A stretch of DNA of 64,000 bases from assembly GCA_030272155.1 (NCBI GenBank), contig CP126201.1:186001-250000 (forward strand), given 5' to 3'. The DNA is from Tetradesmus obliquus. Lineage: Eukaryota > Chlorophyta > Chlorophyceae > Sphaeropleales > Scenedesmaceae. Each line of letters opens with the position of its first letter. Positions within the stretch are counted from its first letter, which is position 1. Under the pieces are notes generated by a model. That model was not told the origin of the DNA, ran no database searches, and was given only the letters and a program-made list of their open reading frames with translations. A program made the position numbers and the translations under genes. Positions 1-64,000 of the stretch are shown here, in pieces.

Positions 1-235
1 CGCATTCGCTGAATACTGTAAAGAATGGGAGGTTAGATGCAGGCTGTGTTTCGCATCACGATCTGCGGGATCCTTTTTTTGAACTTACGTCTCACGTCAC
101 CAGCGTTTGCACAGTTTCAGCGCAGTTTGCTGCCCAAACCTTATTGAAACAGCCTTGAACTCTTCTTCAAGCATCTTTCGGCAACAATTTATCTTATTGC
201 TGAGCGATTGAAAGCTGAGGGGGCTGAGCCTGGTG
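1..235. other. 5' flank of the carrier gene
   Basis: I see no coding signal or repeat here. The stretch lies just upstream of the chosen start at 236 and may hold its promoter and 5' UTR. No TATA-like element stands out clearly. Confidence 0.3.
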
Positions 236-949
236 ATGGTCAGCCAGACAGCAGCTGCTGTTGGAGGCGACGTCATCACAGCTATGCATAGTCAGCAACA
301 CCCCACCAGCAGCTCTAGCAGCACCAGAAGCACACATTTATGGGGATCTAGCAACCTGCAAGCACTTGTCTCACATGCTGGCACAATGTCAGCAGCAGGG
401 GCAGTGCCAGCGTCAGCAACAGCAGCAGTAGTCCCTTGGTCGGCAGGCAGCCAAGTGCTGCAGCTGCCTGCATACACATCCTACGGCAGCACTCCTTTCT
501 TCCCAGTGATCTACTCCGTCCGGGAGCCAGCAGCAGCACAGTCAGCAGCAGGGCCTAGCCAGCATGCTACAACTACCAGCACAGTCAGCCCACAGCCTGC
601 AGCCAGCACTAGTAACAGCAGCAGCAGCAGTAGCATTGAAAATGAGCATGGGCAGCATATCAGCAGTAGCAGCAGCAGCAGCGGCAGCAAGCAGCGCCCC
701 TGGTCGGAGATGTGGCGCAGTGCTGGGGCGCATGCCCTGGGGGGAGGCATCCCTGGCAGTGCAGCAATGGTGGTGCAGGTGAGGCCCCGGGGGGGGGGGG
801 GGGGCATCCCTGGCAGTGCAGCAATGGTGGTGCAGGTGAGGCCCTGGGGGGGGGGGGCATCCCTGGCAGTGCAGCAATGGTGGTGCAGGTGAGGCCCTGG
901 GGGGGGGGGCATCCCTGGCAGTGCAGCAATGGTGGTGCAGGTGAGGCCC

Positions 950-981
<32 letters not shown>

Positions 982-3900
982 TCCCTGGCAGTGCAGCAAT
1001 GGTGGTGCAGGTGAGGCCCTGGGGGGGGGGGGGGGGGGGGCATCCCTGGCAGTGCAGCAATGGTGGTGCAGGTGAGGCCCTGGGGGGGGGCCCATCCCTG
1101 GCAGTGCAGCAATGGTGGTGCAGGTGAGGCCTGCAGGCTGCACTGCTCTCATTGCATCTTGAACCTGTCATACGGCATTGACTGCCAGCTGCACGCATTT
1201 ACCGGCACGCATGGTGAAGCCAGCAGCGGCGGCATGATGCAGTAGCATGCAATGCAGCTGGCACCCTTTTCGGTGTGCGGATAGCAGCTGCCCACCACTG
1301 CAGTGCTTTGCTGGTGACCTAGCAGCTTGGCGTGCTGCACGCCTGCCCTGCAAGAGAGGGCAGCGCTGGCTTTGCGGCTGTACGTTTCGAGAGCACCAGC
1401 TCATGTCAGACAGCGCAGTTGCCATGACTGCTCTATGTATGTGTGGCAGTTCATCCTGGCTCACTGCTTCTGCCCTGCTGCTGTTGCTGCTGCTGCTGTA
1501 GGTGCTGTCGCTCATGTGGCTGCGCACCACGGTCAACTACCAGTACCGCTTCGGCACCAGCACCAGCGTGGCACTGCGCACACTGTACAGGTGAGCGCCT
1601 GAGCGCCTGACAGGTGACGCGCCTGACAGGTGACGCGCCTGACAGGTGACGCGCCTGACAGGTGACGCGCGCTGCATTGCCTGCAGCAGCATGCAACCTC
1701 CACACTATCAGCAGCAGCAGCAGCACATTGACACAAATTGGTGTGAGCAGCAAGTCTGGCAGACTGGCAGTGCTGGTATCAGTAGCATGCACACGTGTCG
1801 CCTGCAACAAGCCTGGGCGCAGCCCGACTCTGCCTGCTACTGTGCTGCGAAGCTCTCTGACAATGCTATAACTGTGTCATCACTATGCCGCAGGGACGGC
1901 GGTATTGTGCGCTTCTACCAAGGGGTGGGGCCAGCGCTGCTGCAGGTGCGTAGCTAGCAGACAGCTGCTGCAGAGAGTGGTGTGGGCCAGCAGCTGTGAA
2001 CAGCACGAGCGGCTGCCATGCAGGTGGCTGACACACACAACACACTGGCTGCTTACGGCATCCTTGGGCTGGACACATGCTGGTTGCAACGTGCCCCTCG
2101 GCAGAGGGCTTCCAGCTGCTTCCCACCGCTTGCATTGCCATGTTGCTGCTCCGGCTCTGGACTCCTCTGCTGCCGCTACTGTTTCCAGTGATACCACTGT
2201 CTTCGCTGCTTGCACTGATGCATTCCTGCTCATACATCCTGCACATGCAGGTCCCGCTGTGCCGTTTCGGCGACACCGCTGCCCACAACTTCATGGATGT
2301 CACGATATGTTGGGTTCGACCACTGCTCCTGCCTGAATCTGAACCCTCTATTTGCAGGGCCCGCTGTGCCGCTTCGGCGACACTGCTGCTAATGCGGGTG
2401 TGCTCAGCCTGCTCAACGAGCTGGACGCCACGCGCAACCTGCCCGTGGGGCTGAAGACTGCCTGTGCCTCTGCCACAGCCGGCGCGTGGCGCATGCTGCT
2501 GCTGCCGCTGGACGCGACCAAGACCATGATGCAGGTGCGGTGGCAGCAGCGGTGGCAGCAGCGGCAGCAGCAGCGGCTGGACGTTGGCTTGCTGAGCATA
2601 TTGCTATGCCTGCAGCTGTCAGCACCTGATGCATTGTATCGATATCAGGTCCAGTGTATATATGCAGGTTTGGTCTGCTGGTTGTCCCCGCTTGCCTTGC
2701 AGCAGTAAGATGCAGCGCCGAGCATTTTTTGGACATGCTCGGCAGTTATTACTGTTCACGCGCAGCAAGCTGGTACTTATTGTGAAGAGCATAAGTATGT
2801 CTGTCTCAATCTGCTGTGCAACTGCTGCCGCTGCAGGTGGAGGGGCGCGCTGGGCTGCGGCACCTGTACAGCAAAGTGCGCCATGACGGGCCTGGCGTGC
2901 TGTACCACGGCGCTGCTGCGTCTGTGGCGGCAACCTTTGTCGGGCACTTCCCCTGGTTCACCACGGTGGGTGGGCGCATGCTGCTAAAAGCCGTCGAATT
3001 GCAGAGCGGCAGCAGCAGGAGCAGCAACAGCAGCAGCAGCAGCAGCAGCACATGTGCTGCCGTTGGTACTGTATGTTGACGCATGTCTGCCTTTACGATG
3101 CTGTTCACAGCAACAGATGTGCGCACTGCCTGTACCCGGCTCTCTTTGCACTGCTGGGCAGCTACCTCTACCGGCAGCTGCCGCACCCGGATGAGCTGAA
3201 GCTGTTGACCGCAGCCACACATGTGCTGCTCTGTAACACATGCGCCTGTGCACTGCTGCTCCCTCCTACCCCCTGCAGTACAACTACCTCAACCAGGTGC
3301 TGCTGGACCTTGATGAGCTCAGGCTGCGGCTGCTGCTGCTCACTCGATCTCCAGGCTGTTCAAACCAACGCATGTACTGTTTGTCAACACATGCGCCTGC
3401 GCACTGCTGCCCAACCACCCCTTGCAGTGCAACTACCTCAACCAGGTGCTGCCGCACCCCGATGAGCTCAAGCTGATGCCAGCAACCACATGCACTGCCT
3501 TTCAACACATGCACCTGTGCACTGCTTCCTTCCCACCCCCTGCAGTAAAACTACCTCAACCAGCTGCTGCTCATTCATTCTCCAGGCTGTTCACATCACC
3601 CCATGTACTGTTTGTCAACACATGCACCTGTGCACTGTCCCTGCCCTGCAGTACAACTATCTCAACCAGGTGCTGCCGCACCCCGATGAGCTGAAGCTGC
3701 GGCTGCTGCGCTCCGCCTTCATCGGCTTCTGCGCTGGCGTGGCCAGTGACGTGACCAGCAACAGCGTGCGCGTGGTCAAGACCACACGCCAGACCGCGCG
3801 GCGAGCCATGAGCTACAGGGAAGTCATACAGGTGCGCTACTTCAGTGTGGCGCTTGCTGCAGTGTCGCTGCCGACGTTTGTGGTTTGGGCAGGCTTTGTG

Positions 3901-4404
3901 GCAGACTTGATTGCGCGGCGAGCTATGAGCTACAGGGAGGTCATTACATTACATAACATTACATGCTCCACTCAACGAGGAGTGGGAACCCCAGTCAGGA
4001 GCCAACGAGAGGCTCATAGGGGGCCAACGAGGGGCTCATAGGGGGCCAACGAGAGGCTCATAGGGGGCCAACGAGAGGCTCATAGGGGTCATACAGGTGT
4101 GCTTCTTCAGTTCCATGTTTGGTTTCCTGTTTCTCACGAGTTCTGCTGCAACCGTTGCCGTGTATTTTCTGCCATGCAGTCCATCGTCAGCAAGGATGGC
4201 GTGTCGGGCCTGTTCACGCGCGGCCTCACCACGCGCATCGCCGCCAACGCGCTGCAGAACATCTGCTTCACCGTGCTGTGGCAGCTGGGCCAGGACAGGC
4301 TGCGGCAGACGGCCTTCATGAAGAACATGGAGGGCGGCAGCAGCGGCAGCAGCAGCAGCAGCAGCGGGGACGGCAAGCAGCTTGCAGCACGGCACTCGGG
4401 GTAG
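236..4404 (+). CDS. Mitochondrial carrier family protein, 7 exons, about 464 aa
   Basis: Exons 236-778, 1502-1590, 1894-1945, 2358-2534, 2837-2965, 3652-3831 and 4180-4404 (TAG) join in one consistent reading phase. The first 160 residues are Ser/Ala-rich low complexity. The conserved part starts with [17 protein letters not shown], then [17 protein letters not shown], then [13 protein letters not shown] ending in the carrier-type signature [10 protein letters not shown]. Later exons give [29 protein letters not shown] and [16 protein letters not shown]. Carriers of this family have three repeats of two helices and exchange metabolites across organelle inner membranes; the substrate cannot be read from the sequence. 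This looks like a plant/algal subfamily in which only one repeat keeps a clear PxDxxK signature. The ATG at 236 is the first in the open frame. The N-terminal exon is the least certain part, because its 3' end lies in a minisatellite with several equivalent donors. Confidence 0.85.
748..1110 (+). repeat. Exon-end/donor minisatellite with G-tracts, about 7 copies
   Basis: Seven copies of the segment catccctggcagtgcagcaa plus tggtggtgcag/gtgagg start near 748, 805, 858, 910, 979, 1041 and 1093. They are separated by runs of about 8 to more than 20 G. The first copy encodes the end of carrier exon 1 ([12 protein letters not shown]) and its GT donor, so each unit is an exon end, a 5' splice site and the start of the intron. 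The G-runs could form G-quadruplexes on the + strand. Confidence 0.85.
1587..1672 (+). repeat. 16-bp repeat of the exon 2 splice donor
   Basis: Directly after carrier exon 2, whose donor is acag/gtgagc at 1587-1596, the motif gacaggtgacgcgcct is repeated four times with a 16-bp period from 1609. Each copy recreates an acag/gtgac donor-like junction. Confidence 0.8.
2246..2300 (+). repeat. Degenerate copy of carrier exon 4 start inside intron 3
   Basis: An acceptor-like catgcag is followed by a near copy of the first 30 or so bases of exon 4. It reads [12 protein letters not shown], against [12 protein letters not shown] in the real exon at 2358. It then diverges and has no matching donor. 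Confidence 0.75.
3160..3625 (+). repeat. Four degenerate copies of carrier exon 6 start
   Basis: Partial copies of the exon at 3652 ([16 protein letters not shown]) occur near 3168, 3278, 3420 and 3541. At least the last three follow ctgcag- or ttgcag-like acceptors. The spacer text with cacatg..cctgtgcactgc is repeated too, so the duplicated unit includes the intron 3' end as well as exon sequence. Confidence 0.75.
3913..4090 (+). repeat. Copy of exon 6 end plus 21-bp repeats in intron 6
   Basis: Bases 3915-3945 repeat the last part of exon 6 ([11 protein letters not shown]). They are followed by about four copies of a 21-bp unit, gggccaacgagaggctcata, at 3999-4086, all within the last intron of the carrier gene. 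Confidence 0.75.
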
Positions 4405-5285
4405 CTTGTTTCTGGTGCTGGTTGTCTGCATCACTGACTCCGAGACGTGCGTAGAGAAATGGCCAGCAGCTGGGCAGCGGAGTTGTGTGCAGCACGTAGC
4501 TGCAGCCGGCGCATGACGTGGCCATGTATGCGGGCACGATGTGGAGCCAGTTTACGCCATTTGTCGTTCAGTTGTTGCGTTGGTTGTTGCGTGTCCACTG
4601 CAGTGTTGTCTGGTGCGGTGGCAAGATGCCACCTGCTGTTGTGCAGGTTGATAGGTTGGCAGTGCTTGCAGGCAGGCGACGGTGTTGCTGCTTCGGGGTT
4701 GCTGTTGTACATTGCTGTGCAGTCAGTGTGCAATGTGAGGCTTTTTTGAAAGGGCCTTTCATCAATCCACAGCTAATACTCGGCCTGGATTGTTGCCTGT
4801 TTGTGCGTCGTTGTTGAAGTGATCATAGCATGTGACTGCGTGGTGGTGGTCTTTCTCTGGTTTGCTGAGCTGCTCTCTTGGACTAATGGGTCTGTCTATG
4901 GCTCCTCCACAAAAAGAATGCACATGTGTAACCTCTGATGTGTGGATCTCCTCATACTGCTGTGTTTGCTTCTTTCTACATGGTCGAGTTAGATAGGTAG
5001 CTGTCTGTTCAATCGAACTGCAGACCGGGTGTTCGACCATTTGCTAGCTGCTACTGTACCGTGTACATCCATCCTGGCCAGGGCGCCCTGTGAGCCCATG
5101 ATCGGCTCACTGAGCCGCAGCACTGTGCCTCACAAAACAGCCACCAGCAGGCATGCCAACCCACACTGAACGCCATATCAAACAGGTTGGGCATCGGCCC
5201 ACGCTTCAAGAGCAGCAACGTGAGGTGCTGCATCATCATGTCAAAGCCCCAAGGCAGCCATAGCTGCATACGCTTTCACAGCCCT
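4405..5285. other. Convergent intergenic region
   Basis: This is the 3' flank of the carrier gene (+) and of the HEVAH gene (-). A TGTAA motif at 4927-4931 could serve the carrier transcript but is over 500 bases from its stop. No coding signal was found. Confidence 0.4.
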
Positions 5286-5731
5286 TCAGCCTACAAGCAG
5301 CCCGTAGCCACAGTGCTTTGCAGCAAACGCCCAAAACCGCGTTGAAAACTGCAGCACAATTGCCGCGCATGCGTCGCTGAAAGCACTGTTGTGAGCCTGC
5401 ACCTTGTTGTGTGCCACCTCATGACAAGCCACAAGGAACCAAAAGCGTGCAGCAGCGTAGCCCGGGTTGCGTGCATTTGATAAAGCAGGGGAGGCGGCTG
5501 CATTGAACCAGAGCTACCCTCCCCTGTTGAAGGCAATCGCACTCCTGTCTGGATCAAAGTAAACAAAGAACTGAGGCGCCTGGGGTAGCTGCTGCTGCAT
5601 GTGTGCGCCAGCCGCCACAGAAGCCGAAAAAACCTCTTCAAACAGCAGCTGAAGCCCGTTGTACAGCTGGCGTGATGCATCATCTATGCCTTGATTGCTG
5701 GCTAAACTCTCTGGCAGGTACAGGAATGCTG

Positions 5732-5766
<35 letters not shown>

Positions 5767-7004
5767 AGCAACACGTTGGTCTCCACAAGCGTATGCTCAT
5801 CGACACAAGTGTGCTCTAGCTCTGTGACCTCTGGCAGCCCATGCTGACCATGCCCAGCTTTGCTGCCAGGCACCTTGCAGGGGCGTGCATGATGCGAGAA
5901 GAGTGACTGCCTCACATGTTCATCTATGACGGAGTCGTCATCGTAGTTGGTGGCTGGCCCATCTCCGACCCTTGCCTTCTCGCTGTGCACTAAAACGCGT
6001 GCACCATTGGGCTGCTGCACCACAATGCCGCCAGAAGGGGCAACAACCCCAGCGGCCGCAGGTGCAGCCATACCACTAACGGTGCCAATGTGATCCTGGA
6101 TGGAATTTCTGTGTCCCGCCGCTGCCGCTGCCGGTGCAGTCCCTTTAAGCTGATTGAAGTGGAAGCGCCCGGATGGCTGTTCCGGGGCAAGCGAGGTGGG
6201 AAAGGTGTTGGGGGCAGCTGCTGCTGCCTGCGTGCCAAGCTTGGATATCTTGGGGCCAGCAATCTTCAGGCAGCGCGATGCAAGGCACCTGCAAGGACGA
6301 CAGCCGCTGTGATTAGCATACAGGCACACCTCCCCAGATGGCTTGATATGGCGCTCACTGTGCATACACAGCACATGGCTTGCATACATCTTGACAACCT
6401 GTGGTGAGTAGTTGTGTCACATATGACGTGTTGTCAGCGGCTGAAAGCAGGGTGGTGTGTAACACCGCAGCGTACAGTTTCCTGTACAAACACAGCTTGC
6501 TCACTTGCTGATGCGTGCGGAGGAGACACCTATCTTCTGCAGGCCCGACATGGCCTCCTGCATCAGCAGCTCAGGCATGCAGTCGCCCTCGCAGCTGCCG
6601 CCAGCAGGACACGAATCGCCCAGCTGTCGCATGTGCCTGCGTAAAGCAAACACACTGTGTCAACTAATGCCAGAGAGGTGCCGTCAGCCATAGCCATCAG
6701 TGCAAAGGCACATCTAAGATCCATCGTGCCGCCGGCTGCCAGACCCTATGTTATGGCCTTGATACTCACGTATTTGGCTGCTAATGCAAACTAACACAAG
6801 ACGACAGAGCTGTACACCAGCAGTATGACATGATGCCGATGAGCACGCCGTACACTCCAAAAACCCTGCATACTGCAAAATGAAACAATCAAGCACTCAC
6901 CTGTGTACTGCCTCCAGGCTCTTCATGCACTCTGCCTCAAACACCAGCAGCCCAGCCTTGCCAGCTTCCCCTGCCAGGGTTCTGCAGTGGATGCTGCTGC
7001 TCCC

Positions 7005-7051
<47 letters not shown>

Positions 7052-8402
7052 GTGTGATGGTGGCACAACTGCGCCGGCTGCATCTGCTGCTGCTGCTGTC
7101 GCTGCAGGTTCCATTTACTGCTCGGCGTGTTGTTGCTGTGCAGCTGCTGCTTGCAGCAAGTCACTGAAGTACATCTTGCCTGGCACACGTTGCTGCTGCT
7201 GCTGCTGCTGCTGGCCAGCACGTGCCCAAGGCTTGCCAGGCACAGCTGCTGCTGCTACTGTCGCTGGCTGCCCGACTGTGGCAACAGCCGCATCACCAGC
7301 ATCGCCAAGGTGCCCAGGCACGCCTGCTGCTGCCACATCCCGCACACCAGCGGCAGGCACCCTTCCAGCCAGGGAGGACTGCCAAGCTGCATCAGCACAC
7401 AGCTGCTCTGCCACTGCCTCCACGCCGGTGAAGGCCCGCCCAACAAGAGGCTGCTGCCACCCACGCTGCTGCTGCTGGAGCTGCTGCTGCTGCTGCAGCC
7501 CTGTGCTGGTGCTTGGCCCAAAGCCTTGGCCAGAGCCGACGGTGCCCATGCTGCTGTTTGCAGCATCGCCAGCGACTGCCAGGTGGCGCAGATCCCACAC
7601 ATCAACTGCCGCCGCTGCTGCTGCCGGTGCCCCATATGCTGTTTGTGCAAATGAGCCTGCATACGCATCTGCATAGGATAGCTGCTGCTGTTGCTGCTGC
7701 TTTGGTTGCTGTTGCTGGCCTGTGTAACAAGGTTCCATGATCTCCGCCCATGCTTCTGCCGCAGTAGCAGCTGGCTTGCTGCTGCTACTGCTGGTAGCAG
7801 CGTTATTAGCCCGCTCTGTGCGATGCCGCCGCTGCTGCTGCTGTGGTTGGGTCTGGCTGCATGCCGGCACATCAATGAAGCGACGCGCCCTGCTGCTTGG
7901 CACATCACCATCACGCCTGCCGCCCATGCTGGGAGACCTATGCCTCCTGCTGCTGCTGCTCCTGCCTGTGTGTTTCCTTCTGCTGCGGCTTCTGCTCCTA
8001 TGCCTGATGCGCGGGCTGTGCTGGTCTCTGTTGCCACCAGCTGCTGACCTGTGTGTGTCATCACAGGCGCCTGCAGCCACCGGCAGCAGCTGCTGCCTGC
8101 CTCTGGGGGGATCTGCTGCGCCACACTCCCAAGGTACATGCTTGCTGTTGCTGCTGCTGGGGCCACCGCTGCGCCTGTTGTGCGCTGCTGCCTTGAAGCT
8201 GCCAGGAGGTAGTGGGTACCTGCCAGCACTGCTGCTCCTGTGTCGCTCCTGCTGCTGCTGCTGCTGCTGCTGCTCCTGTAAGCACTCCATGGGAGGGTAC
8301 CTGCCAGCACTGCTGGGCCTTGGCCGCTGCTGCTGCTGCCCTTCCTGCAAGCGCTTGCCGGGTGAAGGGCACCTGCCAGCACTGCTGCCTCCAGGCCGTC
8401 TT

Positions 8403-8433
<31 letters not shown>

Positions 8434-11400
8434 AATGCTCAGGTGGCGGAGGGTACCTGCCAGCACTGGTGCTGCGGGGGCGCCGCCTGTCCTGCCAGCT
8501 GCGCCGTGCGGCAGCTGCATCCGGCAAGTCTCGCAACTCGCTACCTCCTGTAAGCCCATCGCCGTCCCTGCCATGCCTGCTGTGCCTGTCGCCTGTCATG
8601 GCTTTGTCAGGGCTGTGCTCATGCGCTGCGCTCCGCTCAAGCAGCTGCCCGGTCCCATGCTGCATGCCTTCATCCGTTGGCATCAGCAGCCGCTGCTGCC
8701 GCTCCTGCTGCTGCTGCTGCTGCTGCTGATGTTGATGGTGATGCATGCTCCTCCCTGGACCTGCCAGCGCAGAGCCCGGAACTCCCATCCTCATGCTGCT
8801 GCTGGCTACTGCTGCTCGCTGCAGCTGCCGATCAGCTGTGTAGCCGTGTGGGGGCAGGCAGGGCACTGAGTCAATGTCCACACCATGCCTGATGCCCACA
8901 AAGCGTGCTGGGCCGCGCTGCAGCAGCTGCAGTGCCGGGTGGTGGGCCAGGAAGCTGAGCACGCCACCCCAGGCGGCGGCAGCCTCATCAGGCACTGAAG
9001 CAGCAGGAGGAGCAGCAGCGGCAGCAGCAGCAGCAGCAGCAGCAGCAGATGACGTCACTACAGGCGGTGATCAGATAGTAGCACGGAAAGCTGCTGCTAT
9101 TGCAGGGCCAGCCATACATAGTCAGCAGCTACCTATGCACTTGTTGCAGCATAGCATGGAGCTGTCCATGAAGTGTCTCCTAACAAAGCAAACAGCAGCA
9201 GCAGCAGCAGCAGCAGCGCACCTGGCAGTGTGTGGCTGAGAAATCCCAGCTTGAACAGCCCACTGTCCAGGCAGCGCCCCTGCCGGCGCATGTACAGCAG
9301 CCGCTGCAGCCACAGCCGAATGGCAGACTCGCCCGCTGCTTCTGGAGATGCTGCTGACGGGGTGGCAGTTGCAGGGCCTCTGCTTGCTGCCTGCTCTGCT
9401 TGCACTGCTAGAGGTGACACTTGTGTATCCAATGTGCACGGCTGTGCTGCTGCTGCTGCTGCTGCTTTTGGTGGGTGCTGTTGCTGGCTGTCTGGTGCTA
9501 GCAGATGAGCTGGTGATGCGGGCACTGTGGGAGGCGGTGTGGTGTAGTCCTCTGTTGGTAGTGGCGTCTCCTCTTCGCTTGTGGCTGCCGAATTTAAAAA
9601 CGCGCCTGCAGCTGCTGCAGCTGTCACTGCAGCAGCAGCTGCTGCTGAGCAAGCCTGGCCAGCAGGACCTGGTGCAGCAGCAGCAGCAGGAGCTGTTGCT
9701 GCCACTGCTGTGGGTGAATCAGGATGCGCTGCTGCTGCTGCGGTTGCTGCTGCTGCTTCTTTGACAGCAGCAGGAATAGGCGCTGCTGCCTTGCACCTCT
9801 TGTACACGCACGGCTGCTCATCCACAAACACCTGTGCTGGCAGCTCATCTTGGCACCTGCCCTGGGCACTGCTCCTGCTGCTGTGAGCCTCTGCCACCGC
9901 ACCACCCTCACCCTGCTGCTGCTGCTGCTGCTGCAGCTGCAGCTGCTGCTGTTGCTTATCATCCTCACCCTGCGGCTGCTGCTGCTGCTTCTTCATCTTG
10001 TTGCCACTAGCTGTGCTGCTGTTCCTTTCTGCTGTGTGCTGCTCCTGGGTGGGATCCATTTCATATGAACGCCTCATGCTGTTGCTGTGTCTGCGGTGCC
10101 TGCTCTGGTCAACCCGGCTACTGCCGCTCCTGTGCCTGCTGCTTTCACGCGCTGCGTCAATGCTTCTGCTGCTCCTGCGATGCCCTGCAGGAGCAGCAGC
10201 AGCTGCTGCTGTTGGTGCAGCGCCTCTGCTGCTGGGTGGTGAGCTGTGCACCCCACCACGGGCTGCAGCACGGCGCTGCAGCAAAGGTGATGACTCTGTG
10301 CCTTCGCACACTGCTGGTACTGCACGCAGCAGAGAGCGCTGCTGCTGCTGCTGCTGCTGCTGCTGATGGCGCTGCTGCCCAGCATGATGCAGGGGTGAGG
10401 CGCCACTACAGCCGCCACGATGGCCTGGAGAGAAGTCTGGCGGGAAGTCTGATGGGAAGTTCGATGGGAGGTGTGGTGGGAGGTCCGGTGGGAAGTCTGG
10501 TGGGAAGTTGGGGTAGAAGCTGGGGAGCGGGCGCTCGGCTCGAGATCCAGGTGGGAAGTGAGGGCTGCATTCATAGTCAATGTCAGGGTGGTGCCGGTGG
10601 TGGTAGCTGTGGTGGTAGGGAGGTGATGCTGGCCAGCCTGGCCTTGCAGCCGGCATGAATGGCCTGTGGGGGCTGCCGCTGCGGGGTGGGGAGAAGTGCC
10701 TGCCATCTGCAGCTGTGTAGAACATGGGATGGGGCATGTGGCCTGGTGAAGGGTGCTGCATGCGGGGCGGTGGGCTGCTGCTGCGGCGTGGGCAGAAGCC
10801 CAGATCAACTGAAGCAGGGTGAAACGGGTGATGGTCTGCTGAGGGGTGCTGCCTGCTGCGTGGTGGGCTGATGCTGCGGTAGCGGTGCGGCCCGTGCGGC
10901 CTGCTGAATCCTCCAGCAGCAGCAGGGGGAGGAGCATCAGCACTGTCCCAGCTGCTGCGCCTGCCAAAGCTGCTCATGAAGTGCTGCTGCCTGTGATGAT
11001 CGTAGTGGTGCTGGCTGTCACCAGGCCAGCCCCTTGCTGCGCCTGCAGCAGACACAGCACAAACCAATAGCAGCAGCGGCAGCAGCAGCAGGCCAGGATC
11101 GGTTACTGGCATGGTACGCACAGACCATCAGCAGCACCTGGGCACTGCATGGAATGAAGGAGTACAGGCAGCATGTGCAGTTGGCTATGAGGTGAGTCTC
11201 GAACGTCAGGCAGTGTATGCAACGAAGCAAGCCAGGCCTTACTGCATGCTGGACTAAGAACTGTCCTTGCACTGATGCTGCAGCTGTTGCACCATAGCAG
11301 TACTGGAAGGTGCACCATCCGGCTGTCTGCACTGCACTTGAAGCCAGAGCCACGGCTGTGCATGCACGCATTCACTGCGCTAAGTGCGCTGCAGACACCA

Positions 11401-11566
11401 TGCATGATGTGCTTCCAGTCAAACATAAGACAGGCAGCCTACCGTGCTGCAAGTGTCCATGATCAGCTTGCCATGGTAACCAGCCCCGTTCGCGATCAGG
11501 CCCAAAATCGCCATGCTGATCATGCTGCTGGCTGAACTCTGCTCCGTTTGCATAGAACACCTCCAT
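5286..11566 (-). CDS. Low-complexity protein with C-terminal HEVAH metallopeptidase-like domain, interrupted by in-frame TAG
   Basis: Six exons (high to low: 11566-11443, 11042-9222, 8994-7119, 6981-6901, 6636-6505, 6288-5286) join with fully matching phases, about 1678 codons. Residues up to about 1270 are Q/A/S/H/P-rich with SR-like stretches and four SAGRYP-type repeats. A more ordered part follows (LLVFEAECMKSLEAVHR, ISKCLASRCLKIAGPKISK). The C-terminus reads FVYFDPDRSAIAFNRGG, then TAG at 5516-5514, then in the same frame LWFNAAASPALSN and FWFLVACHEVAHNKVQAHNS, ending at TGA 5288-5286. HEVAH followed by a further His is a zinc-site signature. From memory, this IAFN...LWFN...HExAHN block resembles the C-terminus of some sacsin/Hsp90-like ATPase proteins, but I see no ATPase domain here. 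An alternative start at 11112 would give a signal-peptide-like N-terminus. Whether the TAG is read through, an error or a lesion is open. Confidence 0.65.
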
Positions 11567-12072
11567 GTGCTACTGCAGGTTCCACCAAATGTCCTAACAT
11601 AAACTATATGCAGATGATATGCTTTAAAGCAACTTCAAATAAACCAGGCTCCTGCTGTTGCTCCTGCTGCTGCTGGGGTTTGCATGACAGTACAGCTGAC
11701 TAGCTCGAGAGTGATCCGATATCCGGGCTTGGCCGAGCATGCGAACTAGGTCAAAAAGCGAAATTTCAAGCGTCCTCATAGAGGGCATGCGGATTCGAGG
11801 CATTTGCTTTGGGAGAGGTTTGAATTTCTCTGGACAACTGACAGAGGGTACGTTGCGCTCTACTGCAAATATGAAGAAGTGCAATTCACTTTTCGCAATC
11901 CGCAGCTTTGTTACCGCTGCAGCATCCTGCAAGCTGTACATGGCATGCTGCAGAAGACACTGGCTCCAGCTTGCTCACAACCAGTTGCAAACTGCGAACG
12001 CCTGTCTCTCCGTCCTTTGCAAACAAGCTTAGAATCCTGAACATATCAGCCATTTCTTACGCTGAAAGCAGT
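11567..12072. promoter_or_regulatory. Divergent promoter region between HEVAH gene and POLD3 gene
   Basis: The two proposed start codons face away from each other across 506 bases, so this segment probably carries both promoters and 5' UTRs. It is less triplet-rich than the genes. I found no recognisable operator or TATA box. Confidence 0.4.
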
Positions 12073-14280
12073 ATGCATTGCACCGCGGATGGTTTGCTGG
12101 AGGAGCTGCACAGCTTGGTGCAAGAAGAGCTCAAGGTAGGGCTTGCTGCTGTGCACACCAGGTAGCACGTCAGCAGCACACAAGGATGCAGGAAAATGAT
12201 GCATTTGTAAATAATCGTTACAAAATGTCATGACAGCATCAACTGCATCAGCAGCAGCAGCAGCAGCAACAACAGCACGCCTGGCATACCTTGCACGCAG
12301 CATTGTTGTGAACGCTGCAGCAATTCCCTGCATGGCATCGAGTTCGTTTTGCTGAGCCACTGATTTCCTCCTGCAGGTGGTTTCCTACAAGTGGCTAGCG
12401 CGGCAGTACCAGATTCCAAGCAACCACGCAAAGCAGTGAGTGCCTTCTTTTCCACTGCAAAGCATGGCTGCAGCAGGCCAGCCAGGCAGCAGCCAACTCT
12501 GGTGTGGCTTGCAGTGGTGCAAAATTCCAGCAGCTCTCATGTATTTGACAACAGCAACAAGTCAATGCTACAATACCTGCTGATTTGGCACGCTGGACTG
12601 TGCTACGCTGTGCTGCACGGTGCTGTGCTGTGCTGTGCTGTGCTGTGATGCGTCTTACAAACAGCAGTAGCAGCAGAACGGCAGCAGCAGCGGCAGAAGT
12701 AAGGATTACCGGTCATGATGTGTTTCCTCACTGCTGCCTGTGCAGGGTGCTGCGCCAGTACCTGCAGCAGCATGGCAGCCAGGCCAAGGCCATCTTCCTG
12801 GTGGCGGGGCAGCTGCAGGTGAAGGGGCCACGAGCTGCTCAAATACTGCTGTCTCACTGGCTGCTGTGTCATGCTGCCTATTAAGGCTGGAATGTGTAGC
12901 AGCACATTGCTGTGGACTGTAAGATGTCGGCATGGGTGGCCCCTTTGTGTGATGTTGCAGGCAAGCGCCTGAACCTGGTCAGCCAGCATACGCAGGCAGG
13001 CGCTGAGCTGTCAGCACCCAAAACTGTCAGCAGAGCGGGGGGTGTACGCAACGTGCCTGCTCTGCCTGCAGCGGCAGTTCTGAGCGGCAGGTTGAGGCAG
13101 ATGCCTGTTAAAGCTGCCAGCCGTCGCACAGCTCACAGCGTGCCTGCCATTCTGCTGTGGTACTGGCTTCTGCTGTTGCTGCAGGCAGACCCCAACTGCC
13201 TCGTGACACGCCTGGTAGACTCTGCGCACCTCACAGGTGTGAACACAGCACGCCAGCAAACAAATGATTGCACCAGCAGCAGCAGCAGCTCTTTGCAATC
13301 ATTAGTGATGCTGTGCTAATGTATTGCACGTGTGGTGTGCTCCGGAAAGCAAACACCTGCGTAGTATGCTTGCAGCATGGTGGTGTGCCACTAGTTGGGG
13401 TGTCAGCTGCTGTTCATTTGGCCTTTGCACATCTGTTCAGAGCACACAGGACAGCAGTCAACCCCTGCTCTGCATGTGTAACTTTCTGCTTGCGCTGTGC
13501 AGCATGCCTGGAGGACTTTGCTGGCCAGCCAAGCGTGCACGTACACAGGTGGGCACTGCTGCAGTGCAGTGCGATGCTGCCAATGCTGTGGGGGTGCAGG
13601 CAGGGTGCCGGCGGTGTGCCCCCCTCACCCTCTCACACAACCTTCGCCATCAGGCTGCTTGACCTCTCAGCAATCTGACCGACCTTGAAATGCATGCCAC
13701 AGCAAAGGGCAGCGTGGTGCACAGGTTGCCCTAGATGTACGATGAGCCACTGCTTCAGCTGTTATGTGCTATGGCTGGTTGGTGATGCCTGCGTGCTCAT
13801 GCCTCACCTGCTGGCTGCCTGCAGTGTGATGCCGGCAGAGCCGCGCCCCGTGACAGACCCTGGCAGGCTATGGGCTGAGGATGTGCTGCAGGCACGCCAC
13901 TTCTATCAGAGCGTGCTGCAGCAGCAGGCAGATGGCAGCAGCGCCGACGTCTTTGCGCGCAACGCATGCAGCAGCGTGAAGTTTGAAGTCAGCATCGCAA
14001 CGCCGCAAGGCAAGCAGCAGCAGCAACAGCAGCAGCAGCAGTGCAGCCCACCACCTGCAGCAGGAGGTCACGCTGTGGCTGGCAGCCCTGCTGAAAGTGA
14101 TGCTGAGGAGCCAGCAGCAGCGGCGGCTGGTGATGACGCTGGTGGGCCGCCAGCTAAGCGCCAGAAGGTGGCAGCAGCAGCAGCAGCAGCAGGCGGCAGC
14201 TTCAGAATTGATCCTGAGACGGGGGAGGAGGTGTGGGAAGAGGACCAGCCACGCCAGCCTGCAGCAGCTGCTGCAGATGG

Positions 14281-14311
<31 letters not shown>

Positions 14312-14533
14312 CAACGCGCAAACGAGGCACAGCTGAACAGAGCAGCTCCCGCTGCTGCTGCTGCTGCTGTTGGAGGTGCTGGCGCAAAGGGCAGCGCGAC
14401 AATCGGCGCTGGCAAGGCTGCCGCCGCTGGCAGTAAGGCTGGCGGCAGCAAGCCTGGCGGCAAGGGCTCCAGGGGCGGCAAGGGCGGTGGTGCAGGACAG
14501 CGGAACATAACGAGCTTCTTTGGCAAGCATTAG
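12073..14533 (+). CDS. POLD3: DNA polymerase delta subunit 3 (POLD3/Cdc27-like), 6 exons, about 333 aa
   Basis: Exons 12073-12135, 12377-12435, 12746-12818, 13185-13236, 13503-13548 and 13825-14533 (TAG) join in phase. The N-terminal winged-helix-like region reads LLEELHSLVQEELK, VVSYKWLARQYQIPSNHAKQ, VLRQYLQQHGSQAKAIFLVA and LEDFAGQPSVHVHS. This follows the order of human POLD3 (YKWLS..., YLVSG..., SIHVYS...). The middle is poly-Ala/Gln low complexity with a basic PPAKRQKV patch that could be a nuclear signal. The protein ends in QRNITSFFGKH, a good PCNA-interacting (PIP) box at the expected extreme C-terminus. The family tethers polymerase delta to PCNA and supports processive synthesis. 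At 333 residues it is shorter than animal POLD3. The 21-residue first exon and its ATG are inferred from phase and motif continuity. Confidence 0.88.
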
Positions 14534-15310
14534 GCACTTTTCCTGCAACCCTCCACGTGCACGTCTTTGCCATGTGCATTGCTGACCAGCTGAAGTTGTG
14601 GTCGCCAACAAGCCCCTGCTGCAGCTGGTCTGTTGCAAGACTGCCAGGCTGGCTGAGGCCTATGTTGACAGCTCATGTATTGCGTAGTGTGGACGGCGCA
14701 ATGGGTGCTCAAGTTTGATCGGTGTATAAAGAGTGGCAAGCAAGGGCTGTCCTGCAGCGTCACACAGTCATTCTCCTCTGATGCTTTGCGATTGGTTATC
14801 AGCAGTGCCTGTGACAGTGCCAGCTTGGGTAGCAGAAGCACAGCGCTTTGCATGCATCGCTGTTGCCTTGTAAACGCTGCTGTGATGCATCCTGTGCTCC
14901 CAGGTAGCATTTTGCTTCAACTTGTTTTGCTCACTGCGCCTGAGTCAGCTGCACTGATATTTCCACCGTGTGATCTTTCCGAGATCCGCGATGGCCGTTG
15001 CACGGTGGTTGTACGTCTGCTTGTCACACATACTCTGCAAATGAGGCACAGCGAGGGCAGCAACGGCCCCGCGGACAAGCAGGAGCTTGAGAGCAGGGCT
15101 CAGGCTCGAGGCCCAGCTTTCAATCAGTAGGCTTGTCGAAACGCCCACATGCAGTCAATTTCACAGCACAGCTCTAGCATAGCTACTACCTTTTTTATTA
15201 ATCGCTGCATCTCCACTACTGCGCACCACAGTAGCCGGGACTCCCGCAGCAACCTTTTGTCTGTCTTGCCAGCCGCATAATTGACTGCACCTTGGGTGTC
15301 AAGTGATGTG
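14534..15310. other. Intergenic, POLD3 3' flank to BTB gene
   Basis: It contains a TGTAA motif at 14869-14873, about 340 bases past the POLD3 stop, and the presumed promoter of the BTB gene. No supported coding region. Confidence 0.35.
14869..14873 (+). terminator. TGTAA polyadenylation-type signal for POLD3
   Basis: TGTAA is the usual green-algal poly(A) signal. This one lies downstream of the POLD3 stop; its use is inferred from position only. Confidence 0.4.
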
Positions 15311-16652
15311 ATGGATACCCCGGAAAATCATGGCGTAATGGAAGCTGTGCGAAAGCTTCTCTTGGATGCGAAGTTCCACGACATCTCCTTCGTCTGTTCT
15401 GATGGCAAACGAATCGGCAGCAATCGTTCATTCATGGCAGCATCATGCGAGTACTTTGAGAAGATGCTGATTGACTTCAATCCGGTTCAAGGCGGTGCCC
15501 TCGGCGAGCATTCAGCAGTGGCTGACATCAAGCTGCAGGCTCCTTCTGCTGCTGTCAACCATGTGCTGCACTTCCTGCACACTGGGACCTTCAGCTCGCT
15601 GTCACCACCCACTAGTGACCTTGAGAATCAGCAGCAGTACCAGTTGACCCTGCTGGAGACCTGCTCACTGGCGCAGCTGTACATGCTGCCAGCATTGCAG
15701 CAGCACATCGCAGACCAGCTGATGCAGGAGCTGCCAGCACACAGCCTGGGACTTGCCCTGAGCTTTGCACTGAAGGTGCGGACAGCAGCTTTGCCTGAGG
15801 CTTTCGACACAGCATTGGGGTTCATGACCATCAAGAAACCAGCAGCTGGTTCTGGTTCTGCTGTATGTACATGCTGTGAATAGCATCGCTGTTTCAAATG
15901 CCAGCTGGCTTAGCACAGCTGCTGTGTCGACTTCAGGATGCCTTGTGATCTTGCAGTCTGTGTCAGTGTGCTGGATGCTGCTTTGCTCTCTCAGTTTCAT
16001 TAACTTTTACTTCTACTTTATCAGCTCAGCAGCACTGGATTACTTTGTCCTGCAGGAGTTTGAGGTTTGGTCAAAGCAGTTTGCGTGTGGCTCTATGCTA
16101 CTGATGTGCGCCTCCAGGACGACCTCCCTGCACTGCAACTTCTGCCGTTGCAACGCAATTGCTTGCAGGCGCACCTGCAGCTGATTGTCAAGGACATTTG
16201 GGTGGCGCTGCCCCGCCTGCTGCAGCAGCAGCCGCTGCACTTTGACGCCTCCTTCTCAGCAGAGGCCATCTGCCTGTGCCTGCAGCATACCTGCTGGCTG
16301 TCAGCGCCAGCAGCACCAGGCACGCCCCGCAGTGTCAGCGCAGCAGCTGCAGCATCCCCAAACAGAGCTGCTGCGCTCAATGCTGCTGTGCAAGCTGCTG
16401 CGCCGGCCGGGCGTGGTGCTCTGGGCAGCGCTATGACAGCAGCTGCGGCCCCCGCAGCTGCCGCCTGCAGCAGCTCCAGCTGCAGCAGCGGCAGCGCTGC
16501 TGCTCGTGAGGCAGAGGCGTTTGATGCAGTGCTGGAGTGGGTGCTGCGAGAGGCCAGCAACTGCCCTAACTGCCAGCAGCTGCGACAGGCGCCTGTTGAA
16601 GACAGCGCTGCTTGCACGCTCAGCGGTGACGACGGTGACCACCAGGCTCACC

Positions 16653-16688
<36 letters not shown>

Positions 16689-19197
16689 TAGCAGCAGCCA
16701 CGCTGCTGCATGTCCCAGCTGCGACGCCAGTGCTAGGCTGCAGGACCAGCAGCAATAGCAGCAGCGGTGGCAGCAGTGCGGTGCATCCTGCAGGATGGAC
16801 GGCCTCTGGCGGCATCAGCCTGGCCCTGGCCAGCAGCAGCCTTGCAGCCCCCAGCTCACCAGCTACAGCTTGCGTAATAAGTCGCGCTGGTGCGCACGAC
16901 TCTGCCTCGGGCACTGCTGCAGCAGGCAGGTGGGCTAGCAGCAGCGTCAGCTCAGATGACACCGGCCTGTCTGCAGAGGCAGCAGCAGAAGCAGAGGAGG
17001 TTGCAGGAGAGGAACAGCTTGCAGGAAACAGCAGCAGCAGTAGTATGAGGCCGTCCTCTGCCCCAGCCACCCTGGCAACTCCACAACAAGCGTCAGGCAG
17101 CAGCAGCAGCAGCATAGAGGCTGCAGTGTGCCCCGCAACATGCAGTGACGGCGCAGCCGCAGCTTCAGCAACCTCTGCCAAGTGCGAAGGCGCTGATTGC
17201 GCAGCGCCGCAGCTGCTGGCTGCGGGGCACTGCTGCAGCCGTCACGAGGCGGTGCTGCTGCAGCTGCTGGCGCGCCTGAGCTGGCAGCTGCTGCCGCCTG
17301 CTGCACTGGAGCGGCTGGAGGCGCTGGCGCTGCTCAGCCCTGGTGCCCTGCTGGACATCTACAGGTGGGGAGGTGATGTGTGTGTTCTAGTGCTGTGATG
17401 CTGTGTGGTTTGGTGGCTAGCGTTCTTGTAGGGTGGCCAGTCGTGCTGTAGCAGTGGCGCTGCTCAGCCCTGCAGCGCGGCTGGACATTCAGAGGCGGGC
17501 GTAGGGTCGTGTACTGTCAGGGGGCAGCAGCAGCGTGGTGTACCTTGGCGGGTGGCGCTGCTCAGCCCATGCGCAATGCTGGACATCTACAGGTGGCAAC
17601 GCATGTGTATTGTGTTCTGTGGTGGCTGGAAGCAGTGCTGTTGCTATGGCGCTGGCGGGTGCAGCACTTTGACTACAGCAGGCCTGGATAGCTGTGGTTG
17701 AGCATCGTCGTCCCTGGGCGTCACTGCTTGCTTGGACCCCACTGCGCTTGCACATGCGTGTGATCAAGGCGCACGTGACGCAAGCACAACACCCTACACG
17801 AGTCTGCTCAGCACTGATCATTGTGCAACTGCTGCCTGCAGGGTGCACCAGCGCTGCAGCCACCTGGCGCTGTGGGGCAGCTTCCCTGCCACCACAACAG
17901 TGCTGCGGCCGGGCGGCAGCGAGGCTGGGCGGCTGCGCTGCTACACAGCGGGCGGCGAGCAGGTGTGTGCAATGCTGTGCTGCTCCCCACACTGCAGCTG
18001 TAGCATTCATAACTGACACAGTGTCAGGCCTTCCTTGCAGGACAGTAGGCATAGCACACCGGGAGGAGTTGCAGGACAACATGATTGCATCACAGCACAC
18101 CTTGGGGTCTTACAGGACAGTCTGCTTGCATCACAGCACACCTTGAGGTTTTGCAGGACTGTCGGTTTGCATCACAGCACACCTTGAGGCCGCAGGACAA
18201 TCTGCTTGCATCACAGCACACCTTAGGGGTTTTGCAGGACAGTCTGCTTGCATCACATCACACCTTTGGGTCTTGCAGGACATCATGCTGGCGCCACCGG
18301 CAGTGTGGGGCACCAGCTGTTGCAGGATGTTGCGGTGCGGCCCATTGCAACTCAAAGCAGCTCCTAGGTATTGGGCTGACGTTGTGCGCTGCGGTGCTGC
18401 TGCCCTGCAGGTGCTGGACTGTGACAGTCCGGCGCACATCACTGCCTCAGCCAACATGTGGCTCAGCAGCGGCAGGCACTGCTGGCAAGTAGTGCTGCTG
18501 GCGCCCTGTGACCTGGTGTGGCTGGGCGTGGGTGATGGCAGCCTGGCGCCAGACGTGTGGGGTGAGTGCTGTTGGTGTGGGCTGTGGCTGCTGCTGTTGC
18601 AATGTAGGATTGCAGTGGGCTGGCTGGCACATGCTGTGACCTTAACAAAGTAGTGGTTCACCTATGATATAAGGCGTGCAGTGTACATGCGCCCAGCTGG
18701 GTACATTGCTGTGGTGCTATGCTGGCTATCATGCAGCCACACCCAGGCTGCCCTTGCTGCTACTGTCAGTAATGCATATCGCACCTCTGCTTGCCAACCC
18801 CTCCGATCGTGCTGCAGGTGGCAAGCAGGCGGGCGGCTGGTTCTATGGCAGCAACGACGCCCTCTGCCACGACCGGCACAGCGACAAGCACGCGTACGAC
18901 AAGCATGCCGGTCACGGGCCTTGGGGTGCGCCAGGCACCGTGGTTGATGTCTGCCTGGACATGGATGCGCGTGAGCTGTGGTTTGGCGTGAACGGGGCGC
19001 AGCTGAAGCTAGGCTTTACGGGGCTGCCTGCTAGGGTTCAGCCTGCAGTGAGCATGAGAGCGCCAGGGCAGCTGCTGGTGCGGTTCAGGGCTGCCAGCTT
19101 GCTAACTGCTGAGCTGGTGAGCAGCAGCAGCGCAACGAGCAGCAGCACCGCTGCTGCTGAAAGTGTGCCAGCTTGGCGGCGGGAGACAGTGGGGTAG
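15311..19197 (+). CDS. BTB-BACK-SPRY domain protein, 5 exons, about 816 aa
   Basis: Exons 15311-15862, 16118-17364, 17842-17962, 18411-18561 and 18818-19197 (TAG) join in phase. Residues 1-130 form a BTB/POZ domain (FHDISFVCSDGKRIGSNRSF, MAASCEYFEKML, LETCSLAQLYMLPALQQHIA). A BACK-like region follows (LPLQRNCLQAHLQLIVKDIW), interrupted by about 250 residues of Ala/Ser/Gln low complexity. A second helical segment ends in LLSPGALLDIYR. The C-terminus is SPRY/B30.2-like: SSGRHCWQVVL, LVWLGVGDG, GGWFYGSNDA, VVDVCLDMDARELWFGVNG. BTB proteins commonly act as cullin-3 ubiquitin ligase adaptors with the other domain recognising the substrate; that role here is inferred from the family. The ATG at 15311 is preferred over upstream non-ATG codons. 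The exon 1 to exon 2 join is the weakest link. Confidence 0.82.
17440..17610 (+). repeat. Copies of BTB-gene exon 2 end in the following intron
   Basis: The exon 2 end and donor (gcgctgctcagccc...ctggacatctacag/gtgg) reappear twice, near 17458-17500 and 17550-17600. Each copy ends in an acag/gtgg- or cag/aggcg-like junction, and both are degenerate. Confidence 0.75.
18035..18285 (+). repeat. Intronic minisatellite, unit about 45 bp, 5-6 copies
   Basis: Within intron 3 of the BTB gene the unit ttgcaggacagtctgcttgc followed by atcacagcacacctt recurs with small changes. Each unit carries an acceptor-like ttgcag/gac. I could not match it to a neighbouring exon. Confidence 0.75.
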
Positions 19198-21586
19198 GGT
19201 AGGTGGATGCGAGCGGCGGGGCATGGGGCTTAGCTGCGATTGGCCAGGCTGCGCTGATAGCCAATGTGGGATGCTGTGTGCTGACGCAATCCTGCACTTG
19301 CAGGACTGTGTTGTTATGCTGTCCTTTGGTGTCCAGCACGCATTGACTGTCGAATCTGTTCTCCGCTGTGTTTCGTCGCCATGAAGCAGGGCATGCGAAT
19401 TTCTTTGAACAGGTGAAGTGCTTCTACTGGCAGGTGTGAAGCACGGTGGGCAAGCTGCAGCACCGCTATGGTCAACACCATGTAAGGTGTGTTGTACACA
19501 CATTTGTGCTGCACTCTGAGAACAACAGAGACTGCAGCAGCTGTCAGCTTCTCTCTGTCAGGACGTCATGGAGATTTTGAAGGCGGCTGGGACAGGGATG
19601 TCATACAGCCACTCTGTGACTGATGCGCGTGCTGCATCCTTTTGCAGTTGGCCAGTTTGATGTGTGATGTATGAGAATGCCGCTTTGTACATCAGCAGCA
19701 TGATCGCGCATGATTTTGTGTCAATGTATATGTGCTTTGACTAGACGTGACTTGCTTGCAGACATGTGTGGACGCTATGTTCAGGGACCCTGACATTGCG
19801 CTGTTGATTTTCCTCACAAATCAATCCGCACTTTTGATGCGCACCTCCGCATGTCCTGCATGCGTCCATTGAGGTTTGCTCGCGCTCCATGTGGCTGCTC
19901 CTATGCACAACATGTGGTGTTTGCAGCATTGGAACTGGACATTGCTGACACTGACAAATGTGTGTTGCTTTATGTGTGATACCAGCTGACAGTGTTTTCT
20001 GTTGTCTGATCAGCTGTCCATATGGGGCTTCACGCACGGCCTTTTACCATGTGACGGTTGACATCAATTGCAGCAGAGTTTTGTCATTTACAGCCCTTGC
20101 AATGCTGTGCTGCTACGAGCTGTGATGGAGGGTAAGCTATGCACAGCACCAATGCTGTGCATTGCAGTGGCTATCATAGCATGATGCAATTGCAAACATG
20201 TGTGCATGGGGATGCCCGGCTGCTTCCTGCGGTTTGTGTACTGGTGCTTCCATGCCCCCTGCCTTAGCCTGTATCGATATGTGTTGGCCTGCAGGCAGGG
20301 AATGCGCCAATCGCCATGTGCTGTACCAGTTTTCCATCCTTTTTTGTACCTTCTGCCGGCAGCATTACTGGTTGTCTTTATCTTGTCACTATGCTGCTGA
20401 GAAATGCTGCTGCGCAACAGCAGCTACCGGCGACGTGCTGCTGTGCACAAACATCATAAGCCAATGGATCAAAGTCATTGTTTAAGGGTTTGGGAGCTGG
20501 TTGTGCGGATGATTGTGTCTGTGAGCTGGCTTTCCGCACCAAGCACGGCCAATGCAGCGGCTACGCTGCAGCTGCCAGCAGCATGCTGGGCCGCCCAGCG
20601 GCGGCCGCCAGTGTGTTGTTGGTGGTGATGCTTGTGTATCAACATCACTCTGCCCATCGCATATCACTTCAATGTCTGACAAATGTGTTGTTTTTTGAAC
20701 AGAGTCACTGTATAAGAGTGCATCTGGTCGGATCACTTAAGAAGACGTGTGGATGCTTTGGGTGAGCCCATGCACCACAGCCACAGTGGTGCACTGTGCA
20801 TTGTGGCATGATGCTTGTTGGTGACGTTGTTTTCCGTCAACAATACCTTTATGTCTGTATTTAAATTGACAATGCGCTTGAAGCATTTGTGCAGTAGGAC
20901 GATTACGACATGTTCTGCTGACGCTGGCAATTACAGCAGTGACGGCAGGGCCGCTGCCGCTCACATGTAGCTTGACTGAAGCACAACCACGCCGATGCTG
21001 TGTACCGATTAGCTGATCTGTTTCCAGAATCTTTGCCACACAGGCGAACCAACCCGCAAAGCTCAGGCCAACTCCGTACAGCCCCAGCAGGTACGGTGCA
21101 CGTTGCTCGTGCGCAGGATTGCACTGCGTTTCGGGCGTTGCCCACAAACTTATCACTTCCTTTCAGGTGCGCAACATGCAGTCGATCTGTCCTCAATCCC
21201 TGGCATCAGGCAGTGCTGTCTGCCAAAAGCAGCAGCAGCAGCCCACCAGCCTGGAGCATGCCCAGCACACCGTGGAGGAGCTGCAGCTCATGGCACGGCC
21301 GCTGAAGGCTACTTTGGCTACATTGATCCAGTTGAACGAAAGCAGCAGCGATGGTACGGCCAGCCTGTCCTGTGCGTTGCTGTTGTCAGGCCAGCAAAAA
21401 GCAGTCTGCTGCAGAATGCACAGGCTGGCGGAGGGTAATTTTACCAACTATACTTGTGGCCTGCATACTGCTGTTTGTGCTTGATCAGTATGCTCAAAGT
21501 TGTGCAGCAAGCGCTGCGTGCGCTGGCAGCATGCAGATGTCAGCACCAGAGGCAGAACCCATCCTCCTGCTGACACGCTGTGCTGC

Positions 21587-21629
<43 letters not shown>

Positions 21630-21867
21630 ACTGCCGCTGCGCGCTGCCAACACTGCTCATTTATCAGAGCCCGCCAGCCCCATGCTGCTATGCCACCTGC
21701 ACCACCTGGAGCGCTGCCACCCCAGGCTGTGGATCAAGCAGCAGCAGCACCTGCCAGACCTGTGGTGCGGCACGGTGCCGCTGGACTCTGGGCTCTCTGC
21801 TGCACCGGCAGAAGCCCCAGCTCAAATGCCCAGCCCATGGGGCAACAGCAGCATCATTTGCTGGCAG
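19198..21867. other. Long region without a confident gene
   Basis: A TGTAA motif at 19481-19485 probably ends the BTB transcript. The rest holds only short, unsupported open frames and AT-richer sequence. Around 21200-21360 one frame (EELQLMARPLKATLATLIQL) looks helical and could be an upstream exon of the gene ending at 22785. A CTG run lies at about 21583-21632. Confidence 0.3.
19481..19485 (+). terminator. TGTAA polyadenylation-type signal for BTB-SPRY gene
   Basis: TGTAA lies 284 bases past the stop of the BTB-BACK-SPRY gene. Use is inferred from position. Confidence 0.45.
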
Positions 21868-22785
21868 TGGCTGTCCAAGTATGAGGGAGCCAAGGTGAGG
21901 ATCGGCATCGTGCTGCGAGCCGCACAAGCAGACCTCTTAGCAGCTCCAACCCCAGCCACGCCTCAAGTACAGGACACAGGCTGCTTGCTGGAAACGGCTG
22001 TCATGCACATAGATGTTAACTATGCATGTGTTATCAGTGAATGTGTTCAATCTTCGACATGGCAGCGCCATGTGACAATGCCCCTGCTGCCCCTGCTGCC
22101 TTGCACTGCTCTGCGCAGGAGCTGCTGTCTAGCCTGCAGCAGCTCAGGCGCGACATGACCTCTGACATCAGCAGCGGCGAAGCCCCTGCGCCCAGCAGTG
22201 ACGATGATGACAGCAACAGCAGCAGCGCCGCGAACAACGCCGCTGCCAGTCCCGCCACAGACAACAACGTGCTCATCAACCAGCAGCAGCTGGCTGCCTT
22301 CGAGTCTGCGCTGGGTCTGCTGTCAGGGCAGCTGGCGAGCCTGGTGGCTGGCGCTGCTGCTGTCGAGGATGCGCTGCGCCAGGCGGGCCTGCTGCCCAGT
22401 GACGGCAGCAGCATCAGGGCGGCCCTGCAGGAGGCCACTGCTGCTGGGCAGCTGGCAGGCTGGGCCAGCCAGGGGCTGCAGCAGGCACAGCAGCAGGTGG
22501 CAGAGGGGCACCAGGATGCACAGGTGAGCCAGTTGGTCACTGGACGAGATGCAGTTTGAGTCGTGGCATGGGGTTCCACTGTCTCAATGCGGCATGTGTG
22601 CAGACTGCAGCTCAGCACGCAAGGTTTCCTGCATCATGTTTGCTGCTTACAGCTGTGACTGGCCTTAGCATGGCATCGACACACTTAGCATGGCCTGCCT
22701 GCCTTTGTGCCTGCCTGCCTACTTGCAGGATGCTGACTGGCTGGTGGTGGTGGCGGACGAGCAGGGCAAGCAGGACAAGCAGTAG
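21868..22785 (+). CDS. Unrecognised helical protein, 3' exons only
   Basis: Three exons share phase 0: 21868-21894 (WLSKYEGAK), 22119-22523 and 22729-22785 (TAG). The main exon encodes ELLSSLQQLRRDMTSDI, an acidic/Ser linker with SSDDDDSNSSS, then a predicted helical Ala/Gln/Leu-rich stretch (QQQLAAFESALGLLSGQLAS). The last exon gives DADWLVVVADEQGKQDKQ. I do not recognise the family. Upstream exons are not defined; the frame at 21200-21360 is one candidate. The donor at 22524 is also phase-compatible with the acceptor at 23120 of the LRR gene, so splicing into that gene cannot be excluded. Confidence 0.45.
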
Positions 22786-23048
22786 GCTGCGTTGAGCCAA
22801 GCTGTGTTGGGCTGTGTCATACCGCCAGTGGATGCCTGGCGGTCCCGCTGCACGTCAACTGTCAAGTGTGGCTCAAGACCCCCGCTCACCTGCCGCTGAT
22901 GTGGCGACCCCTGCCCGTTTGTTGTAGATGCAGTGCATGGAAGATGATGCACTGTGCTCATTGTGGCACATGATGTGATTGCCGCGGCTGCGGCTGTTGT
23001 TTGAGAGGGTGATGCTTAGGGCCTGGCTGTACATCCAACCTGTGGCTG

Positions 23049-25001
23049 ATGAAATTTGGCATGTGGTTGACTCACGTCCATTTTGCTGAATGGCTTTGCT
23101 GCTGCTTGTTCTGCTTGCAGGACACCCCAGACAGCGGCCTGATGGCACTGACGGTTGCTGTGGCACATCCCACCTTCAGCTCCTCGCCCAAGGTGCTGTG
23201 TGCGGCTGCCTGCGTGTGCAAGGACTGGAGGCAGGAAGTGCAGGAGTGTGCAGGCTGCAACACAGATGTGCACCTCTCGCTGCGCAGCTGCAGTGAGTCC
23301 AGCACCACTATTGCTGTGCCACCGCTGCTGCCAAAGCTGCAGGGCTTTGCCAGTTGGCTGGCCAAGCATGGCCCGCTAGTCAAGAGCTTGGAAGTGGACT
23401 CTTTCAGCCTGTCAGACACCATCAGTGACACAGCAGTGCAGCTGTTGCGCATGGGCATCCAACAGGCAGCTGCCACTTGCTGTGTGCAACCACTGGCAGC
23501 AGCTAAGCCCCCAGCTGCTGACTACTCAACAACATCAGCAGCGCCAGGAGCCACGTCCACTGGGCTACAGCAGCTGCAGCAGCGGCAGCAGCCAGGGCTG
23601 CGGCTGGCCAGCTTTACCAGCCACGCACCATGGGCTGTGGACCTGCTGCCTGTGCTGCCAGCACACAGCCTGACGCGTCTGCAGTTGGGTTGGGGAGACA
23701 GCACTGCTGGCAATCCAGCAGCTGAGAACTATGCAGCTGCGTTGGCAGCGGCACTGCCACGCCTCAGCAGCTTGCAGGAGCTCGTGCTCTGCGGCACCAT
23801 AGCCTGGGTCCCACAGGGCGAACCACAAGTGGACAGCTGCTTGGCAGTGTTAGGCCAGCTCACACGGCTGACTCGCTTGGAAGTTTTTGATGAGACAGAT
23901 GCAGATGAAGCAAACAGCGCCGTGCACCAGCTGCTGGCACAACCGCCCCCGCGGCTGCAGGAGCTGCATCTGGGCATGATCAGCTCTGGGGGGCTGCCGC
24001 GCCCGTTTGACTTTGGCGGCTTGCAGCAGCTGCACCAGCTTGTGTTTCACAGCATGGAGCCTGAAGTTTCTGTGCTTCCTGCGCAGCTGCGGCACTTGGG
24101 TTTGGCTTACTGCAAGGGCCCCCATCAGCTGGCAGCAGTTTTGCCACTGCAGCAATTAACAGCACTCAGCTGCATGATGTGTGACGGCTTCACAGAGCCA
24201 GAGCAGCTGCTGCGCTTGGCGCAGCTGCCAACGCTGCAGGAGCTTCGGCTTTCATCAGAAGGGACCTGGAGTGCTGCAGTGGCCACAGCGCCAGCCTGGG
24301 GACAGCTGCCACAGCTGTGCGAGTTGAAGATGGATTGCAGTGAAGCCCACACCACTGGTCGGGAGCTGGCAGCTGTCATTGCAGGGGTGGCTGCTGCCAC
24401 AGCGCTCACTGGGCTTGAGCTGCAGATGTTCAGCTTGGAGAGCCCGGGCAGGGAAGATGATGGGCATGAGGAGCACGCGGCTGCACGCATGTGGGGAGGG
24501 CCGCAGCAGGTAGCACTGAACATATCTGCTAGCATAGCAGGGCTGACACGCCTCCAGAGCCTAGAACTGTCTGGCTTAGACAATGTGAACAGCAGCATTT
24601 GGCGTGCGGCAGGTCTGGTGGTTGGCAGTGTGTGCGCACTGGCAGCACTCACTGGGCTGACACACCTAGGGCTTAGGCGTGGTGGCGCATGCGTGGATCA
24701 TTTTGCAGCAGCTGCACTGGCACACAGCTTAATACAGCTGCGCCGATTAGATGTGTCTGAGTGCGAGCTTGGGACCATGGTGTGTTTGGCAGCCATTGCA
24801 GACCTGCCGCGGCTGTCGGATTTGCAGCTGAAAGGCAACCCGGGTGTCACGCAGCAGCGGCTGATGCTGCTGACGCGGCTGCCCCACCTGCAGATCCTAT
24901 CGGTGGCCAGGAATGATGAGGTGACAGATGCCTTTATGGATGACGCATTGAGTGCTCTTTGGTTTATTCCTGATTCACGTGAGGCTTGTTGGATGCTGTG
25001 A
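23049..25001 (+). CDS. Leucine-rich repeat protein with F-box-like N-terminus, about 650 aa (LRR1)
   Basis: One long open frame runs from ATG 23049 to TGA 25001. The acceptor-like ctgcttgcag just before 23121 suggests the mature exon may begin there with DTPDSGLMAL. The N-terminus LCAAACVCKDWRQEVQEC resembles the end of an F-box (VCKxW). Irregular LRRs fill the rest: LTRLEVFDETDADEAN, LPRLSSLQELVLCGT, LTRLQSLELSGLDNVN, LTGLTHLGLRRGG, LIQLRRLDVSECELG, LPRLSDLQLKGNPGV. LRR proteins are generally protein-binding; a role as substrate receptor of an SCF-type ligase is only a guess. It is related to the LRR gene at 35365-38238 in N-terminal motif and repeat style. Confidence 0.75.
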   Translation: MKFGMWLTHVHFAEWLCCCLFCLQDTPDSGLMALTVAVAHPTFSSSPKVLCAAACVCKDWRQEVQECAGCNTDVHLSLRSCSESSTTIAVPPLLPKLQGFASWLAKHGPLVKSLEVDSFSLSDTISDTAVQLLRMGIQQAAATCCVQPLAAAKPPAADYSTTSAAPGATSTGLQQLQQRQQPGLRLASFTSHAPWAVDLLPVLPAHSLTRLQLGWGDSTAGNPAAENYAAALAAALPRLSSLQELVLCGTIAWVPQGEPQVDSCLAVLGQLTRLTRLEVFDETDADEANSAVHQLLAQPPPRLQELHLGMISSGGLPRPFDFGGLQQLHQLVFHSMEPEVSVLPAQLRHLGLAYCKGPHQLAAVLPLQQLTALSCMMCDGFTEPEQLLRLAQLPTLQELRLSSEGTWSAAVATAPAWGQLPQLCELKMDCSEAHTTGRELAAVIAGVAAATALTGLELQMFSLESPGREDDGHEEHAAARMWGGPQQVALNISASIAGLTRLQSLELSGLDNVNSSIWRAAGLVVGSVCALAALTGLTHLGLRRGGACVDHFAAAALAHSLIQLRRLDVSECELGTMVCLAAIADLPRLSDLQLKGNPGVTQQRLMLLTRLPHLQILSVARNDEVTDAFMDDALSALWFIPDSREACWML

Positions 25002-25899
25002 TACTGTTTCATAGTAAGGATGGACGCAGCACTGCATGCATACCAAGGAGGTCTACCGCCGTCTCAGGCTGCGCCACTGCCCACATATGCTAATGAGAGA
25101 GGATAGTTACATGTGGGTCCTGGCACCGTCTTTGATGGTTTGAGCCGCAACAGGTTGAACACATGGTCTTGAGACCAGAAGACCAGCCTGGTCTCCTGAG
25201 GAGAGTGAGCACCGCAGAACACAATGTCGTGCCCCATTGAGGTGTCGACCGATTGTATCTGGTGTGCATCTCATTGTTGTGGCTATCACTGCAGTCCTGG
25301 CACATGCCCCATCTGCACGTGGTTCAGGGTCTGATATGACGTGTACTGCCGAGCTGGACTGTCGATTCAGTGATCAGGCAGCGCCATCTTCAGCCAAGAT
25401 CACGCCGGATGGCTGCATCTGCGCCGGATGGCTGCATCTGCGCCGGATGGCTGCATCTGCGGATCCTGAAAGTCGGGGTTACAGTTATCTGTAACATGTG
25501 CTCGTTTAAAAGTGCCCATTGCGTTGTCATAGACTGCTGGGCTGCTCTGCACTGTGGCCACGTGACCAGTGCAACATGCACCGCCAGGCATGCTGTGTAA
25601 ATTTGTACAGCCTGCAGCCTTGACACTGCTGCGCAAACATCTCAAGCCAAAGCAAAACGCAACGCAGCACAAAATGATGTCGAGGCTGCCCCACGAAACC
25701 AACTGCAGGAGTGCTGCCCATTCAGTGGTACTGGAACACTGTTCTGCGATCCTGAACCTGTTCTGCCTGGCACTGGCAAAGTCACCATTCGTTTGTTTTG
25801 CTTGAACCTACACCTATTACAACTGTGCGCCACACTCAACACTTGCAGCAAGGAGATTCAAGTTGAACCGCATCCCCCGAGCCAACCTACTCTGCTGTG
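25002..25899. other. 3' flank of LRR1
   Basis: No gene is supported. It contains three copies of a 19-bp unit, cgccggatggctgcatctg, at 25404-25460, and a TGTAA at 25490-25494 that could end the LRR1 transcript. Confidence 0.4.
25404..25460 (+). repeat. 19-bp direct repeat, three copies
   Basis: The unit cgccggatggctgcatctg occurs three times in a row with essentially no change, suggesting a recent expansion. Confidence 0.85.
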
Positions 25900-25902
25900 C
25901 TG

Positions 25903-26160
25903 GCAGCACCCCTCAGGTCAAAGTTCAGTGTGCGCAGCTGCATCACGAATTGTGTATTACACGACGGGAACACAGCCTGTCCATCACCATGTCCATGTCC
26001 CACCCAGGGCCTCCACTCATCGGCGGAGTCAACCGCAGCGGCTGAAGCAGCTGCTGCAGTGTGGTTGAACATTCAAGGGCTGCACGCCCGCTGCAGCAGC
26101 GGCTCCAGCGGTGCAGCCAGCTGCTTGCTTGACACCGCTGCGCAACACGACGAGTGCACT
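25903..26160 (-). pseudogene. Decayed copy of the TraB gene terminal exon
   Basis: On the minus strand this repeats the end of the TraB terminal exon. QLRTLNFDLRGAASTAE and GGPGWDMDMV occur here against QLRTLNFDLSGTANTAQ and GGPGWDMDVV in the functional exon at 26325-26615. The copy is broken by a 30-40 bp insertion and by frame loss. It sits about 430 bases beyond the functional copy, in the gene's 3' flank. Confidence 0.75.
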
Positions 26161-26324
26161 GCAAGACCAATGGAAAGGCTGCCTGATGGTCACGCAGGGC
26201 TTGCGCAAGCAAAGCCGCTTGCAGGACTGCTTTCTGCTCTGCTGCAGCATTCCAACAGCTGTACACAGCCGCACACGCTACCCTGCAACACTTTGCCATC
26301 GGTCATAAGAGCTTTTCCAGTCTC

Positions 26325-27547
26325 CTACTGCGCTGTGTTAGCAGTCCCGCTCAAGTCAAAGTTCAGTGTGCGCAGCTGCATCACCACATCCATGTCCCAC
26401 CCAGGCCCTCCATTCACAGGCCGCATCGCCTGCAGCGGCTGCAGCAGCTGCTGCAGGGTGGTGCCCTTTACAGCGCCACACACCTCCTGCAGCAGCGGCT
26501 CTGGCAGTGCAGCCAGCTGCATGCGGAAAGTTGAGTAGATCTCGTAGGTAATTTGTCGTGCTTCTGCCTGCTCATCAGGCACTGGCGGCAGCACGTCCTG
26601 CACGTCTTGCAGCACCTGCAATTGCAGAATTTGCCAAGCAGAAGAAACGCGGAAGCAGCAGGTCAGCCAGCTGCCAGGCACTAGCGGCAGCACCTCCTGC
26701 ACGGCTTGCAGCACCTGCAGTGACTTAAACAGCATCAGCCCACCAGCCTCACCCCTGGGGCGGCACGCTGAGCTGCAGCAATACCTCCAGCAAGCCCCTG
26801 ATGTATGCACCATGCAGCAAACACCTTCAACATGTACTTCACAATGCATGCTGCTTCCCAGACCTGGTCTCTGTGCACATACACAGCTGACATGCCCTTG
26901 AAACCCACTAATGGCCAACAAGAATGCCGAGTGTTATAACTTGGATCATAACTATAACTATAACACAACCACCACACCCACCTCTGGTGGCACGCTCAGC
27001 TGCAGCACTGCCTCCAGCAGGCCCCGTTTGGCCCCAGCCCCCGGCTGCTGCATGGCTTCGTGGTCCACGCGTGGCGCCTGCATCACCGGGCTGCTGCTGC
27101 TGCTGAGGCCGTCTGGGCCCACCACGCCCTGCCAGCTGGCATTGTTCCATAGCTCCTCCAGGCCTGCAGGCAGGCAGGCAATACATGCAGCATAGCATTG
27201 TGTAACGCAGCATGTTACAACGCAACATGTTACAACGCAGCATGCCGTAAGCCTTGCTTCACAGCTGTCACAGCCCCTCCAGGCCTGCAGGCAGGCAGGC
27301 AATAGAGTGCAGTTGACACAGGCAGTCAGTCTATACTGTCGCATGTTGCAACGCGATGTACGATGTCATGCTGTGCGCTTCACAGCTCCTCCAGGCGTGC
27401 ATGTATCCGCAGATGTTTGCGATGCAGCAGGGCGTCATACAAGCATACCGTGCTAACACCAGCTGACCCGGCAGAGCGCAGAGATGGCAGACTCTGCCAG
27501 ACTCAACATAGAGTGCCACACACTGCTGCCCTGCAGCTTCCAATTGA

Positions 27548-27578
<31 letters not shown>

Positions 27579-29744
27579 CCTCCTGCTGCTGCTTTGACAC
27601 GGCCTCACCTGGCAGGTGTGCAGAGCCCACCACCAGCGCCACGGTGGGCTGCGGGGCCCCAGGCGGCACTTCCAGGCCCTTGCTGCAGACCTGGTCGATC
27701 ACGCCCAGCATCACGGCCTCACGCTCCTGCAGCAGCAGCAGCAGAAGTCAGCAAGGTGCGTAAATAATGGCTATTCACTTTTATGCAGCCTGCTGATGTC
27801 AAAGGAGTCTTGACAGTGAGAGTTTGAGGTTGCAGCCCTGCTGCGTGATATACTAACGCGCTGTGCACGACCGACCATGCCATAGATGCATGTGCAAAAA
27901 CACTTTAACATAGACATCTGCTCACATCCACCCATGAATAGGCCTACATAGTGCTGTGCCCGCTGCTGCTGCTGCTTCAGCACAGACACAGAGCAGTTAG
28001 CACCTGGCAGCCCACTCTCACCCGCATCATGATGTTCCACACGCACGTCTGGCTCAGCTGCTGCTGGTGCTGCTGCCACTGCTGCTGCCACACCGCCGCC
28101 TGCTGCTCATCTGGCTGCGTCAGCTGCAGCAGGTTCGCGCTGTGCACTGCTGCCACCTCGGCAGCAAAGGCAGCATCTAGCTCTGCCAGGCTAGGGCAGT
28201 CAAACAGGCGCCTGCAGCAGCAAGCACAGCAGCACAGCAGAGTAGATGTTTGACAGACGCTGAGCCACTGCAGTGCCACAAATGGACCACAACTTGCTGG
28301 CGCCTGCAGGCAAGTGCTGACAGTTGACGCATTGCAGCGTTCAGTGGTGCTGAGCATGCTGTGCGAAGCAGATCATCCTTAGCAACGACAGGGCAACATT
28401 GTCTATGGCTGCCAGGGTTAGCACACGTGTTCACTGGCCTCCCACATGATGCTGCTGCTGTTGCTATTTGGCTGGCCTGCGGTCTCTGTTCATCACCCCC
28501 ACTACTCACAGCACACCTAACTGCTGCTGTTGTTACGACTGTTATCTGACAAGCTATGGGCAGATCAACTTCCTGCAAACTTCCTGCAAGCTGCCACTCA
28601 CTTGTAGGTTATGTCCTTGGGCCTGTCCCCAAACAGCAGCTGAGAGCCGCTCGCCAGTGCAGCAATGTAGGCTAGTTGCTCGCCATTGAACTGGCCTGAG
28701 GCCTGGCTCCAGATGGCCCCTGGTGCCAGCGCTGCTGCGCCCTGCTCCTGCAGCGCTGCGGCAATCTGGCAGAACACGCGCAGGAACATGCCAGCAGCAC
28801 CTGCAAGTGTGCCGATAGCAGCAGCAGCAGTTGCCGGTCAGCAGCTGCGTTGTAAAGAGGCTGGAGGGCAGCTCAGCAGAATCTGTCGTGCTGCCAACCT
28901 TGCAAGCAAAGTAAGTGGCGCGCCGCAACGCGCAGAACCTGCTGCTTCCCTGCCTGCGTGCTTCGCCTGCTGTCCGCAAAGCCCTTTCACCCCACCCTTA
29001 TCAATCTGTTGTCGTCCTTTTCCAGTTGCTGACTCACCTGGCACCTGGTCCCTGCATGTGACAGCCCTGCCTGGCTGCGAGCCATGCTCTGGCGTGCAGG
29101 CAGTCTCCACTACCACAGCTGCTGGCCGGTTGGCCAGGATCCACTCCCCTGCAGGCAAGGCATTTGAATTGCATGTGCAGCAGCAGTGGATGGTACAGCA
29201 GCAAGCACACCATACAGATGCACAACAAAAAACACATTGTGGGCCGCTTGCTGCAAGCCAACTGCGCTGCGTCAGCTTCTGCCAGAGTGGATTAGGGTGA
29301 TGTCAGGTGTGTGCTGCATAGACTCATCTTCATTCATCAAGGGGACCTTAACGCCCTTGGCAAGTCAGTCTCACCTATGTGTGGCTGATTCTCCAGATGC
29401 TCCACTCCGAACACGCACACTTGCACGCCAGCAGGGTGCTCAAACTGCAGGTCAGGCTGCGCACTGCAGCTGCTGGCGACTGCAGTCTGAAGCTCCTGCA
29501 GGGATGACCCACATCTCGTGTGCTGCTGTCTAATGCTGCCGCTGGGTTGAAGCCTGGGAGTAATCTGCACAGCTGTTCGCTGCTGCTGTTGAGGGGTGTC
29601 ACTGCTGCTGCATCTGGCAGTGGGTGCACCTAGCCGTGCAAGACGATGCGATGTGACAGAAGCTGCTGTAAATGTTGTAATATGACGACTAAAGCGCTGC
29701 GAATGCGCCACTCCTTTCGCAGTGGGGAAGTGTCGAGCCTGCAT
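26325..29744 (-). CDS. TraB-family domain protein, organelle-targeted, 7 exons, about 486 aa
   Basis: Exons high to low: 29744-29375, 29148-29038, 28800-28602, 28211-28022, 27726-27609, 27163-26982, 26615-26325 (TAG). All phases match. The N-terminus (MQARHFPTAKGVAHSQRFSR) is Arg/Ser/Thr-rich with few acids, like a mitochondrial or plastid transit peptide. The TraB core follows: VQVCVFGVEHLENQPHIGEW, then ILANRPAAVVVETACTPEHG. Later come CVWNIMMR, EREAVMLGVIDQV and VALVVGSAHLPGLEELW, the conserved REAVM and GAxHxxG elements of the family. TraB/PrgY/GumN proteins include plasmid pheromone-shutdown factors and plant/animal organelle proteins; catalytic activity is not established for most. It faces the J-domain gene across a divergent 0.46 kb region. 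Confidence 0.88.
26632..26800 (-). repeat. Decoy copies of TraB exon 7 start and exon 6 end
   Basis: In intron 6, 26665-26720 repeats the start of exon 7 (VLQAVQEVLPLVPGS against VLQDVQDVLPPVPDE), with an acceptor-like ctgcag before it. Bases 26760-26795 repeat the exon 6 end with its donor (gcacgctgagctgcag against gcacgctcagctgcag). Confidence 0.78.
27151..27400 (-). repeat. Copies of the TraB exon 6 acceptor region
   Basis: The block agctcctccaggcctgcagg plus caggcaggcaata at 27151-27185 (real exon 6 start) recurs at 27268-27303 and partly at 27383-27400. The minus-strand acceptor and first exon bases are therefore present three times. Confidence 0.75.
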
Positions 29745-30207
29745 GGCGGGCGTGCTGACTGAGCTGCTCCCTGGTACTTGTAACGAAAATTGGTCTTATT
29801 GGCACTTTCGATTGCCAAAGTTCCAGGCAGTTGATGTCACTTCTGCAGCAGTGCAGCGCGCAGAAAATTGAACGGCATGACAATCGTCACCAGCAAACTG
29901 CTTCTGACGAGATGAGCAAGCGCGCTACGTAGCCCAAAACATCTACAGATAGCAGCAGCGTGCTTGATGCTGTTCTTGCACGTAGATATAGCACACAGCC
30001 AGACGTCTGGCACATCAGGACCTAGAGCTCACTCTGCTTGTTTCACAGCAATCCTTGCTGCTTGGCAAGCTGATCTTGCCATGACTGAATCCTGCTGAAG
30101 TTCATTTTTGAAACGATCAAGCAACGCACTGAGCAACGTGCATTGGCAGCAACAGCAGTAGCAGCAGCAGCGGCACCCTGCTGAGCACTACACATTGAAC
30201 AGGCACC
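29745..30207. promoter_or_regulatory. Divergent promoter region, TraB gene and J-domain gene
   Basis: The proposed starts at 29744 (-) and 30208 (+) are 463 bases apart. The segment is less GC- and triplet-rich than the neighbouring exons. I could not assign individual promoter elements. Confidence 0.4.
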
Positions 30208-33132
30208 ATGCCACGCAGCAGGAGCCGAAGCAGGAGCAGAGAGCGAGAAAGAAGCTCGTACAGAGACAAAGAAAGGCGCAGGAGGAGCCGCAGCCGCAGC
30301 AGAGACAGGGATAGGGATAAGCGCAGCAGCAGGGACTATGACAGAGACAGGAGGGGTGATAGGAGGGACAGGGACAGCCGGCGCAGCAAGAGCAGGAGCA
30401 GGGAGCGGCGCAGGAGCAGCAGCAGGGACAGGCGGCGCGAGCGCAGCAGGAGCAGGGAGCGTGAGCGCAGGAGCAGCAGAGATGAGCGCAGCAGGAAGCG
30501 CAGCAGGTGAGCAGGCAGGCAGTGCAAGCCTCAGCGGCAGCAATGCCGGTGGCGAGATGCACTGCTGATCAAGGTTGCTGTGCTGCTAGGAGAGCACTGC
30601 GGCAGCTTCCCATGTATTGGGAGTGAGACGTGTTAGCAGTGAAACTAGGGTCCAAGTTGCAGACAGTAGGCTACCGTAAGGGAGACAGAAAGACGAGCAC
30701 GGCAGCAGAAGCACCTGAAAAGGCAGACGCACTGCAGCAGCTTGGGGTATGCTGCAGCAAATCAACGAATGGTTTGCACAAGCAGTTGTTTCGTATGCAG
30801 CAGATGGTTGTGGCAGAGGCAGCCATTAGCATTCAATGCTGCAGCGTTCAGGTGCATGTGCATGCATGGTTTCTGACGGCGCATACCTGAACCTTTGCTT
30901 GCATGTTTGAAATAGTGAACTGCTGTGCTGTATTGCTGCAACCGTCCGTGTTGCAGGAGCAGCAGCAAAGAGCGCAAGCAGCCGGAGCAGCAGGCGCAGC
31001 AGCCGCCAGCAGCTGCTGCAGCCCCACCACCCGCGGCAGCAGCAGCAGCGGCCCCCGCAGAGGATGGTGAAGCAGAGGCCAAGCGGCGCAGGCTGGAGGC
31101 CTGGAAAGCAAAGCAGCAGCAGCTCAAGCAGCAGCAGCAGGCGCAGGCACCTGCGCAGCCGTCAGCACAGCAGCAGCAGCAGCAGCAGCCTGCTGCCGAG
31201 CCTACTGCTGCCAAGGTGTGGATGCCTTGGGAAGATCCAGCAGCAGCAGCAGCAGCAGCAGCACCACCAGCAGCAGCAGCAGCAGCAGCAGCACCGTCCA
31301 AAGCAGAGGATGAAGATGGTCAAATCGCCTGGATGCCCTGGGATGATAAGGAAGCCACTGCAGCAGCAGCACCAGCAACCAATGGAGCTGGCAATGCTTC
31401 TGCTGCTGCCACTGCTGGTGGCACCGGCAAGTCTGCTGCTGCTGTCTTCTGGAGTCCCTACAGTGACGATGAAGATGATGAGGCAGCAGCCAAGCAGCAG
31501 CAGCAGCAGCAGCAGCAGGCTGGCGGTGTGCCGGCCATGCCTGCCAAAGTTGCTGCGCTGAAGGCCAAAGATGCTGCAGAGGATCTGGCAGCGATGCAGA
31601 AAGGGGATGACGACGAAGAGGATCCCCTGGATGCCTTCATGTCTGCTGAGGTAGGCTAGGGTGGGGCGTGCCTGCTGTGGAATGCGTTCTCACATGCGGC
31701 AGAGTGGTGCCGGCTATAAGGCGCTCATGCGGCATGCTGCATGGTTCAACACTTTGGCTGTGGCCGGCTGCTCACTGTACACATGCCTGCAGGCGGTGCG
31801 CGAGTCCAAGGCGCGCATGCGGCATAGTACCTGGCTCAGCTCTTTTGCTCGGTGCCTGCTGCTGACTGACTGTACATACGCCTGCAGGTGATGTCCGACG
31901 TCATGACGCCCCAGGGGCAGGCGGCAAACGCCTGCCAGGCTGTTGCTTCTGAACCAATCGTTGATGCCAGCTGCTGTTGTCACACCCGCACCTGCAGGTG
32001 ATGCCGGAGGTCACGTCACGCCAGGCAGAGGAGGCTAGAGCCTGCGCAGCTGCACGTGCCGCTGCGGCATGAAACCCAATGGCGCTTGCTGTCTGCTTGG
32101 TGCTGATACGCCTGCAGGTGATGCGGGAGGTCAAAGCACGACAGGCTGAGGAGGCTAAGGCTGCGCAAACTGGCGCTGCTGCTACCGCTGCGGCTGTGTC
32201 CAGTGACTGTTCTTGCATACCTGCTCTTTCATACCTGCTCTCTCAAACATGCGCACAGGTGATGCCGGAGGTCAAAGCACGCCAGGCTGAGGAGGCTAAG
32301 GCGCGTGAGGCTGCGCGTGTTGCTGCTGCTGCCGCACTAGCAGCCGGCAAGAAGCTGCCCAGCCAGCTGGCACTGGAGGAGAGCAGTGACGAGGAGCCGG
32401 AGCCCGACCTGGAGATCAAGGTGCATTATTTGTGTTATATGACTGTTATATGACAGTTGTATCACATGATCGGCAGAACGGTGTCAGTGCCTGCTATCTG
32501 GCTGCTGTGCAATCTGGTGTCAGCATGCATGCTGTCCTACCCTTGAAGTTGCTTGTGTGCTGAGTGCCATGCTAGTCTGCTAGCACAGCAGTGTTTGGTG
32601 CTCAAGCTGCTGCCACTGCCCCTGCTGCTGCTGCCGCTGCTGCCAGATCCCCACCAACCGCGTGAAGCTGCTGGTGGGCCCAGGCGGCGAAACGATCAAA
32701 AACATCCAGCGCAAGAGCAAGTGAGCGGCGCAGTGTGCATAGCCATGCAGCACAGAACAGGACCGCACAGCACAACACAGCACAGCACAGCGCAGCACAG
32801 CATAATGTGTGCGGTAGCGCATGGAATAGCACTGCTTGCTGTGCTCGGTGTCTTTCCTTTGTTCGCACTCTTGCATGTACCCTGCTGCTGCCTGAGATGC
32901 AGCTGCCGTGGCATCAGAATGATGGCGAGCTTCCAGACTGTTTGAGGCCAGCAGGCCAGTACAGGGCCCCCGCCTTCACAGGCATACTGCCAGTGCACAA
33001 ACACTGCTTTTCATGCGCACGCTGTCGTTGCTGCCGCACACATATGCTTCCGCCGGTGTAGTGCGCCGGCAAGCTCACCCTTGCTCTATTGCTCATGGTA
33101 ACCCCTGCCCGGCTGCTGCCATTGCTGCTGCT

Positions 33133-33167
<35 letters not shown>

Positions 33168-34759
33168 AGGGCCCGCATCCAGATCAAGAAGGAGGAGGAG
33201 GAGCTCAACAGGGCTTTTGGCTCGGGACCCATCGAGCGGCCCAAACCGCAACAGTACAAGGGCCCGCGTGCACCCAAGGGCACAGCACAACTGACAGGCC
33301 CTGCGGCAGCAGCAGCACCAAAGCCAGCAGCGGCAGAGGGTGCAGGGGAAGGGGAGGATGGCGATGGCGAGGACGGGCAGCAGCAGCAGCAGCAGCGGTT
33401 CACAACGGTGGAGATTTTTGGCGATGCCAAGCAGGTTGAGAAGGCAGTTGCAATGATTGAGGAGGCGGTTGCGAACAAGGAACAGAAGCAGAAGCAGCGG
33501 CAGGCACAGTATGACAAGAAGAGGGAGCAGAAGCACCGCGACAGGTGTGGCTGCGTGCAGGCTTGTTTGATTGCACATGTGCGTTCCGTTCCTGTGAGGG
33601 CAATGGCGATTGTTGTGTTGCGAGTTTGTTGCAGCCATATAGCAGCACGTGCCTGAAAAGTGCCAACGTTGTAACTTGCACACCCTTGCTGTGCTGTGTC
33701 ATATCTGAAAAAATTTATGTATAACAGCTGTTTATCGCAATCTCTTACCATGCAGGCAGCTGTACCACCTGGGCGCGGCGCACCTTTGCAGGAGCTGGGC
33801 CTGCCCATGACACCCACACAACTGTTGTCAATGAATGATATATAACATGTGTTATGACATGTTTGTGACTGTGCAGGCAGCTGTACCACCTGCGCCATGC
33901 GCGCGACTACGAGGAGCTGGGCCTGCCCGTGACTCCACATCAACACATGGTGTGATATTCATAACATTTAACATGTGTTATGTAACATGTTTGAACTGTG
34001 CAGGCAGCTGTACCACCTGCGCCACGCGCGCGACTATGAGGAGCTGGGCCTGCCCATGGGAGCTAGCAAGATGGACATCAAGAAGGCATACAAGTGAGAG
34101 CTGCTGGTCTTTCTGTTGCAGGTTGTTGCTGTCGTATTTATCTGCTTGCATTGTCCATGAGCTGTCATCAGCGTCACAGGCGTGTCTGCCGCTAGAGGCA
34201 AGCAAGATGGCACCAAGAAGGCATACAGATGTCTGTGGGTCAAATAGCACAACAGGCGAAAGACCTGCAATGCTTGCTGTGCGTTGTTCGCAGCAGCTTT
34301 GCAGCGGACAGCTGCGCTTGAAATGGCGGAGGTCTTGTCCGGGTGGTCTGTTTCTTGCGGCTTTGTTCACTGCTTTACCTCTGGATCATGCGGCTGGAGA
34401 TTGTTGCACCTACCACATGCTCACTGCTGTTCCCAACCCTTGACAATGCTCTTCCACACCCCATGTAACCCGCACTGTGGCTGGCTTTTGTGCTTGCAGG
34501 AAGCTGGTGCAGAGGCACCCCAACAAGCACATTGACAGCTACCTCATGCTCAATGCTGTTCGACCCTGTAAAACCCTCAACAATCTGCCTTGTTGATCTC
34601 TGTGCTTGCAGGAAGCTGGCGGTGCAGTGGCACCCCGACAAGCACCCTAACAACCAGGAGGAGGCCAGCAAGCGCTTCCAGGAGATTGCTGCTGCCTACA
34701 ACAGGCTCATGAGCAGCAACGAGGACGACCACGTGGCACAGCTCACCAGCAAGACCTGA
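30208..34759 (+). CDS. RS-rich, KH and J-domain protein, 7 exons, about 613 aa
   Basis: Exons 30208-30506, 30957-31650, 32259-32420, 32647-32720, 33170-33544, 34004-34093 and 34612-34759 (TGA) join in phase. Residues 1-100 are an Arg/Ser domain (RSRSRSRERERSS) typical of splicing factors. The middle is Ala/Gln-rich with two WMPWxD motifs and EEDPLDAFMSAEVMPEV, which resembles the DPLDAFM block before the helicase core of Prp5/DDX46 proteins, though no helicase is present. A KH domain follows (NRVKLLVGPGGETIKNIQRK, with the GxxG loop, and FTTVEIFGDAKQVEKAVAMI). The C-terminus is a J-domain: DYEELGLPMGASKMDIKKAY, KKLAVQWHPDKHPNN, with an intact HPD for Hsp70 stimulation. The likely role is an Hsp70 co-chaperone acting on RNA-protein complexes such as spliceosomes, inferred from domains only. 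Confidence 0.88.
31780..32215 (+). repeat. Four tandem decoy copies of J-gene exon 3
   Basis: Copies of gcctgcag/gtgatgccggaggtc... begin at about 31788, 31885, 31993 and 32111, before the real exon at 32259. Similarity rises toward the real exon. The copy whose acceptor gives a start at 32118 stays open and in frame into the real exon (141 bases, 47 codons), so it could be used as an alternative acceptor. Confidence 0.82.
33750..33950 (+). repeat. Two decoy copies of J-gene exon 6 start
   Basis: gcaggcagctgtaccacctg plus following exon bases occur at about 33754 and 33874, before the real exon at 34004. The second copy reads LYHLRHARDYEELGLPV. The intron tail before each, including the acatgtgttatg...ctgtgcag stretch, is copied as well. 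Confidence 0.82.
34190..34560 (+). repeat. Decoy copies around J-gene intron 6
   Basis: Bases 34197-34232 repeat the exon 6 end (SKMxxKKAY). Bases 34490-34545 repeat the exon 7 start with its gcttgcag acceptor, but the J-domain HPD motif is HPN in this copy (KLVQRHPNKH). Confidence 0.78.
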
Positions 34760-35364
34760 GGCAGTGTGACTGCAGCACAACGTTGCATTTTAACATGCGT
34801 ATTGCCAACAAGAGGCGTGTTGGTGTCTTGGTGGCTTCCAGGCAAGCAGATAGCATTAGACGGCAGCATGCTGGAAGATGGTCACAATGGTCTCTGGCTG
34901 TTGCTCAGCAAGATGTGCTTGGTGCAGCTTTGGAGCACCCAGCAATACGTTTGGAAGGCCAGTTGGATCGCTTTTGTTCCCACCGAATGTTGTAGAGCTG
35001 TCCCTGAGTGCGCCTAAGTATCTCCATTGCTGGCAGGTCATCGAGTGGGACTGGGACCGGATGCCTGGCAGCGTCACAGTGCAGGGTTTGGCTGTGGTCC
35101 CCAGCTCGGCGAGCAGCACTCATCGTAACATCAGGTTGTGTGATGCTAGTCTATCAGCGGTCGCGGACAATTCTCGAAGCCCTATAGCGCAGGCAGGCTC
35201 CATGGAACGGTTAGTGAAGAAGCAGCGTGATTACCTATCCAGGAGATTCCTGTGAAGCTGCGGTGGACACTCCATAAGCATATAGTTGTTGCTCATAGTC
35301 GATTGGGAGTGGTCATACTTGAGCTAGTGTTTGCTGGGCGATCTGGTGACTCTGCAGCTCACCA
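34760..35364. other. Intergenic, J-domain gene to LRR2
   Basis: A 126-codon open frame at 34878-35255 has no recognisable motif and atypical composition, so I do not call it a gene. The segment should contain the J-gene 3' UTR and the LRR2 promoter. Confidence 0.3.
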
Positions 35365-38238
35365 ATGTCCAACCCGAAACTAGAGGCAAAGGAGTGCCAG
35401 GTAAGCCGAAATAAGATGGCAAAAACAGGGTGTGAGAATGATCATTGTAGATCGCCTTGCTTTCGAGCCGGTTCCTGAGCTTCCGAGTCGTCGGGCATTG
35501 AAGCAGCTGGGCAGTAACAGCAGCAGTGGTGGGATTCAGTGCTCCGTCATGGCTTGCCAGCAGCAGCTCAGCCCATCCGCACGTGACTGCCTGCTTGATG
35601 TTTCTTGCAGGTCACCTCGCTGCAAGCCCTGTGCGCTGCCTTGCAGCATCCAGCAGTCAGCGCAGACCCGCGTGCAGTCTGCAGCCTGCTGCTGACTTGC
35701 AGGAGCTGGAGAACAGCAGTGCAGCAGTGTGCGGCCGGCGCAACACACATCGCCCTCAACAGCAAAGCAGACTTGCCAACGATCCTCAACTTTGCAGCAT
35801 GGCTCCCAACCCATGCTGGCACTGTAGCATCCATTCGGCTAGAGCTTGCAGGACCTGCTGCTTACCACCAGCAGTTCCACACAGCATGGATCCGGCAGTG
35901 CAGGGCAGCTGAGGAGGCGCTGATGCTTGGACTACGTGCAGCGGCAGTAGCTGCAGAATCAGCTGCAGGATACCGCAGCCATGTGCCAACAGCAGTGCCA
36001 GTGCAGTTGCTTGCAGGAATTGCAGGAACGGGAGCCACAGCACGGGAGCCGCCAGTGCTGCGCCTGCGCAGCTTCAGCTGCAACTGCCTCAGCAGCCCAG
36101 CTATCCTGCAAGCATTGCCAGCGGCATCACTGACACGCCTGGAGGTCAGCCTGCAGACGCTTCCGCTGCTGTTTCAGCAGCCAGCTCAAGGCGACATGTG
36201 CAGGCCACGCAGCTGTGATGGTGCTGCGTTTGCTCGCGCACTGATGTCACTAACTGGCCTGCAGCACCTGTCAGTAACAGAATGCAACGACAGCTCATGC
36301 AGCAGCACCTGCAGTGATGCGCTCATAGCAGCAGCAGGGCAGCTGCACCGCCTCACACGGCTGGTGGTGAGAGATGTGACAGCCAGCAACAGCCTACTGC
36401 TGCTGCCGCCGCAGCTGCAATCACTGGAGCTGTTTGTCACCCTTAGCAGCAGCAGCAGCACTCTGCAGCTTGGGCATTTCAGCGCCCTGCAGCAGCTGCA
36501 GCTGCACCTGTCAGGACGCCACTCCCCAGCTGCCGGCTCTTCCCTGCCACCGCAGCTGGCTGCACTCACCATTGCTGCTGCATTTGACAGCGAGGCAAGC
36601 GATGTGAGCAGCCTAGGCGTCCCTGGCTTGCAGCAGCTGACCCGCCTATCAGCAGCAAACTGCAGCTTGTGCAATGCGCAGCAGCTGCAGCGGCTGTCGG
36701 GGCACCCGCAGCTACAGCAGCTGCTGCTGACGTATGATGACTCCTGTCAGGCTCATGCTGCAGCAGCAGCGTGGCAGCAGCTGCCGCAGCTGTGCAGCCT
36801 GAGCATATCACGTGAGAGGCCATCCAAGGTGCTGACGACCCAGGAGAGTGCGCGGGTGAGTGTGCAGCGCCTACGCACAGATGCTGCTGCCGCTCGGCGA
36901 ATGTATGATATCATGGTATCCGCAGGGGCATGTGGCAGCATATGAGCTGGTGGTGTAGGTATGACGTTGTGATCGTGACAGCACAGCGCCCTAGAACAGC
37001 ACTGCTGCCGGAAATGGGCCAGCAACTGCTGCTTTACACCATGCTGTCACCGCGCTTCCTGCAGGTGCTTGAGTGCATCGCAGCAGCCACCACCCTGACC
37101 ATCTCCTTCATATCATCAAGCATGTGATCACAACACAGCCTGCCTTTCCCTGCTACCGCCGCTGCTGCTGCTGCTGCTGCTGCTGCTGCAGGTGCTCGAG
37201 TGCATCGCAGCGGCCACCAGCCTCACCAGCCTGCCCATGCAACCAATGCATAAGTTTGCTTTCCCTGTGGTTATGCCTTTCCCTGTGGTTATGCTGCTGC
37301 CGCAGGTGCTCGAGTGCATCGCAGCCGCCACCAGCTTGACCAGCCTGTCCATCACGGAGCATGCGCTCATGCCCTGCGCGCCCATCTGCAGCCACCTGAC
37401 CGGACTGCCGCGGCTGCAGGCCCTGGAGCTGCGCTGGATGTCACCACCTAGCCGCAGCGATGCACTGGCCCTGACTGTGCTGACTGGCCTGACTCGGCTG
37501 GTGCTGGAAGGGGCCAAGGCAGTGGATGATACAGTGGCTGCGGCGCTGGTGAGCAACTGCAGCTGGTGCAGTGCCACCTGCAGCGCAGGTCCTGGTGTAT
37601 GTTTCGTCTGGAGCTGTGAATGCTGCTTGAGCGTGCGTGCTGACTGTGCTGACTGGGCTGACTTGGCTAAAGCTGGAAGGTGCCAAGGCAGTGGATTACT
37701 GCGGCTGCAGCGCTGGTGAGCAGCTGCAGCTGCAGCGCTGGTCCTGGTGAATGTGTCCTGAGGTGTGGGTGTTGCTTGAGCATGCCTGCTGACGTTGTTT
37801 TCTGCCTGCTGGCATAAACTCAAATGCTTACGCATTTGGTGCTGCGCCTCCTACAGCATGCCGCCTGACAGCGCTGGAAGCCCTGGTGCTGTGTGGCTGC
37901 TGGCTGACCAGCTGTGACAAATCCTTTGCTGCTGCTGCTGTTGATGCTGCTGCTGCTGTTTCATGCAGGCGTGCCACCTCACTGCGCTGAGGCACCTGGT
38001 GCTGCGCAACTGCTGGCTGACCAGCCCTGCCTCCCTGCCAGTGATCGCCACGCTGCGGCAGCTGCAAGTGTTGGACCTCTCAGGCAACCCCTGGCAGGAG
38101 CCGGAGCTCAGCAGTGAGGACATCCTGCTGCTGTCTCCGCTGAGTCAGTTGCAGCAGCTGGAGCTGGGCAGTGAGTATGTGCTGCATGTGCGGGAGTTCT
38201 GGGAGGCTCTTGGTGTAGCAGGCAGGCTGTCAAAGTGA
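35365..38238 (+). CDS. Leucine-rich repeat protein with F-box-like N-terminus, 4 exons, about 597 aa (LRR2)
   Basis: Exons 35365-35400 (MSNPKLEAKECQ), 35611-36855, 37306-37548 and 37969-38238 (TGA) all join at phase 0. The N-terminus (VTSLQALCAALQHP, VCSLLLTCRSWRTAVQQC) aligns with the F-box-like start of LRR1. LRR units are irregular: LTGLQHLSVTECND, LHRLTRLVVRDVTA, PQLQSLELFVTLSS, LTSLSITEHALMP, LPRLQALELRWMSPP, LTALRHLVLRNCWLT, LRQLQVLDLSGNPW. It is probably a protein-binding scaffold or ubiquitin-ligase receptor, by analogy only. The tiny first exon is inferred from phase and distance and is the weakest part. A TGTAA motif sits 32 bases past the stop. Confidence 0.75.
37055..37240 (+). 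repeat. Two decoy copies of LRR2 exon 3 start
   Basis: caggtgcttgagtgcatcgc plus agcagccaccac at 37063, and caggtgctcgagtgcatcgc plus agcggccaccag at 37190, precede the real exon at 37306 (VLECIAAATSLTSL). Both follow acceptor-like pyrimidine/CTG tracts. Confidence 0.85.
37630..37925 (+). repeat. Copies of LRR2 exon 3 end and exon 4 start in intron 3
   Basis: Bases 37637-37720 repeat the end of exon 3 with its ctg/gtgagc donor. Bases 37857-37918 repeat the start of exon 4 (ACRLTALEALVLCGCWLTS against ACHLTALRHLVLRNCWLTS). Confidence 0.8.
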
Positions 38239-38590
38239 CAGGCAGGCGGTCGCTGTTTGAGGCAAGCTCTGTAACCGGCAGCTGCACGGCGTGGGGAGTG
38301 TGAGTGGCGGTGTTGTTGTGACACAAGCTGTATGTGGTGATGCGACTGGCGATCGCGGCAGCATGAAAAGCCCTTCTGCGACATTGTCGGGGTTGAGTAA
38401 CGTCGGCTGTAGTTGCTGCTACAACTAGCACTGGGCTGCATGCGCGGGAGTTCTGGGAGGCTGCTGGTGTGACAGGCAGGCTGTCAGTGCGACAGGCAGC
38501 AGCAAAGCATGGCGAGGTGTATGTGGTCATGGTGTAAGGACACAAGCTGTGTGTGGTGGTCTGATTGACCATTGCGGCAGCATAGAGAGC
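38175..38590 (+). repeat. Tandem duplication of the LRR2 3' end and UTR, period about 250 bp
   Basis: gctgcatgtgcgggagttct plus gggaggct at 38181 recurs near 38431. The following UTR text (ggcaggctgtca, gacacaagctgt, ttgtggtga/cggcagcat) recurs in the same order to about 38590. The stop codon region is thus copied downstream of the gene. Confidence 0.8.
38270..38274 (+). terminator. TGTAA polyadenylation-type signal for LRR2
   Basis: TGTAA lies 32 bases after the LRR2 stop. This is a little close for a typical site, so assignment is tentative. Confidence 0.4.
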
Positions 38591-40870
38591 GTGGCGATTC
38601 TTTGATGTTGTGTGGATTACTCACCTGGACTGTAATCGCTGGTGGAACCAGCACTGTTGCTGCATTCAGCAGGTCTGCAAAAGTGTGAACAGGCAGCTTT
38701 GCAGCTGGTGGGCGCTTCTATGATGTGTGGGTGGCATGTCTCGCCTGATGGGGATGCATGCAATGTTCATTGTACTGCTGCTAGTGTTGTTCTCAGGTGT
38801 TGGTCTCAGGTGTTGCTTGATCTTCACCAATTGGCTCACCGCCATGATGCCAGAGTAAACACCTACGGCTTTGCAAGTGCCTCTAAGCAGTCATGTGAGT
38901 TGCACTGTTTATATCTTTGCTTCTTGTTCGCCAAGCATGCAAGGAGCAGTGCTCATGGTTTTACATGCTGTAATCTCTTTAACTTGAAGCTGATCTGCTT
39001 GCCAATTAACGTTACAGCTCAGGTTGTGCTATAACATTCCATGTGATGTCTGCAGTATTTGGCCTTTGCATCAAACGTCTGTGTGCACAAATGCGCACTG
39101 CATGTCACTTACTTGAACCTTACTTATAGCTTGCATCACTGTGGCAGCTGCTTGTTGGCAGCTTCGGCATCAAAGAGCAGCACTGTTGCATGCACTGTAG
39201 GTTCCTGGTACAATTCCATAGCAGTTGTGCACCTGGCATGCTGGTGTTTGGCTGGTTTGTCATTCCTGCTAACATAGCCAGTGGTTCACAGCACAAGCAG
39301 CTGTAGAAACGTCTATGTTGGGGCAGCGTCTGCAAGTTGCGCATCATGCCTGATAAGTATGGAACTTTATGGCATATGAACATCAGGATCGCTTCTGCGC
39401 ATGCCAGCACTCTGGCAGTCAACACACGGTTGTGCATGTGTGTGCTCTGGGAGTTGTGCGTGAGCCGGACGAATTTTTGTCCAAGCGATGTTGCGAGCGT
39501 GCTTTGAGTTGCAGTGGGTGCTGCAGCTGGACCCTGCTGACGGCAATTTGACAGCACGCTACTGTGCTGCAGACAGCAATGGCTGGTGAGCCGTCACGTT
39601 TAGTAAAAGAGGTTGTAAGCATTATGGTTCGGCCAGGTTGGTGATTGGATGGTATTTGAGCCAGCTTCAGCTGTCTACCGGTGCCTGTTGCCTTTCAAGT
39701 GGCTGCGGCCGCAGTCAAGTGTGCGCTGGGTTTGCGACATCATGTCGGCATGATGCCGGTCGCTGCAGAAAAGCAGCATGTGCACACCTGTCAGCATACA
39801 GCTGATTATGATGCTGCTTGCTGCTGGCACCAGCTGCTGCTATGCGCAGCAGCCGATGCAGGCAGCGCTGCATGTGTTGCACCTGAATGCCCAGCGGCTG
39901 TGCACTAGCCTGGTAGGGTTTGCAAAGTGTGCCTGCATGTGCAGTGGTGCTGAGCGCCTGCACCTTCCATGGTGAACCAGTTTTACTTTATTCCTCCATC
40001 TTCTGCGGTACTGGCAGAGCACGGGCAAGTGCGTACTCATCATACGTATGGCATGCATGTTCACAGCAAGACATGATGTCTCAGTGACTAGCACCATCTT
40101 CAAGTCACGATCACCGCTGTGTTCCAGCATGCATGGGTTCTGCATAAGCAACAGTTTACTTTCGAGCGAGGTGCGTTACGCTTGATGCAGAAGCCGGGAA
40201 GCGTGGCTTGTCGGTAGGTTACAGTTGTGTTACTAGGGCTGTGCAGGAGAGCAAGGAAGGGTAAGCCAACGTCTGAGAATTATCCCGTTACATACGTGTT
40301 GCATTACTGTGGTGTCCGATGCAACCCAGCGCACCAGTCAGCAGATAGCCCCTGGAACGTTGTCAACAGCACGGAAAGTTCTCTGGATACATACCAAACG
40401 TGCGCGTTCGATCAAGTGTACGGGGAAATTGCTCCTCATCGCTGTGCGGTGACCAGCAAGCGTGAGAGAAATTCTTAGGAGTGCAGTGGAGGGAGATCCT
40501 AGCACGACAATTTAAGGCATGCACAGTGTCTCAAGCGCGTCAATGCAAACGTTTTCATAACATCTTACGTATCGTGTGGTCCAAACGTTCGGTCACCAGC
40601 ACTTGGGGAACCACCAGGTGAGCAGCAAGCTTGGTGTGAAAAGAGCATTCTGCTGCCTCTGCAATGCGCTTTTGGCCTCCAATTTGCTCTAAAGAAGTAG
40701 GTGTGTGGTGTCATGCTTTTGCATGGCTGTTCATCATCGCATCTAGCTAAGAAACGCCTCCTGGCTATGACTTCAGCCTGGCCCCACTCAACACACCGCC
40801 ACTGGCTGCCTGGATCCTGCATGTTTGCAGGATAGATGTGGATTTGTTGTTGAAGCCCAAACAAAACACC
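38591..40870. other. Intergenic region without a supported gene
   Basis: About 2.3 kb with only short unsupported open frames, no clear exon motif and no strong repeat. It presumably contains the promoter of the esterase/CBM gene near its right end. Confidence 0.35.
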
Positions 40871-40998
40871 ATGAACCTCCAGCAGCGTTCCATTCACCAT
40901 CCCTGCAGTGGCAGGACAGCCAGCTTCCTGCACTCACGTGCACATGTGCAGCCTCTGGCTGGCCACCACAGCAGTGTTGCAAGGAAACTGCCCTTGCT

Positions 40999-41031
<33 letters not shown>

Positions 41032-42211
41032 GCAGCGATGCGGCCATCTTCCTAGGTCTGTACAGCAGCAGCAACATGACAGGGATGTGCAGTCTGCAGA
41101 AGCAGACCGCACTTCCAGCACTGGAGCCAAGCAGGTGAGGGTCCTGATAGGCACTCAGCAGCATGATGTCAAGATATATTTGCATGCAGCAAGAGCAGAA
41201 AAACCGGTGTGCATTGAGTCAGTCAGCTGCCTTGGAACGATGCTGACAATCAGAACGCTTGCTGCAACCAATGCTTGCAACTGTTGCATACATCCTTCAC
41301 TCGCCACCTGCCCGTAGCTTGCCTCTGGTGTGCTATGTTCCTGGCGTCAGCGCTGGCCAAGGGGTGTGAGTCGCACCCTGTTCCCTGCACATCAGCCTAG
41401 CATGCGGACTTCAACGTGCGCTGCTGTCGCCCTCTCTGCCTGCTGCTTCTTCCGCAGTCGACCAATGGCGCTGCAGCTGCAGCGTCTGCAGCTGCCGCCC
41501 CAGCCAGCGATGGCCGCTGGCGGCTGCTGAGCCGCAGCGAGCTTGCAGGAGGCACGCTGGAGGTGGTGGCCTGGGAGGGGGAGCGCTGCCTGCGCATATG
41601 GCTGCCGCCAGGTAAGTATTTCATGCTGCATGTGCTGTGCAAAGAGTGTTGAAGAGGCACCAGGCGTCTAGTTGCTTTGCTGGTTGCTATTACGTCCCAG
41701 TGGGTGCCTTGTGCAGTGATGGGAGCGCTGCCTGAGACGGTGGCTGCCGCCAGGTCAGTGTTGCATGCGCACTGCAACCTCTTAGTAGTAGCCACAGCGA
41801 GCTTGCAGGAGGCACGCTGGAGGTGGTGGCCTGGGAGGGGAGCGCTGCCTGCGCATATGGCTGCCGCCAGGTCAGCATCGCAGCTGCAAAATTTTATATC
41901 TCAAAGTTGATATATCCTGTGCTGGCGCTGCAGCTTCACAACAGTAGCGCCAGGCAGCACCCTCTTTGCCTGTTGCAGTTGCACTGCACTTGCACTGCAA
42001 CAAACACCATGTCCGTCCCTGTTCTTTGCATCCCTTTTGCAGCCAAACGATGCTTCTCTCAGCTGGCTGTAGCAAACAGTCTTTATGACCCGCCGCCATT
42101 TGAAGTGGTGATGGGCCGGCTGCTGCTGCTGTGCAGGCTACTGCAATGTGGACGCACGGCACTCCTTGTAACCAATGGCTTATGTGCTGCTGCTGCTGCT
42201 GCTGCCGCCGC

Positions 42212-42258
<47 letters not shown>

Positions 42259-45200
42259 TGCAGGCTACAGCTACGTTGATGCGCAGCGCTCCCCATACCC
42301 AGTAGTCTACCTGAACGACGGCCAGAACCTTTTCGGCGATTGCCCCACGCTCTCAGGCACCTCTTGGAATGCAGCAGACACCGCAGCGCACCTCATCGGC
42401 ACCGGCAAGCTGCCGCCGTTTGTGATTGTTGGCATCGACCATGCAGGGCCGCTGCGCAGCTACGAGTACACGCCCTGCACGCCTGGCAGCGGGCCGGGCG
42501 GCTTCAGGTGTGTGGTTGTTGGAGGGGTCATCCGATGAGTAATCGGGTGTTGGCATGCAGATGGACGCATGCGCTTGTGCAGCAGCAGCACGGTCTGGGC
42601 TGAAGCTGCTGGTGTTGCTGCTGCCGTGGCTATGCAACCTACACAACTTTCTGGTGTTTCCCTGGCGGCTCCAACAACCACTGCTGCTGCTGCTGGTGGT
42701 GGTGTTGCTGTCGCCCTTTGCAGGTCTGATGCTGCTGACTGGCCTGGCGGTGGCATTTATGCTTACCTGGACAGGCTGAGGGACGAGGTGCTTCCATGGT
42801 GGGTATTTGTTAACACTGCAGCACGCATAGTATGGCTTGCTGTTGAACATGATGCATCAAAACTATGTCACCTTTTACGAAGCAACAAGTGCACTTGCAC
42901 CATGCAGCAGCTGGAACTGTTGAATCTGAGATGCAGAGCAGGCGCCAGGCCCCACACCTCCACAAACCCGCAGGAGATGGCTACTGTAAGCGGCTTTCCA
43001 TGGACGAGTGTTCACACAAAGCCGTCAATCCTGACCGGTGCTGTTGTCGCATCACTCCTGCTGCAGGGTTTCTGCAAACTACCCCGTCTCAACAGACCCC
43101 CAGGACAGGGCCTTTGGTGGCAGCAGCTTTGGCGGCATTGCTGCGCTGGTGGCTGGCATGAGGGGTGCTGAGGGCTGCGGCTTTGGGGCGCTGCTGGTGG
43201 AGAGCCCCAGCCTGTGGATTGGGGACCCTGAGCCTGAAACGTTCCTCAAGGTGGGCTGGAGGGTCTTTAAATTTGGAACTGGAGAGTGTGAGCAATCTGC
43301 TTGCATATGCATGCATGCAGTGCGGGTGGACAGCCCCAGCACGTAGATTGATGACCCAGAGCCTGAGACCTTTTTGAAGGTGAGATTCACATGTTTCTAT
43401 GATGGTGTGAAGACAGCGCAGGAATCTGCATGCAGATGCATGCATGCAGTGCAAGTTGGGAGCCCCAGCCTGTGGACTGGTGACCAACAGTCAGAGATGC
43501 TCCTGCAGGTGGGCAGCGCTGGCTGCGCTTGCGCCTGCTCTCCCGCAGGAATTGTTGGCTTACAACAGCTCCTGGTGTTATGGAGTTACACTCAAATGGG
43601 TGCAACAGAGCACTCAGGCAAACACTCTCCATCTTTTGCCTGTTCAATGCGCTGCTATCACTCACCACTTGCTACATGCCTCGCACCGCTTGTTGCTCTT
43701 CATCATGCTGCAGGACATGCTGGCCTACAAGGGCTCCCGTCTGCAGCAACCCACCACTGCTTTTTGCCACTCACTGTGTGTGCCTTGTCTCTGCTCTCTG
43801 TTCTGCAGGAGGTGCTGGCCTGTAACGACTCACCTCCGTCACCTTGTCAACCACTGTGCGTGCCTTGTGTATACGTCAACCTCCCGACTTGCAGGACGTG
43901 CTGTCTTACAAGGGCTCTGTCCGCAGCGGCTGTGCCTTGTCATGGGCGGCATGGAGTACTCCGGCACAGTTTCTGGCCCTTGCCGCTTGCTTTTGCTCAC
44001 AGACAGCACGTCATGTTTGCTGGAGGTGCAGCTTGTAGGGGCTCCAGGGCTGGGACGCTGAACACAATCTCGTCATAGCTGCCTTACTGTGTTGCTGCCA
44101 CTCATCGCTGCTTACTTCTCCTCTCGCTGCAGGAGGTCTTGTCCTACAAGGGCTCCTGGCCGCAGCGGCTCTACCTAGGCATGGGTGGCAAGGAGTACTC
44201 CGGCACACGACGCTCCTACCTCCCCCATCCCCTTACAATCACTGATTACACATCTTCTTGCAGCGTGCGATGGCTACAAAGGCCCCTGGCCGCAGCATGT
44301 GTACCTGGGCACAAGTGTCTCGTAGTGCTCATACGCTTTGCCCTCTGTTGCTTTGACGTGCAGGAGGCCGTATCCTACAAGGGCTCCTGGCCGCAGCGGC
44401 TCTACTGAGGCATGGGTGGCAAGGAGTACTCCGGCACATGGTTTCCGTAACCTTTCTGCCCACCGCTTGCGTGTCTCCTTGCAGGAGGTCTTGTCTTACA
44501 AGGGCTCCTGGCCGCAGCAGCTCTACTTGGGCATGGGCGGCAAAGAGTACTCCGGCACACGCGGTGGCCAGCGCGCAGAGCATGATGCAAACTTCCCTCG
44601 CTACCTCAAAGCCCTCTATGCCAGCCTCACTCAGGCAGGCCTAGGCCCCAGCCGGCTGGCTTGGGCATTTGAGCCTGAGCATGCACACACTGAGTCAGCG
44701 TGGGCTGGCCGGTTTGCGGCCGCGCTGCAGTTTTTGGGTGGCGGCTGGTGGCAGCGCTGGCTGCAGCGGTATACTAATGAGCTGTTCTTCACTGTTCCGA
44801 GGAAGCTGCAGGCCGGGGTGCCTGGCCAGCTGCTGTTCGTCAACCGCCGCAACAGCCACACGCTGCAAGGGGTGCGGGGAGGCCTGAAGATGATTGTGGG
44901 CAGGAATGGATGGGAGCACACGCAGCACCTGCCTATGAAGTTTGCAGGAGAGGTGCAGGTGAGGCTGCAATTGTACACAAGCTGCATGTGAGAGTGTAAG
45001 GTTGGCGTCCTATGTGTGTATGTGACTTGCTGCTGGTGCTGTTGCAGCGCTGCGAGTGTGCAGTCAGGCGCTGGTATCATATGCCTGCTTGTTCATATAT
45101 GGCTGCAGCGGCTAGAGCTGATACAGCCACAGCAGCTGCACAGACCCACCCTGCGGCGCTGAAACAATGCTGCGCGCTGTGTTCCCATTTGCTCTAGTAA

Positions 45201-48200
45201 TGGGCTGCAGGAAGCAAGTGTAGCCAGTGTACTGTACTTGTCAGCAGGTGTAGCCAAACCACTGCTGGTGTTGACTGCCTGCTTGTGCGTGTTTGGCTGC
45301 AGCGCATGGAGCTCAAGGAGCCACAGCAGCTGCGGGAGCAGGTGCTGGATGAGTGGAGGAGTGAGTACAAAGCTGTTCAAGAAGAGCAGCAGCGGCAGCA
45401 GGAGCAGGAGTTCCAGCGGAAGATGGCCACAGAGCGAGAGAGGCTTGCTGCTGCAAGAGCCGCAACAGCAGCATCCGCAGCGGCGGCTGCTGCGGCTGCG
45501 GCTGCTGCAGCAGCAGCAGCTGGCACTGGCACAGGGGCTGGTGTGGCGTCAGGGGCAGGAAGTGTGGCGCAGCAGGAGCAGCAGCTGCAGCAGTGGCAGG
45601 CGCACCTGGATGACCAGGAGAGGCAGTGGCGGCAGCGGCCGCCGCTGCCACCTGCAGTGTCGCCGCAGATCCAATCTGTGCTGTACCAGCAGCCGGTGAG
45701 TGTTGTGGTGCAGCCTATTGCAGAAGATGCATGCAATGTCGACTGATACATGGCTGTCTGCGGTAGACTGCACTTCGGATGCGCCAGCTGGTGCCTGCAC
45801 AGCGTTCCTAGATGCGCATTTCCGTGTATGAGCTGCAGAGCTGGGACCTTTTGCAGCATCATTTGCATGGGTGTGGTCTGGGGCTTTGCACAGCTTGTTG
45901 CCACATGCAAGATGCCCTTTAAGCCTTTCCTGCAAGCTGTACATTGGCCAGTTGGTATATCAACATCTGACTGACAGCTGCATCTGGTGGGTAATGGCAG
46001 TGTCCTACTCATCAACCTGCTGAGCACAACATGCGGTCCTTCCTTTTCCCCTGCCTGCAGGCCAGCTGCAGCATCGATGACGGCAGCAGCGACTGGCTCA
46101 TGGTGCAGCTGCCTCCCCTGACTGGTGACGCCTACGAGGTCAACTTTGTGTTCTGCGATGCAGCCGGCACAGCATATGACAACAATGACAGCAACGACTT
46201 CTGGCTGCCGGTGCGCCAGCCTGAGCAGCTGCTGCCACACACACCCGGCGGCGGCAACAGCAGCAGCAGCGGCGGCAGCAGCATTAGCCGGCCAAGCCGC
46301 AGCTCTGGCACAGTGGCAGCAGTGGCAGCAGCCTTTGCAGGCGATGCCTGCGGCTGGCTAACCCCCGGAAGAGGCCTGGAGGCGTATGCAGAAGCGCTAG
46401 ATGCTGCTACTGCTGCTGCTGCCAGGCCTGCAGAGGAGGCCATTGCAGCAGCAGCAGCCAGCTGCCAGTACTTTTTCTTCAGCCTGCCTCCTGTGCCTGT
46501 GGCTGGCGCGAGTACTGCGCTGTATGTGAACAAGGCGCGGCTGTGCAGCGGGCTGCAGGAGGCCAGCAGCCTGAGGCTGAAGGTTGGGTTCAACAGATGG
46601 CAGCTGCTGGACCAGGTGCGGGGCATGACTTATTTGCATGGTAATTATGGCATTTGCAGGTGTTTTATTTAAACTAGTACGGTGTATTGGTTGTGTATGT
46701 TGACAAGGCTCGCCTGTGCAGTGGGCTGCAGGAGGCCAGCAGCCTAAGGCTGAAAGTGGGCTTCAACAGATGGCAGCTGCTGGACCAGGTGCGGGGCGTG
46801 AAGTTTATTGTAGAGTAAATATGGTGTCTGCAGGTGTTTCTTCAAATCTATTGCTATGTACTGGTTGCTGCTGTGTATGATTGCTGCAGCTGCCCAAACT
46901 GGTGGTGTTTGTTTGCTGCAACTCACGTGCTGTTTGATCAGGTGCTTCCTTGCGCTGCACCGTGCTGCTGCTGCTGCTCTAAACAGGTGGAGTGGCACTT
47001 TGCTCAAGTCCACCGCTCAAAAGGCCCCAGCTGGTGGCGTACCTATGTGTCTAACCCCTACTTCCTTTCGGTTTGTCTCAGCCCCCAAACATGTTGTGGC
47101 GTGCTGCTGCTGCTGCCGCTGCGCATAGGTGGAGTGCCACCCTGCTGGTGCCAGCCTCTCTGGCGGGCGCATTTGGTGGCGCACAACATGCAATTGTGTC
47201 CTAACCCCTGAAGTTGCTGCGACGTGCTGCTGCTGCTGCTGCTGTTGGTGCTCTCAACAGGTGGAGTGCCAACCTGCAGGCGCCAACCGCGGTGGCGGCC
47301 CTGACTGGTGGCGCACCACGGTGACGGTGCCTGTTGACGCCACGCAAGCTCACTTTGTGTTCTCTGGCGACTGCTACGGCGAGGAACGCTGGGACAACAA
47401 TGGAGGTGGGCGATGGGTTGCAGGCAATTGTTATAGTTACAGGGTTGTTTTATGGCGGTGTGCTGTCTTTGTTTGATTGCCTGTGAACGCAATGCAGGCT
47501 TGGTTTGTGTTCTGTGGGGATTGCTACGGCAAATAAGGCGGGGACAACATCGACGGTGGAGAGTTGGTTGCAGGAGGTTCGTGAAGTGCCGGGCTGTTTG
47601 TGGCTGCGTGTGGTCTGCGTTGGTTGCCTGTGGACGTTATGCAGACTGATTGTGTGTTCTGTGGGGATTGCCACGGCAAGGAATGCTGGGCCAACTACAA
47701 AGGTGCGCTGAGACAGGCTACGTGGCTGTCATGTATGTGAACCCTGGAACCACTGTGTGGAAGTGCTGCTGCAGCTTGCAATGTTATGTGTTGGATATGG
47801 GTGCTGAAATCCAAGCTGTAGAGGCCTGTCGAAGTGCTGCCTCTGCATAATCATGCTGCAACACACAGAAGGTGCTGCTGCCTGCTGCCATATGCATGTG
47901 CAGGCATCGACTTCCAGCTGCCTCTGCGCTCAGCGCTAGCCGCCGCAGTGGCTGCCAGCGCACAATCCTCGCTGCAGGCAGCAGACGCCACACCCGCAGC
48001 AGCCACCCACAACACTGCCAGCAACGGCAGCAGCAGCAGCAACGGCCAGCAGCAGCACAAGCAGCTGCTGCTGCAGCCAGGCAAGCCTATCATAAAGAGT
48101 CCGCTGGACCGTGCCACCCCTGCAGGGTTTGCCCTGCGGGAGGTTGAGTCAGTGCAGGCTCTAGAGCATGCAGGAGGCACGCTGGAGATCCTGGAGCTCA

Positions 48201-51200
48201 AGAAACGTGTGGACCCTGCCAGCCTCGATAGCAGCAGCAGCAGCAGCAACGGCAGCAGTGGCAGCTACAGCCGCAGCAGCAGCAATGGCAGCAGCAGCAG
48301 TAAAGAGGCTACTGGCAAGGCCAGCAACGGGACCGGCAAGAAGTCAGTGATTGACAGCATCTGGAGGAGCAGCATGTCCAGCAGCAGCAACAACAGTAGT
48401 GTAGGCAGCTGGCGCAAGAATGGCAAGCCTGCTGCTACCACCAGCAGCAGCAACAGCACCACCACCACCAGCAGCAGCAGCAGCAAGGCTGAGGCAGACG
48501 ATCTGCCAGAGATCGACGCTGCTGCTGCTGCCAACAGTGAGAAGGCCAAGCGGCAGCGCTGGTGGGATGAGAAGAGGCTGAGGGTGTGGCTGCCGCCAGG
48601 GTTCAAGCCGGAGGATGCACCACCTGGCGGCTGGCCTGCGCTGCTGATGTGTGACGGGCAGGTGAGGTGTCGCTGCTATGACGCAGCTGTATCGGATGTC
48701 ATGTGCTGCTGCCACGGTGTTGATGGTGCTCGGAGGGTGATCTGCCGTCATGTGGTGGTGGCTGCATTACACACCAAGCACCGCGCCGTCAAGCAGCAGG
48801 CTTCTACTTGAATGACAGCTTAGCAGACAGTGATGTGGTGCTGCGTCATGGGTTCAAGCAACATGCTTTGCGAGCTATCCAGCACACGACGCAGGTATTG
48901 CCTGTCGTAGGTTGCAATCCCAGCCTCTTTATGCATTTTCACACTCTCGTCATCACGTGTCTGATGCCTGCTGCCTGCCGTACTTGCATGCCTGCAGAAC
49001 ATGTTTGAGGACTGGCTGAGTCACCAGGTGCGCGCAGCAGCGCTATATGCATGCATCTCCCAGCACGGTGATATTGCATTCAGTGCGGTGCTTGCCAAGG
49101 GCATCATGCCAAGTGTTTAGACAGCGCAGCTGTTGAGGGCGTGTGCTGTCAGCGCAGTGCATGTGTTCAGAGCGCACAGCGCTGTGCCAAGGCACCTGCA
49201 ACTGCATTCTTATGCTGGCAGCATGCATCCAACATGCTGCTGGTGCTCCTGGTGGAACTGCTTTATACAAAGCGCTGGTGGTGGTTGGTGCACGGTGGGC
49301 GCTTAGCTGAGAGGCCAGTCTGTTCGGCTAGTGCCAGTTCAACAAACTCACCCCTGTTGCTGCTGCTGCAGGGTGTGTCATGGAACTTGGGTGTCACGGC
49401 AGCAGAGCTCATCGCATCTGGCGCCATCCCGCCATGCGTCTGCGTTGCCATTGACAGCGCAGGACCATACAGGTGAGCTGCACAGACAGCCTAGCAGCTT
49501 TGCAGCTTGTTCTACGTGTCAGCATCCAGTGCTACATGTTTCATTGTCTGTGAGGAGTTCAAGCACTGCCTGCTGTTATGTTGCTGCTACGGCCCCCTGC
49601 TATGTCTAGTACCTGCAGTCTGGTGATTGCCTGCATGCCGTGCAGGTCGTACACCTACCTGCCCTTTTTCTGCTGGCACAGGCCAGGGCAACTTTCTTCA
49701 GTAATGCTCTAGTTCACAGGCTGAAAGGTTCTGTACTCACAACAAAACCACTGTAATGCGTGCCGTGCAGGTCGTACAACTACCTGCCATTTCCCCCAGG
49801 CACCGGTCAGGGCAACTTCCGTGAGGATGCTGCGCGCTGGCCCGGCGGCGGCGCAGACGAGTTCCTGGGCAGGGTGCAGCACGAGCTGCTGCCAATGCTG
49901 CAGGATCGCTACAACCTCTCACAGGTGGGTCTGCATTTAGGGTTATTTTGAACCTGTCACCAATCGTGGGTCGGCTTGGTGGGGGCGCAGTATCTGGGAC
50001 GAGTGCAGCACGGAGCTGCTGCCCATGCTGCAGGAGCGCTACAACCTCTCACAGGTGCGGCAACTGTTTTGCGTTCAAGTTCTGTTAACAGAGCTGTTCT
50101 GTAAACCAGTTTATGTCGACGCCCCAAGCGAATTGGTATTGAACGTGACAGGAAGGGCTGTTGATTAAACAGCTTTGTGTAGTGGCCGAATGTGAAAATT
50201 GACACACCACTGTGGCTCGTCGTCTGTTGTGCAATGCGCAGGGCTGGCGTTTGGCAGCTGTTCCTTTGTCGGTGTGTCTGCATGCCCCTCACAAAAAACA
50301 CTGCCTTGCTAATGTTTAATTGTCCCAGTCTTTTGTGTCGCAGGACCCATTGCGGCTGGCATTGGGATCATCCTCGGTGGCTTCATGCGGGTGTGGCGGC
50401 ATTGGTTCTGAATGCTGCTGTGTTGTTGTTTGACCATGTGGCCCACGCAGGATTCTTCCCGGCTGGCGTTTGGTGGCGGCTCCTTTGCTGGCGTGACGGC
50501 GCTGATGGCTGCGATGCGGCTGCCGCATGTGTTTGGCAACGTGCTGGTGGAGAGCCCCAGCTTGTGGACAGGGGAGGGTCGGTTTTTGGAGGTGAGTTGA
50601 CTTGGTATAAGGCCAGTTACGCCATTTGTGGATGTAGTGCTCGCATGTACATGTAACATGTTTGGTGCGTGCTGGTGGAGAGCCCCAGCTTGTGGACAGG
50701 GGAGGGCCGCTTCCTGAGGTGCTGCTGGTGGCACATATGCTACTATTGGTAACGTCTTGAGGCTGTTATTGTTTAATCAGCTGCTGGAACAGCTGGCACA
50801 GTTGAAGCAACATGTACCTTGTAGCCTTGGCCGCTTATACTGCTGTGTACTGTGTGTGGGCTGCTGCTGCTGCTGCCACTGCAGGACCTTGCCGCACACT
50901 CCGGGCGTCTGCCGGAGCGGCTGGCGCTGGGCTGCGGCACGCGCGAGTACAGCGCGACACGCGAGCATGAGCGCTACGACGTGGACCAGATGCTGCTCAA
51001 CGTGAGTGACCCTACAAAATGCATGTTATGTTTTGATGTTGAGGCGGTTCTGACGCACAGTATGCTTGTGTCCATTTAAGCACGCGTGCTCGTACGAGCG
51101 CTAACACCTAGACCGGATGCTGCTCATCATGAGTGATCCTGCATAGTGTGTTTCAGTACGCGTGCGCACGGATGTGCCCGCGCTTGACTTGTCGTGCCCA

Positions 51201-53215
51201 TGCGCGCGCATGCAGTTGTGTGTGCATGGGATCGTGTGTGCATGTGCGCGTGCGCACAGATCGGTCAATTATGTGCTTGTGCGCATGCGCGCATGCGTGT
51301 GTCAAGTTTGTGCCTGCGCGATTGGGTGCTTGCATGCATGCTACGCACGCGCGCACAAACCCACACGCGTACGTCAAATCATGTCTATTCCAATGCGCGC
51401 ACAGGTGCGTAGGCGCACGCTCCACGTACGTGTGAGCATGGCTGCATGCGTGCGTGCACGCGCGTGTGTAAGCCTGCTCGTGCACGCATGAGATTCGTGT
51501 TGGCACCTGCATGCGTGCACGTCGAGTTTGTACAAACATGTGTGCGTGCTTGCATGCGTGTGCGTGTGTGCGCGCGTGCAGTTGCGTGCGTGCTTGATTG
51601 TGGGCATGTATGACTGCATGCGCGCGTGGGCGTTGTGTGTTTGCGAGCCCATGCACGCTCGCATGAGTTCGTGCCTCAACACGCATGCGTGCATGCGTGT
51701 GCACGAGCGCGTGTTTGTATGTGAGCATGTTTAGGTGGGTACACGTGCGCGCGCTCGTCTTGCCATGTCTGTGTGTGCGTGTGATAGTGCATGCAAGTGT
51801 GCGTGCACGTGCGCGAGGGCGCCCGCGATGTTGAGTTTGTGGTCAAGCACGTGGCTGCGTGAGTGCGTGCGTACATGCGCACGTTTGCGAGCATGTTTGT
51901 GTGTGAGCATGTGTGCCTGTGTTCCTGCGTGCACATGCGCGCACAAAGAGTTTGCACATGTGCGTGCGTGTGTGCGTGCGTGCGTGTGCGTGCGTGCGCG
52001 CGCATGCGGTTGTGATGTATGTGTGTTTGTGTGCATGTGCTTTAATTTGTGCAATTGCATGCGAGCGCGTGCCGGGGCGGGGGTACCAACATGCACGTGT
52101 GCATGCTTACATGCATGTGCGCGTGCCTGTGTGTGCGCTTGTGTGCGTGCTTGTTGTATGTGAGCGAGTCTATGTGTGTGCGCGAGGGCGTGCACTTTTT
52201 GAGGTTTTGCCTGCATACATGCGTGCGTGTCGGCATGCGTTTATGCTGGTGCATTCGTGGGCAGGTTTGCGCGCACGTGTGTGTTTGCACGCGTGTCTAG
52301 TTTGTGGGTGCTTGCATGTACATGCGCGTGTGCGCGCGTGTGCATGCGTGTGCGCGTGTGTTTCGAGCTCGTGCGTGCGTGTGTGCGCGCATGCTTGTCT
52401 TTGTGTGTGAGCGCATGCAAGTTTGCGCACGAAAGCGTGTGTGCATGTGTGCTGATCTGTACGGACTACGAGTGTGCAGGCGTGTGTGCGCGTGTGATTG
52501 CGGGCGTGCCTGCATGCGCGCATGGGACGTCGTGTGTTTCTAGTGCAGGCGCGCGTGTGTGCGTGCTTGCGCACGCGTGTGCAAACTTCTGCAAGTGTAT
52601 GCGCTTGTCTGTGTGCATGCATGCCCACTGACGCTCCTGCTGTGTCTGTTATTTGCCCCACCTGTAGCAACATCACGCGGCCTACAAGCTGTTGCAGGAG
52701 CGAATACAATGTCTGCACTGCACTGCATGTTTCAATGACACGTCGTCCATTGCTTGTGTTTGCCTGCAGCAATACCTCGTCGAGGCATCCAAGCTGCTGC
52801 AGGAGCGCGGCCTGCGGGGCGGGGCCTGCTTCATGTTCTGGGTGGACGCAGCTGCCCTCAGCTGCAATCCCCACAGCATGCCCACTGACGCTCGTGCTGC
52901 CATCCTTTCTATGTTTTCAGCGACACCACGAGGCCTCCAAGCAGCCACACAAGCGCGTTCACCTACTGCATGCCGTGCGCACTGCACTGCACTGCACTGC
53001 ACGTTGCACTGACATCCTTGGAATGCCTGCAATCTTCCTGCCTGTCCCTGCAGCAATACCACGAGGCCTCCAAGCTGCTGCAGGAGCGCGGGCTGCGCGG
53101 CCCTGGTCGCTTCATGTTTTGGGTGGACGAGGGCGCGGGCCACCACGAGGGCGCCTGGCGCTGGCGGCTCAACGGGGCGCTGCGCTTCCTGGCACAGGGC
53201 TGGTGGGACGCCTGA
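40871..53215 (+). CDS. Dual esterase-domain protein with two starch-binding-like modules, 16 exons, about 1316 aa
   Basis: Exons: 40871-41134, 41458-41611, 42264-42507, 42724-42798, 43067-43250, 44485-44958, 45303-45695, 46061-46615, 47261-47405, 47904-48661, 48998-49027, 49372-49472, 49771-49924, 50451-50591, 50885-51001, 53054-53215 (TGA). Every junction is in phase. The N-terminus (MNLQQRSIHHPCSGRTASFL) looks like a plastid transit peptide. The first Fes/esterase-D-type alpha/beta hydrolase domain has LRIWLPPG, YPVVYLNDGQNLFG, FVIVGIDHAGPLRSYEYTP, nucleophile AFGGSSFGG, LYLGMGGKEYSGT and histidine region PEHAHTESAW. Two CBM25/53-like modules follow: LMVQLPPL...EVNFVFCD...DNNDSNDFWLPV, then ALYVNKARL...KVGFNRWQLLD, DWWRTTVTVPVDATQAHFVF and WDNNGGIDFQLPL, as in starch synthase III. 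The second esterase domain has LRVWLPPGF, AFGGGSFAG, LALGCGTREYSAT and DEGAGHHEGAW. A starch-surface deacylase role is an inference. Confidence 0.86.
41715..41880 (+). repeat. Copies of exon 2 end in intron 2 of the esterase gene
   Basis: A short copy at 41722-41756 (gggagcgctgcctgagacgg...ccgccag/gtcag) and a longer one at 41795-41872 repeat the exon 2 end (ELAGGTLEVVAWE...) with its ccgccag/gt donor. The longer copy lacks one G in the run and is out of frame. A copy of the exon 3 start lies at 42134. Confidence 0.82.
42180..42255 (+). repeat. (GCT)n tract before exon 3
   Basis: Nearly pure GCT/GCC triplets run up to the acceptor at 42263 and form its polypyrimidine-like region. CTG runs in this role recur at many acceptors in the window. 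Confidence 0.85.
43300..43512 (+). repeat. Two decoy copies of esterase-gene exon 5 end
   Basis: Copies at about 43318-43380 (gtggacagccccagcacgta...tttttgaag/gtgaga) and 43448-43509 (gggagccccagcctgtggac...ctgcag/gtgggc) repeat the VESPSLWxGDPEPETFLK-coding end of exon 5 with its donor. The first has an in-frame TAG. Confidence 0.82.
43540..44450 (+). repeat. Seven decoy copies of esterase-gene exon 6 start
   Basis: Acceptor plus exon-start copies lie near 43549, 43714, 43809, 43897, 44134, 44266 and 44363, before the real exon at 44485 (EVLSYKGSWPQQLYLGMGGK). Most read E/D-x-LSYKGS-like after ctgcag or ttgcag. The copy at 44134 is nearly intact. The copy at 44363 carries a TGA in place of the LGMGG start. 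Spacing is roughly 90-240 bp. Confidence 0.88.
46680..47195 (+). repeat. Copy of exon 8 end and two copies of exon 9 start
   Basis: Bases 46692-46791 repeat the exon 8 end almost unchanged (YVDKARLCSGLQEASSLRLK...WQLLDQ/gtgcgg). Bases 46987-47040 and 47129-47190 repeat the start of exon 9 (aacag/ or catag/gtggagtg..., with SWWRTYV in the first). Confidence 0.85.
47490..47710 (+). repeat. Two decoy copies of exon 9 end in intron 9
   Basis: ttgtgttctgtggggattgc plus tacggcaa at about 47503-47570 and the similar block at 47648-47702 repeat the exon 9 end (FVFSGDCYGEERWDNN). The first contains a TAA where the exon reads an acidic residue. Confidence 0.82.
49635..50400 (+). repeat. Decoy copies flanking exons 13 and 14 of the esterase gene
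   Basis: A copy of the exon 13 start lies at 49645 (tgcag/gtcgtacacctacctgcc). A copy of the exon 13 end with donor lies at 49985-50054. Two weak copies of the exon 14 start lie at 50241 (cag/ggctggcgtttggcagc) and 50342. Exon 14 itself is at 50451. Confidence 0.78.
50655..50715 (+). repeat. Copy of exon 14 end in intron 14
   Basis: gtgctggtggagagccccag plus cttgtggacaggggagggcc repeats the VLVESPSLWTGEGRFLE-coding exon end and ends in tgag/gtgctg. Confidence 0.85.
51140..52625. repeat. Alternating purine-pyrimidine (TG/CG/CA) tract, about 1.5 kb
   Basis: Inside intron 15 the sequence is dominated for about 1.5 kb by gtgcgtgcatgcgtgtgcgc-type alternation without a fixed period. It gives long meaningless Cys/Ala/Val/Arg or His/Ala/Thr frames on both strands. 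Alternating CG/TG/CA DNA is the classic Z-DNA-prone composition. No gene is present. Confidence 0.85.
52660..52970 (+). repeat. Three decoy copies of esterase-gene exon 16 start
   Basis: Copies lie near 52668, 52771 (QYLVEASKLLQERGLRGG...CFMFWVD, close to intact) and 52920 (RHHEASKQP), before the real exon at 53054 (QYHEASKLLQERGLRGPG). All follow cag- or tag-type acceptors. Confidence 0.85.
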
Positions 53216-53221
53216 GTCGAA

Positions 53222-53425
53222 TATGGAAGCCTGGCGACAGGCTGAGCAGCATGTGCAGGGCTGGCGCAGGCTCAACGGCGCGCTGCGCTTCTGGCACAGG
53301 GCTGGTGGGACGCCTGAGCAGTGTGAGGGAGCCTGGAAAGAGGCGCGTGGTACAGCTGAGCAGCATGTGCAGGGCTGTCGCAGGCTCAATGGCGCGCTGC
53401 GCTTCCTGTCACTGGGCTGGTGAGC
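53222..53425 (+). repeat. Two copies of the esterase-gene terminal exon end after its stop
   Basis: Just past the TGA, the block caggctcaacggcgcgctgc plus gcttc...gggctggtgggacgcctga is repeated at about 53266-53315. It recurs at 53380-53422, the latter ending gggctggtga. Each copy carries its own stop. Confidence 0.85.
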
Positions 53426-53524
53426 AGCAAGAAGAGTCCTGAGCTGCTGCAGCTGGTGCGGTGCAGCTGCTACAGTACTGGCTGCTGGAACAGCTGGGCA
53501 GCAAGGAGACGGTCTTGGTATACG

Positions 53525-53529
53525 TGTAA
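53525..53529 (+). terminator. TGTAA polyadenylation-type signal for esterase gene
   Basis: TGTAA lies about 310 bases past the stop at 53215. Assignment is by position. Confidence 0.4.
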
Positions 53530-54662
53530 CGTGTGCTAATGGTGCGAGCACTGCTGGTGCCATTGTAGGTGGCTGGCCGTGCTCAGCCTGCAATGACGGC
53601 ACATGCTTGGTGCAGGCCTGGCAGGGGAAACGAACCCTACACTTTGTCTCCATGCATGTGGTGATGCGTGTGTCGTGTATGGGAGTGCGCGGAGCTTATT
53701 GCATTCAGCCAAGAGGCTACAGAAGGAGCTTTGTGACAGCTGGTTGCAGGTCTTGTTGCTGGTGCATCAGCAACTGTGTGGGTGGTCGGCAGTTCCCTGC
53801 TGCAACATTGTGTGGCACAATGCATGTTGACACAAACAGCAAACGTGTGTGGTGAAAGCTGCGGAAGGGAGGAAGCAGGCTACGCAGCGTGACAGGGAAG
53901 GGAGTTGATGACAGCCCTGCAAGTTATTATGGCTGGAGCAGCAGCACAGCACATCACTGGTGCATTCCCTGGTGTGGCTGTGCCGCGACTGTGGGTTGGG
54001 ATGAGTGTGCGTGTGGTGTGAGTTTTGAGCTCAGTATAGCATGTACAATACAAAGGCAGCAGCCCATTCCTAGGTGCGGTGCGGTGCGGTGCATCCTGCT
54101 TTGCACCATGCTGTGGTGGTCTACAGCATCATGCGTACAGTGAGAGCAGGTCTGTGTGAAAGGCTTTCTGTTATTGGCGTACAGTTTGTACACAGGCAGT
54201 GCATGTTGCCATCGTCACATGTGCGTTCCGAGTTGGAAGAGTGCAGTTTAATCAGCCATAACCAGAATTTTCATTATCATAACAAGCATGATGCAGGCAC
54301 GCTGGCAGCCCTGTGCAGCTGCATATGCAAGGATTCCACGGCATGGGTCCACGAGTCTGTTCTGCAGTGTGTTTTGCATGGTTGACAACGTGCATAGCAC
54401 ATAACAGCATGTTTGGAGTGTCAGAACGTTGTGTTGTATGGTCAAACATCATGGCTGACCAGCTTTTACAGATGTGCGGCATCAGCTTGTTTGCAGCGCA
54501 TGGCAGGGTTGACAGCATTGGAGATGGGTGCGCGTCATGTGCATGTACATGTCATGAGATGTGGATGTGCGTGGCGTGCGCGTTATGTTGGTTTTCCACT
54601 TACACTGCATCATCCATCATCATCATTTTTGGCAGGTGCATGTTGAAGAGGCGTTGGGGCTA

Positions 54663-54664
54663 GT

Positions 54665-54716
<52 letters not shown>

Positions 54717-54717
54717 C
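54663..54717 (+). repeat. (AGC)n microsatellite
   Basis: About 17 uninterrupted AGC triplets in intergenic DNA, so not constrained by a coding frame. Confidence 0.95.
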
Positions 54718-55400
54718 TGCTGAGCAATCACTGATGGTCGTGCTTTTTTAAGGCCATGCTATGACTGCGTGTTGCTGTAAGACGTGATAGGACATCCACC
54801 CTAATTGCCAACCACCTGCTTCTTGCCCACATCAGCCTGCATAGCGTGCTCGCTTCAAAAGGGCTGTACAGTGTATCCTTTCAAAGGATTCTGCAGTGCT
54901 GAATGCGTCTGGCAGCTGCTGTGATGTTTGGGCTGTTTCATCAAGCAGCACCAGGTCAACACCATACGACAGCCTGAGGAGCATCGCCACATTGCTGACA
55001 AAACGAGAGGCACACACACCACAGCAAGTGCTACACCTCGCCCGTTTGGGGAGCCAATGAATCAATGGTAGACCACTGGCTGGCAGGAGACCGGCAGGGG
55101 AGGGGCAAAAGATAAGGAGAATAATCCCATCGGGATCGCGCTGACCTGTCTAGCGCTGATACACTACATGAAACCGAACAGCTGATACTGCTCAACCACT
55201 GCCCTGTCTAGGTCAAAGAGCTGTGACGAACCACTACTGCACAGCTCCCAGACCTGGGCCAGCTGTAGCAGCACGGTGGCCTGTTTCGCAGCAGCAACGG
55301 CGGCCTCCTTGGCGTCACCAGTTGAGGTGGCTGCCATGTTGGATTTGGCTGTCAGCAGGCGGGCTTGCGCTGCCAGCACCAGGTCGTGGTGAGAGGTGAA

Positions 55401-58400
55401 TCACAACATGTCAAGTGGCTGCTGCTGCTGCTGCTGCTCAGGCAGCTGCTGTAGATCCTGCTGCAGCACCTGGCGAAGCTGCTGCTCCAGCAGCTGACTC
55501 AGCTTTGTCCAAGTCGGCACAGGCTGCAGCCCCAGTGCTGCCCCCCACGACTTTGGTTTGCGTGTGGAACAGGGCAGCGAGAGCAAAAAATATGGTTGAC
55601 AGCTGTAGATCCACAGGTTTGAATGTGCATGGATGGAATGTGCGTCACAAGTGGAGCTTTTGCTGGTGTCTGCTTGAGTCTGCAAGCATTATGCTGAAAT
55701 TCACTGCGGCAGTTCAACAAGCACCTTCCAACCCCTTACCTTGTTCGCCAAAGATGCACTCATGGCCTGTGGAAACCACCACCACAGCAGCACCCAGGCC
55801 AGCAGCTCACACTCCTCCTTGCTGCTGAGCATGCCAGGCTGCACGTGACAACAGCAGCAACAGCTGTGTTTAAATATCTGCAGCAAGCCTAGCATAGCCT
55901 ACAAAACCAGCTGACCAAATTTTGCTTGACTTGCCAGGCCTGCGTCATGGCCTGTACTTGTTCATCTTAGTTTATGTAAGGAACAGCACAGCTGTGAACA
56001 GGATCGCCTGCCCATAGGATCTGTAGCTCTGAGGGCATCGCATCTCAACGTGTCCCCCATCTGTTTGTACCAAACGCAAACACGCCAAACCTCTACGGTG
56101 CGGGCCTTGGTGAGCGCTCAATGACAGCTATTGCAGCTATGGCTGCTTTCACGGCTTAGGCTGCTGGTGAGTGGCAGCTCAAGCAAGGAAAAGCATCGGC
56201 ACTGGAGTGCTTGACAAGCAGCAGTCCACTCACCCTCTGCCTGCAGATGTATTTGGCAAGCAGGTAGCGGTTGAGCATACGCTTGAGGTGGCGCGGCGTG
56301 GCACCTGACAGCAAGCCATGGTGGTTCGCCACGCTCAGGACCCGCAACTCGTCCTTGCTGTACCCCGCGTGCCTGCCAGCCATCCACTTGTCTGCTGTCT
56401 CCCTTGCTTGCTTGCTAGCCTTAAGAGCTGCTGCAGCTGCCGCCTTGGCTGCTTCTGCTGCCTGATTGGCTTGATCTGCAAATGCTATGGTTAAATCGTG
56501 CCGGCCTGTGGCGTTGGCAGCCACGGCATGGTTGAGCAGTTCTGCTGCTTCAGCTGCAGCTGTGCTGGCAGCAGCTGACTGCTCCTTTGCTACAGCAGCA
56601 GCTATCTTAGCTGCTGGAGGGTAGTAGGATGCCTCGGCTTCTGCTGCTGATCCTGCTGCTATTGCGTCAGCTGCCTGCCTTACAGCTGCTTCTGCTGTTT
56701 CCAGAGCAGTGGTAGCTGCAAATAAGCGTGAAGGAGCTACATACTTGGTTAGCTCAGCATCAGCATCTGCAGCTGCATCAGCCAATTCCCGCAAGAGACC
56801 TGGAGAATGCCGCCAAAGGCGCTTCGCGCTGGTGTCCAGCGCTGCGGTGCTCGGTGCCGTCACATGGGGCTTGGACACCACCTCCACAAGTTCCATGCTG
56901 AGCTTATGCCCTGGGCCTTCATATAGGCTGACAGCTCCTGGTGGGCTGGGCCGGGCAGGGACAGCTCAACCTATGTGCATTGTAACACAGTGTGGCATAA
57001 TGCTGTGAGCTGCAAAGCCATGCCAGCGGTGTCATACCACCCTGCAACAACAACATACCCTACTCTGCTCTAAGCGCAGCAACAGTATGTGCGCAAGTGC
57101 TGCGCACAGAACTAGTGGCCGTTGACAGATGCCTGCCACTCAGATTGGGAGTGCAATGCCCTCTTGAGATGTCTGTTTGTTCCCCACACGAGCTTACCTG
57201 CACAACCTTTTTCAGAAATTCTGCTGCTTTCTCCTCATCCTTCATCACCTCCACGTCACTGTATGCGCGCTGGATGGCGCTCACAATGAACTCTTTGTCC
57301 TGCACAAGGTGAAAGTTGAGGGTCAAGCTTGACACACCTGACTTCCCGCAGGTCAATGCATCTGCATATTTGCTCCTGCAAGACAGTAACGTAGTGTCTG
57401 CCGCTCACCATGCCCACCACCACAGCAAAGCCAGAGCCCGCCAGCACCAAGTTGATTGCTTCCAGCACCTGTGGCAACAGTGCAAAAAGGCAGGTATCAA
57501 TAAGGAGCGGACAACCGCTGCCAGGATGATGGTTATCGGCTTGAAACAGATACGGCCTATCTTGAGGCAGCTAGCGCCCACCCTACCTCAATGATCTTGT
57601 TGGGCTTGCAGCGGTCCAGGTCGTCAATGAACACCACGATCCGCGGCTCACTGCTCTCTACGCCTTCTGGTGCAGCCTGCAGAAGCTGCGCCTGCAGCCT
57701 TTCCTTGGATTCCAGCTGCCTGGTGCAGCAACACAGCTTCAGGAAACTCGCTGCCTGCTGCATCTGGCTAGTCCTCCCTACGGCAATGCTATTGGATGCC
57801 TCCACTGCAGCCGTCACTGTGCTGTTGTGCGTGGCTGGCTTGGGGCGGAAAGGCATGAGAGAGCTGCCCAGCAGTTGACACAGAAGCTTGAGATCTTTGA
57901 TGACCTGCAGTTAAAAAACAGACAATGCTGCAACGCCTGGGTGGATATTGACAATGACTGGTGTTTGGTTTGAATAGCTCAAACTGAAAAGACAAAGCTC
58001 AAGCATGTCACCCCCCCCCTCCCCGCCCCGTGTGATTTTGCGCACAGCACTCTGCATGGCGCTGCTTTACCTTCAGTGCTGCAGTACATTAGTGGCACCT
58101 ACGGCAAGAGCTGGGGTGAGTTGGCCAGCTCAGAGTGGGCCACAGCAGTAAACGGGGCGTCCATCAAGACGAGCTGCACTTGCACCAACTAAAGGTTACC
58201 TTTACAGTAGGGGCGGGGACCGAAGTTGTGCTACATGGAGCCCTCAGTGCATACACAGTTCTGATGCAAACACGGAGCAGGACACTGAATGTTCTATCGT
58301 GCTGCATATGATCTCTGTGTTGATGTGGGCTGATTGCCCACAATGATGTTGGCTTCTGAGGGTGCAGCAGGACCAAGATCAGCTGCATCACTCAAAACCA

Positions 58401-59290
58401 ACCAGCACTTACCGCATGCTGGTAGCCGATCTTGTCACTGTGGTCCTTGAAGCGCAGGTGGGCACGTCCCTCCACCAGTGTGTCACTGATCTGTTTGCAG
58501 TTGGTGGCCGCAGCAACCACTGCAGCCAACAGAGCAGTAAGCACCCCAGCAGCCGCCACAGCTGCCACTGCAGACTTGTTGACCTGCAACAGGCACCATG
58601 AATGATGTGTTGGTGTCCTTGTCAGCATATGGCAAGGGCAAGAGCACTCAAAATGTCTCAAAGAGACAGTAGATGGACAACATGGCGATAAGCCCACGGG
58701 CTTGCAGAAAGAGAGTGGAGATCCAGAGCAACAGTGCTCGCCAACGTTAAGGACAATTTCTTGTTTGCAAGTGGTGCTTATCTGACTTACCCACAGGTGT
58801 TCTTGGCTTGGCATAGCATCTGCCTCCTGTGTACCATTCAGCGGTGCAGTGCCATTAGCTGTGCTGCTTGCTGTGCCATTAATTGCGCTGCTGGACAGCA
58901 TGGCGTTGTATGCCTGCACTTTTAGCTCCCTGATGCCAACACCCATGCACACTGCCACGACTGCCAGCACCAGCAGCAGGGGCAGCAAGCAGCGCAGCAG
59001 CAGCTGCAGCTGCCGCGTCCTCCAGTTGTAGGCCGCACCAGCCAGCAGCCGCATCGGGGTGAGCAGCAGGCGCAGCCAAGCCCATGGGCTGGCCACCCAC
59101 CAGTGCCGCATGAGGCGGCGCTGCTTGCTGCCCAGCTTCTCCTCTAGGCGTTGTGTGACCTCCACAACCAGCCCTGACCACACCTGCTCCTCGTTCAAGT
59201 ACTGCCTGCACAGGGCACAGCGCAGCAGGATATGCTAAAGGATGCGGCATATAACACAACAGCATGTAGCTGCCACCACCACCATCTCTT

Positions 59291-59338
<48 letters not shown>

Positions 59339-61748
59339 GCGGCGGCAGCAGCATGGCTTAAAAATCCAGCTGGTGTTGCCAGTACCTTGCCACAAACATG
59401 AAGCCCAGCCAGCTCACCACGAGTTGAACCAGACAGTCAGCAGGCGCGGGCTGGCCAGAGCCTGCAGGTGCTGCCACTCATCAGCTGACAGCTCTGAGGC
59501 GGGCTTGTTGTGCTTGTCACGAAGCTCGCTGCACCGCTTGTGCAGCGGCCCCTGGCCAGCTGGCTCCATGCAGTCACACTGCTCCTTAGCTGCTCGCAGC
59601 AGCATCTCTGCCTCCACCAGCTTCATACATGTGGACTGTACAGGAGCAGCGATGCAGCTGGAGACGAGTCAGCATCACCAGTCATAAGTGCACTAAAAGG
59701 CCAGTGTGCCTTGGCATGCCTACTTAGAGCCAGGAAGAAACATACGTGCAGCGCTAGCACATGCATTCATGCGCCGCATGTAACTTTTCTGATATCCTCA
59801 AAGCACGGCATTACCAAATGCACTTAGTGCCAGCCTGCCATGTGCCCACCGCTCACCTTGCCAGAGCCCCATCGGCCATACACTGCCAGCGTTGTTGCGG
59901 CAGTGTCAGGATGCAGCAGGAAGGCTGCCGCTCCCTTGGCTACTGGGCCGACACCTGCAGTGGCAGCAGCATAGCGTGACCTCAGCTGACTCCCGCTAGT
60001 AGAGCAGCACCACTGCCAGCATCACATAATTTCCACAGCTCACCCAGTGTGTCCTTGATACAGGGAAGGTTGTCGTTTCCGCCACCAAGGACCAGCGGAG
60101 GCGCAGGCTGGGGTGCAACTGCAGGAGGCTGATTACGCCCTGATATAGGCACTGATGTGCCCTCAGTGACCTCTACCTCTCTGGGGCTTTCACCGCCGTT
60201 GGGGACACCTGCTGGCTCCTGCTGAAGTCGTGGAGCGTATTCTGCTGGCTTGCGCAGGCCAGCCAACTGCTCAGTGATGTGTTCAGCAGCTTCAAGCGCA
60301 CCACAGCCTTCAATGCTGGCTTCAATCAGGTGCGTCATCAGCTGCTCGAAAGAATCTGGCAAGCGTTTGAGCGAGGTGCACCCTGTAAGGTTCAAGGAGC
60401 GCAGTGCTGCCAGCTGCACTAAGGAGCCTGGCAATTGCTGCAGCGAGGTGCAGCCACTGAGGGACAGATACTGCATAACTCCCAGCTGCCCAATTGAGTC
60501 TGGCAGCTGCTGCAGCAAAGCGCACCCGCTGAGGTCCATCTCCTGCAACGCTGTCAACTGCCCAATCGAGTCTGGCAACAGCTGCAGCGCGGTGCACCCG
60601 CCGACTCGCAGCCTCTTCAACTGCGCCAGCTGCCCGATTGTTGCTGGCAACTGCAGCAGCTGGACGCAGCCACTGATGTTCAGCCAATGCAGGGCTGTCA
60701 GCTGCCCAATCGTGGATGGCAGATCCAGCAGCGAGGCGCACCCACCAAAGTCCATCTCATGCAGTGCTTGCAGCTGGCCGATCCCGTCCGGCAGTTGCTG
60801 CAGCCGGACGCATTCACTCAGTTCCAAGAACCGCAGTGCTGTCAGCTGTTCAAATGAGTCTGGCAACTGTTGCAGCGAGGCACACCTGCTGACGCGCAGC
60901 ATCTGCAGGTTTGCCAGCTGCCCGATTGCATCTGGCAGCTGCTGTAGAGAGGTGCACCCACTAACGTGCAGCTTCTGCAGGTGAAACAGCTGCCTGAAGG
61001 TTGCTGGCAACTGCTGCAGCTGAGCGCACTCACTGAGATCTAGCTCATGCAGTGCTGTTAGTTGCCCCGTTGACTCTGGCAACTGCTGCAGCGAAGCACA
61101 CCCACTGAGATCCAGTTACTGCAGTGCTTGCAGCCGCCCAATTGATTCTGGCAACTGCTGCAGCGAGCTGCTGTCATTGACGCGCAACCCTTGCAGAGAA
61201 AACAGCTGGCCGATTGTTGCTGGCAACTGTTGCAGTGCATCGCACGCACTGAGGTCCAACTGCTGCAGTCCTTGCAGCTGCCCAGTTGATTCTGGCAACT
61301 GCTGCAGTGCGGTGCACCCACTGAGGTTCAGCTCCAGCAGTGCCGCCACGTCACCGATTGCATCTGGCAACTGTCGCAGCTCGGCGCACCCACCAAGTCC
61401 TAGGCCTCGCAGTTGGCCTAGTTGCCGAATTGAGTCTGGCAACTGCCTCAGTGAAGCGCACCCTTCGAGTTTAAGGAACTCCAGGTACTGCAGCTGCCCG
61501 ATGGTTGCTGGCAGCTGCTGCAGCAAAGTGCACCCACTGAGGTCAAGACACTGCAATGCTGTCAATTGCCCAATTGTGTCTGGCAACTGTTGCAGCACGG
61601 TGCACCCATTGACACGCAGCCTCTGCAGCAGCGCCAGCTGCCCGATTGTTGCTGGCAGCCGCAGCAGCTGGACGCAGCCACTGATGTGCAATTGCTGCAG
61701 GGCTAAAAACTTGCCAACACTGTCGGGCAGGTGATCCAGGTCAGGGAT
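55401..61748 (-). CDS. LRR plus KAP-family membrane P-loop NTPase, multi-exon, with apparent lesions
   Basis: Exons high to low: 61748-60044, 59954-59857, 59635-59418, 59205-58791, 58583-58413, 57904-57587, 57468-57409, 57299-57198, about 56970-56234, 55838-55740, 55523-55401 (TGA). The first exon encodes about 20 LRRs of 24 residues (LPDSIGQLTALQEMDLSGC). Then come Walker A VYGRWGSGK/ST, LTVWFNSWQYLNEEQVWSGL, two membrane segments (LLPLLLVLAVVAVCMGVGI and AAAGVLTALLAAVVAAA), Walker B RIVVFIDDLDRCKP, AINLVLAGSGFAVVVGM, DKEFIVSAIQRAY, TPRHLKRMLNRYLLAK and ELLAWVLLWWWFPQAM. This order, with helices between Walker A and B, is that of KAP NTPases (Kidins220/PifA type). Lesions: an in-frame TAA at 61118-61116 in LRR 9, and an unresolved frame change between 56970 and 56896. 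Upstream exons are not defined. Confidence 0.8.
59288..59340 (+). repeat. (CAG)n microsatellite in a KAP-gene intron
   Basis: About 16 CAG triplets between the exons at 59205 and 59418. On the gene's strand it is a CTG tract upstream of the acceptor of the 59205 exon. Confidence 0.92.
60044..61748 (-). repeat. 72-bp coding repeat array (about 20 LRR units)
   Basis: The LRR exon is a nearly perfect 72-bp period array. One unit reads LPxxIGQLxxLxxLxLSGCxxLQQ. High similarity between units suggests recent expansion or gene conversion. Confidence 0.9.
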
Positions 61749-62340
61749 CTGCAGTGGCAGTTGATTGTTTGCCAAAGTTGCGGGGGTCAATGAGGGTCAC
61801 AACCACCTAGACAAGCATAGCTCAGGTCACCACCCCTCTATATTACAAATTTGATATCTAGATGTTATCAATGACATACATTGGTATGCTTCTAAATCAC
61901 ACCTCGATATGAAGCTTCGCGGCATCATGCAATGCGCAAGTGACATGCGAGATCTGCACACACACCACCTTGGACACCAAGGTTCCTGCTGCAAAAATTC
62001 TCAACTTTGTTCAGATGACCATGTTGGTGTGTTCCCAGATGGCACACATTGTATACCCTTGCAATAAGACCTTCCATGCTTGAACTTTGTCAGTAACACT
62101 GCCCTGCATGAATGCTGAAGCTCAAAGATGTATATTACCCCAGTGCAGATACTGCTACAACCAACACGTCCTCCCAGGGAGGCAGCTGCCCAACCGTGCA
62201 TACTCTCCCTCCCCGCTGCTAGGCTGCACCTCAGTCTCTGCTGCTGCTGCCGCTGCTACTTCAGCACCAATCCCACGAATAATCTGCCTCAAGCTGTCCC
62301 ACGACAGCAACCTTACACCCCAAAAGTCACCACCTGCCTG
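61749..62340. other. Region upstream of the LRR-KAP first defined exon
   Basis: AT-richer sequence with no supported exon. It may be an intron or promoter of the LRR-KAP gene. The frame upstream of 61748 meets a TGA, so an acceptor at 61749 (ccactgcag) or a nearby start is needed. Confidence 0.3.
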
Positions 62341-62800
62341 AACATCAGCCTAGACCTCTGCTGCCGCACCGCTTGCACAGCTCATCCAGCAGCTGCTACA
62401 CCGTGTCAATTGGGCCCTCCAATGCCACCATTCACCCTGATCGCCAGCACCTGCCAGAACCTCAATTGCTGCTGCTGCCGCGCCACACTTGCGCAGCTCT
62501 GCTAGCAGCTGCCTTAATTTGGCTTTCCATTGCACTGCAGTCTTATACTGCAGCAACCGGGTCCTCATGCATGAACCTCAGCTGCTGCTGCTGCTGTCGC
62601 GCCGCTTACAATCCTCCTCTAGCAGCTGCCCCACTGCCTTGATGTAGCCCTCTACTGACGACGGCCTGAGCCCAGCAGCGCCGGCAAACCCCCCGTCACC
62701 TGTCTGAACATCAGCTGCTGCTGCCTGCTGCTTACGCAGCTCATCCAGCAGCTGCTCTTGATCTGGCCATCCACTGCCGATGGCAACCCAGCAAAGCCGC
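62340..62800 (-). repeat. Four decayed copies of the unknown gene's terminal exon
   Basis: Downstream of the stop at 62837, minus-strand copies of VEGQIKAVEQLLEELRKRR lie near 62710-62790 (QEQLLDELRKQQAAAA), 62590-62660 (VEGYIKAVGQLLEEDCKRRD), 62480-62540 (KLRQLLAELRKCGAAAA) and 62350-62420. Stops and frame changes accumulate with distance. Confidence 0.8.
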
Positions 62801-62836
62801 AGGCCTAAACCTCTAAAGGTGTCTCCTGTTCAAACC

Positions 62837-62963
62837 TCAGCTGCTGCTGCCCCGCCGTTTCCGCAGCTCCTCCAGCAGCTGCTCCACCGCCTTGATCTGG
62901 CCCTCCACTGCCGCCTTGCTGCTGTCTGCTGCCTTGTCCTCATCCACGGTCTCAAACACATGG
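62837..62963 (-). CDS. Terminal exon of an unidentified gene (coiled-coil tail)
   Basis: The exon starts after a ttgctgcag acceptor at 62964 and ends at TGA 62839-62837. It encodes HVFETVDEDKAADSSKAAVE, then GQIKAVEQLLEELRKRRGSSS, a charged helix likely to form a coiled coil. Its phase (one leading base) fits a donor of the form gtgcacag/gtgagg seen in every unit of the neighbouring 53-bp array, giving a VSDKRVH/S junction. Earlier exons must lie beyond the window. Function unknown. Confidence 0.5.
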
Positions 62964-63184
62964 CTGCAGCAACAGACATTGCGCAAGTGCATAACAGCAT
63001 GTACGTCAGTGCATTGCACAAGGTTACACATATCTGGAGGCAGCAGGACGAGATTAGATATTCGATACATCACATGCCTCAATCTGTGCACTCGCTGACG
63101 CAGCGGCCAGCATTTGTCATGCACAGGGACGTACGTGAGCTGCCTTAGCTGCATCCCGGGTCACGCAGCCCCCTGGCAGCAACC

Positions 63185-64000
63185 CATGTCAACACAGCCC
63201 TTCAGCAGCCCTCACCTGTGCACGCGCTTGTCTGAGACATGTCAACACAGCCCTTCAGCAGCCCTCACCTGTGCACGCACTTGTCTGAGACATGTCAACA
63301 CAGCCCTTCAGCAGCCCTCACCTGTGCACGCGCTTGTCTGAGACATGTCAACACAGCCCTTCAGCAGCCCTCACCTGTGCACGCGCTTGTCTGAGACATG
63401 TCAACGCAGCCCTTCAGCAGCCCTCACCTGTGCACGCGCTTGTCTGAGACATGTCAACACAGCCCTTCAGCAGCCCTCACCTGTGCACGCGCTTGTCTGA
63501 GACATGTCAACACAGCCCTTCAGCAGCCCTCACCTGTGCACGCGCTTGTCTGAGACATGTCAACACAGCCCTTCAGCAGCCCTCACCTGTGCACGCGCTT
63601 GTCTGAGACATGTCAACACAGCCCTTCAGCAGCCCTCACCTGTGCACGCGCTTGTCTGAGACATGTCAACACAGCCCTTCAGCAGCCCTCACCTGTGCAC
63701 GCGCTTGTCTGAGACATGTCAACACAGCCCTTCAGCAGCCCTCACCTGTGCACGCGCTTGTCTGAGACATGTCAACACAGCCCTTCAGCAGCCCTCACCT
63801 GTGCACGCGCTTGTCTGAGACATGTCAACACAGCCCTTCAGCTGCCCTCACCTGTGCACGCGCTTGTCTGAGACATGTCAACACAGCCCTTCAGCTGCCC
63901 TCACCTGTGCACGCGCTTGTCTGAGACATGTCAACACAGCCCTTCAGCTGCCCTCACCTGTGCACGCGCTTGTCTGAGACATGTCAACACAGCCCTTCAG
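63185..64000 (-). repeat. 53-bp satellite whose unit contains an exon-end/donor junction, 15 or more copies
   Basis: The unit catgtcaacacagcccttca plus gcagccctcacctgtgcacgcgcttgtctgaga repeats every 53 bp to the end of the window with few changes (gcac for gcgc near 63279, caacgc near 63403, cagctg in the last units). On the minus strand each unit reads tctcagacaagcgcgtgcac then ag/gtgagg, a strong splice donor after a VSDKRVH-coding end. Confidence 0.92.

Follow-up and report, generated by a model that had tools for sequence, protein, structure and literature searches.

Tandem copies of exon edges in introns of Tetradesmus obliquus

Genes and exon-edge copies of the window

The window, the whole 64-kb stretch of DNA analysed here, comes from the Tetradesmus obliquus assembly GCA_030272155.1 (104.66 Mb in 17 contigs), and its predicted genes include those of a mitochondrial carrier, of a protein with KH and DnaJ domain matches, and of an esterase. 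Partial copies of exon ends with their donors, or of exon heads with their acceptors, lie beside the exons of these genes (Table 1). The gene models are de novo predictions made without RNA evidence, and the one at 35.3-54.7 kb fuses several genes.

Table 1. Exon-edge copies of the window and the exons to which they belong
Feature	Position	Strand	Remarks
Predicted mitochondrial-carrier exon	386..835	+	Exon end and donor repeated as a 52-bp unit, ~748 to 1131
Probable true donor of exon 386..835	779-780	+	First donor of the series, GT
Mito_carr domain	Exons downstream of 386..835	+	
Copies of end of exon 386..835 with CAG/GTGAGG donor	858..1123	+	Two aligned copies, 96% and 99% identical
Copy of head of exon 2358-2534	2253..2282	+	AG retained
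Four copies (intron tail and exon head) of carrier exon starting at 3652	3159..3570	+	Spacing 106-149 bp
Functional carrier exon for copies 3159-3570	3652..3831	+	End as in first model; later models extend to 3939
Two copies of end and donor, exon 17264-17364	17445..17592	+	One donor GC in place of GT
Copy of head of exon 26325-26615	26663..26714	-	Exon on minus strand
Two copies (intron tail and exon head) of J-domain exon 34008-34093	33760..33931	+	
Functional KH/DnaJ exon	34008..34093	+	Copies on both sides; DnaJ and KH_1 matches
Copy of end of exon 34008-34093	34186..34227	+	Donor lost
Copy of head of exon 34612-34759	34500..34537	+	AG retained
Copy of head of exon 37192-37565	37074..37101	+	
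Copy of head of exon 37969-38212	37856..37912	+	
Copy of end of exon 37969-38212	38432..38462	+	
Two copies of end and donor, exon 41492-41611	41721..41870	+	
Two copies of end and donor, esterase exon 43067-43250	43321..43504	+	GT retained in both
Array of acceptor and exon-head copies, esterase exon 44485-44958	43721..44438	+	Some with in-frame stops
Functional esterase exon	44485..44958	+	PF00756 match on protein with copies omitted
Copy of end, donor and intron head, exon 46061-46615	46694..46788	+	8/9 differences at third codon positions
Two copies of end of exon 47280-47405	47478..47695	+	
Copy of head of exon 49771-49924	49646..49708	+	
Copy of end and donor, exon 49771-49924	49989..50054	+	
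Copy of head of exon 50451-50591	50242..50281	+	Decayed (78%)
Copy of end and donor, esterase exon 50451-50591	50659..50712	+	PF00756
Copy of end of exon 50885-51001	51081..51126	+	Decayed: GT to AT, stop, frameshift
Three acceptor and exon-head copies of exon 53054-53202	52668..52957	+	
Two copies of end of exon 53054-53202	53260..53419	+	

A junction-level search of the window returned 40 exon-edge copies at 25 of 108 confident predicted junction sides, in agreement with the count of about 40 in the first-pass annotation; the number of distinct copies is slightly below 40, since four of the 40 were scored against exon 44133-44202, which is itself probably a copy, and the copy at 44364-44438 was entered twice. 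The copies fall in six gene models including the fused one, which leaves the earlier figure of at least eight genes plausible, though unproven. An in-frame stop at about 53215 follows the functional exon 53054-53202, and the copies downstream of it are therefore probably situated past the end of the coding sequence. Judged by its appearance, the 72-bp array at 60.3-61.7 kb is a coding leucine-rich repeat, and it falls outside the class of exon-edge copies; this array, a 53-bp minisatellite and a GT-rich stretch among the listed loci are ordinary repeats.

Layout, unit length and controls

Masked self-BLAST of the window and of 20 loci of 10 kb each, chosen at arbitrary places (264 kb in total), with one order-2 shuffle per sequence as the control, revealed 68 direct local duplications, 28 of them in the window, while none was inverted and none occurred in the shuffled sequences. 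This fits the first-pass description of short, tandem and collinear junction duplications. Over 314 kb, copies were present at 67 of 403 junction sides. The layout is side-specific: at an alignment score threshold of 18, exon tails recurred in the adjoining downstream intron in 15 of 156 cases (reverse complement 0/156; wrong side 0/100) and exon heads in the adjoining upstream intron in 22 of 158 cases (0/158 and 0/99, respectively), the wrong-side tests being made with exons of at least 150 bp, whereas mid-exon controls gave matches in 1/47 and 1/44. The window is richer in copies than the other loci, both for exon tails (8/37 vs. 7/119) and for exon heads (11/37 vs. 11/121). Junction-type matches were found in 36 of 177 introns and in none of the 177 when intron letters were shuffled, which bears out the enrichment that the earlier reading implied. 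Copies of the acceptor type span the intron tail, the acceptor and the exon head, as indicated by an intron-side alignment score of 9.6 vs. -3.9 after shuffling (n=56). Duplications that join exon to exon (6/83 clusters; 2/177 introns) were set aside, and the coding-repeat locus L020 was left out of most counts (116 of 119 copies retained) but is still included in the counts of gap length and of changes by codon position. Intron-only and intergenic duplications exist as well, several of them with matching spacing.

Unit length is narrow, with 85 of 119 gaps of 90-149 bp and units of about 120 bp, and the copied exon part measures mostly 33-81 bp (10th-90th percentile, all loci). Introns with copies (42/184) are longer than those without them (median 588 vs. 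276 bp, P 7e-13), a comparison to be read with the caveat that longer introns offer more room for finding a copy. The mean intron length in the published figures available is 462 bp for T. obliquus vs. 230-302 bp in three other Sphaeropleales and 270 bp in Chlamydomonas.

The identity of copies to their functional counterparts ranges from 72% to 100% (median 0.90) and is at least 95% in 24 of 116 copies. This range indicates that duplication is ongoing and that the copies are not only relics, as had been proposed from their density. The proposed rise of similarity toward the functional copy, in contrast, did not hold: the nearest copy was the more similar one in 20 arrays and the farthest in 12, with two ties (Spearman -0.08, P 0.42). 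When two arrays were used as queries against the whole genome (104.66 Mb), in a search that passes over simple repeats and words of very high frequency, each matched its own locus only, apart from one 83-base match on C9; a dispersed element was rejected as the source of these two arrays on these grounds.

Decay of the copies and use of splice sites

The copies of the window decay like non-coding DNA. Changes unique to copies are distributed over the three codon positions as 34/38/30, while those specific to the functional exons are distributed as 1/2/11, and the omission of the two arrays tied to the doubtful exon 44133-44202 leaves 26/31/24 and 1/2/10, respectively. A stop or a frameshift is present in 20 of the 40 window copies. 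Over all loci, splice dinucleotides are retained in 38 of 44 donor copies (38.1 expected) and in 38 of 42 acceptor copies (36.4 expected), or in 44/58 and 38/46 under a looser alignment, with no sign of selection to retain or purge the copied sites, which erode at the neutral rate.

The fraction of differences that fall at third codon positions is 0.54 (95% bootstrap 0.49-0.58) vs. 0.42 in a neutral simulation; it is 0.47 (125/265) in the window alone and higher at the other loci. Purely neutral decay everywhere was rejected, as it fits the window but leaves the excess at the other loci unaccounted for. Additionally, the intron halves of the units are far more diverged than the exon halves, with an alignment score of 8.2 in the youngest class, where about 31-34 would be expected even with ascertainment simulated. 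In one array at locus L033, four copies are free of stops and one has decayed.

In the D1 protease gene, pieces of which match residues 195-388 of PDB 1fc6/1fc7 with full identity, the head of the exon that starts at about residue 247 has a copy 91 bp upstream, with CAG intact and 42 of 49 positions matching. The chain in the solved structure is continuous without this copy. In this one gene, the structure supports the use of the outermost splice sites in living cells.

Origin of the copies and relation to known systems

We regard it as likely that the copies result from an ongoing process of local tandem duplication across exon edges, after which the outermost splice sites are still used and the introns grow. 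According to this explanation, short tandem duplications, mostly of 90-150 bp, would arise continually in the genome, and those that fall over a coding edge would copy either the exon end with its donor and the intron head or the intron tail with its acceptor and the exon head. Of the duplicated sites, only the one adjoining the remainder of the exon would be usable, which is the first in the case of donors and the last in the case of acceptors. With splicing at this outermost site the protein would stay unchanged, so the duplication would be tolerated and the inner copy would join the intron, where it would decay as other non-coding DNA. Repeated rounds would produce arrays at one junction and at both intron ends, each adding about 120 bp to the intron. 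The duplications themselves may arise when staggered breaks or paired nicks are repaired, or by slippage between repeats. As far as could be tested, they lengthen introns and create no new ones.

The junction excess, the faster divergence of intron halves, the third-position excess outside the window and the uniform unit length are left unexplained by local duplication with outermost-site splicing. Junction-type duplications (36/44, 0.82) exceed a neutral simulation of random placement, which gives 0.53-0.54 and, under the requirement that the copied segment include no fewer than 40 nt of intron, 0.39-0.48. In a larger set, 53 junction-type duplications stand against 14, with a simulated fraction of 0.26-0.31; the observed cases of this set leave out two features of the window, its 72-bp array and its GT-rich stretch. 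Pure survivorship of randomly placed duplications was rejected since the simulated null yields too few junction cases, and it is retained as a part of the explanation. Faster loss of intron similarity may account for part of the excess.

This excess and the narrow unit length would be expected if chromatin, transcription or exon-intron composition directed the process to exon edges and its unit were fixed at about 120 bp, in place of random duplication followed by selection. Copies at both ends of one intron, found in 11 introns vs. 3.8 expected under independence, and the uneven spread over genes, from 14 of 22 confident junction sides at locus L028 to 0 of 40 at L018, point in the same direction. 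We nevertheless consider aimed duplication unlikely, as the faster divergence of introns would hide intron-only duplications and so inflate the excess, intron-only and intergenic duplications do occur with, in several cases, equal spacing, and the predicted first and last coding edges, which have no splice sites, show copies with comparable frequency (2/20 and 3/22, some of them perhaps at cut gene models).

The third-position excess outside the window would also fit the recruitment of some copies as exons under selection, be it as mutually exclusive exons or through a cryptic donor as in potato, with new introns arising between copy and original. The calling of 36 of 116 copies as in-frame exons by the de novo gene finder, the frequent retention of splice dinucleotides and the stop-free copies of the L033 array are consistent with such recruitment. 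Several results make it distinctly unlikely, however: splice-site retention matches the neutral expectation, window copies change evenly over codon positions and half of them carry a stop or a frameshift, the third-position bias is not clearly higher in copies called as exons (0.61 vs. 0.51), and the D1 protease copy is absent from the protein. Tandem duplication of whole, mutually exclusive exons was rejected on the same even changes and disrupted frames of the window copies, which are moreover partial; the third-position excess remains outside the window.

Unequal exchange between diverged alleles or hybrid chromosomes, by which copies would differ at silent sites and in introns from birth, has in our opinion a small probability. 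Its basis is a class of 26 copies with almost no differences at the first two codon positions, with differences at 11% of third positions nonetheless, and with strongly diverged intron halves; in the simulation, too, the third-position fraction of this class is high, through the way in which the class is selected. The intron divergence exceeds that which the silent divergence predicts.

The first-pass annotation related the copies to the tandem-duplication model of spliceosomal intron gain, under which the introns beside the copies would have been born from duplicated exonic AGGT segments. Tandem duplications are indeed abundant and some are young, and the second intron of the potato RdRp gene is described as the product of a junction-crossing tandem duplication (PMC4974935, as far as accessible). 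We infer from the model that an intron head should resemble the downstream exon start and an intron tail the upstream exon end. In-register identity in 175 introns was 0.249 vs. 0.258 in the control for heads and 0.259 vs. 0.257 for tails, with no intron reaching at least 60% on either side, and local alignments with a score of at least 14 numbered 0 vs. 1 in the control (heads) and 1 vs. 0 (tails). The copies were said to lie at AG/GT protosplice junctions, but AGGT occurs at 2 of 111 exon-side breakpoints, against 1.6% of random exon positions, and the copies include pre-existing intron sequence. The missing similarity contradicts intron gain as a general explanation, which we hold to be very improbable. 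The copied material is an existing junction with its own flanking intron, and its duplication lengthens an existing intron; a junction-crossing duplication could in principle seed a new one. The copies as a whole are almost certainly neither errors of assembly nor minisatellites or coding repeats of the kind seen at a few loci (the 72-bp array, the 53-bp minisatellite and the GT-rich stretch): they lie on several contigs, are side-specific and vary in identity, while assembly errors should be near-identical.

Local tandem duplication across exon edges is, in our best reading, a known kind of event of which the T. obliquus form is new. We found no earlier report of exon-edge copies in the open literature (preprints were outside the scope and few subscription papers were covered), and the word "intron" is absent from the main texts of the T. 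obliquus genome papers PMC7590803 and PMC12571836. The following comparisons refer to the accessible parts of the sources. The potato RdRp duplication resembles the T. obliquus copies in a unit that spans intron tail, acceptor and exon head, but it resulted in a new intron, whereas the T. obliquus copies, present at 67 of 403 junction sides, are at most candidates for such use. The tandem genomic duplication model of Rogers and Hellsten (PMC3443670, PMC4974935) shares local tandem duplication inside genes and differs in its use of an exonic AGGT segment, the implied similarity of the intron to the opposite-side exon being absent in T. obliquus. Internal gene duplications (Gao and Lynch 2009, as cited in PMC4974935) are likewise frequent within genes; some of them span whole introns, and partial exon edges in introns are not mentioned in that account. 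The repair of breaks in plants and animals gives rise to small tandem duplications (PMC8355091) that are short and direct and are a plausible source of the units, while neither a fixed unit of about 120 bp nor a link to exon edges is described there. Introners, reported mainly from rapidly evolving lineages that include green algae (PMC9860276), bring about bulk changes of intron content and are similar in this respect; however, they insert themselves into many genes, and the two T. obliquus arrays searched are locus-specific.

A broader interpretation, which we put forward tentatively and consider rather doubtful, is that in a subset of genes an active duplication process, with a unit fixed at about 120 bp, acts by preference across coding edges, that it has roughly doubled the length of the introns touched, and that it maintains a large reserve of partial exons competent for splicing, from which new exons and introns can come. 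Part of this reserve, outside the window, would perhaps be subject to coding selection already. For gene annotation, the resemblance of 36 of 116 copies to in-frame exons in the eyes of a gene finder is a warning. Duplication across a splice junction, a proposed step in the evolution of introns and exons, is visible here many times and at every stage of decay in one species, and the T. obliquus genome lends itself to measuring the splicing frequency of such copies, the pace of intron lengthening and the frequency with which copies turn into exons.

Local direct duplications at exon edges

The genome studied here comprises 17 contigs and 104,662,953 bases; T. obliquus GCA_030272155.1 is listed in PMC12571836 with 17 contigs, 104.70 Mb, and 56.5% GC. 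The first sample combined the window with 20 loci of 10 kb, placed arbitrarily (12 contigs, 264 kb). Its local self-comparison at spacings below 1.5 kb, with simple repeats masked, revealed 68 clusters of direct duplications and no inverted ones, while one order-2 shuffled control per sequence yielded no clusters, which confirms that the exon-edge copies reported in the first-pass annotation are real. The window contains 28 of the 68 clusters, and two loci, L027 and L028, together contain 20 of the 40 outside it. When five loci were added (314 kb) and the threshold was lowered slightly, 83 clusters were obtained, of which 53 touched both a confident exon and non-coding DNA, the remaining ones being intronic (16), intergenic (8), or exon-to-exon (6). 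Across the 314 kb, duplications take up 14.8% of the predicted intron sequence, 9.6% of that in confident exons, and 4.3% of that between genes. L013 and L029 each contain 2,500 bases of N.

Gene models are predictions of a purpose-written hidden-Markov gene finder, trained on the sampled sequence and run without RNA evidence (427 introns in 59 well-scoring models). Domains were sought in ten protein stretches from which the copies had been omitted. Matches to mitochondrial carrier (two stretches), KH and DnaJ, two esterases, Cdc27 and, outside the window, IF-2 (L028), prolyl oligopeptidase (L033), and C2 (L027) support the predicted models; one stretch of the ten had no domain match.

At an alignment score of 18, 60-bp probes from the ends of 178 confident exons showed the exon tail repeated within the adjoining downstream intron in 15 of 156 cases, and the exon head within the adjoining upstream intron in 22 of 158. 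No match was obtained with reverse-complement probes (0/156 tails, 0/158 heads) or, at score 18, with wrong-side probes (0/100 and 0/99), and mid-exon probes at this score gave 1/47 and 1/44. The rates were 8/37 tails and 11/37 heads in the window, and 7/119 and 11/121 beyond it. At the outer ends of the predicted coding regions, where the models place no splice site, copies accompanied 2/20 first and 3/22 last edges. Widening the probes brought the count to 119 copies, distributed over 67 of the 403 junction sides (predicted exon edges) of the window and other loci. The window holds 40 copies, at 25 junction sides, in agreement with the earlier count of about 40. The load is unevenly spread over genes and loci: copies are present at 14/22 confident junction sides in L028, 8/20 in L027, and 25/108 in the window, and at none in L018 (0/40) and L014 (0/22). 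In 11 introns, both ends carry copies, vs. 3.8 expected if the ends were independent. In both PF00756 esterase genes, the corresponding junction, which follows VESPSLW, carries copies; as these differ in letters, the two arrays probably arose independently, after gene duplication.

Repeats and neighbouring genes in the window and in locus L028
Position	Feature	Remarks
41003-53202	Two adjacent esterase-domain genes (PF00756)	
51156-53129	About 2 kb of alternating GT/GC/CA-rich sequence	Distinct from flanks
56-58 kb	Exons, presumably of a KAP-like NTPase	Near the 72-bp array
60254-61739	72-bp repeat array	Minus-strand translation reads as a leucine-rich repeat
63185-64000	53-bp minisatellite, at least 15 copies, ~98-99% identical	Reaches window end; strong minus-strand donor-like CACAG/GTGAGG in units (model score 8.41 vs. 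median 5.77 for predicted introns)
L028:2494-3950	Near-identical exon-end and donor units after one donor of an IF-2-like gene	Usual spacing 116 or 121 bp

Unit and decay of the copies

Gaps between neighbouring copies (n = 119) form a sharp peak, with 85 at 90-149 bp and 25 at 120-129 bp, and this spacing recurs in several intron-only duplications. The exon portion copied is mostly 33-81 bp. Homology extends to the intron half of the unit (mean score 6.9 vs. -4.1 for shuffled sequence; 113 copies); thus, the units are collinear, as had been claimed. The divergence of this half greatly exceeds that expected from the exon half (score 6.9 vs. 26.3 expected), and the gap persists when ascertainment is simulated.

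Changes were assigned in 35 arrays with at least two copies. In the window, copy-unique changes at codon positions 1/2/3 number 34/38/30 vs. 1/2/11 unique to the functional exon, which indicates that the copies drift while the exon is constrained. Stops or frameshifts occur in 20/40 window copies vs. 17/76 elsewhere. Splice dinucleotides are intact in 38/44 donor copies (38.1 expected) and 38/42 acceptor copies (36.4 expected). The third-position fraction is 0.54 (0.49-0.58) for all copies vs. 0.42 under neutral simulation, and 0.47 (125/265) for the window alone. This excess, together with copy-unique changes of 46/51/80 outside the window, points to something beyond neutral decay at those loci, be it that copies were made sequentially, that they stem from alleles, or that some are under constraint.

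Three pieces of the D1-protease gene (L036/L039; 54, 54, and 89 translated residues) are identical to the solved chain 1fc6/1fc7, which is the D1 protease of Scenedesmus (= Tetradesmus) obliquus. Among 12 exon-edge probes of this gene, only the head of the exon starting at about residue 247 reached the threshold; it is duplicated 91 bp upstream (42/49 identical), in a copy that keeps CAG. The solved chain is continuous across this residue and lacks the copy sequence; therefore, the outermost acceptor is in use despite the CAG in the copy.

Intron gain, proposed intron growth, and possible preference for exon edges

The copies had been described as what tandem-duplication intron gain predicts, sited at AG/GT protosplice junctions. 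Duplication of an exonic AGGT is expected to leave an intron head similar to the downstream exon start and an intron tail similar to the upstream exon end. Neither similarity was found in introns between confident exons (0/175 each), and AGGT occurred at 2/111 exon-side breakpoints vs. a 1.6% background, with no enrichment. Where tested, neither the proposed origin nor the proposed siting holds, and the process in T. obliquus differs here from classical intron gain. Its likeness to the intron gain in potato RdRp (PMC4974935) concerns the first step of the latter.

Random duplications of ~121 bp, evolved in simulation under the same constraints and scored at the same threshold, gave junction fractions of 0.53-0.54 (0.39-0.48 with at least 40 nt of intron copied) vs. 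36/44 observed in 177 well-bounded introns; in a larger set, 53/67 were observed vs. 0.26-0.31 simulated. The process may prefer exon edges; the simulation omits fast intron-half divergence, which would conceal intron-only cases and could account for part of the excess.

Copy-bearing introns are longer than copy-free ones (median 588 bp, n = 42, vs. 276 bp, n = 142; P = 7e-13), partly because long introns offer more room for copies. The published table gives a mean intron of 462 bp for T. obliquus vs. 230-302 bp for four other algae, as intron growth by duplication predicts.

These results are best read as tandem duplications that arise locally and span coding edges. Such duplications, possibly made by break repair at staggered nicks or by slippage, would be tolerated because the outermost splice sites stay in use, and the tolerated ones would lengthen introns. 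What is new here is the scale of the process, its uniform unit, and its uneven spread over genes.
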